The translations under genes and the position numbers were made by a program. This document shows positions 1 to 64,000 of a stretch of 64,000 bases of DNA, piece after piece. This stretch comes from Sphingobacteriales bacterium (GTDB taxonomy: Bacteria > Bacteroidota > Bacteroidia > UKL13-3). Each line of letters starts with the position of its first letter. Position 1 is the stretch's first letter. Location: positions 1 to 64,000 of the forward strand of contig JAJTEN010000004.1 in NCBI GenBank assembly GCA_021298155.1, in the 5' to 3' direction. The notes under the pieces were generated by a model. The model did no database searches. It was not told the origin of the DNA and was given only the letters and a program-made list of their open reading frames with translations.

Positions 1-2996
1 ACAATACCAGCCAATGCAATTACACCAACTCCTGTCATTACCACCGAAACATCCATATTAAAAATATTTAGTCCGAGTAATACACCAATAATACTGAAGA
101 AAATTTCACTAAAAATAATGATTGGCTTTGAGATAGAATTAAACTGCGTTACTAAAATGAAGAAAATTAATCCGAATGAAATTAACATGGCATTCCCCAA
201 AAACGCGCCTGTTTCTGCTTGTTTCTCTTGCTCACCAGTCATGGTAATTAACACACTTGGAGGAAGCTGAAACCTGCCTACTGCCTTTTGTATTTTAGCA
301 ACAATCTCATTGGCATTGTAACCGCTCAAAACATTAGATGAAACAGTTACCATTCTACGTTGATTTTTTCGCTTTATCCCGCCAAAAGTATTTCCATAAC
401 TAATTTTTGCTACTGAGGCCAATGGAATTTGACGAATCATTCCTCCCATGTTCATATCTCTGTAAGTGATTTTCAAATTCATTAAGGCATTAATATTATT
501 CCTTTGATCGAAAGCATAACGCAATTGAATTGGATAATCATCTTTCGCATCTTTAAACTTGGAAACTTCGGCACCAAAAATGGCATCACGTAATTCTTTC
601 CCGATAATGGCAGTAGATATCCCTTCTCTATTGGCCCTTTCTCTGTCTATTTCAACTACAATCTCTGGTTTGTTTGATTGTAAGTCTGACTTTAGCTCTT
701 CTATGCCTGGTATGGCTAAGGAGTCGAGATAGCGTTTTAAACTTTTAGAAACGGCTATCAATTCATTGAAATTATCTCCGGTAATTTCAATATTTACTGG
801 CTTGCCAGTTGGGGGACCACCTTGTTCTTGTTCTACTGTAATTTCTGCACCAGGTATACCCTTTACTACCTCTCTTATTTTATCTAAATAGGCTACCGTA
901 GAAGCTCCATTGCGTTTACCAAATGGCACAAATGCAACCGTAACTTTACCCAAATGCGGACTAGTACTAAAGTCGAAACTCTGAGGATTGTTTGCACCAA
1001 TTGCCACATTAGAAATGATAGATTCTACTATTGGATTAGAATCTCCAACCACCTCATAAATTCTATCCTCAATGATATGCGTAATTGAATCAGTGTACAC
1101 CTGATCTGTACCAATAGGCAAAGCGATATAGGTATAAATAAAATTAGGATCACTTTGCGGGAAAAATACCACATTTGGCTTACGCACACTTGTTAAAAAG
1201 ATGGAGAAAAACAATAAGGCTACCGTTGCAACGAGCATCCAAACTGGACGTGAACCTTGCAAAACCCAAACCAATACCTTTTTATAATTTTCTTGAAAGT
1301 TTGGCCATGTTTTCTCCTGAAAAGTTTGAATGATATCTTGTAGTACAAATCGGTTCAAACAGTATAACGCGTAAAATGTTACGGTTAAATTAGCTAAACC
1401 CCAGTTTTGACCAACATATAAAAGAATAGCAATAACGGCAAAAACGATAGAGGTAATTTTAAACCCTTTTGTTATTTTTTTATGGTCTTTGCCTGGCACA
1501 TGCGGCTTCATAAAGTCTACCGCAAATACCGGGTTAATGATATATGCTACTAATAAAGAGGCAAGCAAGGTTACAATTAATGTTATGGGCAAAAAGAACA
1601 TAAATTTACCAATTACACCTTGCCAAAATGCCAATGGAATAAAAGGAGCTAAAGTTGTTAACGTGCCCGACAATACCGGCAAAAACACCTCTCCTGCAGC
1701 CATTTTAGCTGCTTTCACAATAGGCACTTTACCATTATCAAAAATACGATGCGTGTTTTCAATTACAACAATTGCATCATCTACCACAATTCCTAAAGCC
1801 AATAAAAATGAAAAGAGAACAATCATGTTCAGCGTAAATCCGATTGTTGGCATAATTAAAAATGCCACAAACATTGATAGTGGAACCGACAATGCAACAA
1901 AAATGGCATTGGTGGTACCCATAAAGAACATTAATATTACGGTAACTAATATGAACCCAATAATAATGGTATTAATTAAATCGTCTAAGGTAACTTTTGT
2001 TTTATCTGATTGATCTCCGGTAATAGTTACCTTTAATCCTTTTGGCAACACATCCGCTACCATTTCTTCCCTTAATTTCTTAATCTTATCAGAAGCATCA
2101 ATTAGATTCTGACCACTTTTTTTAATGACATTTAACGTAACAACATTTTCATGATCTAATCTGGCATAACTTTCTTTTTCTTTAAATCCATCTACAATGG
2201 TGGCAATATCTTTTAAATAAATTGTTGCCCCGCTACCCGAGCGAATAATGATATCGCCAATTTTCTTAGAATCTGTATACTGCCCAACTACGTTCACTGA
2301 ACGCTTAAGTCCATCCATTTTGATTAAGCCACCAGATATAGTCATATTTTCATACTTCACCGCAGTTTCAATATCACGCATAGTAATATCTGCAGCTTGC
2401 ATTTTATACATGTCTACATCAATTTGAATTTCACGATCCAATGCGCCAACAATATCGCAACGAGTAATTTCTGGGAAACCCTCAATTCGATCTTTCATTG
2501 CTTCAGCATAGTCCTTCAATTTATCCAATGGATAATCGCCAGAAATATGCACGTTCATAATGGGTATTTGCGAAACATCAATATCAATAACTTCTGGCTC
2601 ACGCGTTAAATCCGTAGGCAAGTCTTTTCGCGCTTTATCAACAGCATCTTTCACCCGTTGTTTGGCTACAGGCACATCTACATCCGTATTAAATTCTATA
2701 TTAATCATAGAAAAATCTTGAATAGATGTACTGTTTACTTGTTTAACACCATTTATAGATTTTACCTGTTTTTCAATGTGTTTAGTAACCAAATTCTCCA
2801 TGTCTTGTGGAGCTGTTCCTGCATAAATGGTATTTACTAAAATTTGTGGAAACACAACCTCAGGAAATTGTTCCTTTGGCAATCCGTTATAACTCATTAA
2901 ACCAGCTAAGGTTATAATAATGGTCATAACATAAATACTGGTTTTATTATCAATAGACCAGCTAGATGGCTTAAATTCCTTTATTTTATCAAGCAT
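1..2996 (-). CDS. Efflux RND transporter permease, AcrB/HAE1-like (3' end outside window)
   Basis: Inner-membrane proton-driven pump of a tripartite efflux system. I translated it from the ATG at 2996; it stays open for about 998 codons to the left edge, so the C-terminal end is missing. A first membrane helix near residues 15-35 is followed by a large periplasmic region. The pump family's fourth-helix signature GIVVDDAIVVIEN, with the paired Asp used in proton relay, lies near residue 400. A second periplasmic loop follows, then the start of the second helix bundle. It sits 30 bases after the adaptor gene, in an operon with a TolC-type channel and a TetR regulator. The substrate cannot be told from sequence. 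The family is certain; drug (HAE1) rather than metal transport is inferred from overall resemblance. Confidence 0.93.
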   Translation of the reverse strand, partial: MLDKIKEFKPSSWSIDNKTSIYVMTIIITLAGLMSYNGLPKEQFPEVVFPQILVNTIYAGTAPQDMENLVTKHIEKQVKSINGVKQVNSTSIQDFSMINIEFNTDVDVPVAKQRVKDAVDKARKDLPTDLTREPEVIDIDVSQIPIMNVHISGDYPLDKLKDYAEAMKDRIEGFPEITRCDIVGALDREIQIDVDMYKMQAADITMRDIETAVKYENMTISGGLIKMDGLKRSVNVVGQYTDSKKIGDIIIRSGSGATIYLKDIATIVDGFKEKESYARLDHENVVTLNVIKKSGQNLIDASDKIKKLREEMVADVLPKGLKVTITGDQSDKTKVTLDDLINTIIIGFILVTVILMFFMGTTNAIFVALSVPLSMFVAFLIMPTIGFTLNMIVLFSFLLALGIVVDDAIVVIENTHRIFDNGKVPIVKAAKMAAGEVFLPVLSGTLTTLAPFIPLAFWQGVIGKFMFFLPITLIVTLLASLLVAYIINPVFAVDFMKPHVPGKDHKKITKGFKITSIVFAVIAILLYVGQNWGLANLTVTFYALYCLNRFVLQDIIQTFQEKTWPNFQENYKKVLVWVLQGSRPVWMLVATVALLFFSIFLTSVRKPNVVFFPQSDPNFIYTYIALPIGTDQVYTDSITHIIEDRIYEVVGDSNPIVESIISNVAIGANNPQSFDFSTSPHLGKVTVAFVPFGKRNGASTVAYLDKIREVVKGIPGAEITVEQEQGGPPTGKPVNIEITGDNFNELIAVSKSLKRYLDSLAIPGIEELKSDLQSNKPEIVVEIDRERANREGISTAIIGKELRDAIFGAEVSKFKDAKDDYPIQLRYAFDQRNNINALMNLKITYRDMNMGGMIRQIPLASVAKISYGNTFGGIKRKNQRRMVTVSSNVLSGYNANEIVAKIQKAVGRFQLPPSVLITMTGEQEKQAETGAFLGNAMLISFGLIFFILVTQFNSISKPIIIFSEIFFSIIGVLLGLNIFNMDVSVVMTGVGVIALAGI

Positions 2997-3026
2997 ATTG
3001 TGTGTAGTTTAAAGGTATTAAACCTG

Positions 3027-4169
3027 TTAAAAATTTAAAAGCTCATTGTCGTTCAAATCCTGATAACCACTTGTAATAAGCAAATCACCAACCTGCAAAC
3101 CAGATAAAATTTCAACTTTATCTTGATAGAATTTTCCAGTAACCACCTCTCTTTTTACAGCAACTTTTTTTCCATTTTGTACAACAGCTACAGCCACAAA
3201 AGTGCTATTTTCTGTTTTTTGCAAGGTATTTACAGGTATTACTATGGCATTTTTTGCTTGATAATCTAATACCTTAAAGATACAAATCATATTTGGTATA
3301 TAATCTTTACCGGCTGGCAATGGCGATTCGATGGTAAAGGTGCGATTCATTTGGCTAATCACTTTAGATGCAAATGAAATGTTTGATGATACTTCTAAGT
3401 TATTTAAATCTGGAAAATATAAATTAACCTTATTACCCTCATTAATTTGTTTGGCATAGGTTTCAGAAACATCCGCTTTTGCTTTCAAATCGCCCATATT
3501 TACCACCCTAAAACAAGGCATACCAGGTGCAATATTTTGACCAATTTTAAGGAAAACCTCATCTACATTTCCATTGATGGGCGACTTAATTTTATACATA
3601 TCTAGATTTTCATATAAAGTGGCCAATTTTTGTTCTAAAGATTCTTTATTGTTTTTAGCACTTAAATATTGTACCTCAGACCCAACTTGCTTTTCCCATA
3701 ATGCCTTTTGTTTGTTAAAGACATCTGTAACAAAACTTAAGTTTACTTTTAAATCAGCTATCTGACGAGCAACTATTTCTCCATCCAATTCTGCCAATAC
3801 TTGTCCTTTTTTAACTGACGATCCAGATTTTACCAATACCTTCACTACTGGTCCCATTGCACGCGAAGAGATAGTTGTATTTTGATCTCCGTCTACCCTG
3901 CCTTGCACATCAATAAAATGATTGAAAGTAGTGGTTGCAATTGGTGTTACAGACACAAACTTCATTTTGGTGTTTGTTTCTAATTCACCTTTACCGAAAG
4001 TTAAAATTTCTTCCTCTAAGGTTTTAATTTGATCTGCAATTTCTGCTTGCTGTGCTTTTAATTGCTCTAAAGAGGCCTTTTTTGCATCTAGCGAATTATT
4101 CCCACCACAGGCAGTTAGCAAGATTCCAATACCCAATAAAAGGGATATATTATTCATTATTTTTTTCAT
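3027..4169 (-). CDS. Efflux RND periplasmic adaptor (HlyD/MFP family), lipoprotein
   Basis: Periplasmic adaptor that bridges the RND pump and the TolC-like channel. Its 380 residues start with a lipoprotein signal peptide ending LLTAC, so Cys21 is the predicted lipidated residue. Residues about 27-60 form a charged coiled coil. A biotinyl-lipoyl-like half follows near 90-130 (GPVVKVLVKSGSSVKKGQVLAELDG region has the typical Gly/Val pattern), with the helical hairpin at about 135-200 and the beta-barrel domain after that. It lies 18 bases downstream of the channel gene and 30 bases upstream of the pump gene, which fits a single transcript. Confidence 0.93.
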   Translation of the reverse strand: MKKIMNNISLLLGIGILLTACGGNNSLDAKKASLEQLKAQQAEIADQIKTLEEEILTFGKGELETNTKMKFVSVTPIATTTFNHFIDVQGRVDGDQNTTISSRAMGPVVKVLVKSGSSVKKGQVLAELDGEIVARQIADLKVNLSFVTDVFNKQKALWEKQVGSEVQYLSAKNNKESLEQKLATLYENLDMYKIKSPINGNVDEVFLKIGQNIAPGMPCFRVVNMGDLKAKADVSETYAKQINEGNKVNLYFPDLNNLEVSSNISFASKVISQMNRTFTIESPLPAGKDYIPNMICIFKVLDYQAKNAIVIPVNTLQKTENSTFVAVAVVQNGKKVAVKREVVTGKFYQDKVEILSGLQVGDLLITSGYQDLNDNELLNF

Positions 4170-4187
4170 GGTATAAGTCAGTTAATT

Positions 4188-5540
4188 TTATTTGTTGTTA
4201 ATAATTCCTAAAGCTTTTTTGAGTTCCAATTCTGCTACAAAAAATTCATATACGGTAGACAGCATATTGGTTCTGGCATTTTCTAGATCGGCTTGGGAGC
4301 TGGTTAGTTCTAGGCTTGAACCTACCCCATTTTTATATTTTAACTCCATTTTGCTATAAATATCTTCAGCTAATTTTAGATTGTCTCTTTGAATGTCGAG
4401 TTGCTGTTTACTTCTTATATAAGAAGATTTAGCTTGGTAAACTTGTTGATTAATTACATTCTCAAAGTTCTTGATATCATTCTCTGTTTTTGTAATACTA
4501 ATGCTGGCTTGTTGCGCTTGTGCGTGCTTTCGAAATCCATCAAACAGCGGTAAACTCACGCTCAAGCCTACTGCTGTTCCTGGGTAAAATGTCTCAAACA
4601 AGCCACTGAAATCATCGCCAAAGGCATTTTGTTGGTGACTAGCAAACAAGAAAATTGAAGGCATATAGCCAACTAAATATCTACGTTTGTCCATTTGGTT
4701 TAATCTCAACTGCTGTTGTAACATTTTATATTCTACCCTATTTCCAAAATCTACTTTGTCTTCAATGGCAAGCGATTGAGGTTTTGAAAACAATGCTTCC
4801 AATTCATCAGTAAGCACCAGACTGTCGCTCATAGGCAATCCCAATTGGAGCTTGAGTACCATCATGGCAATTCTTTTTTGATCTTGGATTTTTTCATTTT
4901 GTAGAGAAAGATTAGATAGTTGAAGCGTTAAGCGATCCAAATCTACCTTCTCAGAAAATCCATTTTTATAAAATTGTGCTACATCTGAAGCTGTTTTTTG
5001 TAAACTAGCTAAATTGGCGCGCATCATTTTCTCGTTTGATTCTAACAATAAAACTAAGAAGTAAGCCTTAGAAATATTTACCTCCGTTTCAATTTCTGTT
5101 CTGTTCACATTTAGTTGAGAAAGATTCACAAATTCCTTGGATGCTTTTACACCTAGAAAGAAGGTTCCATCAAACAATAACTGATTGGCAGTAACAGATA
5201 CACCACTAGTAAAATTTCTACCAAATGCCACCGAAATTAAATCGGGACCGCTTCCCAAGGCTTCTTTCAAAAAATTTGGAATTACCTGAACGGGGATTTG
5301 TGTGTTATTAATAACATTTGCACTGGCATTTACCTGAGGCAAGCCCATTGCCACAATTTCATTTACCTTTTTCTGACTAGCAAGCAAATCGAGCTTGCTG
5401 TTTTTAAGCACATAATTGTACTTTTTTGCATAATCAATTGCATCTTTCAATGCAAATTGATGGATAGTTGGAGATTGAGCTTCTGCTTTTAACGCAAGCA
5501 GAATGCCAACTAAGAGCCAAACACCTGTTTTAATTTTCAT
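4188..5540 (-). CDS. TolC-family outer-membrane efflux channel
   Basis: Outer-membrane exit duct of the tripartite pump. It has 450 residues, the usual size for the family, with a Sec signal peptide cut after about residue 21 (KAEAQ). The sequence consists of two similar halves of long amphipathic helices rich in Leu, Asn and Gln (for example LASQKKVNEI near 50 and ELTSSQADLENA near 405), as expected of the trimeric helical barrel. It starts 10 bases after the TetR gene ends, so it is probably the first structural gene of the regulated operon. The family call is firm; the substrate is unknown. Confidence 0.92.
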   Translation of the reverse strand: MKIKTGVWLLVGILLALKAEAQSPTIHQFALKDAIDYAKKYNYVLKNSKLDLLASQKKVNEIVAMGLPQVNASANVINNTQIPVQVIPNFLKEALGSGPDLISVAFGRNFTSGVSVTANQLLFDGTFFLGVKASKEFVNLSQLNVNRTEIETEVNISKAYFLVLLLESNEKMMRANLASLQKTASDVAQFYKNGFSEKVDLDRLTLQLSNLSLQNEKIQDQKRIAMMVLKLQLGLPMSDSLVLTDELEALFSKPQSLAIEDKVDFGNRVEYKMLQQQLRLNQMDKRRYLVGYMPSIFLFASHQQNAFGDDFSGLFETFYPGTAVGLSVSLPLFDGFRKHAQAQQASISITKTENDIKNFENVINQQVYQAKSSYIRSKQQLDIQRDNLKLAEDIYSKMELKYKNGVGSSLELTSSQADLENARTNMLSTVYEFFVAELELKKALGIINNK

Positions 5541-5550
5541 ATGAACTTAT

Positions 5551-6171
5551 TTATACTATATTTTGATATATGAGACTTCCTTCTAAATATTTAATGCCTT
5601 TATCCGTGCAAATAGCACGCAGGTGATATAGGATCATTTCTGTATGCACTTTTCTAAAATCAAGATTATGTCCTGCATAATTTTCAGGGTTAATCATAAA
5701 ATCAACCAAGTGGATATAAAATCTGGCTATGAGTACCTCGTTCAAATTCTGATGGTAATAGCCCAATTCCTTTCCTTTGCGGAGGTTCTGTATGATTTGT
5801 TCAAAAATAAAATTTACTCTAAACTCGTTTAAAACATCCCAACTCTCTTTAAAATATTTTTTTAAATCGAAAAGCACACCTGGATTTATTTGTTTCTTCA
5901 AATCCCCAAAATTTTCGGTAAGGGCCAACATAAAATCAATGGGATTATCTTGTTGCGTTAACATGCCACTACAGGCATGCTTTTCCATTTGAATGTGACG
6001 CGAAACTGTTTCCTTAACTAAGTTACTTTTATCTGCAAAAAATTGATAAATGGTTTTTTTTGACATTCCTAACTCATTAGAAATATCATCCATTGTAACG
6101 CTCTTAAAACCAAGCTTCAAGAACAATGTTTCGGCAGTTTGTATAATCTTATTTTTAACTTCTTCGCTCAT
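5551..6171 (-). CDS. TetR/AcrR-family transcriptional regulator
   Basis: Probable repressor of the efflux operon it heads. The N-terminal helix-turn-helix covers about residues 10-55: FLKLGFKSVTMDDIS, then the recognition helix in MSKKTIYQFFADK. The rest is a helical ligand-binding domain with no diagnostic motif. The open frame can be read from a TTG at 6174, but the ATG at 6171 (MSEEVKNK) is the likelier start, giving 206 residues. A good promoter lies just upstream at 6191-6221. Autoregulation through that region is likely by analogy with AcrR/TetR loci, but no convincing operator palindrome is visible. Confidence 0.9.
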   Translation of the reverse strand: MSEEVKNKIIQTAETLFLKLGFKSVTMDDISNELGMSKKTIYQFFADKSNLVKETVSRHIQMEKHACSGMLTQQDNPIDFMLALTENFGDLKKQINPGVLFDLKKYFKESWDVLNEFRVNFIFEQIIQNLRKGKELGYYHQNLNEVLIARFYIHLVDFMINPENYAGHNLDFRKVHTEMILYHLRAICTDKGIKYLEGSLIYQNIV

Positions 6172-6190
6172 CAAGCTTATTTTTGCGCTG

Positions 6191-6221
6191 CAAAGGTAAG
6201 CAGAATGAATACACGGGAAAC
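6191..6221 (-). promoter_or_regulatory. Predicted Bacteroidota promoter of the TetR-efflux operon
   Basis: On the minus strand the -7 element TACCTTTG (6198 to 6191) matches the Bacteroidota consensus TAnnTTTG exactly. A weak -33 element, GTTTC, lies 18 bases upstream. Transcription would start about 10 bases before the TetR ATG. An imperfect inverted repeat (ATAC at 6209-6212 and GTAT at 6229-6232) overlaps the -33 region and could hold an operator, but its arms are too short to claim one. Confidence 0.6.
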
Positions 6222-6335
6222 TTTAAACGTATAAAAAGTTTTCTTTAAATTTCAACTGCCTAATAATGAGCACAATATTTTTGAATTAGGCGAAGGTCTA
6301 GGTTCAGCCAAATAAAAAAAACTAATTTTACGGCC

Positions 6336-6959
6336 ATGCTACATAAGCCTTATTTAATTGGAATTTCTGGCGGAAGCGCCAGCGGTAAGACTTCATTTTT
6401 AAATGCTTTGAAAGAAAAATTTTCTGAAAAAGAATTGTGCATTATTTCACAAGACAATTATTATAAATTAGCTTATGAGCATAGCAGAGATGAAAATGGT
6501 CATATTAATTTCGACCTACCCGAGTGTGTAGATTTAGATGCTTTTGCAAGCGATTTAGAGAAAATACACCGCGGCGAAACCATTTTTAGGCACGAATATA
6601 GATTTCAACATGTAGAACAAAAGGGACAATTGCTTCAATTTGATCCTGCACCCATTATTGTTTGTGAGGGATTATTCATTTTTTACTATGCGCGCATTTT
6701 TGAACAGTTCGATTTAAAAATATTTGTAAACGCTGCAGAGGAAATTGCTTTAGAACGCAGAATAAAACGAGATGTAGCTGAACGAAATATTACTGAAGAA
6801 TTTGCCTTGTACCAATGGAAACATCATGTATTGCCATCGTATCAAAAATATTTATTGCCATTTATGGCTCAGGCAGATTTAATCATTAATAATAACATAC
6901 ATTTCGAAAACAGTTTACAGGTAGTTGCAGACCATTTAGCGCGTAAATTACCTAAATAA
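6336..6959 (+). CDS. udk: Uridine kinase
   Basis: Phosphorylates uridine (and probably cytidine) in pyrimidine salvage. It has 207 residues, a normal length. The P-loop GISGGSASGKT is at residues 9-19. SQDNYYK at about 46-52 is the family's substrate-binding segment, followed by the NFDLPECVDLD region, where the family has the F-D-x-P motif. RRIKRDVAERN near 147-157 is the arginine-rich lid. It is transcribed alone and converges on exbD: its stop codon ends at the base directly before the exbD stop codon. The annotation is secure to family; nucleoside preference is inferred. Confidence 0.9.
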   Translation: MLHKPYLIGISGGSASGKTSFLNALKEKFSEKELCIISQDNYYKLAYEHSRDENGHINFDLPECVDLDAFASDLEKIHRGETIFRHEYRFQHVEQKGQLLQFDPAPIIVCEGLFIFYYARIFEQFDLKIFVNAAEEIALERRIKRDVAERNITEEFALYQWKHHVLPSYQKYLLPFMAQADLIINNNIHFENSLQVVADHLARKLPK

Positions 6960-7358
6960 TTATTTACCCGTTTGGGTAGCCATTACAATTCTTATTTTGA
7001 GCTTAGTACCTGTTGCCAATACATCAACCAAATCTTGTATGGTTAAAAAAGCATCCATTCTAAGTACCACACTCATATCTGGCTTTTGTTGCGAAAGCTG
7101 TAATAAAGCAGTCTCTAGTTCATCTGCAGAAATTGGTTTATCATTTAAATAATAGGCTTTATCTTTGGTAATTGTAAGATTCACCTGTTCTTTTACCACA
7201 CCTTGAGTTGGTGTAGATTTTGGCAATAAAACTTTAATTACACTAGGGTTAGCAAGGGTTGAAATGATTAGGAAAAATAAGAGCAAAAAGAACATAATAT
7301 CGTTTAATGCAGATGTAGCTACCTCTGCCTCAAAACGTTTTTTTCTTCTAAAGTTCAT
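6960..7358 (-). CDS. exbD: ExbD/TolR-family biopolymer transport protein
   Basis: Small inner-membrane partner of an ExbB/TolQ proton channel, which energises TonB- or Tol-type envelope work. Its 132 residues have one N-terminal transmembrane helix at about 20-40. That helix is preceded by ALNDIMFFLLLFFL, where the Asp at about residue 20 is the conserved protonatable residue. A periplasmic domain of about 90 residues follows. It lies 12 bases after exbB. No tonB is adjacent, so TonB versus Tol-Pal coupling cannot be decided here. Confidence 0.88.
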   Translation of the reverse strand: MNFRRKKRFEAEVATSALNDIMFFLLLFFLIISTLANPSVIKVLLPKSTPTQGVVKEQVNLTITKDKAYYLNDKPISADELETALLQLSQQKPDMSVVLRMDAFLTIQDLVDVLATGTKLKIRIVMATQTGK

Positions 7359-7370
7359 ATATATTGCTTC

Positions 7371-7991
7371 CTAACTTTCTAAAATATCAATAAAATCTAC
7401 AGCAGTAGCCTGCATCTTATGATTGAACCTATCAATTCTGCTATTCAAAATATGGTAACCTGTATAAGCTAAAACACCCACAATTAAACCAGCACCAGAA
7501 GTAATCATCTTCACGTACAAACCACCCGCAATTACATCAATAGAGATATTGTTACTTTGAGCGATATCATAAAATATTTTGATGATCCCAGAAATGGTTC
7601 CAATAAAACCTAGCATAGGAGCAACACCTGCAGTTAATCCCAAAAAGCTTAAATTCTTTTCAACTTTGTCTAATTCTAAACTGGCCACACTTTCCATTGC
7701 ACTCTCAATATCTTTTATTGGCTTACCAATACGTGTGATCCCTTTTTCAATAACCCTACTAATGGGCGAATTAATCCGCTGGCAATAGGCTTGAGCAGCC
7801 TTTATATCTCCTTTTCCCAAATGATCTTTTATGTTATTCATAAAATTATTCTCTAATTGAAATGCTTTGGTAATGTATACTGCCCTTTCAATCATAAAAT
7901 AAATAGAAAGAATTGATAAAACGGCAATTGGAACCATGATGATTCCACCCTTTATAATCAAATCAAATAAACTTAATCCTTGGTTTTCCAT
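7371..7991 (-). CDS. exbB: MotA/TolQ/ExbB-family proton channel protein
   Basis: Membrane proton channel subunit that works with ExbD. A first helix covers about residues 10-35 (GGIIMVPIAVLSILSIYFMIER). A cytoplasmic helical region follows, then two helices containing the family signature GLTAGVAPMLGFIGTISG at about 130-148 and MITSGAGLIVGVLAYTGY at about 165-185. The frame is open to 8027, but the ATG at 7991 (MENQGLSLFDLI) matches the usual family N-terminus and gives 206 residues, so I use it. It heads a two-gene operon divergent from secDF. Confidence 0.9.
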   Translation of the reverse strand: MENQGLSLFDLIIKGGIIMVPIAVLSILSIYFMIERAVYITKAFQLENNFMNNIKDHLGKGDIKAAQAYCQRINSPISRVIEKGITRIGKPIKDIESAMESVASLELDKVEKNLSFLGLTAGVAPMLGFIGTISGIIKIFYDIAQSNNISIDVIAGGLYVKMITSGAGLIVGVLAYTGYHILNSRIDRFNHKMQATAVDFIDILES

Positions 7992-8142
7992 AAAATTGCT
8001 TTCGTATTGAGTTAACGAAACTATCATTTAGGCTCCAAAAACGCAGATTCACTTACCCACAGTTTGTCTAAACTTGAGGGCAAAATTCAAAAAAAATGGG
8101 CAAAAAAATATCAAACCCTTGAATTTCAGAGATTTTATTGTT

Positions 8143-8174
8143 TTTGCATTTCGAAGTTTCACCCCTTATATTTG
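8143..8174 (+). promoter_or_regulatory. Predicted promoter of secDF
   Basis: TTTG at 8143-8146 and TATATTTG at 8167-8174 are separated by 20 bases, matching the Bacteroidota sigma-A consensus (TTTG at -33, TAnnTTTG at -7) in both parts. The predicted start near 8180 leaves a leader of about 90 bases before the secDF ATG. This is the clearest promoter in the window. Confidence 0.75.
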
Positions 8175-8268
8175 CGAGCCTTTGAAACAAATACTTCCAT
8201 ATTGAATGGTTGTAGCTTGTTTTAAATGAATTTAGTAGACTATTAATTTTTAGAATCAGAAATATACA

Positions 8269-11202
8269 ATGAAAAGCAAAGGAGCAGTTAAGTTTTTTGC
8301 CATCGCCTTGATACTGGTAAGTATTTTCCAGTTATCATTCACATGGAAAACTTACATGATTGAAAAGGATGCCAAAGAGCAAGCCAATGGAGACGTTCAA
8401 CTAGAGCGCAATTACCTAGATTCAATTTCACGGTTAACCGTGTACAATTTTCTAGGGCTAAAAAAGTTCACCTACCTACAATGTAAAGAAAGAGAATTGA
8501 ATCTTGGTCTCGATTTACAGGGAGGTATGAATGTAACCCTTGAGGTGTCTTTGGCCGAGTTGGTTAGAGGTTTGGCAAATAACAACCCAGATCCTAAATT
8601 TAATGAAGCCATAGTGAAGGCTTCTGAAAAAATGCAAAATAGTCAGAAAGATTTTGTTACTTTATTTGCCGAAACATACGCTGAGGTGGCGCCTGAGGCA
8701 AAACTTTCAGCCATTTTCGTAAATCCAAGTAACCGCGATCGCATCAAATTAACTTCAACCAATGAAGAGGTAGTAAGTTACTTGCGTGAAGAGGCTAATC
8801 AAGCCATTGATAGGTCTTTCCAAATTCTACGTGCACGTATCGATAAATTTGGTGTAACCCAACCAAATATTCAAAAACTAGAGGGCAGCGGAAGAATTTT
8901 GGTTGAATTACCAGGTGTAGACAATCCAGCGCGTGTTAGAAAATTATTACAAGGTTCTGCCAAGTTAGAATTTTATGAAACCTTTGATAACCCAGAAGCT
9001 TTCAAAAGCATTTCGAGCGCCAACGAGGTATTGAAAAAAGCCGCTGCTTTACAATTACCTGCCTCAGACTCTTCATCAAACAACACTGACTCTGCTTCGA
9101 GTGCCCTTGCTGGATTAGGTTCTGGTGCAAAAACAGAAGCCAAAGCAGATACAACCAAGAGTGCAGAAAAATCATATGAAGAGTTTGCGAAAGAAAATCC
9201 ATTATTCGCATTATTACAGCCATACGCAGACGACAAAGGTATGTTGGTACCAAAGGGTTCTGCTTGTGGAACAGCGCTAGTGAAAGATACTGCTAAAATT
9301 AATGCCATGCTAAACAGGCCTGAAGTAAAGATGGCTTTACCAGGTAATATCAAATTTGCATGGGAATACAAAGGAATTGGAGAAAATCAACAAGGCGTAA
9401 TTTTACACGCTTTAAAAACCTCTAGAGATGGATCAGCTTCATTAACTGGAGATAAAGTGACAGATGCAAAGAGAGACATTTCACAAACTGGTTCAGTAGA
9501 AATTTCTATGTCTATGAACGCAGAAGGTGCTAAAATATGGAAAAATTTAACCCGTAATAATATTGGTCACTCTATAGCCATTGTGCTTGATGACGTAGTG
9601 TATTCTTCACCAAATGTTCAAGGAGAAATCCCTAATGGTAGGTCTTCAATCACAGGTAGCTATTCTAATGAAGAAGCAGGCGACTTAGCCAATATCTTGA
9701 AAAGTGGTAAATTACCGGCTCCAACCAGAATTGTTGAAGAAGCAGTTGTAGGACCAAGTATGGGTGCTGAAGCCATTAGCAAAGGTTTATGGAGTATGAT
9801 TATTGCTACCATCATTATCCTTGCTTTCATGGTTTTATATTATGGAAACTCAGGATACATCGCAGATTTTGCTGTATTATTAAACGTATTCTTTATCATT
9901 GGTGTACTAGCTAGTTTAGGTGCAGCCTTAACTTTACCTGGTATTGCTGGTATTGTATTAACCATTGGTATGGCGGTAGATGCAAACGTGCTTATTAACG
10001 AGCGCGTAAAAGAGGAATTAAGAAATGCAAGAAGTTTAAAAAATGCTGTTACAGATGGATATTCTCACGCAGCTTCTTCTATTGTTGACTCTAACTTAAC
10101 TACGCTATTAGCAGGTTTCGTTTTATACGCTTTCGGAACTGGACCAGTTCAAGGATTTGCAATTACTCTAATCATCGGTATTATCTCTTCTATGTTTACA
10201 GCGGTGCTTCTTACACGCGTAATTACAGAATGGCAATTAGATAAAGGAAAAGTAATTAATTATGTAACAGGTTTAAGCGCTAACGCCTTCTCAAAAGTAA
10301 ATTTTGATTTTGTTGGAAGCCGTAAAAAATTCTATATCTTCTCTGGTTTACTTATCACTTTGGGACTAGCATCTATGTTTACTAAAGGATTTACTTTAGG
10401 TGTAGACTTTCAAGGAGGATGGACATACGTAGTTCAATTAGACAAACCAGTTAGTTCAACGGAATTAAGAGAAGGCTTGGCAAAATCGCTTGGGAATGCT
10501 CCGGAAGTAAAAACATTTGGTGCAGATAACAAATACAAAATTACAACCACTTACAAAATCGAATCGCAATCAGAAGGTATTGCAGAGGAAGTGTTAACAA
10601 AAGTAAATGAAGGTTTTGCAGGAATGGGTATTAAAGCTGATGTATTAAGTTCTTCAAAAGTTGGACCAACTATCGCAAATGATATTAAAGTTGCCTCATT
10701 CTGGTCTGCAATAATCGCTTTAATCGGTATAGGTTTATATGTGTTAATACGTTTTAAAAAGTGGCAGTATGCTTTAGGAGCAACTATCGCTCTTGCACAC
10801 GACGTGTTAATGATGCTAGGATTTTATTCTATTTTCGATGGCATCTTACCATTTACCATGGAAGTAGACCAAGCCTTTATTGCAGCTGTATTAACCATTA
10901 TCGGTTTTTCAATTAATGATACGGTAGTTGTTTTTGATAGAATTCGTGAGTATTTAGGCACGAATCACCTAGAAAATAATAAACAAATGATCATTAACAA
11001 CTCTCTAAATAAAACCTTAAGCAGAACAGTAATTACCTCTTTAACTGTATTTATGGTTGCTTTGGTATTATTTTTATTCGGTGGAGAAGTTATTAAAGGA
11101 TTTACTTTTGCGCTGTTAGTTGGTATCGTATTTGGTACATATTCATCTATCGCAATTGCAACACCAATTGTTATTGATTTCGATAAGAAAAATAAAGGAT
11201 AA
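8269..11202 (+). CDS. secDF: Protein translocase SecD/SecF fusion
   Basis: Accessory subunit of the Sec translocon that uses the proton gradient to complete protein export. Its 977 residues fuse SecD and SecF, as is common in Bacteroidota. The SecD half starts with one helix and LGLDLQGGMNVTLEV near residue 80. It has an extended first periplasmic domain with a low-complexity Ser/Ala/Lys insert at about 260-305, then a six-helix domain with IGMAVDANVLINERVKEE near 570. The SecF half shows TLGVDFQGGWTYVVQLD near 710 and FSINDTVVVFDRIREYLG near 885. It is monocistronic, with its own promoter and a strong terminator. Confidence 0.96.
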   Translation: MKSKGAVKFFAIALILVSIFQLSFTWKTYMIEKDAKEQANGDVQLERNYLDSISRLTVYNFLGLKKFTYLQCKERELNLGLDLQGGMNVTLEVSLAELVRGLANNNPDPKFNEAIVKASEKMQNSQKDFVTLFAETYAEVAPEAKLSAIFVNPSNRDRIKLTSTNEEVVSYLREEANQAIDRSFQILRARIDKFGVTQPNIQKLEGSGRILVELPGVDNPARVRKLLQGSAKLEFYETFDNPEAFKSISSANEVLKKAAALQLPASDSSSNNTDSASSALAGLGSGAKTEAKADTTKSAEKSYEEFAKENPLFALLQPYADDKGMLVPKGSACGTALVKDTAKINAMLNRPEVKMALPGNIKFAWEYKGIGENQQGVILHALKTSRDGSASLTGDKVTDAKRDISQTGSVEISMSMNAEGAKIWKNLTRNNIGHSIAIVLDDVVYSSPNVQGEIPNGRSSITGSYSNEEAGDLANILKSGKLPAPTRIVEEAVVGPSMGAEAISKGLWSMIIATIIILAFMVLYYGNSGYIADFAVLLNVFFIIGVLASLGAALTLPGIAGIVLTIGMAVDANVLINERVKEELRNARSLKNAVTDGYSHAASSIVDSNLTTLLAGFVLYAFGTGPVQGFAITLIIGIISSMFTAVLLTRVITEWQLDKGKVINYVTGLSANAFSKVNFDFVGSRKKFYIFSGLLITLGLASMFTKGFTLGVDFQGGWTYVVQLDKPVSSTELREGLAKSLGNAPEVKTFGADNKYKITTTYKIESQSEGIAEEVLTKVNEGFAGMGIKADVLSSSKVGPTIANDIKVASFWSAIIALIGIGLYVLIRFKKWQYALGATIALAHDVLMMLGFYSIFDGILPFTMEVDQAFIAAVLTIIGFSINDTVVVFDRIREYLGTNHLENNKQMIINNSLNKTLSRTVITSLTVFMVALVLFLFGGEVIKGFTFALLVGIVFGTYSSIAIATPIVIDFDKKNKG

Positions 11203-11206
11203 TACA

Positions 11207-11222
11207 ATTGGTTCAGACCAAA
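11207..11222 (+). repeat. TTGGTTCA-family motif, left member of a 16-bp inverted pair
   Basis: ATTGGTTCAGACCAAA lies 5 bases after the secDF stop codon and directly before its terminator. The identical 16-mer, inverted, lies at 12307-12322 just after the next gene. The core is itself an imperfect palindrome (TTGGTnnnnACCAA). Confidence 0.7.
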
Positions 11223-11224
11223 AC

Positions 11225-11261
11225 AAAAAAGGCCCTATCTATAGCAGATAGGGCCTTTTTT
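11225..11261 (+). terminator. Rho-independent terminator of secDF
   Basis: A 10-bp perfect GC-rich stem (GGCCCTATCT paired with AGATAGGGCC) has a 5-base loop. It is preceded by six A and followed by six T, so it can act in both directions. It lies 23 bases after the secDF stop codon. Confidence 0.93.
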
Positions 11262-11364
11262 GTTTGCATAACTGAACAATAGGCATGGGCATGCGCATAA
11301 CATTAGGCTTAAAAAGTTGACGAATCACTTAGAGTTAAGCAACTTCGCAGAAACCCATTACAGC

Positions 11365-12306
11365 ATGAAAAAACTATTAGCCATTTCATTTTTGCTTTTT
11401 GGCAGCATGGCCATAGCACAAAATCTTGAACCAAAAGGTAAAATAAAGGATCCAAAAAAAATTACAGAGAAAGTGCATAACGTGCTATTATCAAAACGCA
11501 TGACAACCGCAACCAATCAGCGAGATTCTTTACATTTATTAACCATTGCCTATCATAAAGATACTACCGAAAGAGGCATTCAATACCGTGATTTAGATTC
11601 ACGTTTTAATGAACTCACAAATAAATTTAATAACCTAGAGGAAAAGCATAAAAAACTAGACCAAGATTATGCGGATATGAATCAAAAATATACCGATCTA
11701 ATACGCTCTAGTTTAAATAAAACAGAACAGCTGAATTTAGCGCTTAAAGAAAAGGGAGAGCAATTACTCGAAAGAGAAAGGAAATTAGCTGTATTAGAAG
11801 CCCTAATCAAAGAGCAAGATTCTATAACAAATGCCTTAAATAATGTGATTAAAAAGGCTTTATTGAGCTTTAAAAGCGATGAGATTTCTGTTGAAATGAA
11901 AAATGGAAAAGTATATGTGTCTATGAGCGACAAACTACTTTTCAAAAGTGGTAGCGCAGAAGTGGAAGAAAAGGGTTTAGATGCCTTAAAAAAATTGGCA
12001 GAGGTGCTGAATAAAAATAAAGATGTAGGTGTTATGATCGAAGGTCACACAGATAATATTCCTATTAAAACGGCTCAATTTAAAGACAACTGGGATTTAA
12101 GTGTTGCCCGTGCAACCAATATTGTGCGTATGTTAGATGAAGTACACCAAGTAGATGCCAAAAATTTAACCGCAGCTGGAAGAGGCGAATACATGCCTAA
12201 AGCAAGCAATGAAACGGCTGAAGGTAGAGCCAAAAACCGCCGAACAGAGATTATTTTGAGTCCGAAATTAGACGAGCTTTACAAACTCATTAACAAAAAT
12301 AAATAA
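11365..12306 (+). CDS. OmpA-family peptidoglycan-binding protein with coiled coil
   Basis: Exported envelope protein, probably anchoring to peptidoglycan. From the ATG at 11365 it has 313 residues. An upstream in-frame TTG at 11317 is rejected because it would bury the clean signal peptide MKKLLAISFLLFGSMAIA. After the signal peptide, about residues 60-165 form a charged coiled coil (FNNLEEKHKKLDQDYADMNQKY and following). The C-terminal OmpA domain is at about 180-300: VSMSDKLLFKSGSAEV, IEGHTDNIPIK and the NRRTEI end motif, with the Asp and Arg that bind diaminopimelate. There is no beta-barrel domain. It is transcribed alone between two inverted TTGGTTCA motifs. Confidence 0.9.
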   Translation: MKKLLAISFLLFGSMAIAQNLEPKGKIKDPKKITEKVHNVLLSKRMTTATNQRDSLHLLTIAYHKDTTERGIQYRDLDSRFNELTNKFNNLEEKHKKLDQDYADMNQKYTDLIRSSLNKTEQLNLALKEKGEQLLERERKLAVLEALIKEQDSITNALNNVIKKALLSFKSDEISVEMKNGKVYVSMSDKLLFKSGSAEVEEKGLDALKKLAEVLNKNKDVGVMIEGHTDNIPIKTAQFKDNWDLSVARATNIVRMLDEVHQVDAKNLTAAGRGEYMPKASNETAEGRAKNRRTEIILSPKLDELYKLINKNK

Positions 12307-12322
12307 TTTGGTCTGAACCAAT
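12307..12322 (-). repeat. TTGGTTCA-family motif, right member of the 16-bp inverted pair
   Basis: The reverse complement reads ATTGGTTCAGACCAAA, identical over 16 bases to the copy at 11207-11222. It starts at the base after the OmpA-family stop codon and ends 2 bases before the stop codon of the convergent small gene. Confidence 0.7.
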
Positions 12323-12324
12323 AT

Positions 12325-12474
12325 TTATTTGCGAGGCTCACACTTGCAATCGCCGCTGCCACAAGCATGCTCGCCTTTGCTACTCTTTTTAAAAAAAGTA
12401 AAGACATACCCTGTGGCTGCTATGAAAATAGCAGCCACAGTTATTTCTTGCCAATATTGATGTAAGAAATTCAC
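12325..12474 (-). CDS. FeoB-associated-type Cys-rich small membrane protein
   Basis: A 49-codon reading frame that opens with GTG. Residues 11-29 form one hydrophobic helix (ITVAAIFIAATGYVFTFF). A basic stretch KKSSKG and a cysteine cluster ACGSGDCKC follow near the end. This layout, an N-terminal helix followed by a short C-terminal Cys cluster, is that of the small proteins annotated as FeoB-associated Cys-rich membrane proteins. No feoB lies nearby, so an iron-transport link is by family name only. The start is uncertain because no ATG is available and GTG at 12474 is the first reasonable codon. A perfect 13-bp hairpin (12411-12440) lies inside the helix-coding part. Confidence 0.65.
   Translation of the reverse strand: MNFLHQYWQEITVAAIFIAATGYVFTFFKKSSKGEHACGSGDCKCEPRK
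12411..12440. repeat. Perfect 13-bp inverted repeat with GAAA loop
   Basis: CTGTGGCTGCTAT and ATAGCAGCCACAG pair perfectly around a GAAA tetraloop (plus strand). The repeat lies about 105 bases after the OmpA-family stop codon and inside the convergent small gene. On the plus strand a T-rich stretch (TTATTTCTT) follows, so it could end the OmpA transcript. On the minus strand it lies within the small gene's coding region. Confidence 0.8.
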
Positions 12475-12518
12475 CTCACAAAGTTAGTTAGAATACTGAA
12501 ATGCTAAGAAACAAAATA

Positions 12519-14960
12519 CTAAGCTTCCTGCTCCTTTTTCTTTCTGTAAAAGCTTAAACCCAATACCAATAGTAAACCACCATACAGTAACCATGAAGAA
12601 GCATAGGCAATCTTTTCGCCTGTTCCAATAACAGTGGGTTCAAACTTAAATTCAATGGTATGACTTCCAGCAGGAACCTGCAAAGCACGCAACACATAGT
12701 TCACCCTTACATGTGGAACCAATTTACCATCTATATAAGCATTCCAACCTTTTTCATAATAAATCTCTGAAAAAACAGCCAATTGATCTGTGCTACTTTG
12801 GCTCGTATAGTCTAATTTATTAGGTTGATATTTAGTTAATGAAATACGCGCACTGCTATCGCGATTTGGCACAAATCCCTTAAATTCTCCTTCAAAACGT
12901 TTGTCTATTATTGCAGTTTGCTTACTATTAAATTTACTCAAGGCCACGATTTCTTCATCTGCATTGGCTACCCAATTTATTTCTGAAACAAACCAAGCAT
13001 TTCCATTGGCATTTACATTTTGTTGGGCAAATTTATTTCCTGTAGAATCTTGTAAAATAAAATATTTAGCATTTAACATATTGTAACACTCCATATTCAT
13101 CTTAACCAATTGCCATTCAATTAACTCTTGGTATCTGCGCATTTTGGCTCCATGGTAACCACCTAAAGACTTATGGTAATAGGCAGTTAATGCATCTTTA
13201 TCAAAGTCTGTAGTGTTATTATATACACGGTAATGTGGATCTGGATCGGCTAAAATTTGCTCGTCTACTGGTGTTTTCTGCACAGCTGCCTCACCTTTTT
13301 TCTTTTCAAAATCTTTATCATTTAAATAGCGTTTATCTACGCCCCATAAATCTACTACTACCAGAATACCAAGAATGGCCATCATTAATTCTGACTTCAA
13401 TTTCCCTTTTTGATAAAACCAAAGCACCGCTGCAGCCAATAAAATTAACACCAAAGACCTAAATGCATCTGCGCGCAACAAACTCTCTCTATCTGCAGTT
13501 AATGCACTTAATAGCCATTCTGGCAACTTCATACGGGCATCATTCTCAGTAGAAAAGTCGAAAAAGAATCCAGGAATTAAGGCAAACAACAAACATATTC
13601 CACCAACTATACCTAAGCTAAATTTAAGCGACCTCATCCAATCGGCTTGTTTTAATTTTTTATCCATTACTTCTTTTACTGCCAACATAGCCAAAAATGG
13701 AAACATCGTTTGAGCCACACACAGCACAAAAGTTACTGATCTAAACTTATTATAAAGCGGGAAATAATTGAAAAACAAATCGGTAAGTGGCATAAAGTTT
13801 TTGCCCATAGACAAGAAAATAGAGAGCATTGCCGCAGTAAAAATCCACCATTTGGCCTGGTTTTTTACCAAAAACATTCCCAATACAAATAAGAAAACAA
13901 TGATTGCTCCATAGTAAATCGGACCAGCGGTAAATGGCTGATCACCCCAATAAATAGGCATTTGTTTTACCACCTCTTTGGCATTTGGAACTTGTTGGCG
14001 TTGTAATTCTTTAAAGGTATTACTGCTTGTTCCCAAATCGCCATTACTAGCCCCACCATAAAAGTTCGGAACCAAAATGGTAAAAGGTTCAACCACCCCG
14101 TTGCTCCATGCCAAGGCATAATCCTTATCTAATCCTGAAGAGCTATTGGCTGCATTGCTTTCGCCACTTTGGGTTTTGGTTAATTCAGATTGTCCACGAA
14201 TACTGTATTTACCATATTCTTCAGTGGCTAATAATCCTGTGATATTGGTTCCAATTCCAACGGCTGCAGAAACAGCTAATAAAGCTCCTGCAACAATAAA
14301 TTTTGGCAATGTTTTATTTTTAACGGCTTGAACCAATTCTACAATCATCCAAGCCAAGATGATAAAAATTAGGTAATAGGTTATTTGTACGTGTCCAGCA
14401 GATAATTCGAATGAAACGGCAATCCCCGTAATTACTGCACCTAACCATTTATTTTTATGTAAGGTAATTTGTATACCTGCCAAAACAAGCGGTATAAATG
14501 CAATAGCATTCCCTTTGGTAACATGTCCAGCATCTATATTTATGAAATTAAAAGAGGAAAGGGCAAAGGCCAATGACCCGATCATAGCCAGCCAAGGTGA
14601 TACTTCAAAAGCTATGAGTAACACATAAAAACAGGCAAACAATAAAAAAATGGTATCTGCTGGGTGCTTAAAAATATCTGAAATATAATATAAAATATTA
14701 CCTGTATAATTTCCATGGTAGGTAGCTCCAATTAAGTAACTTGGCATTCCAGCAAAAATGCTATTTGTCCAAAAAGTACGCTCACCACTCGCTTTTTCAA
14801 ATTGGGCAATTTCTTGAAAAGTAGCTTTCCATTGCAAAACATCGTATTGTTTCAATACTTTACCATTGAACAAGGGAGTAAAATAAGCGAAGATAACCAA
14901 CATAATAAGCACAAAAGCAAGTAGGTGCGGCAAGGCTTTCTTAAAAGGCGATGAATTCAT
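12519..14960 (-). CDS. YfhO-family multispan membrane protein
   Basis: Large integral membrane protein of 813 residues, resembling YfhO, a family with a GT-C/PMT-like membrane fold. YfhO members in Firmicutes take part in sugar modification of envelope polymers; the Bacteroidota role is not established. An N-terminal helix (HLLAFVLIMLVIFAYFTPL) is followed by about a dozen hydrophobic segments to residue 560. Then comes a soluble C-terminal domain with YHKSLGGYHGAKMRRYQELIEW and NMLNAKYFI, motifs I associate with the family. A final helix and the basic tail FYRKKKEQEA end it. It starts downstream of the RNR terminator, so it is probably transcribed separately. Confidence 0.8.
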   Translation of the reverse strand: MNSSPFKKALPHLLAFVLIMLVIFAYFTPLFNGKVLKQYDVLQWKATFQEIAQFEKASGERTFWTNSIFAGMPSYLIGATYHGNYTGNILYYISDIFKHPADTIFLLFACFYVLLIAFEVSPWLAMIGSLAFALSSFNFINIDAGHVTKGNAIAFIPLVLAGIQITLHKNKWLGAVITGIAVSFELSAGHVQITYYLIFIILAWMIVELVQAVKNKTLPKFIVAGALLAVSAAVGIGTNITGLLATEEYGKYSIRGQSELTKTQSGESNAANSSSGLDKDYALAWSNGVVEPFTILVPNFYGGASNGDLGTSSNTFKELQRQQVPNAKEVVKQMPIYWGDQPFTAGPIYYGAIIVFLFVLGMFLVKNQAKWWIFTAAMLSIFLSMGKNFMPLTDLFFNYFPLYNKFRSVTFVLCVAQTMFPFLAMLAVKEVMDKKLKQADWMRSLKFSLGIVGGICLLFALIPGFFFDFSTENDARMKLPEWLLSALTADRESLLRADAFRSLVLILLAAAVLWFYQKGKLKSELMMAILGILVVVDLWGVDKRYLNDKDFEKKKGEAAVQKTPVDEQILADPDPHYRVYNNTTDFDKDALTAYYHKSLGGYHGAKMRRYQELIEWQLVKMNMECYNMLNAKYFILQDSTGNKFAQQNVNANGNAWFVSEINWVANADEEIVALSKFNSKQTAIIDKRFEGEFKGFVPNRDSSARISLTKYQPNKLDYTSQSSTDQLAVFSEIYYEKGWNAYIDGKLVPHVRVNYVLRALQVPAGSHTIEFKFEPTVIGTGEKIAYASSWLLYGGLLLVLGLSFYRKKKEQEA

Positions 14961-15022
14961 ATTTCAGTAATTTGAGGGCACAATATAAATAAAAAACTAA
15001 TGAGAGTATTCATGTGGAAATT

Positions 15023-15036
15023 TTGGTTCAAACCAA
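15023..15036 (+). repeat. TTGGTTCA-family motif beside the nrdJ terminator
   Basis: TTGGTTCAAACCAA lies between nrdJ and the yfhO-like gene. It directly abuts the A-rich foot of the nrdJ terminator, an arrangement like that at secDF and rplY. Confidence 0.7.
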
Positions 15037-15076
15037 AACCAAAAAAACCTGCCGAAGCAGGTTTTTTTGGTTTTAT
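15037..15076 (-). terminator. Terminator after nrdJ
   Basis: The stem AACCTGC / GCAGGTT with loop CGAA is extended by A-rich and T-rich flanks (seven A, seven T and further ACCAAA/TTTGGT pairing), so it can work in both directions. It lies 34 bases after the nrdJ stop codon on the minus strand. Confidence 0.85.
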
Positions 15077-15109
15077 ATTTTGATTACCCAAAAGGGGAAA
15101 GCCTAACGA

Positions 15110-18100
15110 CTAACTACAACCTGTTTGGGTTCCGCAGTTTAAACACTTATAACAAGCTCCACTGCGAATAGTGATATGGCCGCAGGTAGGGCAAGCCGGA
15201 CTATCGCCCATGCGCTTGTTCATTTCATTTACCTGATCCATTGGCGCTGCTTCTGGCGCTGCAACGCCTACAATTTTAGGTTCAACTTCTAATTTAGTTT
15301 CTGCTGGTCTGTGAAACCCAATAGGATTGTTTACAATGGGTGTTCCTGATACAGCAGGTGTTGGTGTTACCGGAGACATGGCTGAGTTAGCTGCTTTGTG
15401 CTGATTGATAGCTAACGCATTTCTTTGCATATCACTTGGTTCAACTTGCACAAAATCTTCTCTTCCCAAATATTCAAAACCTAACATCCTAAACATGTAA
15501 TCAATGATAGAAGTTGCACTCTTAATGTTTGGATGACCAGCTACCATTCCCGCAGGTTCAAAACGCGTGAAGGTAAATTTATCTACATACTCCTCTAATG
15601 GAACTCCATATTGCAAGCCCAATGAAACCGCAATAGAGAAACAGTTCATCAACGAACGTAAAGTAGCTCCTTCTTTGTGCAAATCAACAAAGATTTCTCC
15701 CAATGTGCCATCTTCATATTCTCCTGTGCGAACAAAAATTGTTTGTCCACCTACCGTAGCTTTTTGCGTAAATCCACCGCGCTTCCCAGGTAAGGTTTTG
15801 CGGGCAACTACGCCTGCTAATTTGTGTTTAAATGCAGTATCATGGGTACGATTTAGAATGGCAGTTGCTGCTTCTAATACTTGTTCCGGACTCAACTCAC
15901 CTACTGGTTTGTGTGCATCTTCACCCAATATTTGCTCCACTGCAACTTGAATATCCTCTTCTTCCTCTTTTACATCAGATTTATTGCTTAGTGGCTGACT
16001 TAACTTACAACCATCGCGGTAGAGGGCATTCGCTTTTAAGCCTAAACTCCAACTTAGGTGATAACATTCTTTAATATCTTCAACGGTAGCCTCGTTTGGA
16101 AGGTTAATGGTTTTAGAGATAGCACCACTTAAGAAAGGCTGTGCAGCAGCCATCATGCGAATGTGGCCTGTTGCAGCAATATAACGTGTACCTTTATTTC
16201 CACATTTATTCGCGCAATCAAATACAGGTAAGTGCTCGTCTTTTAAGAAAGGTGCACCCTCAACTGTCATCGTACCGCAGATAAAGTCGTTGGCTTCCTC
16301 AATTTCTTGACGGGTAAATCCTAACTTTCTTAATAAATTAAAGCTAAAATTATTGTACTCCTCAGCTTTAAATCCTAAACGCTGTAAACATTCCTCGCCA
16401 AGGGTCCACTGATTAAAGGCGAAACCAATTTCAAATGCGCCTGAAGCTGCTTTGTCTAACTTTTCAATTTCTTCATCTGTAAAGCCACGGAACTTTAATG
16501 ATTCTGGATTAATATGGGGTGCACCTTTTAAAGTGGCAGAACCCGTAGCATATTGAATAATAGCATCAATTTCCGCTTGCGAATACCCTAAGTTTTTGAG
16601 GGCTGCAGGCACTCCAGTATTGATAATTTTGAAATATCCACCACCCGATAATTTTTTGAATTTCACCAAAGCGAAATCTGGTTCAATACCCGTTGTATCG
16701 CAATCCATTACCAAACCAATGGTTCCTGTTGGCGCAATTACTGTAGCTTGAGCATTTCTATATCCATGCTCCTCACCCATTTGCACTGCCGCATCCCATG
16801 CATTGCAAGCTGCTTTTAATAGGTAATCTGGACAATATTTAGGATCAATACCAGCAGGTTTAATAGATAAGCCTTCATAAGCATCTGTAGCATTATACGC
16901 TGCATAACGGTGGTTACGCATTACACGCAACATATTTTCTTTATTGTCTTCGTAACGAGGGAAAGCGCCTAAATATTTGGCCATTTCTGCCGAAGTTTGA
17001 TAGGCGACACCATTCAATATCGCAGTGATTGCACCACCAATAGCGAAAGCCTTTGGTGAATCATATGGGATACCAGAAATCATCAACATACTACCCAAAT
17101 TGGCATAACCCAAACCTAAAGTGCGGTATTCGTAACTTAACTGAGCAACTTCCTGTGAAGGGAATTGAGCCATAAGCACCGAAATTTCTAATACCATGGT
17201 CCATAACCTACAAGCATGTTCAAAAGCTTTAACATCAAACTCAAGCGTATCTTCATTGAAGAAACGAATTAAATTTAAACTAGCTAAGTTACACGCAGTA
17301 TTATCAAGGAACATGTATTCACTACATGGATTTGAGGCATTAATTCTACCTCCAGCCGGACAAGTATGCCATTCGTTGATAGTGGTATCATATTGCACTC
17401 CAGGATCTGCACAAGCCCATGCCGCATCTGCAATCATATCCCAAATATCATTTGCTGGAATGGATTTCATTGTGCGTCCATCTGTGCGGGCTTTTAAATC
17501 CCAATTGCCGCCATTTTCTAATGCTTGGAAAAAAGCATGTGGAATGCGCACTGAGTTATTGCTATTCTGACCAGAAACAGTAGCATATGCCTCGCCTTCG
17601 TAATCACTAGGGTAACCTGCAGCAATTAAAGCTGCCACCTTTTTCTCTTCGTCTTTTTTCCAATTAATAAATTCAACTATTTCTGGGTGATCCAAATCTA
17701 GACAAACCATTTTTGCTGCACGACGTGTAGTTCCACCCGATTTGATAGCACCTGCTGCTCTATCACCAATCTTTAAGAAACTCATCAAACCAGAAGAAGA
17801 TCCACCACCAGATAATTTTTCGGCAGCACCTCTGATCCTAGAGAAATTTGTTCCCACACCTGAACCATACTTAAAAATGCGCGCTTCACGAACCCACAAA
17901 TCCATAATACCACCTTCATTCACCAAATCATCATCAACCGAGAGGATGAAACAAGCGTGAGGTTGCGGACGCTCATACGCCGAGGTAGACTTCTCTAGTT
18001 TACCTGTTTTTGGATTTACAAAATAGTGGCCTTGAGGTTTACCCGTGATACCATATGAGCTATGTAGGCCTGAATTAAACCACTGTGGTGAATTTGGAGC

Positions 18101-18499
18101 AGCGTACTGACCAACAATCATGTAAGCCATTTCATCATAGAACACTTGGGCATCTTCTTTACTATCGAAATAACCGTAATCTTCTCCCCATTTCATCCAG
18201 CAATGCGCCATACGGTGAGCAACCTGCTTTATACTGGTCTCTCTTCCCGAAGTGCCATCAGGTTGTGGCACACCTGCTTTTCTAAAATACTTTTGAGCCA
18301 ATACGTCTGTAGCAACCTGACTCCAAAAATTTGGAACTTCTACATCTTTCATTTCAAACACCACACTACCGTTAGTGTTCTTGATAACAGAAGTGCGATA
18401 ATCGTACGTAAACATATCGTACGCGCTTACTCCTTCTTTAGTAAAATGGCGCTCTACCCGGAGGCCTTTTTGTTCTTGATTTTTTTTGTTGCGGCTCAT
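15110..18499 (-). CDS. nrdJ: Adenosylcobalamin-dependent (class II) ribonucleotide reductase
   Basis: Reduces ribonucleotides to deoxyribonucleotides using a B12-derived radical, without a separate radical subunit and independent of oxygen. Its 1129 residues match the long NrdJ type. Visible landmarks are [12 protein letters not shown] near 215, the core with [20 protein letters not shown] near 390, the loop [20 protein letters not shown] near 595, and a long extension. The extension ends in a cysteine-rich C-terminus ([16 protein letters not shown]) that combines a zinc-ribbon-like region with redox cysteines. The cell must make or import cobalamin, and no such genes are in this window. I found no cobalamin riboswitch or clear NrdR box upstream. 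Confidence 0.95.
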
Positions 18500-18928
18500 G
18501 TTGCTCAGTATGGTTTGAATGTCTATAATTTATAATTCTACTTAAAGATAAAAACCCGCCCAAAAGTTTTAGGGGGTTTTTCAGTCAAAAGTCAACTTTC
18601 CAAAAATGTAAATCAAATATCGATTTCAACATGAAGTGCTGTTGATTTCTTTTTCGTTTAGAAAAAACTATGGTTTGAGCTGTTCATAACATTAGTTATG
18701 CACACAAGACGCCTTGTTAACAGCGGGCTTGAGAGACACAACAATTATTTAACAATCAACACTTTGTCTTATATTACATACACATTGCCTCAAATTGGCG
18801 CGCTGCAAAAAAAATTACTTGAAAATATAAATAAAAGTAATTGAATTGTATATTTCAATCTTATTAAGGAGGGTTTTTTAAATAAAAAGGCTTTTATTTG
18901 TTCCGAACACTCATTTGAAGGAAATAAA
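18500..18928. other. Divergent intergenic region between nrdJ and the GGGP synthase gene
   Basis: A 429-base AT-rich region that should hold promoters for both neighbours. Visible items are one exact DnaA-box match (TTATGCACA, 18696-18704), an isolated AAGGAGGG at 18866-18873 and an AT-only 8-bp inverted repeat (18880-18899) in the leader of the plus-strand gene. A 48-codon frame (18698-18844) has no recognisable features. No riboswitch, tRNA or convincing TAnnTTTG promoter was recognised. Confidence 0.5.
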
Positions 18929-19684
18929 TTGAAAAGTCAATTTTACACAAATCTACATCAAAAAGCCCAACAAGGAATTAAACAGCTTGCTGTATTGATA
19001 GACCCCGATAGTTTATCATCAGAGTCGGATCTGCTTACCTTATTGCATCGCTGTAACCAAGCGAATGTAGATATTCTATTGGTAGGAGGAAGTTTAATTA
19101 CGAATGGTTTTTGGGATAGATGCATAGAACTCATTAAATTAAATAGCACTATTCCACTTGTGTTATTTCCCGGAAATATCATGCAAACACACGCTGCTGC
19201 AGATGCAATTTTATTCTTGAGTATGATCAGTGGAAGAAATCCAGATTTACTTATTGGTAAACATGTATTGGCTGCTCCACTATTAAAAAAATCTGGTATT
19301 GAGGTAATACCTACAGGCTACATGATTGTTGATGGCGGAAATATAACCAGTGTGATGTACATGAGTAATACCACTCCATTGCCAGCCGACAAAAACAATA
19401 TAGCGGCTTGCACCGCGCTAGCTGGTGAAATGTTGGGACTAAAAGTAATATACATGGATGCTGGAAGTGGTGCATTAAATCCAATAACGTCTGGCATGAT
19501 TAGGGAGGTCAAATCACAAATTAATGGTCCACTTTTCATTGGTGGCGGCATTAGAACCAAAGAACAAGCCATAGAAACTTGCCTTGCTGGTGCAGATATT
19601 ATTGTGGTAGGCAATGCCATTGAAAAAAACCCCGACTTGGTTGCTGAATTATGTCAAGCTGTTCACAGTTTAAATAAATCTTAA
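18929..19684 (+). CDS. Geranylgeranylglyceryl phosphate synthase family protein (PcrB/GGGPS)
   Basis: TIM-barrel prenyltransferase that joins sn-glycerol-1-phosphate to a polyprenyl diphosphate, the ether-lipid step best known from Archaea. It has 251 residues. Motifs are AVLIDPDS at about 22-29 (metal-binding Asp), VGGSLIT near 53, PLVLFPGN near 75, the product loop EVIPTGYMIVDGG near 125, YMDAGSGA near 172 and GPLFIGGGIRTKEQA near 200, the phosphate-binding end. No ATG occurs before about residue 84. TTG at 18929, preceded by GAAGGA, is therefore the likely start. The polyprenyl diphosphate synthase nearby at 21755 could supply substrate, but that link is inference. Confidence 0.88.
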   Translation: MKSQFYTNLHQKAQQGIKQLAVLIDPDSLSSESDLLTLLHRCNQANVDILLVGGSLITNGFWDRCIELIKLNSTIPLVLFPGNIMQTHAAADAILFLSMISGRNPDLLIGKHVLAAPLLKKSGIEVIPTGYMIVDGGNITSVMYMSNTTPLPADKNNIAACTALAGEMLGLKVIYMDAGSGALNPITSGMIREVKSQINGPLFIGGGIRTKEQAIETCLAGADIIVVGNAIEKNPDLVAELCQAVHSLNKS

Positions 19685-19719
19685 AACTTTTGTTTATTCG
19701 TTTTTGTTAGTTTTCCTTG

Positions 19720-20331
19720 ATGGCAATTAAAAATATTATTTTTGATTTAGGTGCAGTAATTTTAAACCTAGATCAAGACAAAACCCTACGTGCATTTAAA
19801 AGATTGGGTATAGACCTAGACGAGATTAACATGTCCCATTCTCTCTTCACAGATTTTGAAACGGGAAAAATTGATGCGAATTATTTTATTCATAGTTTAC
19901 ACAGCTTTTTGAAAGGAAATGCTAGCAAAGAACAAATTGTTTTGGCATGGAATGCCATGTTGCTGGATCTCCCAGAACATAGACTCAGCATACTTAAATC
20001 ACTTAAAAATAAATATAAATTATATTTATTGAGCAATACAAACACCATTCATATGGAGGCTATATACCAAGAACATGGGCAAAATATTTTTGAAGGATTA
20101 TTTGAAAAAATATACTTATCGCACGAAATTGGATATAGAAAGCCAAATAAAAATTGTTATCAATTTGTATTGCAAGATGCCAATATTGTTGGGTCAGAAA
20201 CAATCTTTATAGATGATAATAAAGGTAATATTAGAGGTGCAGAAGAGGCCGGAATTAATACGATTTGGGCTAAAGAACCACTTGATAAATGGTTCTTGAT
20301 TGAACTCAAAAAAACAGACGTTCTGAAATAA
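19720..20331 (+). CDS. HAD-superfamily hydrolase (YihX-like)
   Basis: Probable small-molecule phosphatase; the substrate is unknown. The 203 residues run from the ATG at 19720, which is chosen over the TTG one codon earlier. Motif I is IFDLGAVILNLD. The nucleophile Asp is present and the second Asp is replaced by Gly, as in YihX-type members. Motif II is in LLSNTN, the motif III Lys is in GYRKPN, and motif IV is FIDDNKGNI. It follows the GGGP synthase by 35 bases in the same direction and converges on radA with only 3 bases between the stops. Confidence 0.85.
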   Translation: MAIKNIIFDLGAVILNLDQDKTLRAFKRLGIDLDEINMSHSLFTDFETGKIDANYFIHSLHSFLKGNASKEQIVLAWNAMLLDLPEHRLSILKSLKNKYKLYLLSNTNTIHMEAIYQEHGQNIFEGLFEKIYLSHEIGYRKPNKNCYQFVLQDANIVGSETIFIDDNKGNIRGAEEAGINTIWAKEPLDKWFLIELKKTDVLK

Positions 20332-20334
20332 TTT

Positions 20335-21702
20335 TTAGCCAAATAAAAATTGCAATAATTCGTCTATTTTAGATACTTCCACAATTTTAATGGCAAAATT
20401 TGTTTTAGGTAGTTTATTAAACTTGGAAATATAAATGGTTTTGAAACCAAGTTTTTCTGCTTCAGATATCCGCTGTTCAATCCTGCTAACAGCCCTTATT
20501 TCTCCGCTAAGTCCGAGCTCACCTACAAAACAAATCTTAGAATCAATAGGCATGCTTTCAAAGCTAGAAACAATAGAAGCAACAATACTCAAATCTATGC
20601 CTGGATCTTCTACCCGCAATCCTCCCGCAATATTGATAAAAACATCTTGAGTACCCATTCGCAGTCCACATTTCTTTTCTAATATGGCCAAAATCATATT
20701 TAATCTTTTGGCATCATAGCCATTGGAGTTACGCTGTGGTGTTCCATAAACAGCAGCACTAACTAAGGCCTGGGTTTCTATTAATAGCGGACGCATACCC
20801 TCGAGAGTGGCTGCAATACAAACACCACTTAAGGCCTCTTCTCTTTGTGAAATTAATATTTCGGAAGGATTGCTTACCTCGCGTAAACCTCCTTGTTGCA
20901 TCTCGTATATTCCTATTTCATTGGTTGAACCAAATCTATTTTTAGTACTCCTTAAAATGCGATACACATGGTGCCTGTCCCCTTCAAATTGTAGCACCGT
21001 ATCAACCATGTGTTCTAACAGCTTTGGTCCAGCCAATGTGCCATCTTTCGTAATATGACCAATTAAAAAAATGGGGGTATTGGTTTCTTTCGCAAACCTA
21101 ATCATATCGCCCGCAGTTTCTTTAACCTGAGAAATGCTACCTGGTGTGCTATCCATTAGGTCTGATTGCAAGGTTTGAATTGAATCTACAACTACCAAAT
21201 CTGGCTGCAATTCCTTTAATGCTTTTCCTATCTTTTGTGTAGATGTTTCAGTATATAAATAGCAATGATTATTTTGAAAAGGAATTCGCTCAGCACGCAT
21301 TTTAATTTGGCTCTCACTTTCTTCTCCACTAATATAAAGAACCTTAAATGCAGAAAATTGTAAAGCCATTTGTAATAGCAAAGTAGATTTACCTATGCCA
21401 GGCTCACCTCCTATTAGCACCACACTTCCCGGAACCAATCCACCGCCCAACACCCGAGATAACTCTTGATCTACAAGTGGTATTCTTTGCTCTGTTCCAA
21501 TAGTCACCTCAGAAATTTCTATAGGTTTTTTACTTCCAACAATTCCTTCCGCTTTCCAAGTGCTTTTATAGTCTAATTTTTCTTTGTGAACAATTTCTTC
21601 TACGTAAGAATTCCATTCGCCGCAGGCCGGACATTTACCAATCCATTTGGCGGCAGATGCCCCACAATTTTTGCAAAAGAAAGTAGCATGAGTTTTGGCC
21701 AT
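20335..21702 (-). CDS. radA: DNA repair protein RadA
   Basis: ATP-driven branch-migration factor of homologous recombination. The 455 residues start at ATG 21702; the TTG three codons earlier is rejected. It opens with a zinc finger, CKNCG...CPACGEW. A RecA-like ATPase follows, with Walker A GEPGIGKST near 90 and Walker B LVVVDSIQ near 165. The RadA signature KNRFG is near 250. The C-terminal Lon-protease-like domain covers about 280-455 (AGGLRVEDPGIDLSIVASI and GELGLSGEIRAV). It is divergent from the polyprenyl synthase gene, with a gap of about 52 bases. Confidence 0.96.
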   Translation of the reverse strand: MAKTHATFFCKNCGASAAKWIGKCPACGEWNSYVEEIVHKEKLDYKSTWKAEGIVGSKKPIEISEVTIGTEQRIPLVDQELSRVLGGGLVPGSVVLIGGEPGIGKSTLLLQMALQFSAFKVLYISGEESESQIKMRAERIPFQNNHCYLYTETSTQKIGKALKELQPDLVVVDSIQTLQSDLMDSTPGSISQVKETAGDMIRFAKETNTPIFLIGHITKDGTLAGPKLLEHMVDTVLQFEGDRHHVYRILRSTKNRFGSTNEIGIYEMQQGGLREVSNPSEILISQREEALSGVCIAATLEGMRPLLIETQALVSAAVYGTPQRNSNGYDAKRLNMILAILEKKCGLRMGTQDVFINIAGGLRVEDPGIDLSIVASIVSSFESMPIDSKICFVGELGLSGEIRAVSRIEQRISEAEKLGFKTIYISKFNKLPKTNFAIKIVEVSKIDELLQFLFG

Positions 21703-21754
21703 GGTGTGCAAATTAGCTAAAAAAACATGAATAATTTACTTTCTTTGCAACCAA

Positions 21755-22726
21755 GTGAGTAAACTTAATCAGATAAAACTACCGATACAACAGGAGCTAA
21801 ATTTGTTTGAAACCAAATTTAGGGCATCCATGAAAAGTAGTGTTCCATTGCTTGATACTATAATGAATTATATCATCAAGCGAAAAGGAAAGCAGATTAG
21901 ACCCATTTTTGTTTTTTTTAGTGCCAAACTGTTCAACGGAATTACAGATGCAACCTATAGAGCGGCAAGTTTAGTTGAGCTCTTGCATACCGCTACTTTG
22001 GTTCACGATGATGTGGTAGATGATAGCGATGAACGAAGAGGATTTTTTTCCATAAATGCCCTCTGGAAAAATAAAATTGCTGTACTCGTTGGTGATTATT
22101 TGTTAAGCAGAGGCTTATTACTTTCGGTTCAAAATAAAGACTTTCAACTATTGGAAATTGTGAGCTTTGCCGTGAAAGAAATGAGCGAAGGAGAATTGCT
22201 TCAAATAGAAAAAACAAGAAACCTAAACTTATCGGAAGCAGTTTATTATGATATTATACGTAAAAAAACTGCCTCACTTATTGCATCGTGCTGCGCTATT
22301 GGCGCTGCCTCTGCCGGCGCAAATACTGAACAAATCGAACAAATGCGCTTATTTGGTGAAAAAATTGGCATTGCCTTCCAAATGAAAGATGATTTACTAG
22401 ATTATGGAGATGAAGATATTGGTAAACCTAGAGGAATAGACTTAAAAGAAAAAAAACTCACCCTACCTATTATTTATACCTTAAATCAGGCCGAACCAAA
22501 GGTTAAAAGTAGGATTATTAATACCATAAAAAACCACCACAACGACAAGAAAAAAGTGGCAGAGGTAATAGATTATGTGAATGCACATCAGGGCATATCT
22601 TATACCAAAACCGCAATGAAAAAATATGTGTCAGAGGCCATCGAAATTATTGATAAACTGCCAGACAACCCTTACAAAGAGAATGTTAAGGAACTAGTAA
22701 ATTTTATAATAGATAGAAACCACTAA
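21755..22726 (+). CDS. ispB: Polyprenyl (octaprenyl-type) diphosphate synthase
   Basis: Trans-prenyltransferase that extends isoprenoid diphosphates, most likely for the menaquinone side chain. It has 323 residues. The first aspartate-rich motif is LVHDDVVDDSDERRG near residues 85-99 and the second is FQMKDDLLDYGDE near 205-217. KRKGKQIRP near 42-50 is the substrate-binding segment. The start is a GTG at 21755 (MSKLNQIKLP), which fits family N-termini. Chain length cannot be read with certainty, so the gene symbol is provisional. Confidence 0.88.
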   Translation: MSKLNQIKLPIQQELNLFETKFRASMKSSVPLLDTIMNYIIKRKGKQIRPIFVFFSAKLFNGITDATYRAASLVELLHTATLVHDDVVDDSDERRGFFSINALWKNKIAVLVGDYLLSRGLLLSVQNKDFQLLEIVSFAVKEMSEGELLQIEKTRNLNLSEAVYYDIIRKKTASLIASCCAIGAASAGANTEQIEQMRLFGEKIGIAFQMKDDLLDYGDEDIGKPRGIDLKEKKLTLPIIYTLNQAEPKVKSRIINTIKNHHNDKKKVAEVIDYVNAHQGISYTKTAMKKYVSEAIEIIDKLPDNPYKENVKELVNFIIDRNH

Positions 22727-22794
22727 ACCAATTCTTTTTCTGGATTCTTATTTTTAAAACGTGTACAACCCCTTAACCGATTTCTGAATTAATA

Positions 22795-22838
22795 TAAAAA
22801 AATCCGCTACACTCGATGAATGTAGCGGATTTTTTTGT
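22795..22838. terminator. Bidirectional terminator between ispB and the subtilase gene
   Basis: The 10-bp stem ATCCGCTACA / TGTAGCGGAT has a 9-base loop and is flanked by seven A and seven T. It lies between convergent genes and serves both. Confidence 0.92.
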
Positions 22839-22850
22839 GGTTTATTACAA

Positions 22851-25800
22851 CTATTCTTTTACAAAAGTAAAAAACGCTTGTTTATCATTCACCTGAACTT
22901 GTATTACAAAAATACCTGTTGGCAATTCACTTAACAAAATCTGAGTTTCATTTTCTGGTATTTTGCCTGTTTTTACTTCCTTGCCTAACACATCTACAAT
23001 GCGGTAACTAGAACCAGCCAGTGGCATATTAGCTTGCAAAATTAGATAGTCTTTAACCGGATTTGGATAAGCCGCCACATGCAAATCAATTCGGGGTTGC
23101 AAAGAGGTATTAACCAAATTTACTTGAATGGTTTTTAATTCACCTTTACATCCATTAGTGGCATTTTCTTGCATATTAATTGTTGAACTAGCCACATTAT
23201 TAAATTTAATTAATACCTCATTAGATCCTGATCCACTCTGAATCATACCGCCAGTAAGAGTCCAATTAAAGGTTGATCCTACCATACCGCCAACCACTGA
23301 AAAACGAGCGGTATCGTTTTTTACGGCCCAAGTAGTACCTGTGATAGCCGAACTAACTGGTCGTGGTAATTTGATAATAGACATTACATCAGATGCAATT
23401 GCACATCCCTTATCACTCAGCATTACTTTATAAGCTCCAGCCTCATTCCTGTTCAATACCTTACCAGTTTGACCCAAAATAAGGGTATCATTCACATACC
23501 ATTGGTTACCAGAAGCTGCACTAGAGGTTAGGTTAAAAGAACCACCTTCACAAAAGGCATTAGCTGTTAAATCCTTACTTATGGTTGGCTTGGCAGGTGT
23601 AACACCTGTTGTTATTTTCAATTCGTTGGATTTAATTCTACAGCCATTACTACCTTGAACCCTTACAAAAAATAATGCCTCTTCCTTAAATGTAAAAGTA
23701 TTCTGTGAAATAGGATACAACAAATTATCTCTAAACCAATTAAAATTATTTGTAGCATCTGTGCTGATTACCGTGCTGTCTCCATCACACAAAACTGTTC
23801 CTTTGCTAGAAGAAACTACTGGCATTTGCGGAGAAGGAAGAACATTAATATAAGCTATTCTTGAAATAGAATCTGTTCCGGTTTCATTACTTACTTTTAA
23901 TGTTATCGTTTTTAATCCCGGACTCAGAAACATGACCTGCGGATTGCGAACTTGATATTTACTGGTATCTGCATCAGGTATATCCCATACCCAACTTGTT
24001 GGATTATTTCTACTAGAGTCTAACAATTGAACCTCATCCCCTACGCATACTGTTCTGGTTAAACAATATAAATTTGCTACCGGTGCCAATGGGGTGCCGC
24101 TAATTTGAATATTATCTAGAAACATATTGTTACCTGCATTAGATTTTTGCTCAAAACGCAACCTTACATTATGATTACCTGCATAGGGTGTTAAATTAAT
24201 AACGAAACAATCGGTTCCTGGTCCATTACCACACCAATCCTCTGGCTTAGAAGGTATAAATTTAGTGCCTGAGAAAAATTTAGTATTGGGAGCAGTGGCA
24301 AAATTGCCCGTTCCATTCTCTCCAAATGCAGCTAACCTTACATAAGAATTTCCACAATTGGTGCTAATAGATAGAATCAATGAATCAGAAGTTGTGCTAT
24401 CAAACCTAGTATAAGCATGATCAAATTTTAATTGAATATTTTGATATCCTCTAAAATCTAATGGCGGCGAGTTAATGGCATCTGTATACCCAAATTTTGG
24501 CCAATCATAATTATTAATACCCATGGCTGTGTTGCCAGGTGAATTGCCTGCTACCTGCCAAAATCTCCACGCGGTGTCGTTTTGATTATTGGTAATTGTC
24601 CACCATCCTCTAGATGTTGATGAAGGCTCAAAAGTTTCAGTAAATGGCAGGCTTAAGCCACCCACTGTAATAAAATCTGTTTTGTAAATTGAATCAAAAC
24701 CGCTTGCTGAACTAATGCGTAAGGCAACTGGATATACTCCCGGTGTTTGATAGGAAACACTTGGATTTAAAGCGGTACTCGTTGCAGGATTTCCGCCTGG
24801 GAAATACCACATTCTGCTGGTTGCGGAGGTAGATGAAAGATTAGTAAATGTAACACTTGAACCTCTGCAAACGATTGGATTAACAACTGAAAAATTTGCA
24901 TTTAACTGAGGTGTAATTCCACTTACAATTAAAGCGTATTGTTGTGAGCCGCCAACCAACAAACCTTTACCTGTTATGGTTATGGTATAAGTACCTGCAG
25001 TAGGCGCGGCAATATGAATTTGCTCTACATTATCTATACTATTATCTCCTGTGGTAGCAGGTGCGGTAGGTGTAGCTCTATTAAGCACATAGGGCAGAAA
25101 GGTTTGGTTATCCGAATTTCTTTTTATGCGAATATCTAAATCGTTTACTAGCATTTTTGTTATTGGATTTAGAGAGGGACTTGGGGAAGTACCTGGTCTG
25201 TCTGTCCAACAAATAGTTGCTCTAATTGGTGTAGTACCATCGCTAAAAAAGGTGTAGGTATATGAGTTCTGACTGGTTAGGGTATTTTGAAATATAGCGT
25301 TTTTTAAATTATCTGTTACCACATCCACTGCCTTAGCCGTATTCATTAATCCCCAACCAAAAGTGTAATCTGGACCAGCACTTGTGCCCGCTTCATCGGC
25401 AGTATGAATAATTAATCCTTTTAAGGTAGAGGAGCGCATAAATGAGCCTCTTAAATTGTTATGGTGTTGTTGAATTAACAAAGCAGAACCACTCGCATTT
25501 GGTGTGGCCATAGAGGTTCCATTTAAACTTGCATATGCGGTATTTGAAGTTGAAATACAACTATTAACAGATACGCCATTGGCCACAACATCTGGTTTTA
25601 TTCTACCATCATCTGTGGGTCCCCAACCACTAAAACTACTCATTACTACACCAGTTGGATTAACATAGCCTGTAGTTAATCTATTTACTGCACCTACGGT
25701 TAATACATTTTTGGCATTTGAAGGCCCACCGCTTATCGAATTATAGGGGCCAACTTTGCTCGGAGGATTCGATGAATTCCCTAGAACCCATTGACCATTA

Positions 25801-26648
25801 ATATCCCTTATGTAAAATGTAGAAGGAATGGTACTTGGTTCATTTCTATCATTTCCTGCTGCTACAAAGGGTAAATAATTTGGATAAGTAAAACAGATTT
25901 GATCCCAACTTTCGCTGATATAGTCATAGAATCCATATTTATAATCTTCAACCGTGCTTACAGAAGGATCACCCCAAAATTCCCAACGAGGTGGATTGAA
26001 ATTATCATTGTATTGCCATCCAGAAATTTGAGAATAAGAATGATTTGAAATAAGCATACCACCATTTGCCGCACTACTCATTTCACTATTGTCGTTACCC
26101 CAATCATAGCTTTTTATTGGCGCTTGAAAACTCATACCTTTTGCATTCGCAACAATACCTCCAGCAACCATTGTACCTGCAACATGCGTGGCATGATCAC
26201 TTAAAGAGGTGGCACCATCGGTTTGAACGGCTCTACCTCCAAACTCTTGATGAGTGGTAAGCACGCGGCCTCCATCCCAAACACCTAACCTGTTTGTTAA
26301 ACCACTTCCGCTTAAACTTAATCCTGCTGAACCACCAGGCCATACCCTGTTGGTAGAAATTGTTCGGGCAGCATCTAAGTTGTTTGTGGTATGCACATAA
26401 ATGGGAATACCTGATGGCGAAACGCCTACAAATTCACGTTCGGTACCATTTTTCAAAACTTCTCTTATTGGAATATTAAGCTCTGCCGCTTTGCGGTTAA
26501 TCGCAATTTGAGTGAGCGAATAATTTTCTTGGAAAATCTGTTCCAAATCGGCAGCACTTTTTGCCATACTTGGATTTTTTACTTGTTGAGCCCACAGGTT
26601 CCCAGAAAGGCAAAACAAAAGAAAAAAGTAAACTATATTTTTTTTCAT
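22851..26648 (-). CDS. Secreted subtilisin-like (S8) serine protease with T9SS type A sorting domain
   Basis: Large extracellular protease of 1265 residues. A Sec signal peptide covers 1-20. The S8 domain has catalytic Asp125 (LGVWDGGRV), His152 (DHATHVAGTMVAGG), oxyanion Asn266 (FVAAGND) and Ser379 (NGTSMATPNASG). A jelly-roll-like domain follows, then a PKD domain (about 585-665), a MAM/jelly-roll-like region, a second PKD (about 855-935) and Ig-like modules. The last 75 residues are a type A T9SS C-terminal domain: AYPNPVKDYL, the VLGKEV strand and LPTGIFVIQV. It should be exported by Sec, then by T9SS, and surface-anchored or released. It starts 1 base after the small secreted gene upstream, so they are probably cotranscribed. 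Confidence 0.95.
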   Translation of the reverse strand: MKKNIVYFFLLFCLSGNLWAQQVKNPSMAKSAADLEQIFQENYSLTQIAINRKAAELNIPIREVLKNGTEREFVGVSPSGIPIYVHTTNNLDAARTISTNRVWPGGSAGLSLSGSGLTNRLGVWDGGRVLTTHQEFGGRAVQTDGATSLSDHATHVAGTMVAGGIVANAKGMSFQAPIKSYDWGNDNSEMSSAANGGMLISNHSYSQISGWQYNDNFNPPRWEFWGDPSVSTVEDYKYGFYDYISESWDQICFTYPNYLPFVAAGNDRNEPSTIPSTFYIRDINGQWVLGNSSNPPSKVGPYNSISGGPSNAKNVLTVGAVNRLTTGYVNPTGVVMSSFSGWGPTDDGRIKPDVVANGVSVNSCISTSNTAYASLNGTSMATPNASGSALLIQQHHNNLRGSFMRSSTLKGLIIHTADEAGTSAGPDYTFGWGLMNTAKAVDVVTDNLKNAIFQNTLTSQNSYTYTFFSDGTTPIRATICWTDRPGTSPSPSLNPITKMLVNDLDIRIKRNSDNQTFLPYVLNRATPTAPATTGDNSIDNVEQIHIAAPTAGTYTITITGKGLLVGGSQQYALIVSGITPQLNANFSVVNPIVCRGSSVTFTNLSSTSATSRMWYFPGGNPATSTALNPSVSYQTPGVYPVALRISSASGFDSIYKTDFITVGGLSLPFTETFEPSSTSRGWWTITNNQNDTAWRFWQVAGNSPGNTAMGINNYDWPKFGYTDAINSPPLDFRGYQNIQLKFDHAYTRFDSTTSDSLILSISTNCGNSYVRLAAFGENGTGNFATAPNTKFFSGTKFIPSKPEDWCGNGPGTDCFVINLTPYAGNHNVRLRFEQKSNAGNNMFLDNIQISGTPLAPVANLYCLTRTVCVGDEVQLLDSSRNNPTSWVWDIPDADTSKYQVRNPQVMFLSPGLKTITLKVSNETGTDSISRIAYINVLPSPQMPVVSSSKGTVLCDGDSTVISTDATNNFNWFRDNLLYPISQNTFTFKEEALFFVRVQGSNGCRIKSNELKITTGVTPAKPTISKDLTANAFCEGGSFNLTSSAASGNQWYVNDTLILGQTGKVLNRNEAGAYKVMLSDKGCAIASDVMSIIKLPRPVSSAITGTTWAVKNDTARFSVVGGMVGSTFNWTLTGGMIQSGSGSNEVLIKFNNVASSTINMQENATNGCKGELKTIQVNLVNTSLQPRIDLHVAAYPNPVKDYLILQANMPLAGSSYRIVDVLGKEVKTGKIPENETQILLSELPTGIFVIQVQVNDKQAFFTFVKE

Positions 26649-26649
26649 A

Positions 26650-27111
26650 TTAATTGGTTTTCAAATCATTTAATTTCCTCACTTTTCCAAGCAAATTTGC
26701 TTGAACACTCAGTTTTTGATTGTTTAAAAAAATGTCTCCTTCATATACAAGTTCATAAACCCCTCTAGATCTGCATGAAACAAGTATTTTTCCATTTGAA
26801 CGGGAATTGGATACATAGGTTTTATTCATTCGATTATCTATCAAGACAATTTTAAATTGATTTTGGTTCAGTCTTTTATTACACGAAAAATTCTTGGGTG
26901 AAATGCCATTTATTTGAAACAAATATCCGTTAGCAGATTGAAGTGATACATTTACAGAGCCATTTTTTAATTCGAACTCACTTGATTGGTAATAGGTGAA
27001 CTCACGCATTGGAGCGGCCATTTTATTCTGCATATAAACAGATTCTCGCTGCGCAAAAAGCAGACAAGGATTGGCAATTAGAATATAAAATAAAAATGTT
27101 TTTAACTTCAT
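26650..27111 (-). CDS. Small exported protein of unknown function, coupled to the subtilase
   Basis: I do not recognise a family. It has 153 residues with a clear signal peptide ending CLLFAQ (about 21). The mature part is beta-rich with many Asn, Ser and Lys, and two cysteines (in NFSCNKR and VSCRSR) that could form a disulfide. There is no T9SS sorting domain or lipobox. Its stop codon lies 1 base before the ATG of the subtilase, implying translational coupling. A chaperone, inhibitor or propeptide-like helper of the protease is possible, but that rests on position only. Confidence 0.7.
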   Translation of the reverse strand: MKLKTFLFYILIANPCLLFAQRESVYMQNKMAAPMREFTYYQSSEFELKNGSVNVSLQSANGYLFQINGISPKNFSCNKRLNQNQFKIVLIDNRMNKTYVSNSRSNGKILVSCRSRGVYELVYEGDIFLNNQKLSVQANLLGKVRKLNDLKTN

Positions 27112-27215
27112 GAATGGCGTATACTATAAAACTAGGCCAAAATAAACAGAATAAAGCAAATTCCCAATTTCATAAATTGATTTAAGCGATTTACTTTGCA
27201 TAAAAATTAAAACTC

Positions 27216-27941
27216 GTGATTAAACATATACCTAACGCTATTACCTCAGCCAATTTATTTTTTGGCTGCTTATCCATTGTTGCTACATTCGACGGAAATC
27301 CCACATTAGCGGCAAGCTATATTGTGATAGCTGCAATACTCGACTTTTTTGATGGTTTTGCTGCCCGACTGCTTAATGTAAGCGGTGAAATGGGTAAACA
27401 GTTAGATTCATTGGCAGACGTGGTTAGCTTTGGTGTAGCTCCTGGTTTTATTTTTTATATGCACTCGCAAGCGCATCTTCAATTTAACAATAACTTTTTT
27501 CAGTTTGTCCCACTTCTTATTGTCATCAGTTATCTTCCTTTTTTACTCATGATTTTTTCTGCTATAAGATTGGCAAAGTTTAATATAGATCCGCGACAAA
27601 GTGATTCATTTATTGGCCTACCCACACCTGCCAACGCGCTCTTTATTTGTGCCATACCTTTTGTTATGGATAATGGTCCGATTTGGGCAGAAAATATCTT
27701 TACCTCGTTTAGCTTCTTGTGCCTTTACCCAATCCTTTTTTCATATTTACTAGTAGCTGAACTTCCATTATTTGCGCTTAAATTTAAGCATTTTAAATGG
27801 AAAGGAAATGAAATTAGATTTGTATTTATAGCACTTTGTTTTGTTCTGATTGCAGCATTTACATACGTTGGAATTGCATTAAGTATCTCCTTGTATTTAT
27901 GTATCTCAATCATTCAAAAAATAAAAAACAATCCTGCTTAA
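27216..27941 (+). CDS. pssA: CDP-diacylglycerol-serine O-phosphatidyltransferase
   Basis: Makes phosphatidylserine, the precursor of phosphatidylethanolamine. It has 241 residues with about seven membrane helices. The CDP-alcohol phosphatidyltransferase signature D-G-x2-A-R-x8-G-x3-D-x3-D is visible at about residues 47-70 (FFDGFAARLLNVSGEMGKQL, then DSLAD). The start is GTG at 27216 (MIKHIPNAITSANLFFG), typical of the family. It begins a run of five plus-strand genes with gaps of 12-63 bases. Confidence 0.92.
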   Translation: MIKHIPNAITSANLFFGCLSIVATFDGNPTLAASYIVIAAILDFFDGFAARLLNVSGEMGKQLDSLADVVSFGVAPGFIFYMHSQAHLQFNNNFFQFVPLLIVISYLPFLLMIFSAIRLAKFNIDPRQSDSFIGLPTPANALFICAIPFVMDNGPIWAENIFTSFSFLCLYPILFSYLLVAELPLFALKFKHFKWKGNEIRFVFIALCFVLIAAFTYVGIALSISLYLCISIIQKIKNNPA

Positions 27942-27969
27942 TACGCATTTCTAACACATATCAAGTACC

Positions 27970-29268
27970 ATGAATCGCATCAGCATCGGAATTCTTAGCC
28001 TTATTCTTTGGTTTCATGCTAAACAACTAATTGCTCAAGATGTAGCATATGCCAGGGCATGTATCAAAACATTATGCAGCGAAGAATTCTTTGGCAGAGG
28101 GTATGTGCAAAATGGCGATAAAATAGCCGCAAATTTTATTCGCCAAGAATTTGTAAAAAATAAGCTTATTCCACTTGGTGATAAATATTTTCAAAATCTT
28201 GGTTTTCCTGTAATTTACTATCCAAATGAAGTAAGTATTCGTTTAGATGATCAACTTGTTTTTGCAGGAAACGACTACATCTTAAACCCCGGATGCCCAA
28301 GTATTAAAGGCAGCTACAAGATTTTAGTGATTGATTCTGCAATGGTTGATAACACCAATGAATTCAATAAAATCAAAGCGCTAAACTTAAAGAATTATTT
28401 TTTGGTGCTAGATGACCTAAAGGGAAAAACATTTAAATACCCCGAGCGCGCAGCGCAATTTTTAAAAAATACACTCCATGCAAAGGGACAAATTTATAAA
28501 AATAATACGAGCTTAGTTTGGAGCGTAGCTATGGAATTTGCACCCTATCCAATTATTTATTTCAAAACAGGAACATTCCCAAACCTAGTTTTAAAAATGG
28601 ATATTCAGGTGGATGCTTCACATAAAGTTCATGGCACGCAAAATGTATTGGGGTATATTAAAGGCTCGGTTCAGCCCGATTCTTTTATAGTATTTACAGC
28701 GCATTACGACCATTTAGGTAAAATGGGAAATGATGCCATTTTCCCCGGAGCAAACGACAATGCAAGTGGCGTTGCTATGATGCTCGATATGGCAAAATAT
28801 TATGCAAAAAACCCACCTCCATACTCGGTAGCCTTTATTGCATTTGCAGGTGAAGAAATTGGTTTAGTTGGTTCTTATTATTTTGTTGAAAATCCACTTA
28901 TTCCGCTCGAAAAAATTAGCCTACTCTTAAATATGGATTTAATGTCGACTGGCGACGAAGGGCTCACAGCAGTGAATGCAACAGAATTCCCATTCTTATT
29001 TGAACAACTACAGTTGTGTAATTTGGCAGGCCAATACCTACCAAATATTGCTCCAAGAGGTAAATCAGCAAATAGTGATCATCATTATTTTACTGAGGCT
29101 GGAGTTCCTTCTTTTTTCTTTTATTTAAGAGGAAAGTACCACCACTATCATGATGTAGAGGATACCTATGAAGCACTTACCATGAGCAAGTATACCGAAG
29201 CGTTTAAACTGCTTATAGATTTTGCCGATTGGCGCATGAGCCACTACCTTACCAAAAACAAAAAATAA
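27970..29268 (+). CDS. Secreted M28-family zinc peptidase
   Basis: Exported metallo-aminopeptidase-type enzyme of 432 residues. The signal peptide covers about 1-22 (LWFHAKQLIAQ). Zinc ligands fit the M28 pattern: TAHYDHLG near residue 248, GANDNASGVAMML near 263, AGEEIGLVGS near 297, MDLMSTGD near 325 and a late His in SDHHYF near 375. No sorting domain is present, so it is probably periplasmic. It follows pssA by 28 bases. Confidence 0.88.
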   Translation: MNRISIGILSLILWFHAKQLIAQDVAYARACIKTLCSEEFFGRGYVQNGDKIAANFIRQEFVKNKLIPLGDKYFQNLGFPVIYYPNEVSIRLDDQLVFAGNDYILNPGCPSIKGSYKILVIDSAMVDNTNEFNKIKALNLKNYFLVLDDLKGKTFKYPERAAQFLKNTLHAKGQIYKNNTSLVWSVAMEFAPYPIIYFKTGTFPNLVLKMDIQVDASHKVHGTQNVLGYIKGSVQPDSFIVFTAHYDHLGKMGNDAIFPGANDNASGVAMMLDMAKYYAKNPPPYSVAFIAFAGEEIGLVGSYYFVENPLIPLEKISLLLNMDLMSTGDEGLTAVNATEFPFLFEQLQLCNLAGQYLPNIAPRGKSANSDHHYFTEAGVPSFFFYLRGKYHHYHDVEDTYEALTMSKYTEAFKLLIDFADWRMSHYLTKNKK

Positions 29269-29331
29269 GGTAGCGCAATCCTTGTTTAATTCTGTTTTTA
29301 TTTGCAATTTCGGCTCTGAAATATTTTATTT

Positions 29332-30849
29332 ATGCCTATCGTAAATTCATTGGTGAGTTGGTACCTTAAAAGAAGACTTCCTGCTTTTGAGGAAATAGTA
29401 AATAACCCTCACCAGGTTCAACACGACCAATTAATGAAACTGCTTCGAACGGCTCAAATTACAGAGTTTGGAAGGCATTACGACTTTAAAAGTATTCACA
29501 ACCTAGAAACGTTTAAACAACGTGTACCGGTAACCAATTACGACGATTTTAAACATTATATTGAACGGATGATGAGGGGCGAACAAAATATTTTGTGGCC
29601 CAGCGAGGTTAAATGGTTCGCTAAATCATCTGGAACTACAAGTGCAAAAAGTAAATTTATACCTGTAACCTACGAAAGCCTGGAGGAATGCCATTACCAA
29701 GGGGGTAAGGATGTACTTATGACCTACTTGCTTCAGAAACCAGAATCCAATATCTTCAGTGGAAAGGGTTTGGTAATGGGGGGAAGCCACCAAATTAATC
29801 ATGCCAATAACGAAACATTCTATGGCGACCTAAGCGCAGTGATGATGCAAAATATGCCACTGTGGACTCAATATTTACGTACGCCAGATCTAAGTATTGC
29901 CATCATGGATAATTGGGATGAGAAAATTGAAAAAATGGCTCATGCAACCATCCAAGAAGATGTAACCAATATCTCTGGTGTACCTACATGGACAATCGTT
30001 TTAATTGAACGGCTATTTGAAATGAGCGGCAAAAATAACCTAACAGATATTTGGCCAAATTTAGAATTATACTTGCATGGTGGCGTTAGTTTTACTCCCT
30101 ACAGAGAAAGATTTAAACAACTGATTAAAAGTAGCCAGGTTAACTACCTAGAAACCTACAATGCAAGTGAAGGATTTTTTGGAATTCAAGACAGGTTAAA
30201 CTGCGACGACATGCTTCTGATGCTAGATTATGGCGTTTATTTTGAATTCATGCCGATGAGTGAATATGGTAAAGATTTTCCAAATACATTAAGCTTAGAC
30301 CAAATTAAATTAAATGAATCCTATGCCTTAATAATGAGTACCAATGCCGGATTGTGGCGATATATCATTGGAGATACCATAAAATTTACCTCGCTTAAAC
30401 CTTATCGATTTAAAATTACTGGCAGAACCAAACATTTTATCAATGCGTTTGGAGAAGAATTAGTAATTGAAAATGCAGATGCTGCCATACACCAAGCTTG
30501 TCAAGATACAGGAGCCCTCATCATTGATTATACTGCTGCTCCAATCTATTTTAGTGCAGATAACAAAGGGGGACATGAGTGGTTAATTGAGTTTGAAAAG
30601 GAACCAAATAATATAAAAACCTTCATCCAATCATTAGATGATAACCTGAAAAAAAATAATTCAGATTATGAGGCCAAACGATATAAAGATATGGCCATGA
30701 AAGCTCCTTTGATTCAAATACTACCTAAGGGAACATTCCAAAATTGGTTAAAAAAATCAGGCAAATTAGGTGGGCAACATAAAGTACCGCGCTTAAGTAA
30801 CCACAGAGAGATCATAGATGATATTTTAACCTTTTCAAAAACTTCTTGA
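29332..30849 (+). CDS. GH3-family (auxin-responsive promoter family) protein
   Basis: Member of the GH3 family of adenylate-forming enzymes, which in plants conjugate amino acids to hormones; bacterial members have no settled substrate. Its 505 residues are full length. The ATP-binding signature is FAKSSGTTSAKSKFIP at about 100-115, and further GH3 landmarks are YNASEGFFGIQD near 282, GLWRYIIGDTIKF near 343 and ITGRTKHFINAFGEELVIEN near 365. It is a soluble cytoplasmic protein with neither signal nor sorting domain. It lies between the M28 peptidase and the lytic transglycosylase in a probable operon. Confidence 0.9.
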   Translation: MPIVNSLVSWYLKRRLPAFEEIVNNPHQVQHDQLMKLLRTAQITEFGRHYDFKSIHNLETFKQRVPVTNYDDFKHYIERMMRGEQNILWPSEVKWFAKSSGTTSAKSKFIPVTYESLEECHYQGGKDVLMTYLLQKPESNIFSGKGLVMGGSHQINHANNETFYGDLSAVMMQNMPLWTQYLRTPDLSIAIMDNWDEKIEKMAHATIQEDVTNISGVPTWTIVLIERLFEMSGKNNLTDIWPNLELYLHGGVSFTPYRERFKQLIKSSQVNYLETYNASEGFFGIQDRLNCDDMLLMLDYGVYFEFMPMSEYGKDFPNTLSLDQIKLNESYALIMSTNAGLWRYIIGDTIKFTSLKPYRFKITGRTKHFINAFGEELVIENADAAIHQACQDTGALIIDYTAAPIYFSADNKGGHEWLIEFEKEPNNIKTFIQSLDDNLKKNNSDYEAKRYKDMAMKAPLIQILPKGTFQNWLKKSGKLGGQHKVPRLSNHREIIDDILTFSKTS

Positions 30850-30873
30850 ACCTAATGAACATTATCTAAAAAA

Positions 30874-32046
30874 ATGATGCCTCTAAAATTAATTCTTAGT
30901 TGGTTAACCGCTGCGCTAATAGGTACATTAGCCTTTATTTTCTTCCAAGGAAATAGCCACATTCAATCAGAAAAAAACGCAGAAGAATTTAAGCAATACT
31001 ATCGCGTATTTTCCCTCGCCACGCCAAAGGTTCTTGAATTTGCAGGAACACAAATTCCCCTTTCAGATTTTGATGTGGCCGAAAGATACGATAAAGAAAT
31101 TTTAACCAATGTGTATTGGCAATCTCAAACCATACTCATGATTAAACGGGCGCAACGATTTTTCCCAATTATTGAACCTATCTTAAAAGCGAATGGAATA
31201 CCATCCGATTTCAAATACATTGCGCTTGCAGAAAGTGGTTTACAAAATGTGGTTTCGCCGGCTGGTGCTGCAGGATTTTGGCAATTCATGGAAAAAACTG
31301 GCAAGAGATATGCCCTCGAAATTAATGAGGAAATAGATGAACGCTATCACCTTGAAAAAGCCAGTTATGCAGCTTGTGCCTATTTCAAAGAAGCCTACGC
31401 GCAATTAAAAGATTGGAGTCTAGTTGCTGCAAGTTATAATATGGGTATAGAAGGGGTAAAAAGGCAAATTAAGGCGCAATCTGTTTCTAATTATTACGAT
31501 CTATACCTCAATGTTGAAACAGCAAGATACTTGTTTAGAATTATTGCCATTAAAAATATTTGTGAGAACCCAAACCAATTTGGATTTCATATTGCCCAAA
31601 CAGACTTATATAAACCTATTCCTGCAGTATATGTAAAAACCAACTTAAGCATCAGTAGCTTGGCTGCCTGGAGCGCCAGTAACGGGTGTAATTATAAATT
31701 ACTCAAATTATTGAACCCGTGGATTAGAAAACCTTTTATTAATGTTGCGCCTGGAAAGGTTTATTATATCGCCCTGCCAAAGAACAGAATTATGCAAACG
31801 GCACTCGCACATGCGGTTAAAAACGACACCTTGATTTTGGATGATACAAACCAAAAAAATTTAATACAAGAAGACATCATTACAGAAGTTACGCATCAGG
31901 TAATGCGTGGTGAAACCATCAAATCTATTGCAGAAAAATATAAGGTAAGTGAGGAAGATATTATACTATGGAATGAATTGTCGAACACAGCTAATTTAAG
32001 TCCCAATAGCAGACTAAAAATACGAAAAACAGGAAGCGATTTTTAA
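30874..32046 (+). CDS. Membrane-bound lytic transglycosylase (MltD-like) with LysM domain
   Basis: Cleaves peptidoglycan glycan strands. Its 390 residues have an N-terminal hydrophobic anchor (about 6-25). The SLT domain has catalytic Glu120 in ALAESGLQNVVSPAGAAGFWQFM and the later motif AASYNMGIEGV. A central linker follows, then a C-terminal LysM (about 343-388: MRGETIKSIAEKYKVSEEDI). The start could be either of two adjacent ATGs (30874 or 30877). It lies 24 bases after the GH3 gene. Confidence 0.92.
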   Translation: MMPLKLILSWLTAALIGTLAFIFFQGNSHIQSEKNAEEFKQYYRVFSLATPKVLEFAGTQIPLSDFDVAERYDKEILTNVYWQSQTILMIKRAQRFFPIIEPILKANGIPSDFKYIALAESGLQNVVSPAGAAGFWQFMEKTGKRYALEINEEIDERYHLEKASYAACAYFKEAYAQLKDWSLVAASYNMGIEGVKRQIKAQSVSNYYDLYLNVETARYLFRIIAIKNICENPNQFGFHIAQTDLYKPIPAVYVKTNLSISSLAAWSASNGCNYKLLKLLNPWIRKPFINVAPGKVYYIALPKNRIMQTALAHAVKNDTLILDDTNQKNLIQEDIITEVTHQVMRGETIKSIAEKYKVSEEDIILWNELSNTANLSPNSRLKIRKTGSDF

Positions 32047-32058
32047 TAAGATGAAACA

Positions 32059-33387
32059 ATGAAAAAAATTTTAGTGCTAGGTGCAGGTTTGTCTTCGGCA
32101 TACCTAATAAAATATTTATTACAACATGCTTCAAAAGAAAAATGGGAAGTTATTGTAGCTGATGCCAATCTTGCATTAGCCAAAGATAAAATAGGTAAAA
32201 GCAAATTTGGTTCGGCCATTAGTCTAGATATAACCAATGAAAAAGATCGCAAAGCCTGGATAGCAAAAGCAAGTATAGTTGTATCTCTTTTACCTCCAAG
32301 CTTGCATGTGTTAGCAGCAAAAGACTGCCTTCAATTTAAAAAAAACTTGGTCACCGCTTCTTACCTCAGCGATGAAATGAAAGCCATGCACGAGGCAGCC
32401 ACTCATGCAAATGTTTTGTTTTTAAATGAAATTGGATTAGACCCCGGAATAGACCATTTATCTGCCATGAAAATGATTCATGAAATCCAAGACGCAGGTG
32501 GAATCATTCAAACTTTTGAATCGTATTGCGGGGGATTAGTTGCCCCAAAATTTGATGATAATCCGTGGCAATATAAATTTACTTGGAATCCGAAGAATGT
32601 AGTACTAGCAGGTCAAGCTACTGCTTGCTATAAACACGATGGCTCCCTTAAATTCATTCCTCCAAACCGAATTTTTAAGCAAATTAATCAGGTAAAAATA
32701 AGCAATAAGGAAAAGTTTGATGCGTATGCCAATCGCGATTCACTCAGCTATATTGAACCCTATGGCATTGGTTCGGCACAAACAGTTTTAAGGGGTACAT
32801 TGCGGAGAAAAGGATTCTGTGAGGCATGGAATTGCCTGGTAAAACTTGGCTTAACAGACGATTCATACACCCTCCCAAAATCAGAAAACTTAAGCTATAG
32901 AGACCTGGTAGCTGCATATTTAAATCAAAAAGATACAGATACAGAAACGGCCTTAGCCAATTTCTTAGGCATAAAAAAATCAAGTTCAGTTTTTAAAAAA
33001 ATAGCTTGGCTCGGACTACTACAACCGAATAAAATAGGTATTCCTCAGGCAACACCGGCTCAAGCATTGCAAAAACTATTACAAGAAAAATGGAAACTAC
33101 AGCCAAATGAATTAGACCAAATTGTTATGCTACATAAGATTTCTTATACGCAAAATAAACGTACATTTAACTTGCAATCTCACCTGGTAGTTACTGGTGA
33201 AAGTCAGAAGTACACCGCTATGGCAAAAACGGTTGGACTCCCAATGGCCATCGCCTGCAAACTAATTTTGAATAATAAAATTAAAGCCAAAGGGGTACAA
33301 ATACCCATTACTAAAGAGTTTTATGAACCTATTTTAAAAGAACTTAAACACTTCGATATTGCTTTTAAAGAAAAACTGTCGAAATAA
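32059..33387 (+). CDS. Saccharopine dehydrogenase family protein (Lys9-like)
   Basis: NAD(P)-dependent enzyme resembling saccharopine dehydrogenase (L-glutamate-forming), which acts in lysine catabolism. It has 442 residues. The N-terminal Rossmann fold has ILVLGAGLSSAYL at 4-16 and an acidic strand end VADAN near 34. The family segment NEIGLDPGIDHLSAMKMI is near 131-148 and ESYCGGLVAP near 161. The saccharopine C-terminal domain follows. It lies 12 bases after the lytic transglycosylase, and no other lysine catabolic gene is adjacent. The call to Lys9-type is good, but the substrate is unproven. Confidence 0.85.
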   Translation: MKKILVLGAGLSSAYLIKYLLQHASKEKWEVIVADANLALAKDKIGKSKFGSAISLDITNEKDRKAWIAKASIVVSLLPPSLHVLAAKDCLQFKKNLVTASYLSDEMKAMHEAATHANVLFLNEIGLDPGIDHLSAMKMIHEIQDAGGIIQTFESYCGGLVAPKFDDNPWQYKFTWNPKNVVLAGQATACYKHDGSLKFIPPNRIFKQINQVKISNKEKFDAYANRDSLSYIEPYGIGSAQTVLRGTLRRKGFCEAWNCLVKLGLTDDSYTLPKSENLSYRDLVAAYLNQKDTDTETALANFLGIKKSSSVFKKIAWLGLLQPNKIGIPQATPAQALQKLLQEKWKLQPNELDQIVMLHKISYTQNKRTFNLQSHLVVTGESQKYTAMAKTVGLPMAIACKLILNNKIKAKGVQIPITKEFYEPILKELKHFDIAFKEKLSK

Positions 33388-33389
33388 AT

Positions 33390-34118
33390 TTATTGATCTA
33401 TTCGCAAATAAAAGTCCTTACTCAACTGAATATAGGCCTCACTCGGATTAGCATTTTCATCTTTTAAAGTCAATTCGGTTTGAACCAAGTTGCCTTTATC
33501 GAATTGATACACTTGCACCAATCTATTGGCTGGCTTCCCTACCCTTGGTATTATTGCTATTTCATGGGTAACATGTAACCCATGATGAACAGCTTCAGTT
33601 GCAAAAACATGCGCCTCTTGAATGGGCAGAATTAAACAAAAACTTCCACTTTGGTTCAAAAGCAATGCGCTATATTTTGCCAAATCTGAGAAAGAAAGTG
33701 AAACATCTTGCCTAGCCATACTTCTGGCATTATTCGCAATAGTTATATTCTTACCTTGCTCAAAAAAAGGTGGATTACTTACAATTAAATCAAACTTCTC
33801 TTTCGTATGGTTTCCAAATTTTTGCAAAGATGTTGGCACGCAATTTAATCGTGCGGCATACATAGAATTTTCAAAGTTGAATTGTGCTTGTTGTGCTGCC
33901 AATTCATCTATTTCTAGCGCTGTTATGCATGCATCTACGCAGCGCTGCGCCAATAGCAGGGAAATCACTCCTGAACCAGTTCCAATATCTAAAATAGCTT
34001 TTGTTTGCGGGAGCAAAGGAGCCAAACAGCCCAAAACAACTGCATCTGTTCCTACTTTCATGGCTACTTGATTGTGCCATACCCTGAACTTTTTAAAATC
34101 AAAATACGCTGAAGCCAA
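33390..34118 (-). CDS. trmN6: tRNA1(Val) (adenine(37)-N6)-methyltransferase TrmN6
   Basis: N6-methylates A37 of tRNA-Val. It has 242 residues. The SAM motif I is ILDIGTGSGVISLLLAQR at about 42-59, an acidic motif is in ALEIDELA, and the amino-methyltransferase motif is IVSNPPFFEQG near 111-121 (NPPF). The family opening KVGTDAVVLG is near 21-30. The best start is TTG at 34118, since no ATG precedes MKVGTD. It converges on the saccharopine dehydrogenase gene with 2 bases between stops, and a TTGGTTCA motif lies in its coding region at 33481. Confidence 0.87.
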   Translation of the reverse strand: MASAYFDFKKFRVWHNQVAMKVGTDAVVLGCLAPLLPQTKAILDIGTGSGVISLLLAQRCVDACITALEIDELAAQQAQFNFENSMYAARLNCVPTSLQKFGNHTKEKFDLIVSNPPFFEQGKNITIANNARSMARQDVSLSFSDLAKYSALLLNQSGSFCLILPIQEAHVFATEAVHHGLHVTHEIAIIPRVGKPANRLVQVYQFDKGNLVQTELTLKDENANPSEAYIQLSKDFYLRIDQ

Positions 34119-34153
34119 GTATAGAATGAACTAAAGAATACGAATTGAACCTA

Positions 34154-37100
34154 TTATCTTAATAAGGTAACCGTTCCATTTAATTCGTACGACCTACCCT
34201 TTTTATCTCTCGCAGAAATAGAATAAGTAAATATGCCAGGAGGTTCTGGATTTCCATTTATTTTTCCATTCCACCACTCTCCTCCAGGCATCCTCGTTTC
34301 ATAAATAACTACACCCCAACGATTAAATATTTTCATCTCTAAGAACTCAAATCTGTTCGGATTGTAAGTTGGTGAAAATACATCATTCAAACCATCCCCA
34401 TTAGGCGTAAATGCATTAGGTGTAAATAAGACATCCAAACTATTTACTGTAATCAGCGAAGAAACAGTATCAGAACAGCCCAAACTATCACTGGCTATCA
34501 TGACTACTGTATATCTGCCATCTTCTTTATATACATAACTTGGATCTTTCTCAATTGAGCCACTGCTTAATTCTCCAAAATCCCATACAAAAAAGTATCC
34601 ATTAGAACTGGTGTTCGTAAATTGCACAGGAAATGGCGCCAATCCATTGTTTTGGTCGGTTAAGAAATTAGCTACCACTTTCGGGTTAACCTCCACCCTA
34701 ACTCTATCTTCTGAATAACAATTTTTATTCCATGCACCCAAGGTATAAGTAGTATTTATATCTACTGATGCAGATGGTTGCAACGAAAACTTATCACTTA
34801 AATAGGTAGCCGGTATCCACTCAAATCTCGTCTGACCACTAACAGTTCCATTTAAAATAACAAATTCATCTGGACAATGGCGCTGATCGGCGCCAGCATT
34901 AACCTTTGGAAAATCATTTACCTCAACTTGAACCGTATCATATACATAACATTTGGTTCCATCAAATATTTTCACGAAATAGTTTTGTGTATTAGATGGG
35001 GTAACTATCGGATTGGCAACATATTTATCACTCACATTTGAATTATTTAACCATTCGTATGAAGCACCACCACTTGCTTGTAACTGAACAAATAATCCAA
35101 TACACATACTAGTATCTTTACCTGCAGATCCGCTAAAAGAAGTAACATCCACAAAAACGGTATCATAGCGCCAACATATTCCATTATTTGATAACACAAA
35201 ATAATTAGTAGGCCCTGCTGGTTTAACCCATGGATTAGCAATTCCAGTATCGCTTATATTATACGCAGGTAGCCAATTATATTTTGTTCCACCCGTTGCT
35301 TGCAATTGAACACTATCGCCCAAACAAATCAATTTATTTGTACCTGCATTAATTGAAAAATTGGTAACACTTACAACAACAGTATCGTATGCAGAACAAA
35401 TAGAATTATCTGCACGTAAAATATATTGTGTGGTTACAGTTGGCTTTGCATAAGTAGTTAAACTTGTATCTTTTAATCCTGTGGTTGGCGACCAAATATG
35501 TGAACCCAATGCAGATCCATTCAACGCTACACTATCACCCAAACAAATGGCTTTATTCGGACCAGCATTCGCTTGTGCTTGTTTTACATCTACAAGAACA
35601 CTATCATACCTTGAACAAAGCGAATTAAAAGATATGACATAATAATAAGTAGGCACCTTTGGATATACAAAAGGGTTGGCTATGCTGGTATCACTAATAT
35701 TTGTTTTAGGTAACCATATAAAGTTACTCGCACCTGTTGCGTTAAGTTGAATGGTATCCCCCAAACAAATTAATCGGTTAGTTCCCGCATCAATGGGAAT
35801 AGATGACACCGAAACAGTAACGGTATCTCTTGCTACACAACCCAAATAAGTTGCTTGAACAAAATAAGTGATGTTAGAGTCTGGCAAAGCATATACATTT
35901 GTTCCTACAGAATCACTGAGCCATTTAAACGGACTCCAACGTACCGAACCATTACTGATTGTATTGAATTTTGCAGTATCTCCATCACAAATATCTATAT
36001 CTGGCCCAACATTTAGCGTTGGTTTCTTTACGGTAATCTGAACCGTATCTGTTCTAACACAAACGCCCAAACTTGCCGTAACAATATAACTTGTATCTTG
36101 GGTAGGAAAAACAATAGCGGTATCATTTGTTATACCATTGATATTATAATCTGGCAACCATGAAAAAGTATTTCCTTCATTCACAATCAAGGTTACCGAA
36201 TCGCCTAAACAGATGCTTCTGTCTGAACCAATACTTGGTTTAAAATCATTGATAACAACATTAACTGTATCGTAATTTTTACATCCGAAGAAATCAACAC
36301 GAACAACATATTCCTGAGTAGAATCTGGAAAGCTTCTCGGACTTCTGGCAGTATCACTACTTAATCTATTGGCAGGACTCCACAACCAAGTTCCATTTGC
36401 ACCCGTAGTGGTAATTTGAACCGTATCGCCTTTACATATATTTCTATCTAAGCCAGCAGATATTGCCGGTAATGCTGGAATAGCGCTTAGATTAAATAAT
36501 TTAAGAATCTCTTCTGGATTTAGTGTTCTATTATAAATACGCAATTCGTCTAACCTACCATTAAAAAATGAGGTACTGTTAAAATCGTTTCTTCCAATCC
36601 TTAAAGGAGTAGTATTATTAACTACATAGGCAGTAGGACCGGTGGCAAAGCCCAATAAATTTCCATTCCTGTAATAATACACCGTATCATTGCTAACAGA
36701 AATAGCAAAAAAGTTCCAAACATTTATAGCCGTATTTGGATTCCCTATGGCATTGTTAAATGAATTTCCATTGGCCATTGCTGCCACTCCATTGTTTCTG
36801 AGCAAGGCACGATATTGGCCTGCTGCAACTGCATCAGATTTACTTACAATGGGCGTAAACTGCACACCACCTGCAAAATTCCAACCAAATACTGCAGCCC
36901 AAAAGGTAAACGTAATTTTACTTCCAGGCGATTGTAATGAGGGTGAATTTGGCACCTGTATGAAAGCATTAAATCCATTGAATTGATACGCCCTATTTGC
37001 GCGTGCAAATCGATCTTGGGCCAGAGTAGCGTTAAAAACCTGCCCATCATTCCCAAAACCACTAAAATCTCTCGCATTACCATCAAATGGATAACAAGCT

Positions 37101-39040
37101 ATTACGCCTTGGTTCAAGGCAACAGGTGTAGCACAGGTTAAACAACAATTCGCATCAACAATAACTGAAACCGTATCTAGTGAAGTACATTGGCCAATCA
37201 CGGTTGTTAAAGTATAGCTGGCATTACTTAATATACTCACAATTGGGTTTGCACTGGTACTATCACTTAAGCCAAAAGCTGGCGACCAACGAAAGGTGTT
37301 TCCACCTTGCGCCAAAAGCCTTCCACTATCACCTCTGCATATGGTAATATCTGTAACCCTTGGCGCTGTATAAAAAGGCGAACGCGTAATAAATATTGGA
37401 TCAGAGGTGCTAGCTGGTGAACACGGACTCATAGATACTACTTTATACGTGCCGGGCTCATAAATCTTAATGGTATTCCCACTTGTTTCAGTAAATAAGG
37501 TATCATTTCTATACCATTTAAAATCGCCTAAACTCTTGTTTAAAATGGTTAAATTTATGCTGTCTGTTAAACAGTTTAATACGGTTTTACTGGCTGCAAT
37601 TGTGGTTATATCGGGCAACTGAATGCGTGCAATGAAGGCGTCGTCTGACCCAACAGAATTAAAGGTTCTTGAGCCTATGCTCCATGAACCTTGAAATGAA
37701 CCACTCACATAGGCTAAACCGCTTGAGCTAATATGAATATCAGATGCGCTGTATAAACTTCCTGTTCCAACTTTTTGTACATCTTGCAATACATTGGCCG
37801 GAGAATAACGTGCATAATAAGCATGCGTTGTTCCTGTTAGCGCTAAAGATGTTCCGCCAAAATTTGCAGTACTTGAACTTGATCCAACAATGATAACGTT
37901 TCTATTGGCATCTAGTTCCATACCAAATCCATAATCTTCGCCAACACCGCCAACCGTTCTGGTCCATTGCAGACTTCCATTTAGGTTATAAGCAGCCAAC
38001 ATAATATCATGAGCGCCATTCGATGTAACATTAACTCCAGCACCTGGAGGGCGACTACTAATATTCGAAGTTCCAGCAAAATGCCCTATCACATATACCC
38101 TGTCGTTTACATCATCTAATTTAACATCGGAAAAAGACTCAGAACCAGCAGCACCCATACCTACACCCCATTGCCATACCCCTGTAGGAGATGCCTTCGC
38201 TAAAAAACCGCCCCAATTGCCGGCATTATTTAAATTATTTCCGAAATTAATGGTTGAATTAGAACAACAACCAAAACCACCAGCAACATATAATGCTCCT
38301 GTGCTATCTACACTAATTTTGTTGGCATAATCTTGAGTGGCCCCTCCCGCTCTATTCGAATATAATAAGGTCCCTGCAGGATTATACTTGGCAATATAAA
38401 TATCCTGACTACCAGCTGAAATCAATAAATTAGCAGGCCCACCCACTTGGGTAATATTGGCCGCAGCAGAGAAGAACCCTGCAATATAAACGTTTTGCTC
38501 CCTATCTAAACACATCCCGCCGCTTTCATCCCAGCCTGTACCGGCCACTCGAGTTGTCCACTGAACCAAACCCGCAGCATTCGCTTTTATCAGTAAGGCA
38601 TCTAAATTACCTGCACTAGTAATAACTGTATTAGACCCATTGGCAGAAGTAATGTTGCATGAGCCATTGATTGAGGTATGAATATAGACATTGGTGCTCG
38701 TATCAACAACAACTCGTGCAAGCGCAAATGCGCCACCGTCGGCTAAATTTCCACCTATTCTTATTACCCACTGGAAAACACTATCACAATTGTACTTTAT
38801 TACCAATACATCTCTGTTTCCATAGCTTGGAATCGTTTTTGAAACACCAGCGCTATCAACCGAAATGGTTCCAACAGGCATTATTATCGCATAGAAATTA
38901 TTTTTAGCATCTGTTGAAATGCTGCGCATAATATCCTGTCCGCTACTTCCACCTCTAATACCCCAATTAAAGGTCTGGGCAGAAAGACCATTTATTATTG
39001 AAAATAAAGTAATAAAGAAAACTAGTAAATTTCTGTACAT
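34154..39040 (-). CDS. Giant multidomain surface protein with T9SS type B (gliding-motility-associated) sorting domain
   Basis: Secreted adhesin-like protein of 1628 residues. Order: signal peptide (1-22); SBBP-like beta-propeller region with repeats of the W-x-R-x-G-G kind (about 25-470); Ig-like modules (about 475-630); a LamG/concanavalin-like domain (about 640-860: CYPFDGNARDFSG to LDELRIYNRTLNPEE). Next come eight tandem modules of about 75 residues (about 865-1450), each opening like NAGTNKLICLGDSVQL with a second Cys about 55 residues on. A PKD domain (about 1455-1535) and the type B C-terminal domain (FTPNAFTPNGDGLNDVF, FNRWGVVIYE, GIFTYSI) end it. No enzyme motif is seen. A role in adhesion or matrix is inferred. 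Confidence 0.93.
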   Translation of the reverse strand: MYRNLLVFFITLFSIINGLSAQTFNWGIRGGSSGQDIMRSISTDAKNNFYAIIMPVGTISVDSAGVSKTIPSYGNRDVLVIKYNCDSVFQWVIRIGGNLADGGAFALARVVVDTSTNVYIHTSINGSCNITSANGSNTVITSAGNLDALLIKANAAGLVQWTTRVAGTGWDESGGMCLDREQNVYIAGFFSAAANITQVGGPANLLISAGSQDIYIAKYNPAGTLLYSNRAGGATQDYANKISVDSTGALYVAGGFGCCSNSTINFGNNLNNAGNWGGFLAKASPTGVWQWGVGMGAAGSESFSDVKLDDVNDRVYVIGHFAGTSNISSRPPGAGVNVTSNGAHDIMLAAYNLNGSLQWTRTVGGVGEDYGFGMELDANRNVIIVGSSSSTANFGGTSLALTGTTHAYYARYSPANVLQDVQKVGTGSLYSASDIHISSSGLAYVSGSFQGSWSIGSRTFNSVGSDDAFIARIQLPDITTIAASKTVLNCLTDSINLTILNKSLGDFKWYRNDTLFTETSGNTIKIYEPGTYKVVSMSPCSPASTSDPIFITRSPFYTAPRVTDITICRGDSGRLLAQGGNTFRWSPAFGLSDSTSANPIVSILSNASYTLTTVIGQCTSLDTVSVIVDANCCLTCATPVALNQGVIACYPFDGNARDFSGFGNDGQVFNATLAQDRFARANRAYQFNGFNAFIQVPNSPSLQSPGSKITFTFWAAVFGWNFAGGVQFTPIVSKSDAVAAGQYRALLRNNGVAAMANGNSFNNAIGNPNTAINVWNFFAISVSNDTVYYYRNGNLLGFATGPTAYVVNNTTPLRIGRNDFNSTSFFNGRLDELRIYNRTLNPEEILKLFNLSAIPALPAISAGLDRNICKGDTVQITTTGANGTWLWSPANRLSSDTARSPRSFPDSTQEYVVRVDFFGCKNYDTVNVVINDFKPSIGSDRSICLGDSVTLIVNEGNTFSWLPDYNINGITNDTAIVFPTQDTSYIVTASLGVCVRTDTVQITVKKPTLNVGPDIDICDGDTAKFNTISNGSVRWSPFKWLSDSVGTNVYALPDSNITYFVQATYLGCVARDTVTVSVSSIPIDAGTNRLICLGDTIQLNATGASNFIWLPKTNISDTSIANPFVYPKVPTYYYVISFNSLCSRYDSVLVDVKQAQANAGPNKAICLGDSVALNGSALGSHIWSPTTGLKDTSLTTYAKPTVTTQYILRADNSICSAYDTVVVSVTNFSINAGTNKLICLGDSVQLQATGGTKYNWLPAYNISDTGIANPWVKPAGPTNYFVLSNNGICWRYDTVFVDVTSFSGSAGKDTSMCIGLFVQLQASGGASYEWLNNSNVSDKYVANPIVTPSNTQNYFVKIFDGTKCYVYDTVQVEVNDFPKVNAGADQRHCPDEFVILNGTVSGQTRFEWIPATYLSDKFSLQPSASVDINTTYTLGAWNKNCYSEDRVRVEVNPKVVANFLTDQNNGLAPFPVQFTNTSSNGYFFVWDFGELSSGSIEKDPSYVYKEDGRYTVVMIASDSLGCSDTVSSLITVNSLDVLFTPNAFTPNGDGLNDVFSPTYNPNRFEFLEMKIFNRWGVVIYETRMPGGEWWNGKINGNPEPPGIFTYSISARDKKGRSYELNGTVTLLR

Positions 39041-39072
39041 AAAATTTCTGATTAACCAAAAAGGCGAATCAC

Positions 39073-39103
39073 CAAATTTACGATTGTACTTAGCAAATGC
39101 AAA
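39073..39103 (-). promoter_or_regulatory. Predicted promoter of the giant T9SS protein
   Basis: On the minus strand TTTG (39103 to 39100), a 19-base spacer and TAAATTTG (39080 to 39073) match the Bacteroidota consensus. The predicted start lies about 25 bases before the ATG, so this gene is transcribed independently of the glycan cluster upstream. Confidence 0.7.
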
Positions 39104-39156
39104 ACCATTTAAGTAAAAAACTTAATTTTAACAAAAAATATAGTTTTTAATTAAAT

Positions 39157-40035
39157 TCAGGTTAAAATATCCTCATCACACGCATGCAATGCTAAAATAT
39201 CCATATACTGCTTACCACCTTTGTTAAAATAGGCATGTAATTCCAAAAATTGACTCTTAGATCTATGATCTATGGTAATTAAAAAATCTCCAATATTGTC
39301 AAAAATCAAAAATTTGGCATAACCCAATGATACCAAAAAATCAAAAATATCAACACCTAACTCGCCCTGTTTGGCAAGAAAAAAAGGATCGTACTCAAAA
39401 AAAACAGCAGCTTTAGATTCCAATAAATACGTTTTAGCTCCTCTAATTATCTTGTTATCGAACCCATCAGTATCAATTTTTAATAACTTGGCATGGCTAA
39501 ATGTGTGGTTTTCTGCAATAACATGCTGCATTGTTTTTACGGCTATTCCGCCACTGTTCGATTCTTTTAAATGGGCTGAACCTAAGCCACTAACAGCTTC
39601 AACCATAGTGGCCTCTTCTCCAACAAAACAATCTGCGATAGAAACTTGGGATAATCCCTGTGTGTTTGTTTTGAGCAAGTTCAAAAACTTAGGATTTCCT
39701 TCCACACATAAAATTGGAATATCTGCAATATCTTTTATAAGAACAGCAGAGTCTCCAATATTAGCACCCACATCAATCACTTTTAAATCTGCATACTTTT
39801 GATGCATTTTTTGTATTACCCATCCTAAATTCTGACTATACTGCGGGTAATCTTTGAGTATATATGGAAAATCGTGACTTAAATGGATAGCCATGTTTTT
39901 ACCTTTATACACATAAGAAACTACCGGATCACTGCCACTTAATATTTGTTGTCTTAGTAGTTTAAAAACCTTTGTTAATAGTGACTTTGGTTGGCTCGAA
40001 CCAATTAATTTATCAAAAATATATTGGGCTATCAT
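39157..40035 (-). CDS. FkbM-family SAM-dependent methyltransferase
   Basis: Probable O-methyltransferase acting on a surface sugar; the substrate is unknown. It has 292 residues. The SAM motif I is LKVIDVGANIGDSAVLI near 93-109, followed by the acidic strand VEGNPKF and the FkbM-type segment LLKIDTDGFDNKIIRGA near 185-200. It is the last gene of the glycan cluster. Its ATG overlaps the preceding stop by one base (TAATG), indicating coupled translation. Confidence 0.86.
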   Translation of the reverse strand: MIAQYIFDKLIGSSQPKSLLTKVFKLLRQQILSGSDPVVSYVYKGKNMAIHLSHDFPYILKDYPQYSQNLGWVIQKMHQKYADLKVIDVGANIGDSAVLIKDIADIPILCVEGNPKFLNLLKTNTQGLSQVSIADCFVGEEATMVEAVSGLGSAHLKESNSGGIAVKTMQHVIAENHTFSHAKLLKIDTDGFDNKIIRGAKTYLLESKAAVFFEYDPFFLAKQGELGVDIFDFLVSLGYAKFLIFDNIGDFLITIDHRSKSQFLELHAYFNKGGKQYMDILALHACDEDILT

Positions 40036-40958
40036 TACAAATACTTACTTAATGGAAAAATTTGATTGAGTGCCACATCTACTACTTCTAAATGACCACA
40101 AGTGTGTATCATTTTATCATCTCTTTGCAAAGTAACCAGACCAGCAGCATTTCTATTTTGTCTGAAATTGCAAGCCACATATGCCTCATCAACGGAAATA
40201 GCTGGAACAAATTCATTGATTAAATCAGTGCGCAAAAAATAAGCATTATTCCCCGCTGTATTGGTACCTATAAATTGATAGCCCTTTTTATTTGCCAAGA
40301 AATCCATCGCCTTCAAAGAAGCGCCAAAAAATAAATTACTATGGTGGGCATGGGTAACAAAAAAATCATCTTTGTATGGAACACTAATAGCTCCTTTATT
40401 CCCGAAAACACTATTGTATTCCATGATTACAATTTGTGGATTAACAACATGTAAACAATCCCAAATCCAATAATCATTGCCATCTATATCAATATGTAAA
40501 ATACCTATTTCCCCATCAAAGCCTTGCTTCGCTATCGCCTCATTAATGTTTGCTTTGGTAACAAATAAACGCTCACTGTTTAAGTCGTATCGCCAACTTA
40601 AGGTATCATTTTTAATAAACTGAATATTGGCATCAGACCCATCAAAAATTAATCCACGCCAATTATCATTTAACAATAAAAAGCGTGTATTTGCCTCCAA
40701 ATAATTACTTACACCAAACTCTATAAAACGTGGAATTAAACCAGGAATATGATGTATTAAATACTGAATAATACCATCATCTCCCCATTGAGAAAAAGCG
40801 GAGAACTCAATCTGCTTCCATTGTAAGCCAGATACTTTCGCATGTCTATTCTGATGAACCATGGGCTGAGCCATGAGTACTTTCATTTTCTCAATCTCTT
40901 CCCTTAAATAAGCGCCTGTCTTATTTAGACCTGTAATATTTTTTATAAACGATTTCAA
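40035..40958 (-). CDS. Unassigned methyltransferase-like protein of the glycan cluster
   Basis: I do not recognise a named family. Its 307 residues have no signal peptide or membrane segment. The segment RFIEFGVSNYLEANTRFLL near 77-95 looks like a degenerate SAM-binding motif I (E-F-G instead of D-x-G-x-G), and GILHIDIDGNDYWIWD near 150-165 resembles the acidic motif of FkbM-type enzymes (L-x-I-D-x-D-G). It may therefore be a distant FkbM relative. It is coupled to fkbM downstream by a TAATG overlap and follows a glycosyltransferase by 2 bases. Confidence 0.7.
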   Translation of the reverse strand: MKSFIKNITGLNKTGAYLREEIEKMKVLMAQPMVHQNRHAKVSGLQWKQIEFSAFSQWGDDGIIQYLIHHIPGLIPRFIEFGVSNYLEANTRFLLLNDNWRGLIFDGSDANIQFIKNDTLSWRYDLNSERLFVTKANINEAIAKQGFDGEIGILHIDIDGNDYWIWDCLHVVNPQIVIMEYNSVFGNKGAISVPYKDDFFVTHAHHSNLFFGASLKAMDFLANKKGYQFIGTNTAGNNAYFLRTDLINEFVPAISVDEAYVACNFRQNRNAAGLVTLQRDDKMIHTCGHLEVVDVALNQIFPLSKYL

Positions 40959-40960
40959 AA

Positions 40961-41857
40961 TTATATGATTCCAAATTTTTGTAAGGCAAATCTAAACATA
41001 GTCGGATTAAAAACATCATTTACAGCATAATTATCTGCTTCTTCATCCACTTTCATCAAACCAGGATGGCTAATATTCCCCATTTCATGGGTGGGCATAT
41101 TTGCTAATCTATGCTTGGCATTGGTAGTGTTTAAAGCTAATGAATCGAAGCCCACATTCGAAATTAAATTAACATTGGGCAAAATAGCCAAACCATTTAC
41201 ATTCCAAATGGCAAAGGTCCACTGATAATCCCAAGTTTGTAAATCACCAGAATAGGTTCGATCCAAAATATCTATCCAAATTCTCTGCGCCCTTTTAGAA
41301 GCAAATACTTCTTTTATTCTATGCTTTTCTTTAAACGCTGGGTAATGAGACATAGTCAAATCATAGTGCTTCCATGCACGCTTCCATGTTGCAAACCCCC
41401 AAATATGATTAAACCTAGAAAAATAATAACTCCCATCTCCTCGCCACCTGCCAAATTGAAAATTATCACCCGATATATGCATCACGCGTTCATCCTCTTC
41501 GTAGTGCTTAAGAAGGGTTTCACAATAATTAAAAAAGCTCAGGTGAGGCACACAATCATGCTCTAAAATAATTCCTTGCTCTTCAGTTTCAAATAACCAA
41601 GAAATAGCATGGCCAATGGCCAAACGCGGACCTTCATTGACAACTTTAAAATTAGTAATTACTTCGCAAGGCCAATCAATAGCGCTTAAAACCTGCTCTT
41701 GAACGCGCTTTAATAGATCAGCTTCACCCAACTTCTCCTTTCTAGCTCCGTCGCAATAAATATATAATTTAGATACCAAACCCTCGCGCAGTTTAGTAAT
41801 TACCTGCTGCGTGGTATCAAATCTGTTAAAAATAATCAATAAAACGGGCGTATGCAT
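40961..41857 (-). CDS. Glycosyltransferase-like protein (GT-A fold, HlpA-like)
   Basis: Nucleotide-diphospho-sugar transferase-like protein, probably a glycosyltransferase. The 298 residues run from the ATG at 41857; a TTG one codon upstream is in frame. The start VLLIIFNRFDTTQQVITKL and the motif GIILEHDCVPHLSFFNYCETLL near 93-114, with an acidic D-x-D-like EHD, are typical. SRFNHIWGFATWKRAWKHYD near 147-166 is the segment conserved in proteins loosely annotated hemolytic protein HlpA-like. The start overlaps the previous stop as TGATG. Confidence 0.83.
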   Translation of the reverse strand: MHTPVLLIIFNRFDTTQQVITKLREGLVSKLYIYCDGARKEKLGEADLLKRVQEQVLSAIDWPCEVITNFKVVNEGPRLAIGHAISWLFETEEQGIILEHDCVPHLSFFNYCETLLKHYEEDERVMHISGDNFQFGRWRGDGSYYFSRFNHIWGFATWKRAWKHYDLTMSHYPAFKEKHRIKEVFASKRAQRIWIDILDRTYSGDLQTWDYQWTFAIWNVNGLAILPNVNLISNVGFDSLALNTTNAKHRLANMPTHEMGNISHPGLMKVDEEADNYAVNDVFNPTMFRFALQKFGII

Positions 41858-42681
41858 CAAATTCTCCTTATTTTTCTTTGCTGAACCAAAGATTGGTACT
41901 TGACAGGGAAATAGGTTCGCAACATTAGCTTGTACAATAAAACAAAAGGATTGGCTTTAAACTTTTCTGCCAGGGCATTGGCTGATGCATCAAAATCCAA
42001 ATAGCTTGCATGTTTCTTTTCTATATAAAATCTTAACTCGTTAAAATTAGGACCCGTATCTTTTTTTATCATCGATTGATTGGCTACTCTGTAATAATAA
42101 CTCGGTTCAGCCAGGTGATAAAACTTGTGCCCATGAAAAGATAGGTTCAGCCAGAACTCCCAATCCTCTACTCCCATGTAGGGCATATTTTCGTCGTATC
42201 CGCCTACTTGTTCCCAGGCAGATTTGCGGTACAAAGCACAGGCATCAATGTAATTACCTGTCATTAACCTTTGCAAATTATAATCTGAAACTGGAGCCAA
42301 TCCCTGTTTATCTCCAAACAAAATTGGGTCGCCATAAACAACAGAAATCCGACTGTTTGCCTCTAATATTTCAATTCCTTTTTCAAGGTATACAGGTAGT
42401 ATTTTATTATCTGCATCCAAAGGCAAAATATATTTGCCACTTGCCTGTTTAATGCCATTATTGCGTGTTTTACCCAGTCCTTGGTTTACTTGATTGATAA
42501 CATAAAATCCCTCTTCACTCAATTGCTTTAAAACCGAAATAGTATGTGCATCGGTAGAACCATCGTTTACAATGATTATTTCTATTTCTTCTCTGTTAGG
42601 GTATGAAATACTCTCAAGTGCTTCCCGAATAAAAGCGCCATGATTGTAACATGGTATGATGATGGATACTAACTTTTGCAT
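41857..42681 (-). CDS. Glycosyltransferase family 2
   Basis: Inverting GT-A glycosyltransferase of 274 residues. It opens VSIIIPCYNHGAFIREALESI and has IIVNDGSTD near 36-44, NNGIKQASGKYILPLDADN near 74-92 (the D-x-D-like metal site), and the acceptor region GVEDWEFWLNLSFHGHKF near 168-185 (ED motif). It builds a surface glycan; donor and acceptor are unknown. It overlaps the upstream methyltransferase stop by one base and the downstream gene by TGATG. Confidence 0.92.
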   Translation of the reverse strand: MQKLVSIIIPCYNHGAFIREALESISYPNREEIEIIIVNDGSTDAHTISVLKQLSEEGFYVINQVNQGLGKTRNNGIKQASGKYILPLDADNKILPVYLEKGIEILEANSRISVVYGDPILFGDKQGLAPVSDYNLQRLMTGNYIDACALYRKSAWEQVGGYDENMPYMGVEDWEFWLNLSFHGHKFYHLAEPSYYYRVANQSMIKKDTGPNFNELRFYIEKKHASYLDFDASANALAEKFKANPFVLLYKLMLRTYFPVKYQSLVQQRKIRRI

Positions 42682-43352
42682 TATTTTTTTCTTCCAATGG
42701 CCACGTAATTCATGGTATTTATAGGATCAAAATATTTCTGGTCGAGCCAGACAAACAATTTGTTGTGTGCCAATTTTAGTACCTTTGGAAAGGTGAGCCA
42801 AACCGGTAAAGTTTGAATTAAAACCTGACCCAATAAGGCCCATTTACCACCATTAGGAATAATCTCTACTACTTCAAAACCTGCTTTTTGTAAGGTATGT
42901 GCAAATCCATGTTTGGTAAAGCGGTGAAAGTCGTATGGCTCTTCATGTAATGGCCAATACATAGGACCAGAAACAATGAAGTGCCCGCCTGGTTTAAGCA
43001 AGCGAAAGGCCTCATTTACCATATCTTGAAAATCGCCCACATGCTCAATGGTTTGGGTAGAGAAAGCTGTATCAAAACTATCGTTTGGCAAAGGTATTTT
43101 GGTAGCTTCACACAATACATCTACACAATTGTTGCTCGATTGAATAATGTCGCAACCAATATATTCTGTAATGTGAGGCAAAAGCATTTCAGCATATGGC
43201 TTATTGCCACAACCAATATCAATCAATTTACCCTTTGCATATTTATATATAGCATCATTTAAGCCATCTATGATAAATTTATGCTCCAAATAATTGGTAG
43301 CATATGGCTTCATTTTATAACTAACGAGTCGCTCTAAGTTCTTTTCCCTCAT
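42681..43352 (-). CDS. Class I SAM-dependent methyltransferase (Methyltransf_11 type)
   Basis: Probable sugar or lipid-carrier methyltransferase of 223 residues. Motif I is GKLIDIGCGNKPYAEML near 41-57. The acidic site is in GCDIIQSSNNCVDVL, and the post-motif FDTAFSTQTIEHVGD near 92-106 is typical (T-I-E-H). RLLKPGGHFIVSGP near 116-129 completes the type 11 pattern. It overlaps the upstream fkbM-like gene by 4 bases. Confidence 0.9.
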   Translation of the reverse strand: MREKNLERLVSYKMKPYATNYLEHKFIIDGLNDAIYKYAKGKLIDIGCGNKPYAEMLLPHITEYIGCDIIQSSNNCVDVLCEATKIPLPNDSFDTAFSTQTIEHVGDFQDMVNEAFRLLKPGGHFIVSGPMYWPLHEEPYDFHRFTKHGFAHTLQKAGFEVVEIIPNGGKWALLGQVLIQTLPVWLTFPKVLKLAHNKLFVWLDQKYFDPINTMNYVAIGRKK

Positions 43353-44308
43353 ACAAAATCCATATTAACACCAAACGTAGTTTCGTTGATTTCAGTTAAT
43401 GTAAATCCAGATTGTTTTAAAACACTTGAAATATGTGTTCTATCCGCCATTTCATCATGGATTTCTATCGCTAAAAATTTAACCCTCTTAAGCACAGAAT
43501 GATCTATCGACCAATGATCAAAAAGATTTTTCTCTCCGCCTTCTATATCAATTTTCAGAAAGTCAATGGTAGCGAAGGTATATTTTTTCATTAGGTCTTC
43601 CAGAGAAAATGCATCTATCATACCCTGTTCATTCGCTTTTGTCTCTTCTAAATTAAGCGACCATTCTCTTCCATCCCTAAATGAATTGGCCAAATTTAAT
43701 TTACATGTCTTACCCCAAATACCTCCGTTTAATGGAAATACACATTGCGTAAGTTCATTTTTTTCAATGTTACCTTGAAGGGCATTAAAATTACTTCTAT
43801 CTGGTTCAATAGAAATAATGGTTGACCTTGGAAACGATTTAGAAAAATACAGACTAGCAAAACCCACATTTGCTCCAGCATCAATGATGTTAAACTCATT
43901 TAATTGAGCCGTATTTTCTTTGATAAGTTTAATAACTGGAGCATATTCTTCTTCCAAAATAACCTGATCAAAAACCAAAAAGTCTGTTGATCCCAATCGA
44001 AGCTTAAATTGTGCTTCTTGGAAGTTTACCAACACAACCCTACGCTCATAGTCTATTGTTCCACCTAAACTGATTATTTTGTTTACTGTATATGAATACT
44101 CACGCAAATAACTAGGACAGAATTTACTCCATTTTCCTGGCATTCTTGCCACCAAAAGAAAAATCTTTTCTTTTAAACTTAAGCCTAAATTTTTACTCAC
44201 CTGCGTATTACAAAATAATTCACGAAAGTAAGAATTATACTCCAAGGCTACAAACGCGTTATTAATAAACCACTTTACCTCAAATCCAAAGTAGCATTTC
44301 CCAAGCAT
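43349..44308 (-). CDS. FkbM-family SAM-dependent methyltransferase
   Basis: Second FkbM-type methyltransferase of the cluster, with 319 residues. A long N-terminal part of about 125 residues precedes motif I, FNIIDAGANVGFASLYFSK near 138-156. It is followed by IISIEPDRSNFNALQGNI, and the family segment ATIDFLKIDIEGGEKNLFDHW lies near 245-265. It overlaps the upstream glycosyltransferase by 29 bases if the ATG at 44308 is used. A later start would remove part of the N-terminal region, which has no domain I recognise. Confidence 0.88.
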   Translation of the reverse strand: MLGKCYFGFEVKWFINNAFVALEYNSYFRELFCNTQVSKNLGLSLKEKIFLLVARMPGKWSKFCPSYLREYSYTVNKIISLGGTIDYERRVVLVNFQEAQFKLRLGSTDFLVFDQVILEEEYAPVIKLIKENTAQLNEFNIIDAGANVGFASLYFSKSFPRSTIISIEPDRSNFNALQGNIEKNELTQCVFPLNGGIWGKTCKLNLANSFRDGREWSLNLEETKANEQGMIDAFSLEDLMKKYTFATIDFLKIDIEGGEKNLFDHWSIDHSVLKRVKFLAIEIHDEMADRTHISSVLKQSGFTLTEINETTFGVNMDFV

Positions 44309-45491
44309 CCTTTACGTGTAATTGATTCTGAAGCAAGGCATAATTTTGAAGTGGTGCAGTATTAAAATTTTGATGCAGGGGCATTTGTAAACGTAAGGTA
44401 TGCAAGGCCTGTAAACTTTCGCTTATCTCATCATTCACTGCTATTCCTAATTTAAACGAGCCAATTATTTTACCATTCAATTGAGATTTTAATCCAATGA
44501 TAGGTTTTTTAAAAAAGGCAGCTTTACTCAAAATTCCATGAGGTAAATTATCATTTCCCGCGCATACATAACAAACATCAAATGCCTGAACCAAGGCATT
44601 TATTTGCTCCAAGTCTTCTAAATCGTGTAAAATAAAATAACTATTATTCCTTCCCGAATGCATTAATTTATGCAAAGCACTGCGGAGCTTAGGAGATAAT
44701 TGATTGCTACTGAGCTCACCTGCACAAACAAAAAAATAATGCTCCTGCGCGGCTTCATTAACCAATGAAATAAAGTGCTCCAACCTTTCATTATCTAACA
44801 AAACGGTTCCAATTATCATCCTGCCTTGAGCCATTTTTTTAATTTGGTCAACCAAAACAGGTGTTTTTTTGGGCAAATCGTAATCACTCACATCGGGCAT
44901 CACTATGGTTTTTTTATACACCCTCGACTTCAATTGTTCACTCCTAAATCTATCCAAAGTACAAACAGCCATGCAGTTAGATGCACTTAACAAATAATCA
45001 GGGTCTGTAAACTTTGGATCCACATTCAGCGGTAATAAAGGCTTTTCGGGTAAATTACCCAATGCTCCATACACATCCATATGAATAACCAAACCGCTCC
45101 AGGCATACGGTAGTAATCGATTGAACCAATTTTTAGGAAATGAAGGGATAATCCAATCTTCTACTGGTGCAAAGAATAAAAAATCGATTTGCGTATTCAT
45201 TCTTCTTTCGGCATTTTTAAGGATGCGCCTTAATTTCACATGCCTAGAAATAAATGACAACTTGCTAATTTCTTGATCAGGTTTATCCAAGTCGGGTAAG
45301 GCAAAACAGTGAATTCTTTTGCTTTGTTCACGAAAATGAATTTGAAAATATTGATTGAGTTCAATCCAATTAGGCGAAAAAATAGCCACCTGTTTCTGCA
45401 ATCGCAACAGTGCCTCCACATATTGCCTCGCGTAACTTTGGTACCTAAATTGATTTCTATTAAAAACTAAGCCTACACAAAAAACATCCAT
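44280..45491 (-). CDS. Glycosyltransferase, GT-B type (family 1/4-like)
   Basis: First gene of the glycan cluster. The 403 residues run from ATG 45491 (MDVFCVGLVFNRNQFRYQSY); a TTG at 45500 is rejected. The C-terminal half has the GT-B donor-binding pattern: RMIIGTVLLDNERLEHFI near 240, an aromatic strand YFVCAGEL, then DVCYVCAGNDNLPHGILSKAAFFKKPIIG near 325-353, corresponding to the family's E-x7-E helix region with weak conservation. The N-terminal half is unlike well-known members, so the activity is inferred from fold pattern and neighbours. Confidence 0.72.
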   Translation of the reverse strand: MDVFCVGLVFNRNQFRYQSYARQYVEALLRLQKQVAIFSPNWIELNQYFQIHFREQSKRIHCFALPDLDKPDQEISKLSFISRHVKLRRILKNAERRMNTQIDFLFFAPVEDWIIPSFPKNWFNRLLPYAWSGLVIHMDVYGALGNLPEKPLLPLNVDPKFTDPDYLLSASNCMAVCTLDRFRSEQLKSRVYKKTIVMPDVSDYDLPKKTPVLVDQIKKMAQGRMIIGTVLLDNERLEHFISLVNEAAQEHYFFVCAGELSSNQLSPKLRSALHKLMHSGRNNSYFILHDLEDLEQINALVQAFDVCYVCAGNDNLPHGILSKAAFFKKPIIGLKSQLNGKIIGSFKLGIAVNDEISESLQALHTLRLQMPLHQNFNTAPLQNYALLQNQLHVKDAWEMLLWI

Positions 45492-45643
45492 CGCATGCAA
45501 AGGTCAGTGAAGATTTTTGAGTAAAATTGCCTTTTTTTGCACAATTACTGGCGCATAAATCATTTCAGTATGCATATTTTTAGGTGAAAATCAGAATTTT
45601 GAAAAAAAATAATCGATTCGCTTTACTTTTTATATAAATATGT

Positions 45644-45651
45644 TACTTTTG
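45644..45651 (+). promoter_or_regulatory. Predicted -7 promoter element of tRNA-Gln
   Basis: TACTTTTG matches TAnnTTTG and ends 12 bases before the tRNA 5' end. A CTTTA/TTTAC stretch about 18 bases upstream may serve as a weak -33 element. Confidence 0.6.
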
Positions 45652-45663
45652 CGCTCCCAGAAT

Positions 45664-45736
45664 TGACCGATGGTGTAACTGGCAACACATCTGATTTTGG
45701 TTCAGAGGAGTCTAGGTTCGAGCCCTAGTCGGTCAA
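45664..45736 (+). tRNA. tRNA-Gln (anticodon TTG)
   Basis: A full cloverleaf can be drawn. The acceptor stem is TGACCGA / TCGGTCA, the D stem GTGT / ACAC, the anticodon stem TCTGA / TCAGA with loop TTTTGGT (anticodon TTG), and the T arm CTAGG-TTCGAGC-CCTAG. The discriminator base is A. CCA is not encoded. It lies 67 bases upstream of prs and is probably processed from a shared or overlapping transcript. Confidence 0.95.
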
Positions 45737-45803
45737 CTAAACCTTTCTTTAGAAAGAACATTTACTAACAATCACCTCAGGGTGAGCAACATAAAATAAT
45801 CTT

Positions 45804-46751
45804 ATGGCGGTTAAAAACGAAGTAAAGATTTTCTCAGGTACACGATCTAAGTACTTGGCAGAAGAAATAGCAAAAGCATACGGAACTTCATTGGGAGATT
45901 GCACAATCTCTTATTTCAGTGATGGAGAATTCCAACCGAGCTTTAATGAGTCGGTTCGTGGCTGTGATGTATTTTTAATTCAAAGTACTTTTGCCAACAC
46001 AGATAATTTAATGGAGCTATTGCTCATGATTGATGCAGCCAAAAGAGCTTCAGCCCATTATATCACCGCCGTAATTCCATATTTTGGTATGGCTCGACAA
46101 GATAGAAAAGACAAACCACGTGTTTCTATAGGATCAAAAGTAGTGGCAGACATGCTAACTGTAGCAGGAGCAAGCAGAGTAATCACCATGGATTTACATG
46201 CGCCACAAATTCAAGGTTTTTTTGAAGTTCCAGTTGATCACTTAGATCCAGCCGTTATCTTTTTACCTTACATGCGCAGCTTAAATATGGGAAGCAACAT
46301 TATTATTGCCTCACCAGATATGGGCTCAAGCGCAAGAGCTAGAACCTATGCCAAAGCTTTAGGCTGCGATATGGTCATTGTAGACAAAGAGCGCCGCAGA
46401 GCGAATGAAATTGCATCTATGACCCTTATTGGTGATGTGGCAGGAAAAGATGTACTCATGGTAGATGACATCATTGATACCGGTAACACCCTCGCTAAAG
46501 CTGCACAATTATTAAAAGATAAAGGTGCATTAAGCGTAAGAGCAATGTGTACTCACCCCGTATTAAGCGGAAAAGCATACGAAAATATTGAGCAAAGTGT
46601 ACTTGATGAATTGGTTGTATGTAATACCATCCCTTTGGTTCGAACCGATTCTAAAATAAAAGTTTTGTCTGCTGCCCAACTATTTGCAGATGCCATTCGT
46701 AACATCACCGAACATGGCTCTATTAGCAGCTTGTTTGATTTAAACGCCTAA
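45804..46751 (+). CDS. prs: Ribose-phosphate pyrophosphokinase
   Basis: Makes PRPP from ribose 5-phosphate and ATP for nucleotide, His and Trp synthesis. It has 315 residues, standard length. Landmarks are the flexible-loop and ATP-site segment YFSDGEFQPSFNES near 33-46, MDLHAPQIQGFFEVP near 128-142 (metal-binding His), DKERRRANEI near 193, and the PRPP-binding loop VDDIIDTGNTLAKAA near 218-232. It is followed by rplY after 76 bases, an arrangement common in bacteria. Confidence 0.97.
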   Translation: MAVKNEVKIFSGTRSKYLAEEIAKAYGTSLGDCTISYFSDGEFQPSFNESVRGCDVFLIQSTFANTDNLMELLLMIDAAKRASAHYITAVIPYFGMARQDRKDKPRVSIGSKVVADMLTVAGASRVITMDLHAPQIQGFFEVPVDHLDPAVIFLPYMRSLNMGSNIIIASPDMGSSARARTYAKALGCDMVIVDKERRRANEIASMTLIGDVAGKDVLMVDDIIDTGNTLAKAAQLLKDKGALSVRAMCTHPVLSGKAYENIEQSVLDELVVCNTIPLVRTDSKIKVLSAAQLFADAIRNITEHGSISSLFDLNA

Positions 46752-46757
46752 ACTTTA

Positions 46758-46785
46758 TTGGTTCAAACCTACATGCTTAGGTTTG
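46758..46785 (+). repeat. TTGGTTCA motif fused to an 8-bp hairpin between prs and rplY
   Basis: TTGGTTCAAACC (46758-46769) overlaps the perfect inverted repeat CAAACCTA / TAGGTTTG (46764-46771 and 46778-46785, loop CATGCT). No strong T-tract follows directly (CGCCGCTATTTTT), so this is at most a weak terminator or a processing hairpin. Confidence 0.65.
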
Positions 46786-46827
46786 CGCCGCTATTTTTAA
46801 AAATAAAAACAATTAATAAATAATAAC

Positions 46828-47427
46828 ATGAAATCAGTAGCATTATTTGGATACGCCAGAACAGAAGTAGGCAAAGTATCTACCAAAGCACTCAGAACTG
46901 AAGGAAAAGTTCCTTGTGTAATGTATGGTGGTAAAAACCACATTCATTTCTCAATTTTTGAACCAGATTTTAAATTATTGGTATACACACCAAACACCTA
47001 TAAAGTAAAATTAGATATTGATGGTACTACCTATAAATGTATCCTAAAAGATATCAGCTTTCACCCAGTAAACGATTCAATTTTACATGCCGATTTCTTG
47101 GAAATTGAAGATAATAAACCAGTAGAAATTGGGGTGCCTGTAAAATTAGTAGGTAATTCTGTAGGTGTTCGTGCGGGTGGTAAATTAGTTGTTAAAGCCA
47201 AGAAATTAAGAGTGAAAGCTTTACCAATGTTATTACCAGACTTTATCGAAATCAATATTGATCACTTAGAAATTGGTAAGTCAATTAAGGTTGGTGACTT
47301 AGCAAGTATTGAAAATATTACCTTGTTAGATTCTCCAAATAACCCAGTTGTTAGTGTTAACACAACCCGTGCGGTAATGGAAGCTGCTAAGGCAAACGAA
47401 AAAGAAACCGGAAAGAAGAAAAAATAA
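46828..47427 (+). CDS. rplY: 50S ribosomal protein L25 (long CTC/TL5 form)
   Basis: Binds 5S rRNA in the large ribosomal subunit. It has 199 residues. The N-terminal L25 domain (about 1-90) has GKVPCVMYGGKNHIHFSI, and the C-terminal TL5 beta domain (about 95-185) has VPVKLVGNSVGVRAGGKLV. It ends in a Lys-rich tail (KEKETGKKKK-like). It follows prs and ends at a good terminator. Confidence 0.95.
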   Translation: MKSVALFGYARTEVGKVSTKALRTEGKVPCVMYGGKNHIHFSIFEPDFKLLVYTPNTYKVKLDIDGTTYKCILKDISFHPVNDSILHADFLEIEDNKPVEIGVPVKLVGNSVGVRAGGKLVVKAKKLRVKALPMLLPDFIEINIDHLEIGKSIKVGDLASIENITLLDSPNNPVVSVNTTRAVMEAAKANEKETGKKKK

Positions 47428-47440
47428 TTGGTTCAAAACC
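47428..47440 (+). repeat. TTGGTTCA-family motif after rplY
   Basis: TTGGTTCAAAACC starts at the base after the rplY stop codon and about 10 bases before the terminator stem region. Here the inner spacing is one base longer than in the other copies. Confidence 0.65.
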
Positions 47441-47448
47441 ATTTATAC

Positions 47449-47480
47449 AAAAAGCCCAGCTGTTTCAGTTGGGCTTTTTT
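47449..47480 (+). terminator. Rho-independent terminator of prs-rplY
   Basis: AGCCCAGCTG pairs with CAGTTGGGCT (one G-T pair) around a TTT loop, flanked by A5 and T6. It lies about 20 bases after the rplY stop. Confidence 0.9.
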
Positions 47481-47535
47481 ATTGCGTCTACTTCAAAACT
47501 GCTCCTAAATCTGATACACTGTTAACAATTTATCT

Positions 47536-47543
47536 TACTTTTG
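47536..47543 (+). promoter_or_regulatory. Predicted -7 promoter element of pth
   Basis: TACTTTTG matches TAnnTTTG and ends only 6 bases before the pth ATG, so the transcript would be leaderless or nearly so. No clear TTTG is seen at -33, which lowers confidence. Confidence 0.45.
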
Positions 47544-47549
47544 CCTAAC

Positions 47550-48110
47550 ATGAAATATTTGATTGTAGGCTTAGGTAATATTGGAGACGAATATGCACAT
47601 ACGCGGCATAATATTGGCTTTGATGTAGTAGATGCACTCGTTGAAAAATATAAATCGGCATTTACAGCTGATCGATACGCAGATATAGCAGAAATATCAC
47701 TTCGTGGTAGACAAATTATTGCTATTAAACCAAATACCTATATGAATTTGAGTGGAAAAGCCGTTAGGTATTGGATGCAAGCACATAAAATTCCCGTTGA
47801 AAATGTTTTCATTATTGTAGATGATCTGGCCATTCCTTTTGGCAAAATTAGAATTCGCGGTAATGGTAGCGATGCCGGACATAATGGACTAAAAAGTATC
47901 CAAGAATTATTGCTCACACAAAATTACCCAAGATTGCGATTTGGATTAGGAAATAACTATCCAAAAGGCAAGCAAGTAGATTTTGTTTTAGGTAAATGGA
48001 CCAGTGAGGAAGCTAAAGAAATTGCTACACTTTGTTCAATATGCGTTCAGGCAATTGAAAGCTTTGCACTGCGCGGACTCCCCCTAACCATGAGTGAGTT
48101 CAATAAATAA
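47550..48110 (+). CDS. pth: Peptidyl-tRNA hydrolase
   Basis: Releases tRNA from peptidyl-tRNAs dropped by the ribosome. The 186 residues start at ATG 47550 (MKYLIVGLGNIG), the family's usual start; the TTG three codons earlier is rejected. The catalytic His is in YAHTRHNIGFDVVDAL near 15-30. Also present are PNTYMNLSGKAV near 65 and the conserved VDDLAIPFGKIRIR and GSDAGHNGLKSI near 95-120. It is 3 bases from the flippase gene. Confidence 0.96.
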   Translation: MKYLIVGLGNIGDEYAHTRHNIGFDVVDALVEKYKSAFTADRYADIAEISLRGRQIIAIKPNTYMNLSGKAVRYWMQAHKIPVENVFIIVDDLAIPFGKIRIRGNGSDAGHNGLKSIQELLLTQNYPRLRFGLGNNYPKGKQVDFVLGKWTSEEAKEIATLCSICVQAIESFALRGLPLTMSEFNK

Positions 48111-48113
48111 TAT

Positions 48114-49412
48114 ATGGAAGAAAAATCAAAAAATAATTACGTCAGCAATTCATTTTGGATGCTCCTCGAGAAATCGGCACGTATTATTTCAGGCATTTTA
48201 GTAGGCATATTAGTGGTTCGCTATTTGGGAGATTCGCAATTTGGAATCCTAACATACGGACTCGGAATTATAGCTATTCTTACCATTTTTAGCACCCTTG
48301 GATTAGATAGTTTAGTAGTTAGGGAATTAATAACTAGGCCAGAAAAAACCAATAAAATATTGGGAACGGCTTTTGGCTTGAGATTGGCTGGGTCTATTGT
48401 AGTTGTAGTTGGCTCTTGCTTCTACTCCCTAATGAGAGACCCAATATCAACCACATATATCGTTTTTTTACTCAGCATATCCATCGTTTTTCAGTCGCTT
48501 TCAGTAATAGATTTTTACTTCCAAAGCAGGGTAAAAGGCAAGTTAACGGCTATGAACCAAGTAATCACTTTATTTGTATCAGCCTTAGTGAAACTTTACT
48601 TAATCTATATAAAAGCTCCCCTCGAATGGTTTGCAACCATGGCCGCTTTAGAAGCCGGCTTAAGTGCCCTGAACCAGTTTGTGTTTTACAAAAGAGAAGG
48701 ACAAAAGATAAGCCTCTGGCAATTCAATTTTTCTGAAGCAAAATACCTTCTAATACTCGCTGTTCCTTTGATATTGTCTTCCTTTATTCAACTTTTCTAC
48801 CAAAATGTGGACGCCATTTTAATTGCGCGCTTTTTAAGAGATATGGGTCAGGTAGGGCAATATGGTGCGGGAGTTAGAATCAGTCAAGCTGCTTATATTT
48901 TCCCAGTTGCTATCTGTGCCGCAGTTTTCCCCGGAATTGTTAATAATAGAGCAAATAAACCACTGCAACTTCAACGACTAACTCAGCTGTATAGCCTCAT
49001 GATTTGGGGAGCCATTTGCATTATAGTGGGTGGTACATTGTTTGGAGATTGGGTAATTTCATTTTTATATGGCGCTAAATTTCCGGGTGCACCACATATT
49101 TTCAAAATTCATATTTGGGTAAGCTTGCCCGTTTTTTGGGGCACCGCCTGGGGAATGTGGATGCTGGCTATTCAGCAACAAAAATATGTAGTATGGATGC
49201 AAATACTAAACGCCTGTTTAATATTAAGTTTTGAATTTTTATTGATTCCAAAACTTGGTATTTCCGGAGCTGCCTATTCGCTGGTAATTGGCTCTTATAT
49301 TGCGCTTATTTTTATGGTTTTAGCCTATAAACCAAAGGAAGGATTGCTGCTTTTTTGGAATGCATTACATCCAAAAAATATTATTGAAGTTATTCGCTAT
49401 TCAAAAGCTTAG
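48114..49412 (+). CDS. Flippase, polysaccharide biosynthesis (Wzx/MATE-like)
   Basis: Integral membrane protein of 432 residues with about 12 to 14 hydrophobic segments. It probably flips lipid-linked oligosaccharide across the inner membrane. The N-terminus SNSFWMLLEKSARIISGILVGILVVRYLGDSQFGIL is typical of the polysaccharide-synthesis transporter family (Arg/Tyr-Leu-Gly pattern near 36-44). It lies directly after pth and 17 bases before a polysaccharide deacetylase, and about 2.6 kb from the glycan cluster, so it could serve that pathway. Confidence 0.88.
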   Translation: MEEKSKNNYVSNSFWMLLEKSARIISGILVGILVVRYLGDSQFGILTYGLGIIAILTIFSTLGLDSLVVRELITRPEKTNKILGTAFGLRLAGSIVVVVGSCFYSLMRDPISTTYIVFLLSISIVFQSLSVIDFYFQSRVKGKLTAMNQVITLFVSALVKLYLIYIKAPLEWFATMAALEAGLSALNQFVFYKREGQKISLWQFNFSEAKYLLILAVPLILSSFIQLFYQNVDAILIARFLRDMGQVGQYGAGVRISQAAYIFPVAICAAVFPGIVNNRANKPLQLQRLTQLYSLMIWGAICIIVGGTLFGDWVISFLYGAKFPGAPHIFKIHIWVSLPVFWGTAWGMWMLAIQQQKYVVWMQILNACLILSFEFLLIPKLGISGAAYSLVIGSYIALIFMVLAYKPKEGLLLFWNALHPKNIIEVIRYSKA

Positions 49413-49429
49413 TTCATACATTTGTTTCT

Positions 49430-50734
49430 ATGTTGGTATTTGCTGCTCAGGCCACCGAAAGGCTAAAATATATTTTGGATGAAATTTTATTGCATCGATA
49501 TGGGCTCACTTACACCATTACCGATAATCCAGATTATTTTATCGCCTCCAAAACACCCAAAATATATTACGGCACACACATCATTGAAGGCTGTGTGAAT
49601 ATTCCAGCAGGTTCGTTACTCTTCGATGAAAGCATTGTAGCCCAAAAACTTGAAGTAATTGATCATCCAAATTGGATCAAATATTTTTATGGCTTTACCT
49701 ACCAAAATATACCAGACTTTAAAACCACAACGGTGTATTTGCCGTTCGATGTATTGGCAGCATCTTTTTATTTGTTAAGTCGATACGAAGAGTATTTAGG
49801 CCTAGCAACAGACGAGCATAATCGTTTCAAAGCAGAAAATAGCTTAGCGTTTAAACACCATTTTTTAGAAATCCCACTGGTAGATTGTTGGGTTCAAAAC
49901 CTGACTAAAAATATTCAAAAATGCTATCCGAATCTTACTCTGAACCAAGCCAAATTTAAACAAATAAACACGATAGACATAGATTTTGCCTATAAATACA
50001 AAGGCTTAAGCAGATGTGCAAAGTGGCGTAAATTTTTGGGTTCAATCCTCAGAAAAAAAATAGACTTTGCGGTATTTAATCCACCTCAACACGACCCATA
50101 CGATACCTATGATTTTATGCTAAAAGCGGCCAATGAAAAGAAAATTGAAACGCTATTTTTCTTGCTTTTAGCAGATTATGGATCTTATGATAAGAACATA
50201 TCACCGAAAAGTGATGTATTTATCCATTTGGCCAAAACCCTCGCTCAAACAAACGCATGTGGCATCCATCCGTCTTATAAAGGATCTTTAATTTCAAAGT
50301 TATATAAACAAGAACACCACTATTTTAAATCAATATTTGGGAAAGATGCCACGCTAAACCGACATCATTTTTTAAAAATAAAACTACCCCTGTCGTACCA
50401 AAAAATGCATAAGATGGGTATTATACATGATTATTCTATGGCCTATGCCAAACACACAGGATTTAGGGCATCTACCGCGCAAGCTTTCAAATTCTTTGAT
50501 GTGATAAATCATCAGACTATTCCTGTTTGGGTTCACTCACCTTGTGTAATGGATGTAACACTTAAACAGGCATTAAAATTGAACCCAGATCAAGCCAAAC
50601 AAAAAATTAAATTACTCAAGGAAATAACCAAACAAACAGGAGGTGAATTTATTTCAATATGGCATAATTCTAACTTCGATAGCGCCGAAAATTGGGAGAA
50701 TTGGAGCGAGGTTTATGTGAGCTTATTCGAATAA
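49430..50734 (+). CDS. Polysaccharide deacetylase family protein
   Basis: NodB-like carbohydrate esterase of 434 residues, probably acting on a surface polysaccharide. An N-terminal region of about 180 residues (YLPFDVLAASFYLLSRYEEYL) is of the kind found ahead of NodB domains in Bacteroidota. The catalytic domain starts at INTIDIDFAYKYKG near 184-197 (D-x-D). GIHPSYKGSL near 283 is where the family has metal-binding His, and FISIWHNSNF near 413 is a late His. Metal-site conservation is partial, so activity should be treated as likely rather than certain. Confidence 0.78.
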   Translation: MLVFAAQATERLKYILDEILLHRYGLTYTITDNPDYFIASKTPKIYYGTHIIEGCVNIPAGSLLFDESIVAQKLEVIDHPNWIKYFYGFTYQNIPDFKTTTVYLPFDVLAASFYLLSRYEEYLGLATDEHNRFKAENSLAFKHHFLEIPLVDCWVQNLTKNIQKCYPNLTLNQAKFKQINTIDIDFAYKYKGLSRCAKWRKFLGSILRKKIDFAVFNPPQHDPYDTYDFMLKAANEKKIETLFFLLLADYGSYDKNISPKSDVFIHLAKTLAQTNACGIHPSYKGSLISKLYKQEHHYFKSIFGKDATLNRHHFLKIKLPLSYQKMHKMGIIHDYSMAYAKHTGFRASTAQAFKFFDVINHQTIPVWVHSPCVMDVTLKQALKLNPDQAKQKIKLLKEITKQTGGEFISIWHNSNFDSAENWENWSEVYVSLFE

Positions 50735-50764
50735 AAATGTATGTTTGTATGCAAATATATAACT

Positions 50765-52228
50765 ATGCAAAACGACCTGAAGATATATAATACCCTAAGC
50801 AGAGAAATTAGCCTTTTTAAACCCCTCCACAAAGATTATGTTGGCATGTATGTATGCGGACCAACAGTATATAGCAACGCCCATTTAGGAAATGCCCGAA
50901 CCTATGTTTCTTTTGATATTATTTACAGGTATTTACTTCACCTTGGGTACAAAGTTCGCTATGTTAGAAATATCACAGATGCCGGTCATTTAGAAGGAGA
51001 TAGAGATGAAGGTGATGATAAATTTGCAAAAAAAGCTAAACTAGAGCAGATCGAACCTATGGAAATTGTTCAGCGCTACACCCTTGATTTCCATGAAGTG
51101 CTGCAACAATTTAACACCTTACCGCCAAGTATTGAACCAACCGCCACCGGTCATATTATTGAACAAATTGAAATGACCAAAAAAATTATGGCCAATGGAT
51201 ATGCCTACGAGGCTAATGGAAGTATTTATTTTGATGTAGAAAAATTTTCGGCCGAACACAATTACACCATCCTTTCAAATAGAAACTTAGAGGAATTACT
51301 CAATAATACCCGTGAATTAGACGGCCAAAATGAAAAACGTGGTCGATTAGACTTTGCCCTATGGATTAAAGCAAAACCAGAACATCTTATGAGATGGCAA
51401 AGTCCTTGGGGAGAAGGTTTTCCAGGATGGCATTTAGAATGTTCTGCAATGAGCTCCAAATATTTAGGTAGTGAGTTTGATATTCATGGAGGTGGTATGG
51501 ATTTGATTCCAACTCATCATACCAATGAAATTGCACAAAATTTAGCCTGCCACCACACGCAACCTGCCCAATATTGGATCCATACCAATATGCTTACCGT
51601 AAACGGACAAAAAATGAGCAAGAGTTTAGGTAATTCTTTTTTACCTGCCGAATTGTTTGCTGGAAACCATCCACTGCTAGATAAAGGATACAGTGCAATG
51701 ACGGTAAGGTTTTTTATGCTTCAAGCACATTATAGAAGTACTTTAGATTTCAGAAATGATGCCCTTCAGGCTGCAGAAAAAGGACTCGAAAGACTAATGA
51801 ATGGTCTTCAAATTTTAGCTAAACTTAATCCATCTCAAACCTCAAGCTTCTCAGTTCAAGAAATCATTGAGAAGGTTTATAAGGCAATGAACGAAGATTT
51901 CAATACGCCTATTGCCCTTGCTCATTTATTTGATGCAACCCGATACATAAATTTGGTAAATGATGGGAAAGAACAAATTTCTCAAGCAGACCTGATTGAA
52001 TTACAGAATTTTATGGAAAAATTTGTGGTTGATGTGCTAGGACTAAAACCAGAAACTGCTAACTCCACTGTTTTAACAGATGAATTAATGCAAGTAATAA
52101 TTGGTATTAGAACAGCAGCAAAAGGGAAAAAAGATTTTGAAACTTCAGATTTTATCAGAGACCAGCTCAAAAATATTGGAATTGAAATTAAAGATAGTAA
52201 AGAAGGTACAACCTATAAAATTGGCTAG
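50765..52228 (+). CDS. cysS: Cysteinyl-tRNA synthetase
   Basis: Charges tRNA-Cys. The 487 residues run from ATG 50765 (MQNDLKIYNTL), which matches family N-termini better than the ATG at 50741. The first zinc ligand is in MYVCGPTVYSNAHLGNARTY near 27-46, where HLGN is the HIGH motif. GWHLECSAMSSKYLG and GGGMDLIPTHHTNEIAQ near 220-250 hold the other Zn ligands. NGQKMSKSLGN near 280 is the KMSKS loop. It follows the deacetylase gene closely. Confidence 0.96.
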   Translation: MQNDLKIYNTLSREISLFKPLHKDYVGMYVCGPTVYSNAHLGNARTYVSFDIIYRYLLHLGYKVRYVRNITDAGHLEGDRDEGDDKFAKKAKLEQIEPMEIVQRYTLDFHEVLQQFNTLPPSIEPTATGHIIEQIEMTKKIMANGYAYEANGSIYFDVEKFSAEHNYTILSNRNLEELLNNTRELDGQNEKRGRLDFALWIKAKPEHLMRWQSPWGEGFPGWHLECSAMSSKYLGSEFDIHGGGMDLIPTHHTNEIAQNLACHHTQPAQYWIHTNMLTVNGQKMSKSLGNSFLPAELFAGNHPLLDKGYSAMTVRFFMLQAHYRSTLDFRNDALQAAEKGLERLMNGLQILAKLNPSQTSSFSVQEIIEKVYKAMNEDFNTPIALAHLFDATRYINLVNDGKEQISQADLIELQNFMEKFVVDVLGLKPETANSTVLTDELMQVIIGIRTAAKGKKDFETSDFIRDQLKNIGIEIKDSKEGTTYKIG

Positions 52229-52263
52229 TTTTTCTTATTAAATGGATTAAACTGCCTAGTAAG

Positions 52264-52291
52264 TGGTAATTAGGAAACAGACTAATTACCA
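52264..52291. repeat. 10-bp perfect inverted repeat between cysS and the next gene
   Basis: TGGTAATTAG and CTAATTACCA pair perfectly around the 8-base spacer GAAACAGA. It is 36 bases after the cysS stop and 32 bases before the next ATG. No T-tract follows, so it looks more like a protein-binding site or RNA hairpin than an intrinsic terminator. Confidence 0.65.
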
Positions 52292-52322
52292 TAACATTGT
52301 ATAAAATTATACTCCACACAAT

Positions 52323-52745
52323 ATGAATATGCCCTCTACTCAAACCAAGGTATTTCAAATTAAAGAAAACATTCAAGCTATCGCCAGTTTTTGGGCAAGT
52401 CTGTACAAGGTATACGCACACATTGATATAGACAATACCAATAAAAGCGCAAGCGTTGATGTGATTGATGGCTATTTAAACGCTGGGGAAGAATTAAACT
52501 TACTATCAATTAGCAATTTAACTGAACAGAAGATCAAACATATATCCATTGGAATTGTTCAAAAAACCAAGAAAAACACCTATTTTAGAGTCGGGCCAAT
52601 GGATTTTAATTTGAATGAAACAACACATGTTTTGGTTTGTGTATACAGAGAAAATCAAATAATTGGTTACCAATATTTTGATACACAAAATAATATCTTG
52701 GGCGAACCCAAATTTGTATCTAACAAATTGATAGCCAATAAATAA
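52323..52745 (+). CDS. Hypothetical protein
   Basis: I do not recognise a family. The 140 residues have no signal peptide, membrane segment or catalytic motif. The sequence is predicted beta-rich, with alternating hydrophobics in HISIGIVQKTKKNTYFRVGPMDF and THVLVCVYRENQIIGYQYF, which could be a small beta-sandwich. Composition resembles its neighbours. The start could be the ATG at 52323 or the one two codons later. The gene stands alone between cysS and a lipoprotein gene. Confidence 0.6.
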   Translation: MNMPSTQTKVFQIKENIQAIASFWASLYKVYAHIDIDNTNKSASVDVIDGYLNAGEELNLLSISNLTEQKIKHISIGIVQKTKKNTYFRVGPMDFNLNETTHVLVCVYRENQIIGYQYFDTQNNILGEPKFVSNKLIANK

Positions 52746-52857
52746 AAACAAAAATCTGCTTTTTCACGACAATTATTGATAATGTAATATTCTCAGCATT
52801 ATCTTTGATTCCATTTTGTAAGTAAATTATTTTCACTATTTAGCTAAAAATCATTTT

Positions 52858-54969
52858 ATGAAAAGAAAGATATACTTTAGTATATTTATTGTAATGCTCG
52901 TCTTTAGTGCATGTAAAAAAGATCTCAACTTAGAGAAGTTTAAGGATATGTCTTTTACTCCAGAATTTGGTCTGCCATTGGCAACGATCAATATGAAAAT
53001 GAGTGATATTTTAAAAGATACCGATGAGTATATCCAATATGACCCCGACGGTTTTATTCGATTCGTAATTAGAGAAGATTCCATAGCCAGTTTCCCCGTA
53101 GACAGTATTTTACAAATTCCGGCAGTAGCTCCTTTAGTTACAGACAACAAGCTTGGCGTTTTAGAAATTAGAAATCTTACCATGAATCAAAGTAGATCCT
53201 TGGGTGAAATGATGAGTAATTTTAACGCATCCACTCGGTTATTATTAGATTCTGCAGTAGGTAAAACCACAATATTCCCTGCGTTAAATGATGCCAATGC
53301 GCAAGTAAGAACGATTCCTTTAGAATCAAATGAATTCGACTATGTTAATTTATCCAATGGCTTTTTGGTGGTTTCATTTACCAATGAATTTCCTGTTACC
53401 ATGGATGAAATTAAAATGAACATCTATAATACCATTCCATTTCAATCACTTATTGGGCAACTTACCTTTAGAAATGTACCACCAAATGGCACAAAACTAG
53501 ACTCAGTGAATTTGGCAGGCTCAACCTTATCTAGTGGATTAGGATATGCACTGCCTGTATTCAAAACCTTTACAAGTACTGGCCCAGTGTTTATAGACTC
53601 AACCGATGTAATAAAATTTAAGGTTGAAACCAAAGGATTAAAAGCATATCAAGGTGCGGCAAAATTCCCAAGTCAGGTTTTAAATCCCGAACAATTAACC
53701 CTAAACTTAAATGGCGATGATCCTTCTATTCGCCTCAGGAAACTTGTTTTTAATGCAGGGAAAATAAATTACAATCTTAGCTCAAACATTGCTGAAAAAC
53801 TGCAAATAAAATTAGACATTATTGGTGCCACTAAAAACGGAGTTCCATTAGCGCCTATTATTATTGAGGTAAACAACAATACCAATATTGGATTTGTTGA
53901 TTTAACTGATGTGTCTTTCGACCTAGCGCTCGATCCAAATCAACCCTATAACAAAATAAAAGTAAGTGTTGAACCAAGAATTATTTCTTCAGGACTCATA
54001 AGAACATTCGATTCATCCAATTTCGTAAAAGCAAGTTTTGGTTTTGATGAATTGGGTTTCAAAGAAATTAACGGTTTTTTGGGAACAAGAGAGATTAAAA
54101 TTGATCCTTCTGAAAGCAGTTTTGATTTATTTGATCAATTCACCGATGGATTCCCCATTGATGATCCAAAAATTAAGCTTATAACTGCTAATTCAATTGG
54201 TGTACCTGTATCTGTTACCCTAGATGCCGAGGGCATCAGTAGCAAGGGCAGCAAGCAAAATTTAAATGCACCAGCCTTTACAATTGGCTACCCTAGCCTA
54301 GCGCAAAAAGGTCAAATTGTAAACGATGTTAAAGTACTAGATAAGAATAATTCATCGATTGTTCAATTGTTAAATCTTGCTCCTAAAACCATAAAATTTG
54401 GGGGTAAAGCAAGCATAAATGCAGGTGGATTTGCAGGATATAATGATTTTATAATACAAGGTGCAGGTATTGCAGTTGGATATGAAGTTGACATTCCATT
54501 ATCGCTAAAAACAAATTCTTTGGTTATAGAAAACACTTCTCAAAATGCTTTATTCTCAGTTGAAAACGGTCAAATTAAAGATTTTGCATTCCCTGTAGAT
54601 TCAAACAATATAGACTATATAGATCTTATCATGCGCATAGACAATGGAATACCGTTTGATGCATCGTTAGACCTATTCTTTGCCGATAAAGACAGTGTTA
54701 TCATGGATACCGTTACTGCCGGAACATTTATGCGTTCATCAATTCCAGATGCAAATGGAAGAACCATTAAGAATACAGTGGCCACCTCATCCATTCGAAT
54801 TGATGCGCAAACTTTAAGAGAAATTAGAGCGAAAAACCTGATAAATATGGTGGTAAGATTGAAAATTTCCACGTTTGGTAACGGAGCAACTCCTGTGAAA
54901 ATATATTCAGATTACACTGCAAAAATTGGATTATCTGCCAAGGTAAAACTCAAAATATCAACTAAATAA
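52858..54969 (+). CDS. Large lipoprotein of unknown function, paired with a DUF5723/OmpA protein
   Basis: Exported lipoprotein of 703 residues. The signal peptide ends VFSAC, so Cys19 is lipidated, followed by KKD, an outer-membrane-compatible sequence. The rest is predicted all-beta, with recurring patterns such as VPPNGTKLDSVNLAG and DASLDLFFADKDSVIMDTVTAG. I see no catalytic motif or sorting domain. It is 34 bases upstream of the OmpA-domain gene, so the two are probably cotranscribed. The family is not recognised. Confidence 0.8.
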   Translation: MKRKIYFSIFIVMLVFSACKKDLNLEKFKDMSFTPEFGLPLATINMKMSDILKDTDEYIQYDPDGFIRFVIREDSIASFPVDSILQIPAVAPLVTDNKLGVLEIRNLTMNQSRSLGEMMSNFNASTRLLLDSAVGKTTIFPALNDANAQVRTIPLESNEFDYVNLSNGFLVVSFTNEFPVTMDEIKMNIYNTIPFQSLIGQLTFRNVPPNGTKLDSVNLAGSTLSSGLGYALPVFKTFTSTGPVFIDSTDVIKFKVETKGLKAYQGAAKFPSQVLNPEQLTLNLNGDDPSIRLRKLVFNAGKINYNLSSNIAEKLQIKLDIIGATKNGVPLAPIIIEVNNNTNIGFVDLTDVSFDLALDPNQPYNKIKVSVEPRIISSGLIRTFDSSNFVKASFGFDELGFKEINGFLGTREIKIDPSESSFDLFDQFTDGFPIDDPKIKLITANSIGVPVSVTLDAEGISSKGSKQNLNAPAFTIGYPSLAQKGQIVNDVKVLDKNNSSIVQLLNLAPKTIKFGGKASINAGGFAGYNDFIIQGAGIAVGYEVDIPLSLKTNSLVIENTSQNALFSVENGQIKDFAFPVDSNNIDYIDLIMRIDNGIPFDASLDLFFADKDSVIMDTVTAGTFMRSSIPDANGRTIKNTVATSSIRIDAQTLREIRAKNLINMVVRLKISTFGNGATPVKIYSDYTAKIGLSAKVKLKISTK

Positions 54970-55003
54970 GTACTAAATAGGTTAAACTACTCAAATTTGA
55001 ATA

Positions 55004-56935
55004 ATGAAAAAAATTCTAATATTATGTATATGTTTCTGGGCTAGTGCCTTGTTTGCCCAAACTAACCCAATGTTCTACAACTTTCGCTCGGTAGCACAAA
55101 GCAGTTTTTTAAATCCAGCTCATGTGTCGCGCCAAGCATTTACGATAGGCCTATTCGATAATTTTAATCACATAAGTACGCCAGGTATAAGTGCATACGA
55201 TATTCTTAGAAATGATGAAACGGCTGAACAGTCTATTGAAAAAATTCTAAGCAATAGCAGTTATCATTTAAAGGATATCCACCTATACAATGAAATTAAC
55301 CCTTTCTTTTTAGGCTTCAGAATAAAGAAAAATTATTTCTCATTCGCCATTCAAAATTCGGTTAGTACCAACATTGGCTTGCCTAAAGATTTGTTATCTC
55401 TCTTGTATTACGGAAACGCAAACAGCACACAAACCTTTAATAAAGATATTGTTTTAAGCGATTTACAATTAAAATCACGCACCTACACTTCATTATCGGC
55501 ATCTTTCACTAGAGAATTTGGTGAAAAACTAACCATAGGTATTCGCGGAAAATACCATGTAGGTTTAACGGATTTATCCCTGGAAAGAAATAATACCACC
55601 ATTAAAACAGATAGTGGAAGTGAAAATAGTTATAAAATCACGGCCTCAACAGATTACTTACTCAGAGGCGCTGGCATTACACGCATAGAAGACTTACAAT
55701 CACAATTAGCAAATTCAACAACTGGGTCGGCCAGCACTAATTTGCTTACAGATTTTGGTCAGAATTTATTTAAAAACCCAATTGGAAGTGGATTTTCAAT
55801 TGATCTTGGCGCAGATTATAAGTTTAATAAAAAGTTAAGTGTATCGGCAAGTATACTTGATCTTGGTTCTATTACTTGGAAAGAAGCGAGAAGTTATTCG
55901 CAAAAAGGTACTTTCATATTTGAAGGATTTAATACCGATGACCCTTCTACCATAGATTCTGCAGAATTTGCCCAATTACAAGACTCTCTTAATCGTGTTT
56001 TTGAACCCAAACAAGATACCATAAATGCATACACCACGCGTTTAAATCCAAGATTTTATATTGGCATGAACTATCAACTGTTCAAAAGTGGTAGTATTGG
56101 ATTGGTGGGATATGGGGAAACTTGGAATGGAAAATTCTACCCTGGTGCCAGTATTTCATACACACAACGCCTATGGCGCCTGATGGACTTACGCGTAAAC
56201 TACAATATATATCGTGGAAATAACCAAAATGTGGGTGCAGGTATCGCTGTAAATCTGGCTCCCATCTCTATATATATGCTATCAGATAATATCATGGGCT
56301 GGGCGCCAACAGACGGAACCCTGCGTTTAGACGGCAGATATACAACCGTAAGATTTGGCGTAAATATAAATATTGGAGGTAGATTTGATAAGGATAACGA
56401 TGGAATTCCGAATGCCAAAGACAAATGTAAAAAGGTTTACGGACCAGTAAAATTTGATGGTTGCCCAGATACGGATGGAGATGGCGTTCCAGATAAAGTA
56501 GATAATTGTCCAAACATTACCGGACCTATAGAAAATATGGGTTGCCCTAATGCAGACTCAAATGCGGTTAAACTAAACGATACAGAAAAGAATATTGTTA
56601 GCTTGGCTGCTAAAAACACCGCATTTATTCAAGCTACCTCTAAAATAAGCGATAGTTCAATGATTGCTCTCACCAATCTAGCTAATCTGTTGTTACAAAA
56701 AACAGATTATAAAATTGAAATTATTGGCCATTCAGACAATAAAGGTAAAGAGAAAAACATTCAGCAATCGAGTGAAGATCGTGCAAATGCTGTAAAGTCA
56801 TTCCTTCTTTCTAAGGGGATAAAAGAAGCGCGTATTAAAACTAAAGGTTTAGGTTCAGCCCTTCCTATTGCCGACAATAAAACAGCTGAAGGACGCCAAA
56901 AGAATCGCAGGGTGGATTATAAAATTATTAAATAA
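55004..56935 (+). CDS. DUF5723-like outer-membrane protein with TSP3 repeats and OmpA domain
   Basis: Probable outer-membrane beta-barrel anchored to peptidoglycan, 643 residues. The signal peptide ends ALFAQ (about 19). The barrel part (about 20-465) opens with PMFYNFRSVAQSSFLNPA, characteristic of DUF5723-type proteins. Calcium-binding thrombospondin type 3 repeats follow (DKDNDGIPNAKDKC, DTDGDGVPDKVDNC, about 468-510). The C-terminal OmpA domain (about 530-640) has IIGHSDNKGKEKNIQQSSEDR and NRRVDYKI. It ends the operon at a bidirectional terminator. Confidence 0.87.
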   Translation: MKKILILCICFWASALFAQTNPMFYNFRSVAQSSFLNPAHVSRQAFTIGLFDNFNHISTPGISAYDILRNDETAEQSIEKILSNSSYHLKDIHLYNEINPFFLGFRIKKNYFSFAIQNSVSTNIGLPKDLLSLLYYGNANSTQTFNKDIVLSDLQLKSRTYTSLSASFTREFGEKLTIGIRGKYHVGLTDLSLERNNTTIKTDSGSENSYKITASTDYLLRGAGITRIEDLQSQLANSTTGSASTNLLTDFGQNLFKNPIGSGFSIDLGADYKFNKKLSVSASILDLGSITWKEARSYSQKGTFIFEGFNTDDPSTIDSAEFAQLQDSLNRVFEPKQDTINAYTTRLNPRFYIGMNYQLFKSGSIGLVGYGETWNGKFYPGASISYTQRLWRLMDLRVNYNIYRGNNQNVGAGIAVNLAPISIYMLSDNIMGWAPTDGTLRLDGRYTTVRFGVNINIGGRFDKDNDGIPNAKDKCKKVYGPVKFDGCPDTDGDGVPDKVDNCPNITGPIENMGCPNADSNAVKLNDTEKNIVSLAAKNTAFIQATSKISDSSMIALTNLANLLLQKTDYKIEIIGHSDNKGKEKNIQQSSEDRANAVKSFLLSKGIKEARIKTKGLGSALPIADNKTAEGRQKNRRVDYKIIK

Positions 56936-56963
56936 ACTAAGCACAGAGCTCAGTTTAACGCAC

Positions 56964-57002
56964 AAAAAAAGGGAGTCCAGTTGAATGGACTCCCTTTTTT
57001 TT
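56964..57002. terminator. Bidirectional terminator between the OmpA-domain gene and ndk
   Basis: GGGAGTCCA pairs with TGGACTCCC around loop GTTGAA, flanked by seven A and eight T. It lies between convergent genes and serves both. Confidence 0.93.
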
Positions 57003-57013
57003 ATGCTAATTTA

Positions 57014-57430
57014 TTAAAACCTCTCAAACGCGCTAAAAAAGAAAGAAGCTTCATGGGCAGCATTCGCATCGCTGTCGCTTCCATGAATTGCATTGGCCTC
57101 AATTGATTTTGCAAAACGATTACGAATGGTTCCTGGCTCTGCTTTAGCAGGATCGGTTGCACCAATTAAAGTACGAAAATCTGCTACCGCATTTTCTTTT
57201 ACCAAAACGGCAGCCACAATGGTTCCGCTTGTCATAAATTCAACCAATTCATTAAAAAATGAACGCTCGCGGTGAATATTGTAAAAAGCACCTGCAGTTT
57301 CCTCAGACAATCGAACATATTTCATTGCCTGAATGGTAAAGCCTGCTTCTAAAATTTGGTCGATGATTTTTCCTGTGTAACCATTTGCAACGGCATCTGG
57401 TTTAATCATAGTGAATGTAATATTACTCAT
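57014..57430 (-). CDS. ndk: Nucleoside-diphosphate kinase
   Basis: Balances NTP and dNTP pools by phosphate transfer through a phospho-histidine. It has 138 residues, normal length. The opening [10 protein letters not shown] and the active-site segment [15 protein letters not shown] near 112-126 (catalytic His115) are diagnostic. A TAATTTTG element at 57451-57458 (minus strand) about 20 bases upstream could be its -7 box. Confidence 0.96.
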
Positions 57431-57557
57431 TTTTTCTATATTTGAGGCTACAAAATTACATCCTTCTTGGAATAAATTGCTAAAACCAACAAAAGTTGTT
57501 TATTAAATAAAAAAAAATAAAAAGATTGGTGTTAAAACAATTCATTAATAGATATTT

Positions 57558-58589
57558 GTGGCCACTTTGAAAAATTTAAATAACATTGCTGATATTAAAC
57601 CCCTCCTTGAGGCTACGGTTAAACCAAAGGTAATTATTACAACGCACCATAAACCAGATGCAGATGCATTAGGCTCGTCGTTGGGATTATATACATATTT
57701 TCTAAAAAAAGGCATACAAGCCCAAGTTGTTAGTCCAACCGACTATGGCGATTTTTTAAAATGGATGCCCAATGAACACACGGTCATCAATTTTGAGGAG
57801 TTTGAAGAAAAAAGTTTGGATTTAGTAGCTGATGCCGACTTTATTTTTTGCCTAGACTTTAACGCCCTTAAACGAATCAATAAACTAGGAGAATTTGTTA
57901 AACATTCACCTGCACAAAAGGTATTAATAGACCATCACCTAGAACCAGAGGGTTTTGAAGATTACAGACTCTGGACAACCCATGCGAGTTCTACAGCAGA
58001 ATTAATCTTTTGGTTCATTGAACTCATGAATGATGTAGACCTTATAGATGAAGAAATTGCTAGTTGTTTATACGCAGGTATTGTAACAGACACTGCTTCA
58101 TTTAAACATCCTTCTACAACGGCTACAACGCACCGTATAGCAGCGATGTTGCTTGAAAAAGGAGCAAAATCAAACAAAATTTACGAAGCCATTTACGATA
58201 ATTACTCAGAAAATAGAACCCGTTTTATTGGCTTCTGTTTGAGCCAAAAACTTCAGATTTTAAAAGAATTTAATACAGCGCTTATCGTTGTTACCGAAGA
58301 TGAATTGAAAAAATTTCATATTATTACTGGTGATAGTGAAGGCTTGGTAAACTATGGATTATCTATCAGTGGAATTAAATTCTCAGTGCTGATAGTAGAT
58401 AGAAAAGTAGCTAGGAAAATGTCTTTTAGGTCAAAAGATGATTTCCCAGCAAATGAATTTGCCAGAAAATATTTTAATGGCGGCGGCCATTTCAATGCAG
58501 CTGGCGGAGAAAGTATGGATGCCATCGAGCATGTTGAAACAAAATTTAAAGAAGCCCTAATCACTTATAAAGATTATTTAACCAATTAA
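57558..58589 (+). CDS. nrnA: DHH-family phosphoesterase, oligoribonuclease/pAp phosphatase NrnA
   Basis: Degrades nano-RNA and/or dephosphorylates pAp. It has 343 residues. DHH motifs are TTHHKPDADALGSSLGL near 29-45, FCLDFNALKR near 95-104, LIDHHLEPEG near 119-128 and AGIVTDTASFKH near 174-185. The C-terminal DHHA1 motif is GGGHFNAAGGES near 312-323. The start is GTG at 57558. It is 15 bases upstream of the first FKBP gene. Confidence 0.93.
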   Translation: MATLKNLNNIADIKPLLEATVKPKVIITTHHKPDADALGSSLGLYTYFLKKGIQAQVVSPTDYGDFLKWMPNEHTVINFEEFEEKSLDLVADADFIFCLDFNALKRINKLGEFVKHSPAQKVLIDHHLEPEGFEDYRLWTTHASSTAELIFWFIELMNDVDLIDEEIASCLYAGIVTDTASFKHPSTTATTHRIAAMLLEKGAKSNKIYEAIYDNYSENRTRFIGFCLSQKLQILKEFNTALIVVTEDELKKFHIITGDSEGLVNYGLSISGIKFSVLIVDRKVARKMSFRSKDDFPANEFARKYFNGGGHFNAAGGESMDAIEHVETKFKEALITYKDYLTN

Positions 58590-58604
58590 AATTTAATATA
58601 CACA

Positions 58605-59435
58605 ATGAAAAACACCCTTTTAGCTCTTGCAGCCATTTTAGTAATGAGCGCCTGTAGCAACAACTTTGAAACCACACCTAATGGAACCCAATATAAAATT
58701 GTAAAAACAGACGAAAATGCGCGTATGGTTGCAGAAGGCGATAATTTACATATTCACTTAAAAGGTATTTTAGAAAGAAATGATTCTTCACTTTTTGATT
58801 CTTATAAAAACAACAAACCTTACTATATACCTGCCGGAGAGCCTAGTTTAAAAGAGGTATTTGCTGTTATGAAAAAAGGTGATAGCGCTATTTTCAAAAT
58901 TGTAGCCGATACATTATATGGCAATTTTGGCGAAGGGCTGCCTCCTGGTGTTAAATCTGGAGATATCATTACCTTTTATGCTTCTTTGCTTGACATTTAC
59001 AACCAAAAAGAAATGCAGGAAAAAATTGATGGACAAAACAAAGAATTTGAAGTAAAAGATTCTATTGCATTAAGCAGTTTCTTAAATGGATTAACGGATG
59101 TAAAACAAACCAATACTGGTCTACGTTACGTAGTTAAACAAGCTGGAAAAGGTAAAGCCGTTAAAAAAGGAGATAAAGTAACCGTAAAATACCGCGGTAC
59201 CTTGCTAGATGGTACAGTATTCGATGAAACCAAAGAAGGTACACCAGATTTTACTTTTACAGTTGGAGTTGGACAAGTAATTGCAGGATGGGATGAAGGC
59301 TTTTTATTGATGAAGGAAGGAGATAAATATCAGTTAATTATTCCTTGGACTTTGGCTTATGGACCTCGTGGTAGCGGACCAATCCCTCCGTTTTCAACTT
59401 TGGTTTTTGATGTTGAACTTATTAAAGTAAATTAA
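58605..59435 (+). CDS. FKBP-type peptidyl-prolyl isomerase lipoprotein
   Basis: Envelope protein-folding helper of 276 residues. The lipoprotein signal ends VMSAC (Cys17). The C-terminal FKBP domain (about 172-275) has [49 protein letters not shown] and [11 protein letters not shown]. The N-terminal half (about 25-135) resembles a worn second FKBP domain: [24 protein letters not shown] and [11 protein letters not shown]. It lies 2 bases before a second FKBP gene, so the two are cotranscribed. Confidence 0.92.
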
Positions 59436-59437
59436 TT

Positions 59438-60289
59438 ATGATTAAGTATTTGTTGTTTGCAACCGCTCTTGCATTTGCTGCTCCTAGCATGGCACAAGAC
59501 AAGCCTGCTAAAAGCAAAAAAGGCCAATCTAAAAAAGAATCAAATAACCCTAAAAGAAATAGTAAATTGAACGAAGAAATCACTACAGCATCCGGACTCA
59601 AATACAAGGTAACTGAGTTCGGTTCAGGCCGAAAAGTAGAAATTGGAGATAAAGTAAGTGTGCATTACACTGGTAAATTAACCAATGGAACTAAATTTGA
59701 TAGCTCTAAAGATAGAAACCAACCTTTCAGTTTTAAAGTGGGAGGTGGCCAAGTAATTAGAGGATGGGATGAAGGCTTAGCCCTGTTAAATATTGGAGAT
59801 AAAGCTACTTTAACTATACCTGCGAACCTAGGTTATGGTAGCAGAGATCAAGGTCCAATTCCTGCCAATAGTACACTTATTTTTGATATTGAGGTATTAG
59901 ATGCAACAACACCGGTAAAGGCTGCTCCATATGATGTAAAAGGGAAAGACACCTTAACAACAGCAAGCGGATTAAAATACATCATTGTTAAAAAAGGCGA
60001 TGGCGCAAAAGCAGAAAACGGAAAAACAGTTGATGTTCATTATACTGGCTATTTAATGGATGGTAGAACTTTTGATTCTTCTGTTGAAAGAGGAGAACCT
60101 ATTAGTTTCCCTCTAGGTCAAGGTATGGTTATTAAAGGTTGGGAAGAAGGTATTGCCTTAATGCATGTAGGCGATAAAATGCGTATCATTATCCCTAGCG
60201 AACTGGGTTATGGTGCCAATGGAGCTGGCGGAGTTATCCCACCAAATGCTACCCTTATTTTTGATGTAGAACTAATGAATGTAAAATAA
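59438..60289 (+). CDS. Tandem-domain FKBP-type peptidyl-prolyl isomerase
   Basis: Exported isomerase of 283 residues with a signal peptide ending APSMAQ and a Lys-rich linker (about 21-45). Two complete FKBP domains follow: about 62-152 ([34 protein letters not shown]) and about 190-282 ([34 protein letters not shown]). Core active-site Tyr, Asp, Phe and Trp positions are kept in both. It is most likely periplasmic, as no lipobox is present. The transcript ends at the hairpin at 60311. Confidence 0.93.
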
Positions 60290-60310
60290 TTCGATTATAT
60301 ATCGTCTGAG

Positions 60311-60357
60311 AATCCATCAAATGGCTTGGTTTGAACCAACTCATTTGGTGGATTTTT
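60311..60357. terminator. Bidirectional terminator with a TTGGTTCA motif in its loop
   Basis: The outer stem AATCCATCAAATG / CATTTGGTGGATT is 13 bp with one G-T pair and is followed by six T. The inner part holds TTGGTTTGAACCAA, itself able to fold into a 6-bp stem. It lies between the convergent FKBP and ppx genes, touching the ppx stop codon. Confidence 0.85.
60326..60339 (-). repeat. TTGGTTCA-family motif inside a terminator loop
   Basis: The plus strand reads TTGGTTTGAACCAA and the minus strand TTGGTTCAAACCAA, the same 14-mer as at 15023-15036. It forms the inner stem of the terminator at 60311-60357. Confidence 0.7.
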
Positions 60358-61241
60358 TATTTAGTATAGAATTTTTTGAAAAGCACCTGCAGCATCCCAT
60401 CTTTGAGTCCGCTATTGTCTGGACTTAATATCGTGTTGATATTGGCCCAATTTAAGATTCGCAGGTAAATATCAGCTGAAACATCAATAATATCTGCCCT
60501 ATCCATATTTAACTTATACTTTTCTACACGTTCTTGCAAAGACATTTTACTTACCTTTCTATGAAAATCTTTCAGCTCTTTTCGTGTGATAGATTTAAGT
60601 AATTGGTCGGGATGTAATAAACCCAATATCTTATTAATGGTTCCACTGGTAACCACAGCCTCCAAATCTGTAAGTCCAGCTGTTTTATGTTGAACCCAAT
60701 GTTCTATAGTTTGCCAGGTTTTTTCTGAAACAGCTCCATCCATTAAACGCACAGTTCCAATATCAAATGATACAGAATTGATAATTTTTTGATTGGAAAT
60801 AATGGTCATTTCAGTAGAACCACCTCCCACATCAATGGTCAGATAATTTTTATTCGGTTCAAAAAGATGAAGTATTGAAGCCAAGATAAGCTCACTTTCA
60901 TTTTTACCGCTAATGATGTGAATATTTAAGCCTAATTCATCTGATACTTTTTTAATGATTTTTTTTCCATTTTTAGCCTCACGCATAGCACTTGTGGCGC
61001 AGGCCATATAATGATCTACCTCAAAAGCACGTAATAAAGCATCAAAAGAAGTCATTGCTAGCATAAACAGCTTACGTTTTTCTTTGCTAATCCATTGTTC
61101 TTTAAATGCATCATCGCCCAAACGAATTGGAATTCGTACAAATTCTAATTTCTTAAAACGCTCTGCTGAACCAGACTCATTTACCTTTACAATTTGCAGA
61201 CGAACCGCGTTTGAACCAATATCTATGGCAGCTAGTTTCAT
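60357..61241 (-). CDS. Ppx/GppA phosphatase family protein
   Basis: Exopolyphosphatase or pppGpp phosphohydrolase of the ASKHA fold. It has 294 residues, the short form lacking the C-terminal HD-like domain. ATP/phosphate-binding motifs are AAIDIGSNAVRLQI at 4-17, CATSAMREAKNG near 81-92 (catalytic-side Glu region) and LTIDVGGGSTEMTII near 134-148. GTVRLMDG near 162 is also typical. Polyphosphate versus alarmone specificity cannot be told. It lies 3 bases after the acyltransferase-like gene. Confidence 0.9.
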   Translation of the reverse strand: MKLAAIDIGSNAVRLQIVKVNESGSAERFKKLEFVRIPIRLGDDAFKEQWISKEKRKLFMLAMTSFDALLRAFEVDHYMACATSAMREAKNGKKIIKKVSDELGLNIHIISGKNESELILASILHLFEPNKNYLTIDVGGGSTEMTIISNQKIINSVSFDIGTVRLMDGAVSEKTWQTIEHWVQHKTAGLTDLEAVVTSGTINKILGLLHPDQLLKSITRKELKDFHRKVSKMSLQERVEKYKLNMDRADIIDVSADIYLRILNWANINTILSPDNSGLKDGMLQVLFKKFYTK

Positions 61242-61244
61242 GTA

Positions 61245-62156
61245 TTAATTTTTAAATATTCGCAAAAGCCAGGGTAATCGGTTGCGTTTATATCTGTAAT
61301 AATTTCTTTTTTCTGCTCCAAAACTTTTGAAAAAACGAGCAATACCCTCAATTTCAGAACCCTCAAAATCAAGAACCATCCGGTGTTCTGCAAATAAAAA
61401 AATGATATTATCCATGAGGTAGGTCATTGCACCCTTTTCTTTTCCAAGTTCAGAACCATTCCCCAATAAAAAAATAATTCTGTTTTTGTGCGCCAAAAAA
61501 GCTCCAGCAGCAAGTAATTCACCCGATTTATCAAATACACCCTTACAAAATATTTTTTGATGTTCTGATGCCTTTTCCATCAATAGCTGTAAACGTTGGT
61601 AATCTGAATCTTTTACCCCTTTTGTACTTAATGCTTTATGTAATTTGTAAAATAATATTGTTTCAGCATTACCAATACTCTGAATTTGTAGTTCATATTT
61701 CTTGGCCTTTTTCAAATTACGTTTGATTTGAGTAGCATAATCTTTGGCTAATTTTTCATACGACTTTGCTAAATCTAAAACATAATTACGCCTTTTACGC
61801 AATTTTAACCTTGGGTTTAATACCTGGTTTTGTTCATTGAGTTGTATATCTATGAACCTGAATTTTTTTGGAATGGCTGAAAGAAAGTTTTGCAGCAAAT
61901 CTTGTGTCAATACCTGCTTACCAAAAACACCTAATTGTTGCGTAAAAAAAGGCTGACTTAAATAATGAATGAAGTACTTACGGTGAGCGGTAAGGGGCAT
62001 CACCGCAAGATAATCATCCAAAATTAAAGCTTCCCAATTGGGTGAAGCAATATTTAAATACCAACTATAAGCATATACCAAACCATTAGGAGATTGTTCA
62101 ATACAGAGATCCCATTTGGCTTGATCTATTTCTGCATGGCTTAAGTAGCGTACCAA
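61245..62156 (-). CDS. GNAT/FemAB-like putative acyltransferase
   Basis: Its 303 residues have no signal peptide or membrane helix. The pattern of an N-terminal region with a WYLNIASPNWEALILDD-like strand, a basic helix TQIKRNLKKAKKYEL near 143-157, and FYKLHKALSTKGVKD followed by GVFDKSGELLAAGAFLAHKNRIIFLLGNGSE suggests the double-GNAT fold of FemAB-type transferases. The substrate is unknown. The start is a TTG at 62156, since the first ATG is about 68 codons later. It sits between the DUF3127 gene (8 bases) and ppx (3 bases). Confidence 0.65.
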   Translation of the reverse strand: MVRYLSHAEIDQAKWDLCIEQSPNGLVYAYSWYLNIASPNWEALILDDYLAVMPLTAHRKYFIHYLSQPFFTQQLGVFGKQVLTQDLLQNFLSAIPKKFRFIDIQLNEQNQVLNPRLKLRKRRNYVLDLAKSYEKLAKDYATQIKRNLKKAKKYELQIQSIGNAETILFYKLHKALSTKGVKDSDYQRLQLLMEKASEHQKIFCKGVFDKSGELLAAGAFLAHKNRIIFLLGNGSELGKEKGAMTYLMDNIIFLFAEHRMVLDFEGSEIEGIARFFKSFGAEKRNYYRYKRNRLPWLLRIFKN

Positions 62157-62164
62157 AGTATTTA

Positions 62165-62548
62165 CTAGAATGGTAAGTCGTCTGTACTGGTTTCTTGGTT
62201 GTACGATTCTGGCTCAGTATGATTCATTGGTTCATCTGAGATTCCGGCCTGACCAGAAGAAGCTCCACTTGAACCAACTGGTTCAATGCGCCATGCGTTA
62301 ATATTTGTAAACCATTTGCCTTGGTATTCGCGCGACTCAATGTTTAAAGAAACCTTTACCTCATTCCCAGGTACATACTTCTTTATTTCTTGAACCTTTT
62401 CACCCATTAAACCAATACATATTTTCTTTGGATAAGCCTCTTGTGTTTCCACAATAAATTCTTGTTTAACCCAGTCTTTTCCTGCCTTACTGGTTCCGGT
62501 AGTGCTTGGCAATATTTGAATAATTTTGCCTGTGATGTCTAAAGCCAT
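62165..62548 (-). CDS. DUF3127 OB-fold-like protein with SSB-type acidic tail
   Basis: It has 127 residues. The body (about 1-95) opens MALDITGKIIQILPSTTG and contains VKQEFIVETQEAYPKKICIGLMG and VKVSLNIESREYQGKWFTNINAWRIEP, the pattern of DUF3127 and of OB folds. A low-complexity Ser/Gly/Glu linker leads to the C-terminus DDLPF, which closely matches the tip of single-stranded DNA-binding protein (DDDIPF) that recruits repair proteins. A single-strand-binding or SSB-partner role is inference. It is the first gene of an operon with the acyltransferase-like and ppx genes. Confidence 0.82.
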   Translation of the reverse strand: MALDITGKIIQILPSTTGTSKAGKDWVKQEFIVETQEAYPKKICIGLMGEKVQEIKKYVPGNEVKVSLNIESREYQGKWFTNINAWRIEPVGSSGASSGQAGISDEPMNHTEPESYNQETSTDDLPF

Positions 62549-62747
62549 ATCAATCGTTTATTTTAGTTTATAAAAATAACCCAACTTTACAACTTTTCAA
62601 AGCACACAATTGTATAATGCAGAGCAAGGAAACCTAAGTTCGATTCTAATCACTCATTATTCACAGGAATAACGGGCTTTCAAAGGACATTCACCAATAA
62701 TCTCAATTCCTAGAAAAAAGTCCACAAGCTTTCAACTATTTACATTT

Positions 62748-64000
62748 TTACTTTTTTAATGAAATATGCAACTCATTGAGTTGCTTTTCATCAATAGCAC
62801 TCGGACCATCAATCATTACATCTCTACCCGAATTATTTTTAGGAAAGGCAATAAAATCTCGGATACTTTCTGCACCTCCAAATAATGAACAAAGCCTATC
62901 AAAACCAAAGGCAATACCCGCATGAGGAGGAGCACCAAACTCAAAGGCATTCATTAAAAATCCGAATTGATTTTGCGCTTCTTCTTGTGTAAAGCCCAAT
63001 ACTTCGAACATTTGTGCTTGCAATTCTTTGTTAAAAATGCGCACAGATCCACCACCCACTTCTACCCCATTAATTACCAAATCATACGCATTGGCTCTAA
63101 CCGAACCTAATTTGCCAGCACTTAACAAAGCTACATCTTCAGGCTTAGGAGCGGTGAATGGATGATGCATGGCGAAATATCTGTTATCGTCTTCACTGTA
63201 TTCTAGTAATGGAAAATCTAATACCCATAAACATGAAAAATGATCCTTATCTCTCAAACCCAAACGACTTCCCATTTCAAGGCGCAGCTCGTTCATTGCT
63301 TTTCTAGTTTTTTGGTCTGATCCAGCTAAAATTAAAATCAAATCATTGGGCTCAGCGCCTGTTATTTTAGCCCAAGCTTGTAAATCTTGTTCGGTATAAA
63401 ACTTATCAACCGAAGATTTAATGCTGCCATCTTCATTTACGCGGGCATACACCAAACCTGTTGCACCAATTTGCGGCTTTTTCACAAAATCTGTAAGCTC
63501 ATCCAATTGCTTCCTTGTATAATTGGCACAACCCTTGGCGCAAATGGCAACTACCAATTCGGCTTCATCAAAAACCTTAAAATTTTTACCTGCAACTACA
63601 TTGTTTTCAGTATCATTTAAAGTTACAAACCGCATATCAAAACGAGTATCTGGCTTGTCTGAACCATAATATTTCATCGCATCGGCATAGGTCATCCGTG
63701 GGATGCTTGCTATGTTGATTCCTTTTACATTTTCAAACAAATGCTTTACCAAACCCTCAAACATATTGAGCACATCTTCTTGCTCAACAAAACTCATCTC
63801 ACAATCTATTTGTGTAAATTCGGGCTGCCTATCTGCACGTAAATCTTCATCTCTAAAACACTTTACAATTTGGTAATACCTATCTAAACCCGCAACCATA
63901 AGCAATTGTTTAAAGGTTTGCGGACTCTGTGGTAGTGCATAAAACTGACCTGGATTCATTCTACTAGGCACCACAAAATCTCTTGCACCTTCTGGTGTAG
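62748..64000 (-). CDS. aspS: Aspartyl-tRNA synthetase (5' part outside window)
   Basis: Class II synthetase that charges tRNA-Asp. The reading frame is open at the right edge, and about 416 codons to the stop are visible. [14 protein letters not shown] near the edge belongs to the catalytic core. Motif 2 is [18 protein letters not shown], then the bacterial GAD insertion domain (about 120 to 260 of the visible part), and motif 3 is [15 protein letters not shown]. The start codon and the N-terminal anticodon-binding OB domain lie beyond the window. The 3' end is followed by about 200 bases without a recognisable gene or hairpin. Confidence 0.96.

Follow-up and report, generated by a model that had tools for sequence, protein, structure and literature searches.

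Genome-wide tags that mark DNA for uptake have been described in two proteobacterial families, the Neisseriaceae (DUS) and the Pasteurellaceae (USS), both of which have type IV pili; the known tags are non-palindromic and are linked to those pili. The tag that we describe here resembles DUS and USS in many ways: it occurs about once per kb, on both strands and in genes as well as between them, it has a preferred orientation within genes, it has clade dialects, its excess goes beyond codon use, and it shows no replication polarity. Unlike them, it is a palindromic 16-mer, it is found in Bacteroidota that lack a type IV pilus, and its role in uptake is putative.

Three other kinds of site are worth comparing. 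First, cyanobacterial HIP1 (GCGATCGC) is also a palindrome that is iterated genome-wide, including in coding sequence. HIP1 has been tied to methylases. In contrast, our tag is longer, degenerate, and more like a binding site, with dialects, and the two adenine-methylase families that we tested are not common to the genus. Second, sites of the Noc, SlmA, MatS, or parS type are similar in being palindromes of 12-16 bp that are read by dimers and are found chromosome-wide. However, those sites number in the tens per genome, while the tag has hundreds to thousands of copies, and nearly every genome of the genus has just one ParB-family copy. Third, Chi and KOPS are over-represented words of the size of the octamer by which the tag was noticed, but the tag is two-fold symmetric and has no replication-strand polarity.

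An over-represented octamer and its parent 16-mer

The octamer TTGGTTCA is the highest-ranked octamer of the window (the whole 64-kb stretch that was analyzed), with 30 exact copies (13 plus, 17 minus). We expected 4.3 copies from dinucleotide shuffles (0 of 100 shuffles reached 30) or 7.4 from a third-order Markov model. The initial annotation had called this octamer strongly over-represented, which is correct, and it was right about the large excess over its expected 2-3 copies, although that figure is somewhat low. Its count of 26 copies (12 plus, 14 minus) was too small; all 16 of its example coordinates are accurate, and one plus copy does lie in tRNA-Gln (at 45697).

The 16-mer TTYGGTTYRAACCRAA, which is degenerate and has two-fold symmetry, is the unit of the tag, and TTGGTTCA makes up one half of it. 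Octamers that lack the other half are near the background level, which rules out the octamer as the unit. The near-palindrome that had been taken for an intergenic extension of the octamer is in fact this unit, both within genes and between them. (For the 100-kb samples of genomes G003 and G015, the motif EM drifted, and its outcome was left out.) The sites in the window are:

11208..62277, strand. : span of all 30 exact copies of the half-site octamer TTGGTTCA
6298..6313, +: tag variant CTAGGTTCAGCCAAAT, intergenic, among the GGTTCAGCC relatives proposed earlier
11207..11222, +: tag ATTGGTTCAGACCAAA, intergenic, directly after the secDF stop codon
12307..12322, -: tag ATTGGTTCAGACCAAA, intergenic, directly after an OmpA-family gene
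14322..14337, -: tag in an 813-aa gene
15022..15037, +: tag TTTGGTTCAAACCAAA, intergenic, adjoins a terminator-like hairpin at 15035-15074
20919..20934, -: tag in radA/sms
22485..22500, -: tag in a polyprenyl diphosphate synthase gene
28665..28680, +: tag in a peptidase M28 gene
32206..32221, +: tag in gene 32059-33387
32767..32782, +: tag in gene 32059-33387
33474..33489, -: tag CTTGGTTCAAACCGAA in gene 33390-34118
36217..36232, -: tag ATTGGTTCAGACAGAA in a 1628-aa gene
39990..40005, -: tag ATTGGTTCGAGCCAAC in gene 39157-40035
42141..42156, +: tag variant ATAGGTTCAGCCAGAA in gene 41857-42681
46634..46649, +: full palindrome TTTGGTTCGAACCGAT in the ribose-phosphate pyrophosphokinase gene
46757..46772, +: tag ATTGGTTCAAACCTAC, intergenic, 3' of the ribose-phosphate pyrophosphokinase gene
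47427..47442, +: tag ATTGGTTCAAAACCAT, intergenic, right half weak
59618..59633, +: tag TTCGGTTCAGGCCGAA in an FKBP-type isomerase gene
60325..60340, -: tag GTTGGTTCAAACCAAG, intergenic, convergent genes on either side

The full palindrome at 46634..46649 does not contain the TTGGTTCA octamer and was therefore missed by the initial annotation. The shorter relatives GGTTCAGCC, which had been suggested to be degenerate copies, are indeed enriched (GGTTCAGC occurs 58 times versus 10.5 expected); the coordinates given for them were a few bases off. More generally, near-sites of the tag are enriched in a graded way, and enrichment depends log-linearly on the number of half-site matches, which is a graded, energy-like tolerance. 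The symmetry of the 16-mer includes a degenerate YR center and symmetric flanking Y/R positions.

Distribution across the genus and along the genome

Genome-wide, TTGGTTCA is in strong excess over a third-order Markov model. The source genome (2.5 Mb) has 1,021 copies, compared to 211 for the reversed control, and genome G014 has 2,719 copies, compared to 400. When counted by its 14-bp core, the palindrome is present in each of the 19 genus members (16-866 sites per genome), while just 0-7 sites occur in the genomes that we compared from the rest of the family (45) and from the class (about 380). The number of close matches per Mb varies by species, from a handful to more than 200, and most species of the genus have about one recognizable copy per kb. 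The tag is weak in the clade of G015 and G018 (4-5 palindromes per Mb). The dialects of the tag differ between clades and follow them, as do those of DUS in the Neisseriaceae (PMC3630211). The genus comprises uncultured freshwater Bacteroidota, and all 19 of its sequenced species are tagged.

Along the genome, tag spacing is random and Poisson-like (CV 0.95), across coding sequence and every class of intergenic region and on both strands. The initial annotation described clustering at the 3' ends of genes. This describes the window's six intergenic copies, which follow stop codons, but in general sites are spread evenly across the quintiles of genes. Sites are denser in intergenic DNA (3.5-fold in G014), and one site of the window abuts a terminator, as might be expected if the tag were an RNA-level or transcription-termination element that forms a hairpin at gene ends. 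Nevertheless, this is very unlikely: the majority of copies lie within genes, on both strands; divergent (promoter) intergenic regions are tagged as well; and sites in tandem intergenic gaps show no preferred orientation (19 sense and 25 antisense; 8 and 8). Also, when we scanned intergenic sites for terminators, just one adjoined a terminator-like hairpin and none was itself called as a terminator, so the association with terminators that had been proposed is unsupported as a general property. The tag does not show the pattern of an intrinsic terminator (a GC stem and then a run of T at the 3' ends of genes), and we reject it as a general explanation.

Within genes, one orientation of the tag is preferred, and the preference is equal in leading- and lagging-strand genes. 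A preferred orientation in genes has also been reported for USS and DUS (PMC2346458). The many copies genome-wide might suggest a mobile repeat (REP or MITE) or a polar recombination or segregation signal like Chi or KOPS, but we give these ideas hardly any credence. Tag sites have no similarity beyond the 16 bp, and 143 counted sites showed no indels between the related species G008 and G010; the lack of indel polymorphism or shared flanks largely rules out a REP or MITE repeat. Similarly, there is no replication-strand bias, and the lack of strand polarity along the replichores largely rules out Chi or KOPS.

Codons, proteins, and substitutions

The tag is maintained at the level of DNA. In two genomes, no other octamer exceeds synonymous-codon shuffles of the genes by as much as TTGGTTCA does. 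The initial annotation had allowed that codon and dipeptide usage might fully explain the enrichment; the strong excess over codon-shuffled genes does not bear this out. Of the 82 compatible LV[QH] peptides, 68 are encoded with TTGGTTCA, where 14% would be expected. Together, the synonymous shuffles and this choice of codons rule out codon or dipeptide usage as the cause. Furthermore, the tag is strong enough inside genes to set the amino acids of proteins: LVQT (27 observed versus 1.9 expected), LVQTE (11 versus 0.1), and RFEP (7 versus 0.5) are all in excess, while pooled outgroups have the expected number of LVQ (14 versus 14.8) and no LVQTE.

Comparisons between species show that the tag is gained and lost via point substitution and that it is conserved against synonymous and amino-acid pressure. 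Between G008 and G010, which are 92% identical, the substitution rate is 0.029 within sites and 0.088 in their flanks, and 82 of 85 synonymous codons in sites are unchanged (71.3 expected). At greater distance (G000 versus relatives, with identity of about 80%), only part of the 16-bp footprint is seen, with rates of 0.10-0.12 for the GG of the left half and 0.21 for the flanks. Tag sites have turned over between G014 and G008 or G010.

This turnover by point substitution, along with the graded enrichment of near-sites, is what would be expected if a mutation or repair bias, or a biased gene conversion apart from uptake, created the palindrome, for instance through an enzyme of short-patch repair or recombination that acts on near-sites. 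We consider this improbable because the footprint between G008 and G010 has sharp edges and two of its degenerate positions evolve at the flank rate, which looks like recognition. We know of no repair enzyme with so long a two-fold specificity.

Uptake signal or chromosome-binding site

The initial annotation compared the octamer to uptake signals and to other genome-wide tags such as HIP1. Although the octamer is not the unit, the comparison otherwise stands: the tag is restricted to a genus, is on both strands in coding and intergenic DNA, is maintained at the DNA level, and has dialects. We tentatively propose, by analogy, that the palindromic tag marks conspecific DNA as USS and DUS do, and that it may be spread by biased transfer via ComEC and DprA. 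A sequence-specific DNA-binding protein would read the 16-mer; this putative reader would be two-fold symmetric and is therefore probably a dimer. Natural transformation through ComEC and DprA would preferentially take up or recombine fragments with a good site, and alleles that create sites would therefore replace others, so that the tag would spread through molecular drive. We can only infer a role in uptake because we did not find the recognizer.

Every genome that we tested encodes ComEC and DprA. However, both proteins occur throughout the class and hence do not account for a tag that is confined to this genus. By reading the neighborhood of comEC (L174), we found no obvious candidate for a receptor gene. 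No PilB, PilT, Tad, or VirB11-type ATPase exceeds the family cut-off in the genus, except for a marginal partial match in G003, whose assembly is contaminated. Uptake would thus have to work without type IV or Tad pili, which appears possible by analogy to the transformation genes of another member of the Bacteroidota, Riemerella anatipestifer. Against a role in uptake, sites with two-fold symmetry are more typically bound by dimeric proteins of the cytoplasm.

The main rival to uptake is a HIP1-like palindrome or the site of a genus-specific nucleoid or chromosome-organizing protein, whose cytoplasmic dimer would coat about one site per kb with selection on each site. We view this as plausible but rather doubtful. 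The two-fold symmetry with its degenerate center and symmetric flanks, the log-linear enrichment (which resembles a binding energy), and the even spread across the genome all fit this explanation, and HIP1, whose function is likewise unknown, is another iterated palindrome (PMC4390886). On the other hand, this explanation requires selection on thousands of sites, at each of them strong enough to alter amino acids. As to the recognizer, we rejected extra ParB/Noc proteins because they are not genus-specific (almost every genome has a single copy of ParB), and likewise the adenine methylases PF01555 and PF02086, which are patchy and are missing from the source genome. If this rival holds, then the tag is an extreme genus-specific chromosome-binding site, which needs explanation just as much.

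Returning to uptake, a tag like an uptake signal would be the first in Bacteroidota that we are aware of. The initial annotation knew of no such motif in this phylum, and the open-licence literature that we searched gave none that was similar; among the matches listed for TTGGTTCA as plain text, all were unrelated. It is possible, although we would stop short of calling it probable, that this is the first uptake or self-recognition sequence of the Bacteroidota, palindromic and read by a receptor with two-fold symmetry in a form of transformation that needs no pilus, and that it has been rewriting the proteome of the genus. If so, self-marking arose independently, with a different recognizer, in Bacteroidota without pili, and the tag is a direct handle on how Bacteroidota bring DNA across the outer membrane. 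Finally, the exact 16-mer also occurs in 21 viral contigs of IMG/VR, with one match in each, which is about the level expected by chance.

The octamer and the symmetric site

No octamer is more strongly over-represented in the window than TTGGTTCA, which has 30 exact copies (13 plus, 17 minus), versus 4.3 expected from dinucleotide shuffles or 7.4 from a third-order Markov model. This bears out the over-representation claimed in the initial annotation, whose listed octamer coordinates were all correct. The source genome (G000; 2.5 Mb, 71 contigs) contains 487 forward and 534 reverse copies, versus 102 and 109 for the reversed control word. One copy does lie within a tRNA gene, as had been noted:

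45664-45737, tRNA-Gln(TTG); the anticodon arm is one octamer (45697), and the T-arm (45712) also matches the motif

The T-arm match is presumably chance because T-arms carry the consensus GGTTCRANNCC. Such tRNA copies are best excluded from octamer or motif counts.

For G014, a genome of the same genus, we searched 400 kb for motifs by EM against a third-order background. The search converged on TTYGGTTYRAACCRAA, a sequence that equals its reverse complement and has a variable YR centre. The result for G008 was the same, and G000 and G004 have a strong left half (TTTGGTTC) and a looser right half. Copies of TTGGTTCA with 0–1 of 6 right-half matches are near background (16 versus 16.7 expected in G014, 8 versus 8.3 in G004, and 22 versus 14.3 in G000), and enrichment rises roughly geometrically with right-half matches, to over 300-fold at 6/6. 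Thus, the octamer is not the unit, as first proposed, but a half-site viewed through a fixed word. The near-palindromic extension that the initial annotation described is real, but it is not restricted to intergenic copies: it is identical in sense, antisense, and intergenic copies. We will term the degenerate 16-bp site the tag.

Codon use and placement

Codon usage, which had been raised as a possible full explanation, is excluded as the cause, as TTGGTTCA ranks first among all octamers against synonymous-codon shuffles (168 versus 44.4 in G000 and 213 versus 51.3 in G014). In G014, GGTTCAAACC is present at 52–100% of the places where the peptide permits (1–3% expected). Translations of the tag are also enriched in the G014 proteome (LVQT, 27 versus 1.9 expected; LVQTE, 11 versus 0.1; RFEP, 7 versus 0.5), and this trend is repeated in G008, G010, G000, and G004. 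In pooled samples from seven outgroup genera, LVQ occurred 14 times (14.8 expected) and LVQTE was absent. The enriched peptides differ between the tag's several frames and strands, so the pressure acts on DNA.

Genes were called with a simple codon-score caller, and full reading covered about one fifth of the source genome and roughly 10% of each main relative. Spacing of PWM sites is Poisson-like (CV 0.95). A link to terminators and gene 3' ends had been suggested, and among the intergenic sites scanned in the window, a terminator-like hairpin does adjoin one, but just one; sites are even across gene quintiles and occur in tandem, convergent, and divergent gaps alike. Intergenic octamer density is raised 3.5-fold in G014 and 1.6-fold in G000. 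A Chi- or KOPS-like signal was ruled out because the sites have no replication-strand bias and because the preference for sense orientation inside genes is equal for leading- and lagging-strand genes.

Distribution and turnover

TYGGTTYRAACCRA has 112 sites in G000 and 16–866 in each of the 19 genomes of the genus (19/19), versus 0–7 in 45 genomes from elsewhere in the family and 0–6 in about 380 of the class (reversed control, at most 5). The genus marker was a gene in the window:

15110-18499, NrdJ, adenosylcobalamin-dependent ribonucleotide reductase

Every clade of the genus on the NrdJ tree carries the tag, with the highest density in G014 (211 per Mb) and the lowest in G015/G018 (4–5 per Mb). 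The G015/G018 clade has possibly lost the tag or uses a different dialect. (Across whole genomes, its octamer exceeds the reversed control about 8- to 15-fold, despite 4–5 palindromes per Mb; relative to Markov, in a 100-kb sample, the excess is only about 2-fold.) The dialect of G014/G008 is TTTGGTTCAAACCGAA; those of G000/G004 are TTTGGTTCAG.CC and TTTGGTTCGAACCRA. The named relatives are MAGs throughout, and records of related loci are uncultured Bacteroidota MAGs, several with pond names; we read the isolate names as indicating a mainly freshwater habitat.

G008 and G010 are 91.8% identical. Taking each genome in turn (shared sites are counted twice), 143 site observations included no indels, and the substitution rate was 0.029 within the 16 bp, versus 0.088 in the flanks and 0.075 in column-permuted control sites. 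The rate drops at the site's first base and is at background by the last base and beyond; two tolerant positions evolve at the flank rate. Where the amino acid was kept, octamer codons were unchanged in 82 of 85 cases, versus the 71.3 predicted by how these codons behave outside the octamer (z = 3.2). Between G000 and its relatives, which overlap and are not fully independent, the figure was 66 of 79, versus 47.8 (z = 4.4). Between G014 and G008/G010 (about 72% identity), sites have turned over. So, the tag is maintained in the short term and turned over in the long term by substitution.

Possible mechanism

Because the site is two-fold symmetric with graded tolerance, its sequence points to a dimeric DNA-binding protein as the reader. 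Selection on individual sites would not easily account for pressure that is felt at hundreds to thousands of them and is strong enough to dictate amino acids. Preferential transfer of tag-bearing DNA, which is the favoured explanation for DUS (PMC3630211) and which we propose here as well, would yield such pressure at that many sites. The main rival explanation is a chromosome-coating protein or a HIP1-like function. We infer uptake, a receptor, and competence in the genus. ComEC and DprA are found throughout it, and no PilB/PilT/Tad ATPase was found in it. Riemerella anatipestifer, also of the Bacteroidota, requires ComEC, DprA, ComF, and RecA, as well as four proteins without counterparts in known machinery, and an outer-membrane route has been proposed for it (PMC8459023). 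Our searches of an open-licence literature library turned up no description of an uptake sequence in Bacteroidota.

A second, weaker over-represented word, RGTCCGG/TNGTCCG, occurs in G000 (window and samples L040–L059; GTCCGG, 73 versus 19.9) and G004 (samples L138–L153; TAGTCCGG, 12 versus 0.7). It is weak in G014/G008, and no palindromic extension of it was found. G021, from a different genus of the same family, has clusters of AGTRRTCAGT(AA), short tandem-like repeats that are apparently unrelated to the tag:

L181, 17787-17849, cluster
L182, 3344-15829, cluster
L183, 1345-1412, cluster

Follow-up and report, generated by a model that had tools for sequence, protein, structure and literature searches.

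A DUF3127 Protein with an SSB-Like Architecture Carries the Only SSB Docking Tip Found in a Bacteroidota Genus with Tailless SSBs

We analyzed a 64,000-nucleotide stretch of DNA from a Sphingobacteriales bacterium (GenBank assembly GCA_021298155.1, contig JAJTEN010000004.1, positions 1 to 64,000), referred to here as the window. An ATG-started open reading frame (ORF) on its minus strand, running from position 62548 to 62165, encodes an SSB-like DUF3127 protein of 127 amino acids (MALDITGK...NQETSTDDLPF). A preliminary description of this DNA had reported a DDLPF end on this protein, and this was confirmed, with the ORF terminating in STDDLPF and a stop. The protein matched PF11325 (DUF3127) over residues 5 to 89 (E = 8.8e-33, 112.8 bits, Pfam gathering cut-off of 27) and phrog_4932 over residues 3 to 127, tip included (E = 2.7e-27, profile positions 1 to 117 of 117). 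PHROGs labels this phage family "single strand DNA binding protein," and its profile matched all 67 DUF3127 members that we aligned. The statement in the preliminary description that DUF3127 has no assigned function is therefore partly outdated, since PHROGs calls the phage family an SSB and PMC8004638 names a phage SSB with a DUF3127 match. A search of NCBIfam with the window protein gave no match, and its only sequence match in the PDB, HtpG (E = 0.33), was attributed to chance.

Three parts can be distinguished in the protein: an OB-fold body of the SSB/PriB type (residues 1 to 91, positions 62276 to 62548, minus strand), supported by AlphaFold2, Foldseek, and VIA-align; a linker that is predicted to be disordered and is unconserved (residues 92 to 118, positions 62195 to 62275, minus strand), supported by pLDDT and column frequencies; and an SSB-Ct-like tip, ETSTDDLPF (residues 119 to 127, positions 62168 to 62194, minus strand), supported by the alignment and the C termini of homologues. 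Eight bases downstream of the gene lies a TTG-start mechanical ORF (positions 61245 to 62156, minus strand), which bears a weak resemblance to FemAB, with an E value of 3.1e-4 that misses the cut-off, and is followed by a Ppx/GppA phosphatase gene; cotranscription of the DUF3127 gene with this ORF is possible. Gene order around DUF3127 differed between the window and a plasmid-annotated Parabacteroides record, the only two compared.

We then considered the body. AlphaFold2, run with the 67-sequence alignment, gave mean pLDDT values (in blocks of ten) of 87 for residues 1 to 10, 95 to 96 for residues 11 to 90, and 51 to 65 for residues 91 to 127, with the linker at 51 to 53. The model contains strands at residues 3 to 12, 16 to 19, 25 to 35, and 42 to 48, a helix at 49 to 55, and strands at 63 to 75 and 78 to 90, and the body is thus predicted to be a five-stranded OB barrel that is SSB-type at the superfamily level. 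All of the best 50 PDB matches in Foldseek were SSBs, PriB, or Rim1 (a mitochondrial SSB), with the PriB entries 1woc, 4apv, and 2ccz ranking alongside the SSBs; comparison with a viral library also supported an SSB/PriB fold. VIA-align gave Z values of 11.8 for Rim1 (root mean square deviation of 2.2 over 88 residues), 11.2 for PriB 4fdb, and 11.1 for the Salinibacter SSB 5odn; because Z values within 1 of each other were treated as ties, SSB and PriB are indistinguishable by fold.

At the sequence level, the window protein did not match PF00436 (SSB; gathering cut-off of 26 bits) at E values up to 1. Matches below the cut-off were obtained with DUF3127 proteins from two phages (17.2 bits, E of about 2e-4) and from the bacterial genome G290 (20.9 bits), and 1 of the 67 aligned members matched PF00436 with an E value of 2.6e-4 in a scan in which unrelated families reached values as low as 9.1e-4. 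Comparison of the DUF3127 and SSB body profiles with hhalign was also weak (probability of 9.8 percent, E = 0.0033), so the link between DUF3127 and SSB rests on the predicted fold, the phage context, and PHROGs. The net charge of the body is low (median of 0 across the 67 members, +2 in the window protein), which counts against the reading of DUF3127 as an ssDNA-binding protein.

Next, we looked into how well the tip is conserved across DUF3127 homologues, a check that the preliminary description had proposed. Among 112 homologues (distinct in their last 100 residues, 11 of them from phage or plasmid records only), 111 ended in PF; the seven residues before the PF included at least one acidic residue in 111/111 of these and at least two in 110/111. 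The one homologue without PF is a plasmid copy from Runella (L238), in which other sequence replaces the C terminus. This copy (L238:5001-5570) lies near tra genes on a conjugative plasmid, and its reading frame runs on into that sequence in place of the tip. In the alignment of 67 sequences, P126 and F127 were the only invariant columns, and the mean frequency of the most common residue was 0.54 in the body (residues 3 to 89), 0.24 in the linker (residues 93 to 121), and 0.93 in residues 123 to 127. As for the background frequency of such ends, DUF3127 was the only one of the 71 mechanical ORFs of at least 60 amino acids in the window to end in PF. Of a further 947 ORFs with 100 or more amino acids in the loci analyzed, five did, four of them with at least two preceding acidic residues; one of these four is the SSB of G323 (L371) and three are phage proteins annotated as primase/helicase. 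These results indicate that the acidic PF tip of DUF3127 is beyond chance. DUF3127 has both a predicted disordered linker and a conserved acidic PF tip, the two features by which an SSB-Ct is recognized, and the proposal that it copies the architecture of SSB (an OB-like body, a linker, and an acidic tip) is strongly supported by the predicted fold, the predicted disordered linker, and the PF terminus of 111/112 homologues. A lack of tail conservation, which the preliminary description had named as grounds for refutation, was thus not observed, and its idea is right in kind.

SSB-Ct-like acidic tips (EKEDEVPF or DDNSDVPF) were also observed at the ends of phage proteins annotated as primase/helicase from DUF3127-bearing regions (L227:9315-11270, L232:7495-9324, L233:9234-11108, and L236:6417-8246, all on the plus strand). 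Acidic tails of this sort are also known from T7 gp4 and gp2.5.

DUF3127 was matched in 122 of 50,697 phage records and in 6 of the 72,556 records of a plasmid collection. In 8 of 10 phage regions, which are not ten independent cases because several of the phages are close kin, genes annotated as exonuclease, RecT, NinG, RusA, or primase/helicase lay within 6 kb of DUF3127; the remaining two had no clear replication neighbor. All 10 phage copies ended in PF, preceded by at least two acidic residues in nine and by one in L236. Neither the nine phage records searched (all of the ten except BI-TP1) nor the one plasmid record searched had a PF00436 match above the cut-off, and the only two weak PF00436 matches in the searched phage records were to the DUF3127 gene itself. 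The SSB annotation in at least one phage record derives from PHROGs.

We next evaluated the ordinary SSBs of the same genome (G000). It encodes two PF00436 SSBs, both of which are tailless: one, near a recA gene, ends in LGGKEKKVA, and the other, between mutY-like and gldE-like genes, ends in GTHKSQEEKQ. Judged from their sequences, the neighbors are presumably RecA, MutY, and GldE. Searches of the whole genome with the patterns D-x-x-P-F-stop and [DE]-x-P-F-stop, which do not see tips with another residue fourth or fifth from the end, gave 3 and 18 matches, respectively, some of them with TGG in place of the stop, and besides DUF3127 none lay in an open frame of more than 52 codons. One match to the pattern, DILPF at G000:C51:90623, was rejected, as it lies in a frame of only 11 codons opposite one of 938 codons.

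The same held across the genus (g1). The tip was absent from all 40 PF00436 SSBs found in 19 of its genomes, some of which are only 68 to 88 percent complete and one of which has 8 percent contamination, and the DUF3127 protein ended in DDLPF in 19/19; in this genus, an SSB docking tip was found only on DUF3127. In the sister genera of the same family, an SSB ending in DDLPF or GDLPF was present in five of six (G314, G316, G317, G318, and G319), and the SSB of the sixth (G315) ended in PIEPPF, a doubtful tail. A mutY or gldE gene adjoins the tailless SSB gene in each of the three g1 genomes checked (L053, L376, and L379) and also adjoins the tailed SSB genes of the sister genera at L374, L375, L130, and L118, but was not found beside that of G318 (L120). 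This shared neighborhood indicates, by gene order, that the same SSB gene lost its tail in genus g1.

Across the phylum, DUF3127 was present in 171 of 296 sampled genomes and missing from 125. Among the listed genomes of the class to which G000 belongs, with G000 counted, it was found in 72/73, where the 105 unlisted negative genomes were assumed to lie outside the class since the list is ordered by kinship. DUF3127 was accompanied by one to five PF00436 matches per genome. The single listed class member without DUF3127 (G292) has a mutY/gldE-linked SSB that ends in DDLSF (L300), but its two other SSBs are tailed.

Tailless SSBs also occur outside the genus. Of the six genomes in family f4, four (G012, G210, G265, and G281) combined a single tailless SSB with a DUF3127 protein ending in DDLPF, and in G321 (family f53) two tailless SSBs accompanied a DUF3127 protein ending in DTDLPF. 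The other two f4 genomes, G277 (L159) and G095 (L314), have a second, divergent SSB that ends in DDLPF and is perhaps of mobile origin. Two further class members, G326 (L119 and L372) and G333 (L122 and L373), have only tailless SSBs, two each.

We compared the two traits across genomes, with G323, G326, and G333 set aside. A tailed DUF3127 was present in all 24 genomes that have only tailless SSBs and a known DUF3127 status, an association that is suggestive but no proof, because the 24 genomes represent only two or three evolutionary events. Conversely, a tailed SSB was present in all 21 DUF3127-negative genomes examined (20 of the 125 from the phylum sample plus G334); in this scoring, a terminal PY was taken as a tail (G033 L307 and G214 L090), the INDLPF ends of G068 and G218 were counted as tailed although they fall below the strict count of two acidic residues, and for several genomes in which a tailed SSB had already been identified, only part of the SSBs were read. 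Because DUF3127 keeps its tip where the SSB is tailed too, this tip is more than a substitute for a lost SSB tail.

Of the docking partners predicted in the preliminary description (RecO, RecQ, PriA, and Exo I), we searched 19 genomes for RecO and PriA and found both in 19/19. According to PMC5531588, the SSB-Ct pocket of Klebsiella pneumoniae PriA (KpPriA) is formed by Trp82, Tyr86, Lys370, Arg697, and Gln701. We aligned the PriA of G000 with those of 18 other genomes and part of E. coli PriA, whose numbering is apparently one off that of K. pneumoniae, and judged neighboring columns by eye. The positions opposite Trp82, Tyr86, and Lys370 were conserved in the PriA of G000; in the C-terminal part, where the alignment is uncertain, Arg697 was absent and Gln701 was replaced by Lys, giving at most three of the five pocket residues. 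Of the 19 PriA proteins, 10 matched a strict Trp-Tyr motif pattern (6/8 in the genus and 4/11 elsewhere), and the Lys370 region and the C-terminal columns did not separate tailless from tailed lineages. As relatives with tailed SSBs showed no clear difference, the pocket comparison speaks neither for nor against docking. RecO gave a single match in the PDB, over part of the protein (E = 0.0013).

With respect to known systems, PHROG 4932 is the phage side of DUF3127, with a likeness over the full length that includes the tip; its label covers phage proteins and is silent on the chromosomal family and on the loss of SSB tails. DUF3127 has the predicted OB topology, the disordered linker, and the acidic PF tip in common with the bacterial SSB (PF00436, SsbA type) but differs from it in scoring under the PF00436 cut-off and in its short body of about 91 amino acids. 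In Bacillus subtilis, unlike in genus g1, a tailed SSB is retained within the same family, namely SsbA. The tailless SSBs of the genus resemble other tailless SSB paralogues such as B. subtilis SsbB, which is described as tailless in PMC3976300. That paper also reports that the annotated SSBs of Anabaena are truncated and tailless and that a "hypothetical protein" with an OB fold and an acidic tail, All4779, is proposed to be the main SSB. This situation parallels that of genus g1 by analogy, All4779 being a different protein of 182 amino acids. Furthermore, a PriB fused to an SSB tail (PriB-SSBc) gains affinity for ssDNA and stimulates PriA (PMC8509808); this chimera has the layout of DUF3127, and natural PriB is described there as having no tail. 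A full-text search for DUF3127, PF11325, and phrog 4932 returned only PMC8004638, which describes a Pantoea phage SSB with both SSB-like and DUF3127 domain matches. A literature search that covered few subscription journals found no publication describing SSBs of Bacteroidota that have lost their tails, and PMC5016991 and PMC7077304 added nothing on the question.

Taken together, we consider it probable that DUF3127 is a second, divergent SSB and that in the tailless lineages it supplies the only docking tail found. The fold and the phage context point to ssDNA binding, and the SSB/PriB-type OB body would bind ssDNA either alone or mixed with SSB, with a flexible linker leading to the SSB-Ct tip. 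The tip would then dock into pockets of genome maintenance proteins (e.g., RecO and PriA) and recruit repair and restart enzymes. In most genomes examined, DUF3127 would work beside a tailed SSB. In genus g1 and in at least one, probably two, other lineages, it is the sole SSB-like protein found that could present a tip, and there it would be expected to have taken over the hub role and to recruit proteins to ssDNA, either by itself or in mixtures with the tailless SSBs. That the two jobs of SSB are divided in genus g1 and in one or two Bacteroidota lineages, with the tailless PF00436 SSBs coating ssDNA and DUF3127 recruiting, is a more tentative proposal, to which we give somewhat less than an even chance. 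If it is true, a distantly related protein has effectively acquired the tail function of SSB.

A reading that overlaps with this best explanation, and one that we regard as a serious possibility if less than an even one, is that the tailless SSBs do the coating and that DUF3127 binds the SSB-DNA complex, as a hetero-oligomer or side by side, acting mainly as a donor of tails in trans with little affinity of its own for ssDNA. The nearly neutral body, the stronger conservation of the tip than of the body, and the tailed DUF3127 in every tailless-SSB genome of known DUF3127 status all fit such a division; the nine phage records that carry DUF3127 and have no PF00436 match above the cut-off suggest instead that it acts solo, unless the host SSB serves there. 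It is unlikely that DUF3127 is a PriB-like factor that acts at replication restart with its tail holding PriA. The PriB structures that rank with SSBs, the stimulation of PriA by the PriB-SSBc chimera, and the presence of PriA in all genomes searched would suit this role, but SSB and Rim1 fit the body equally well, the phage neighbors RecT, exonuclease, and NinG point to recombination as well, and DUF3127 is tailed where PriB (PMC8509808) is tailless and on this count does not group with PriB.

Two other readings bear on the tails themselves. DUF3127 could be a decoy or regulator whose tail, for example, competes with SSB for partners and whose body does not bind DNA, as a conserved tip on a linker that would allow free movement might suggest; we consider this improbable, since it would have no competitor in the genomes in which DUF3127 bore the only tail found and since the OB body, too, shows conservation (mean of 0.54). 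Least probable of all, and very doubtful in our view, is that the tailless state of the SSBs is an assembly artifact and that a tailed SSB exists in these genomes and was missed. The genome of the window is 98.72 percent complete, G306, G307, G311, G312, and G313 are 68 to 88 percent complete, and the tail patterns cover most tips but not all, which leaves some room for such an artifact. Against it, all 40 SSBs over the 19 genomes of the genus are tailless, including the mutY/gldE-linked copies in the three genomes checked, and the single SSB of family f4 is also tailless in the one-contig genomes G210 and G281.

DUF3127 is near universal among the listed genomes of the class and yet almost without literature, and a role as an SSB would change how replication and repair are read in these bacteria. 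Moreover, a genus whose SSBs are tailless is a natural experiment on whether a separate protein can supply the SSB tail, a central hub of genome maintenance in bacteria.
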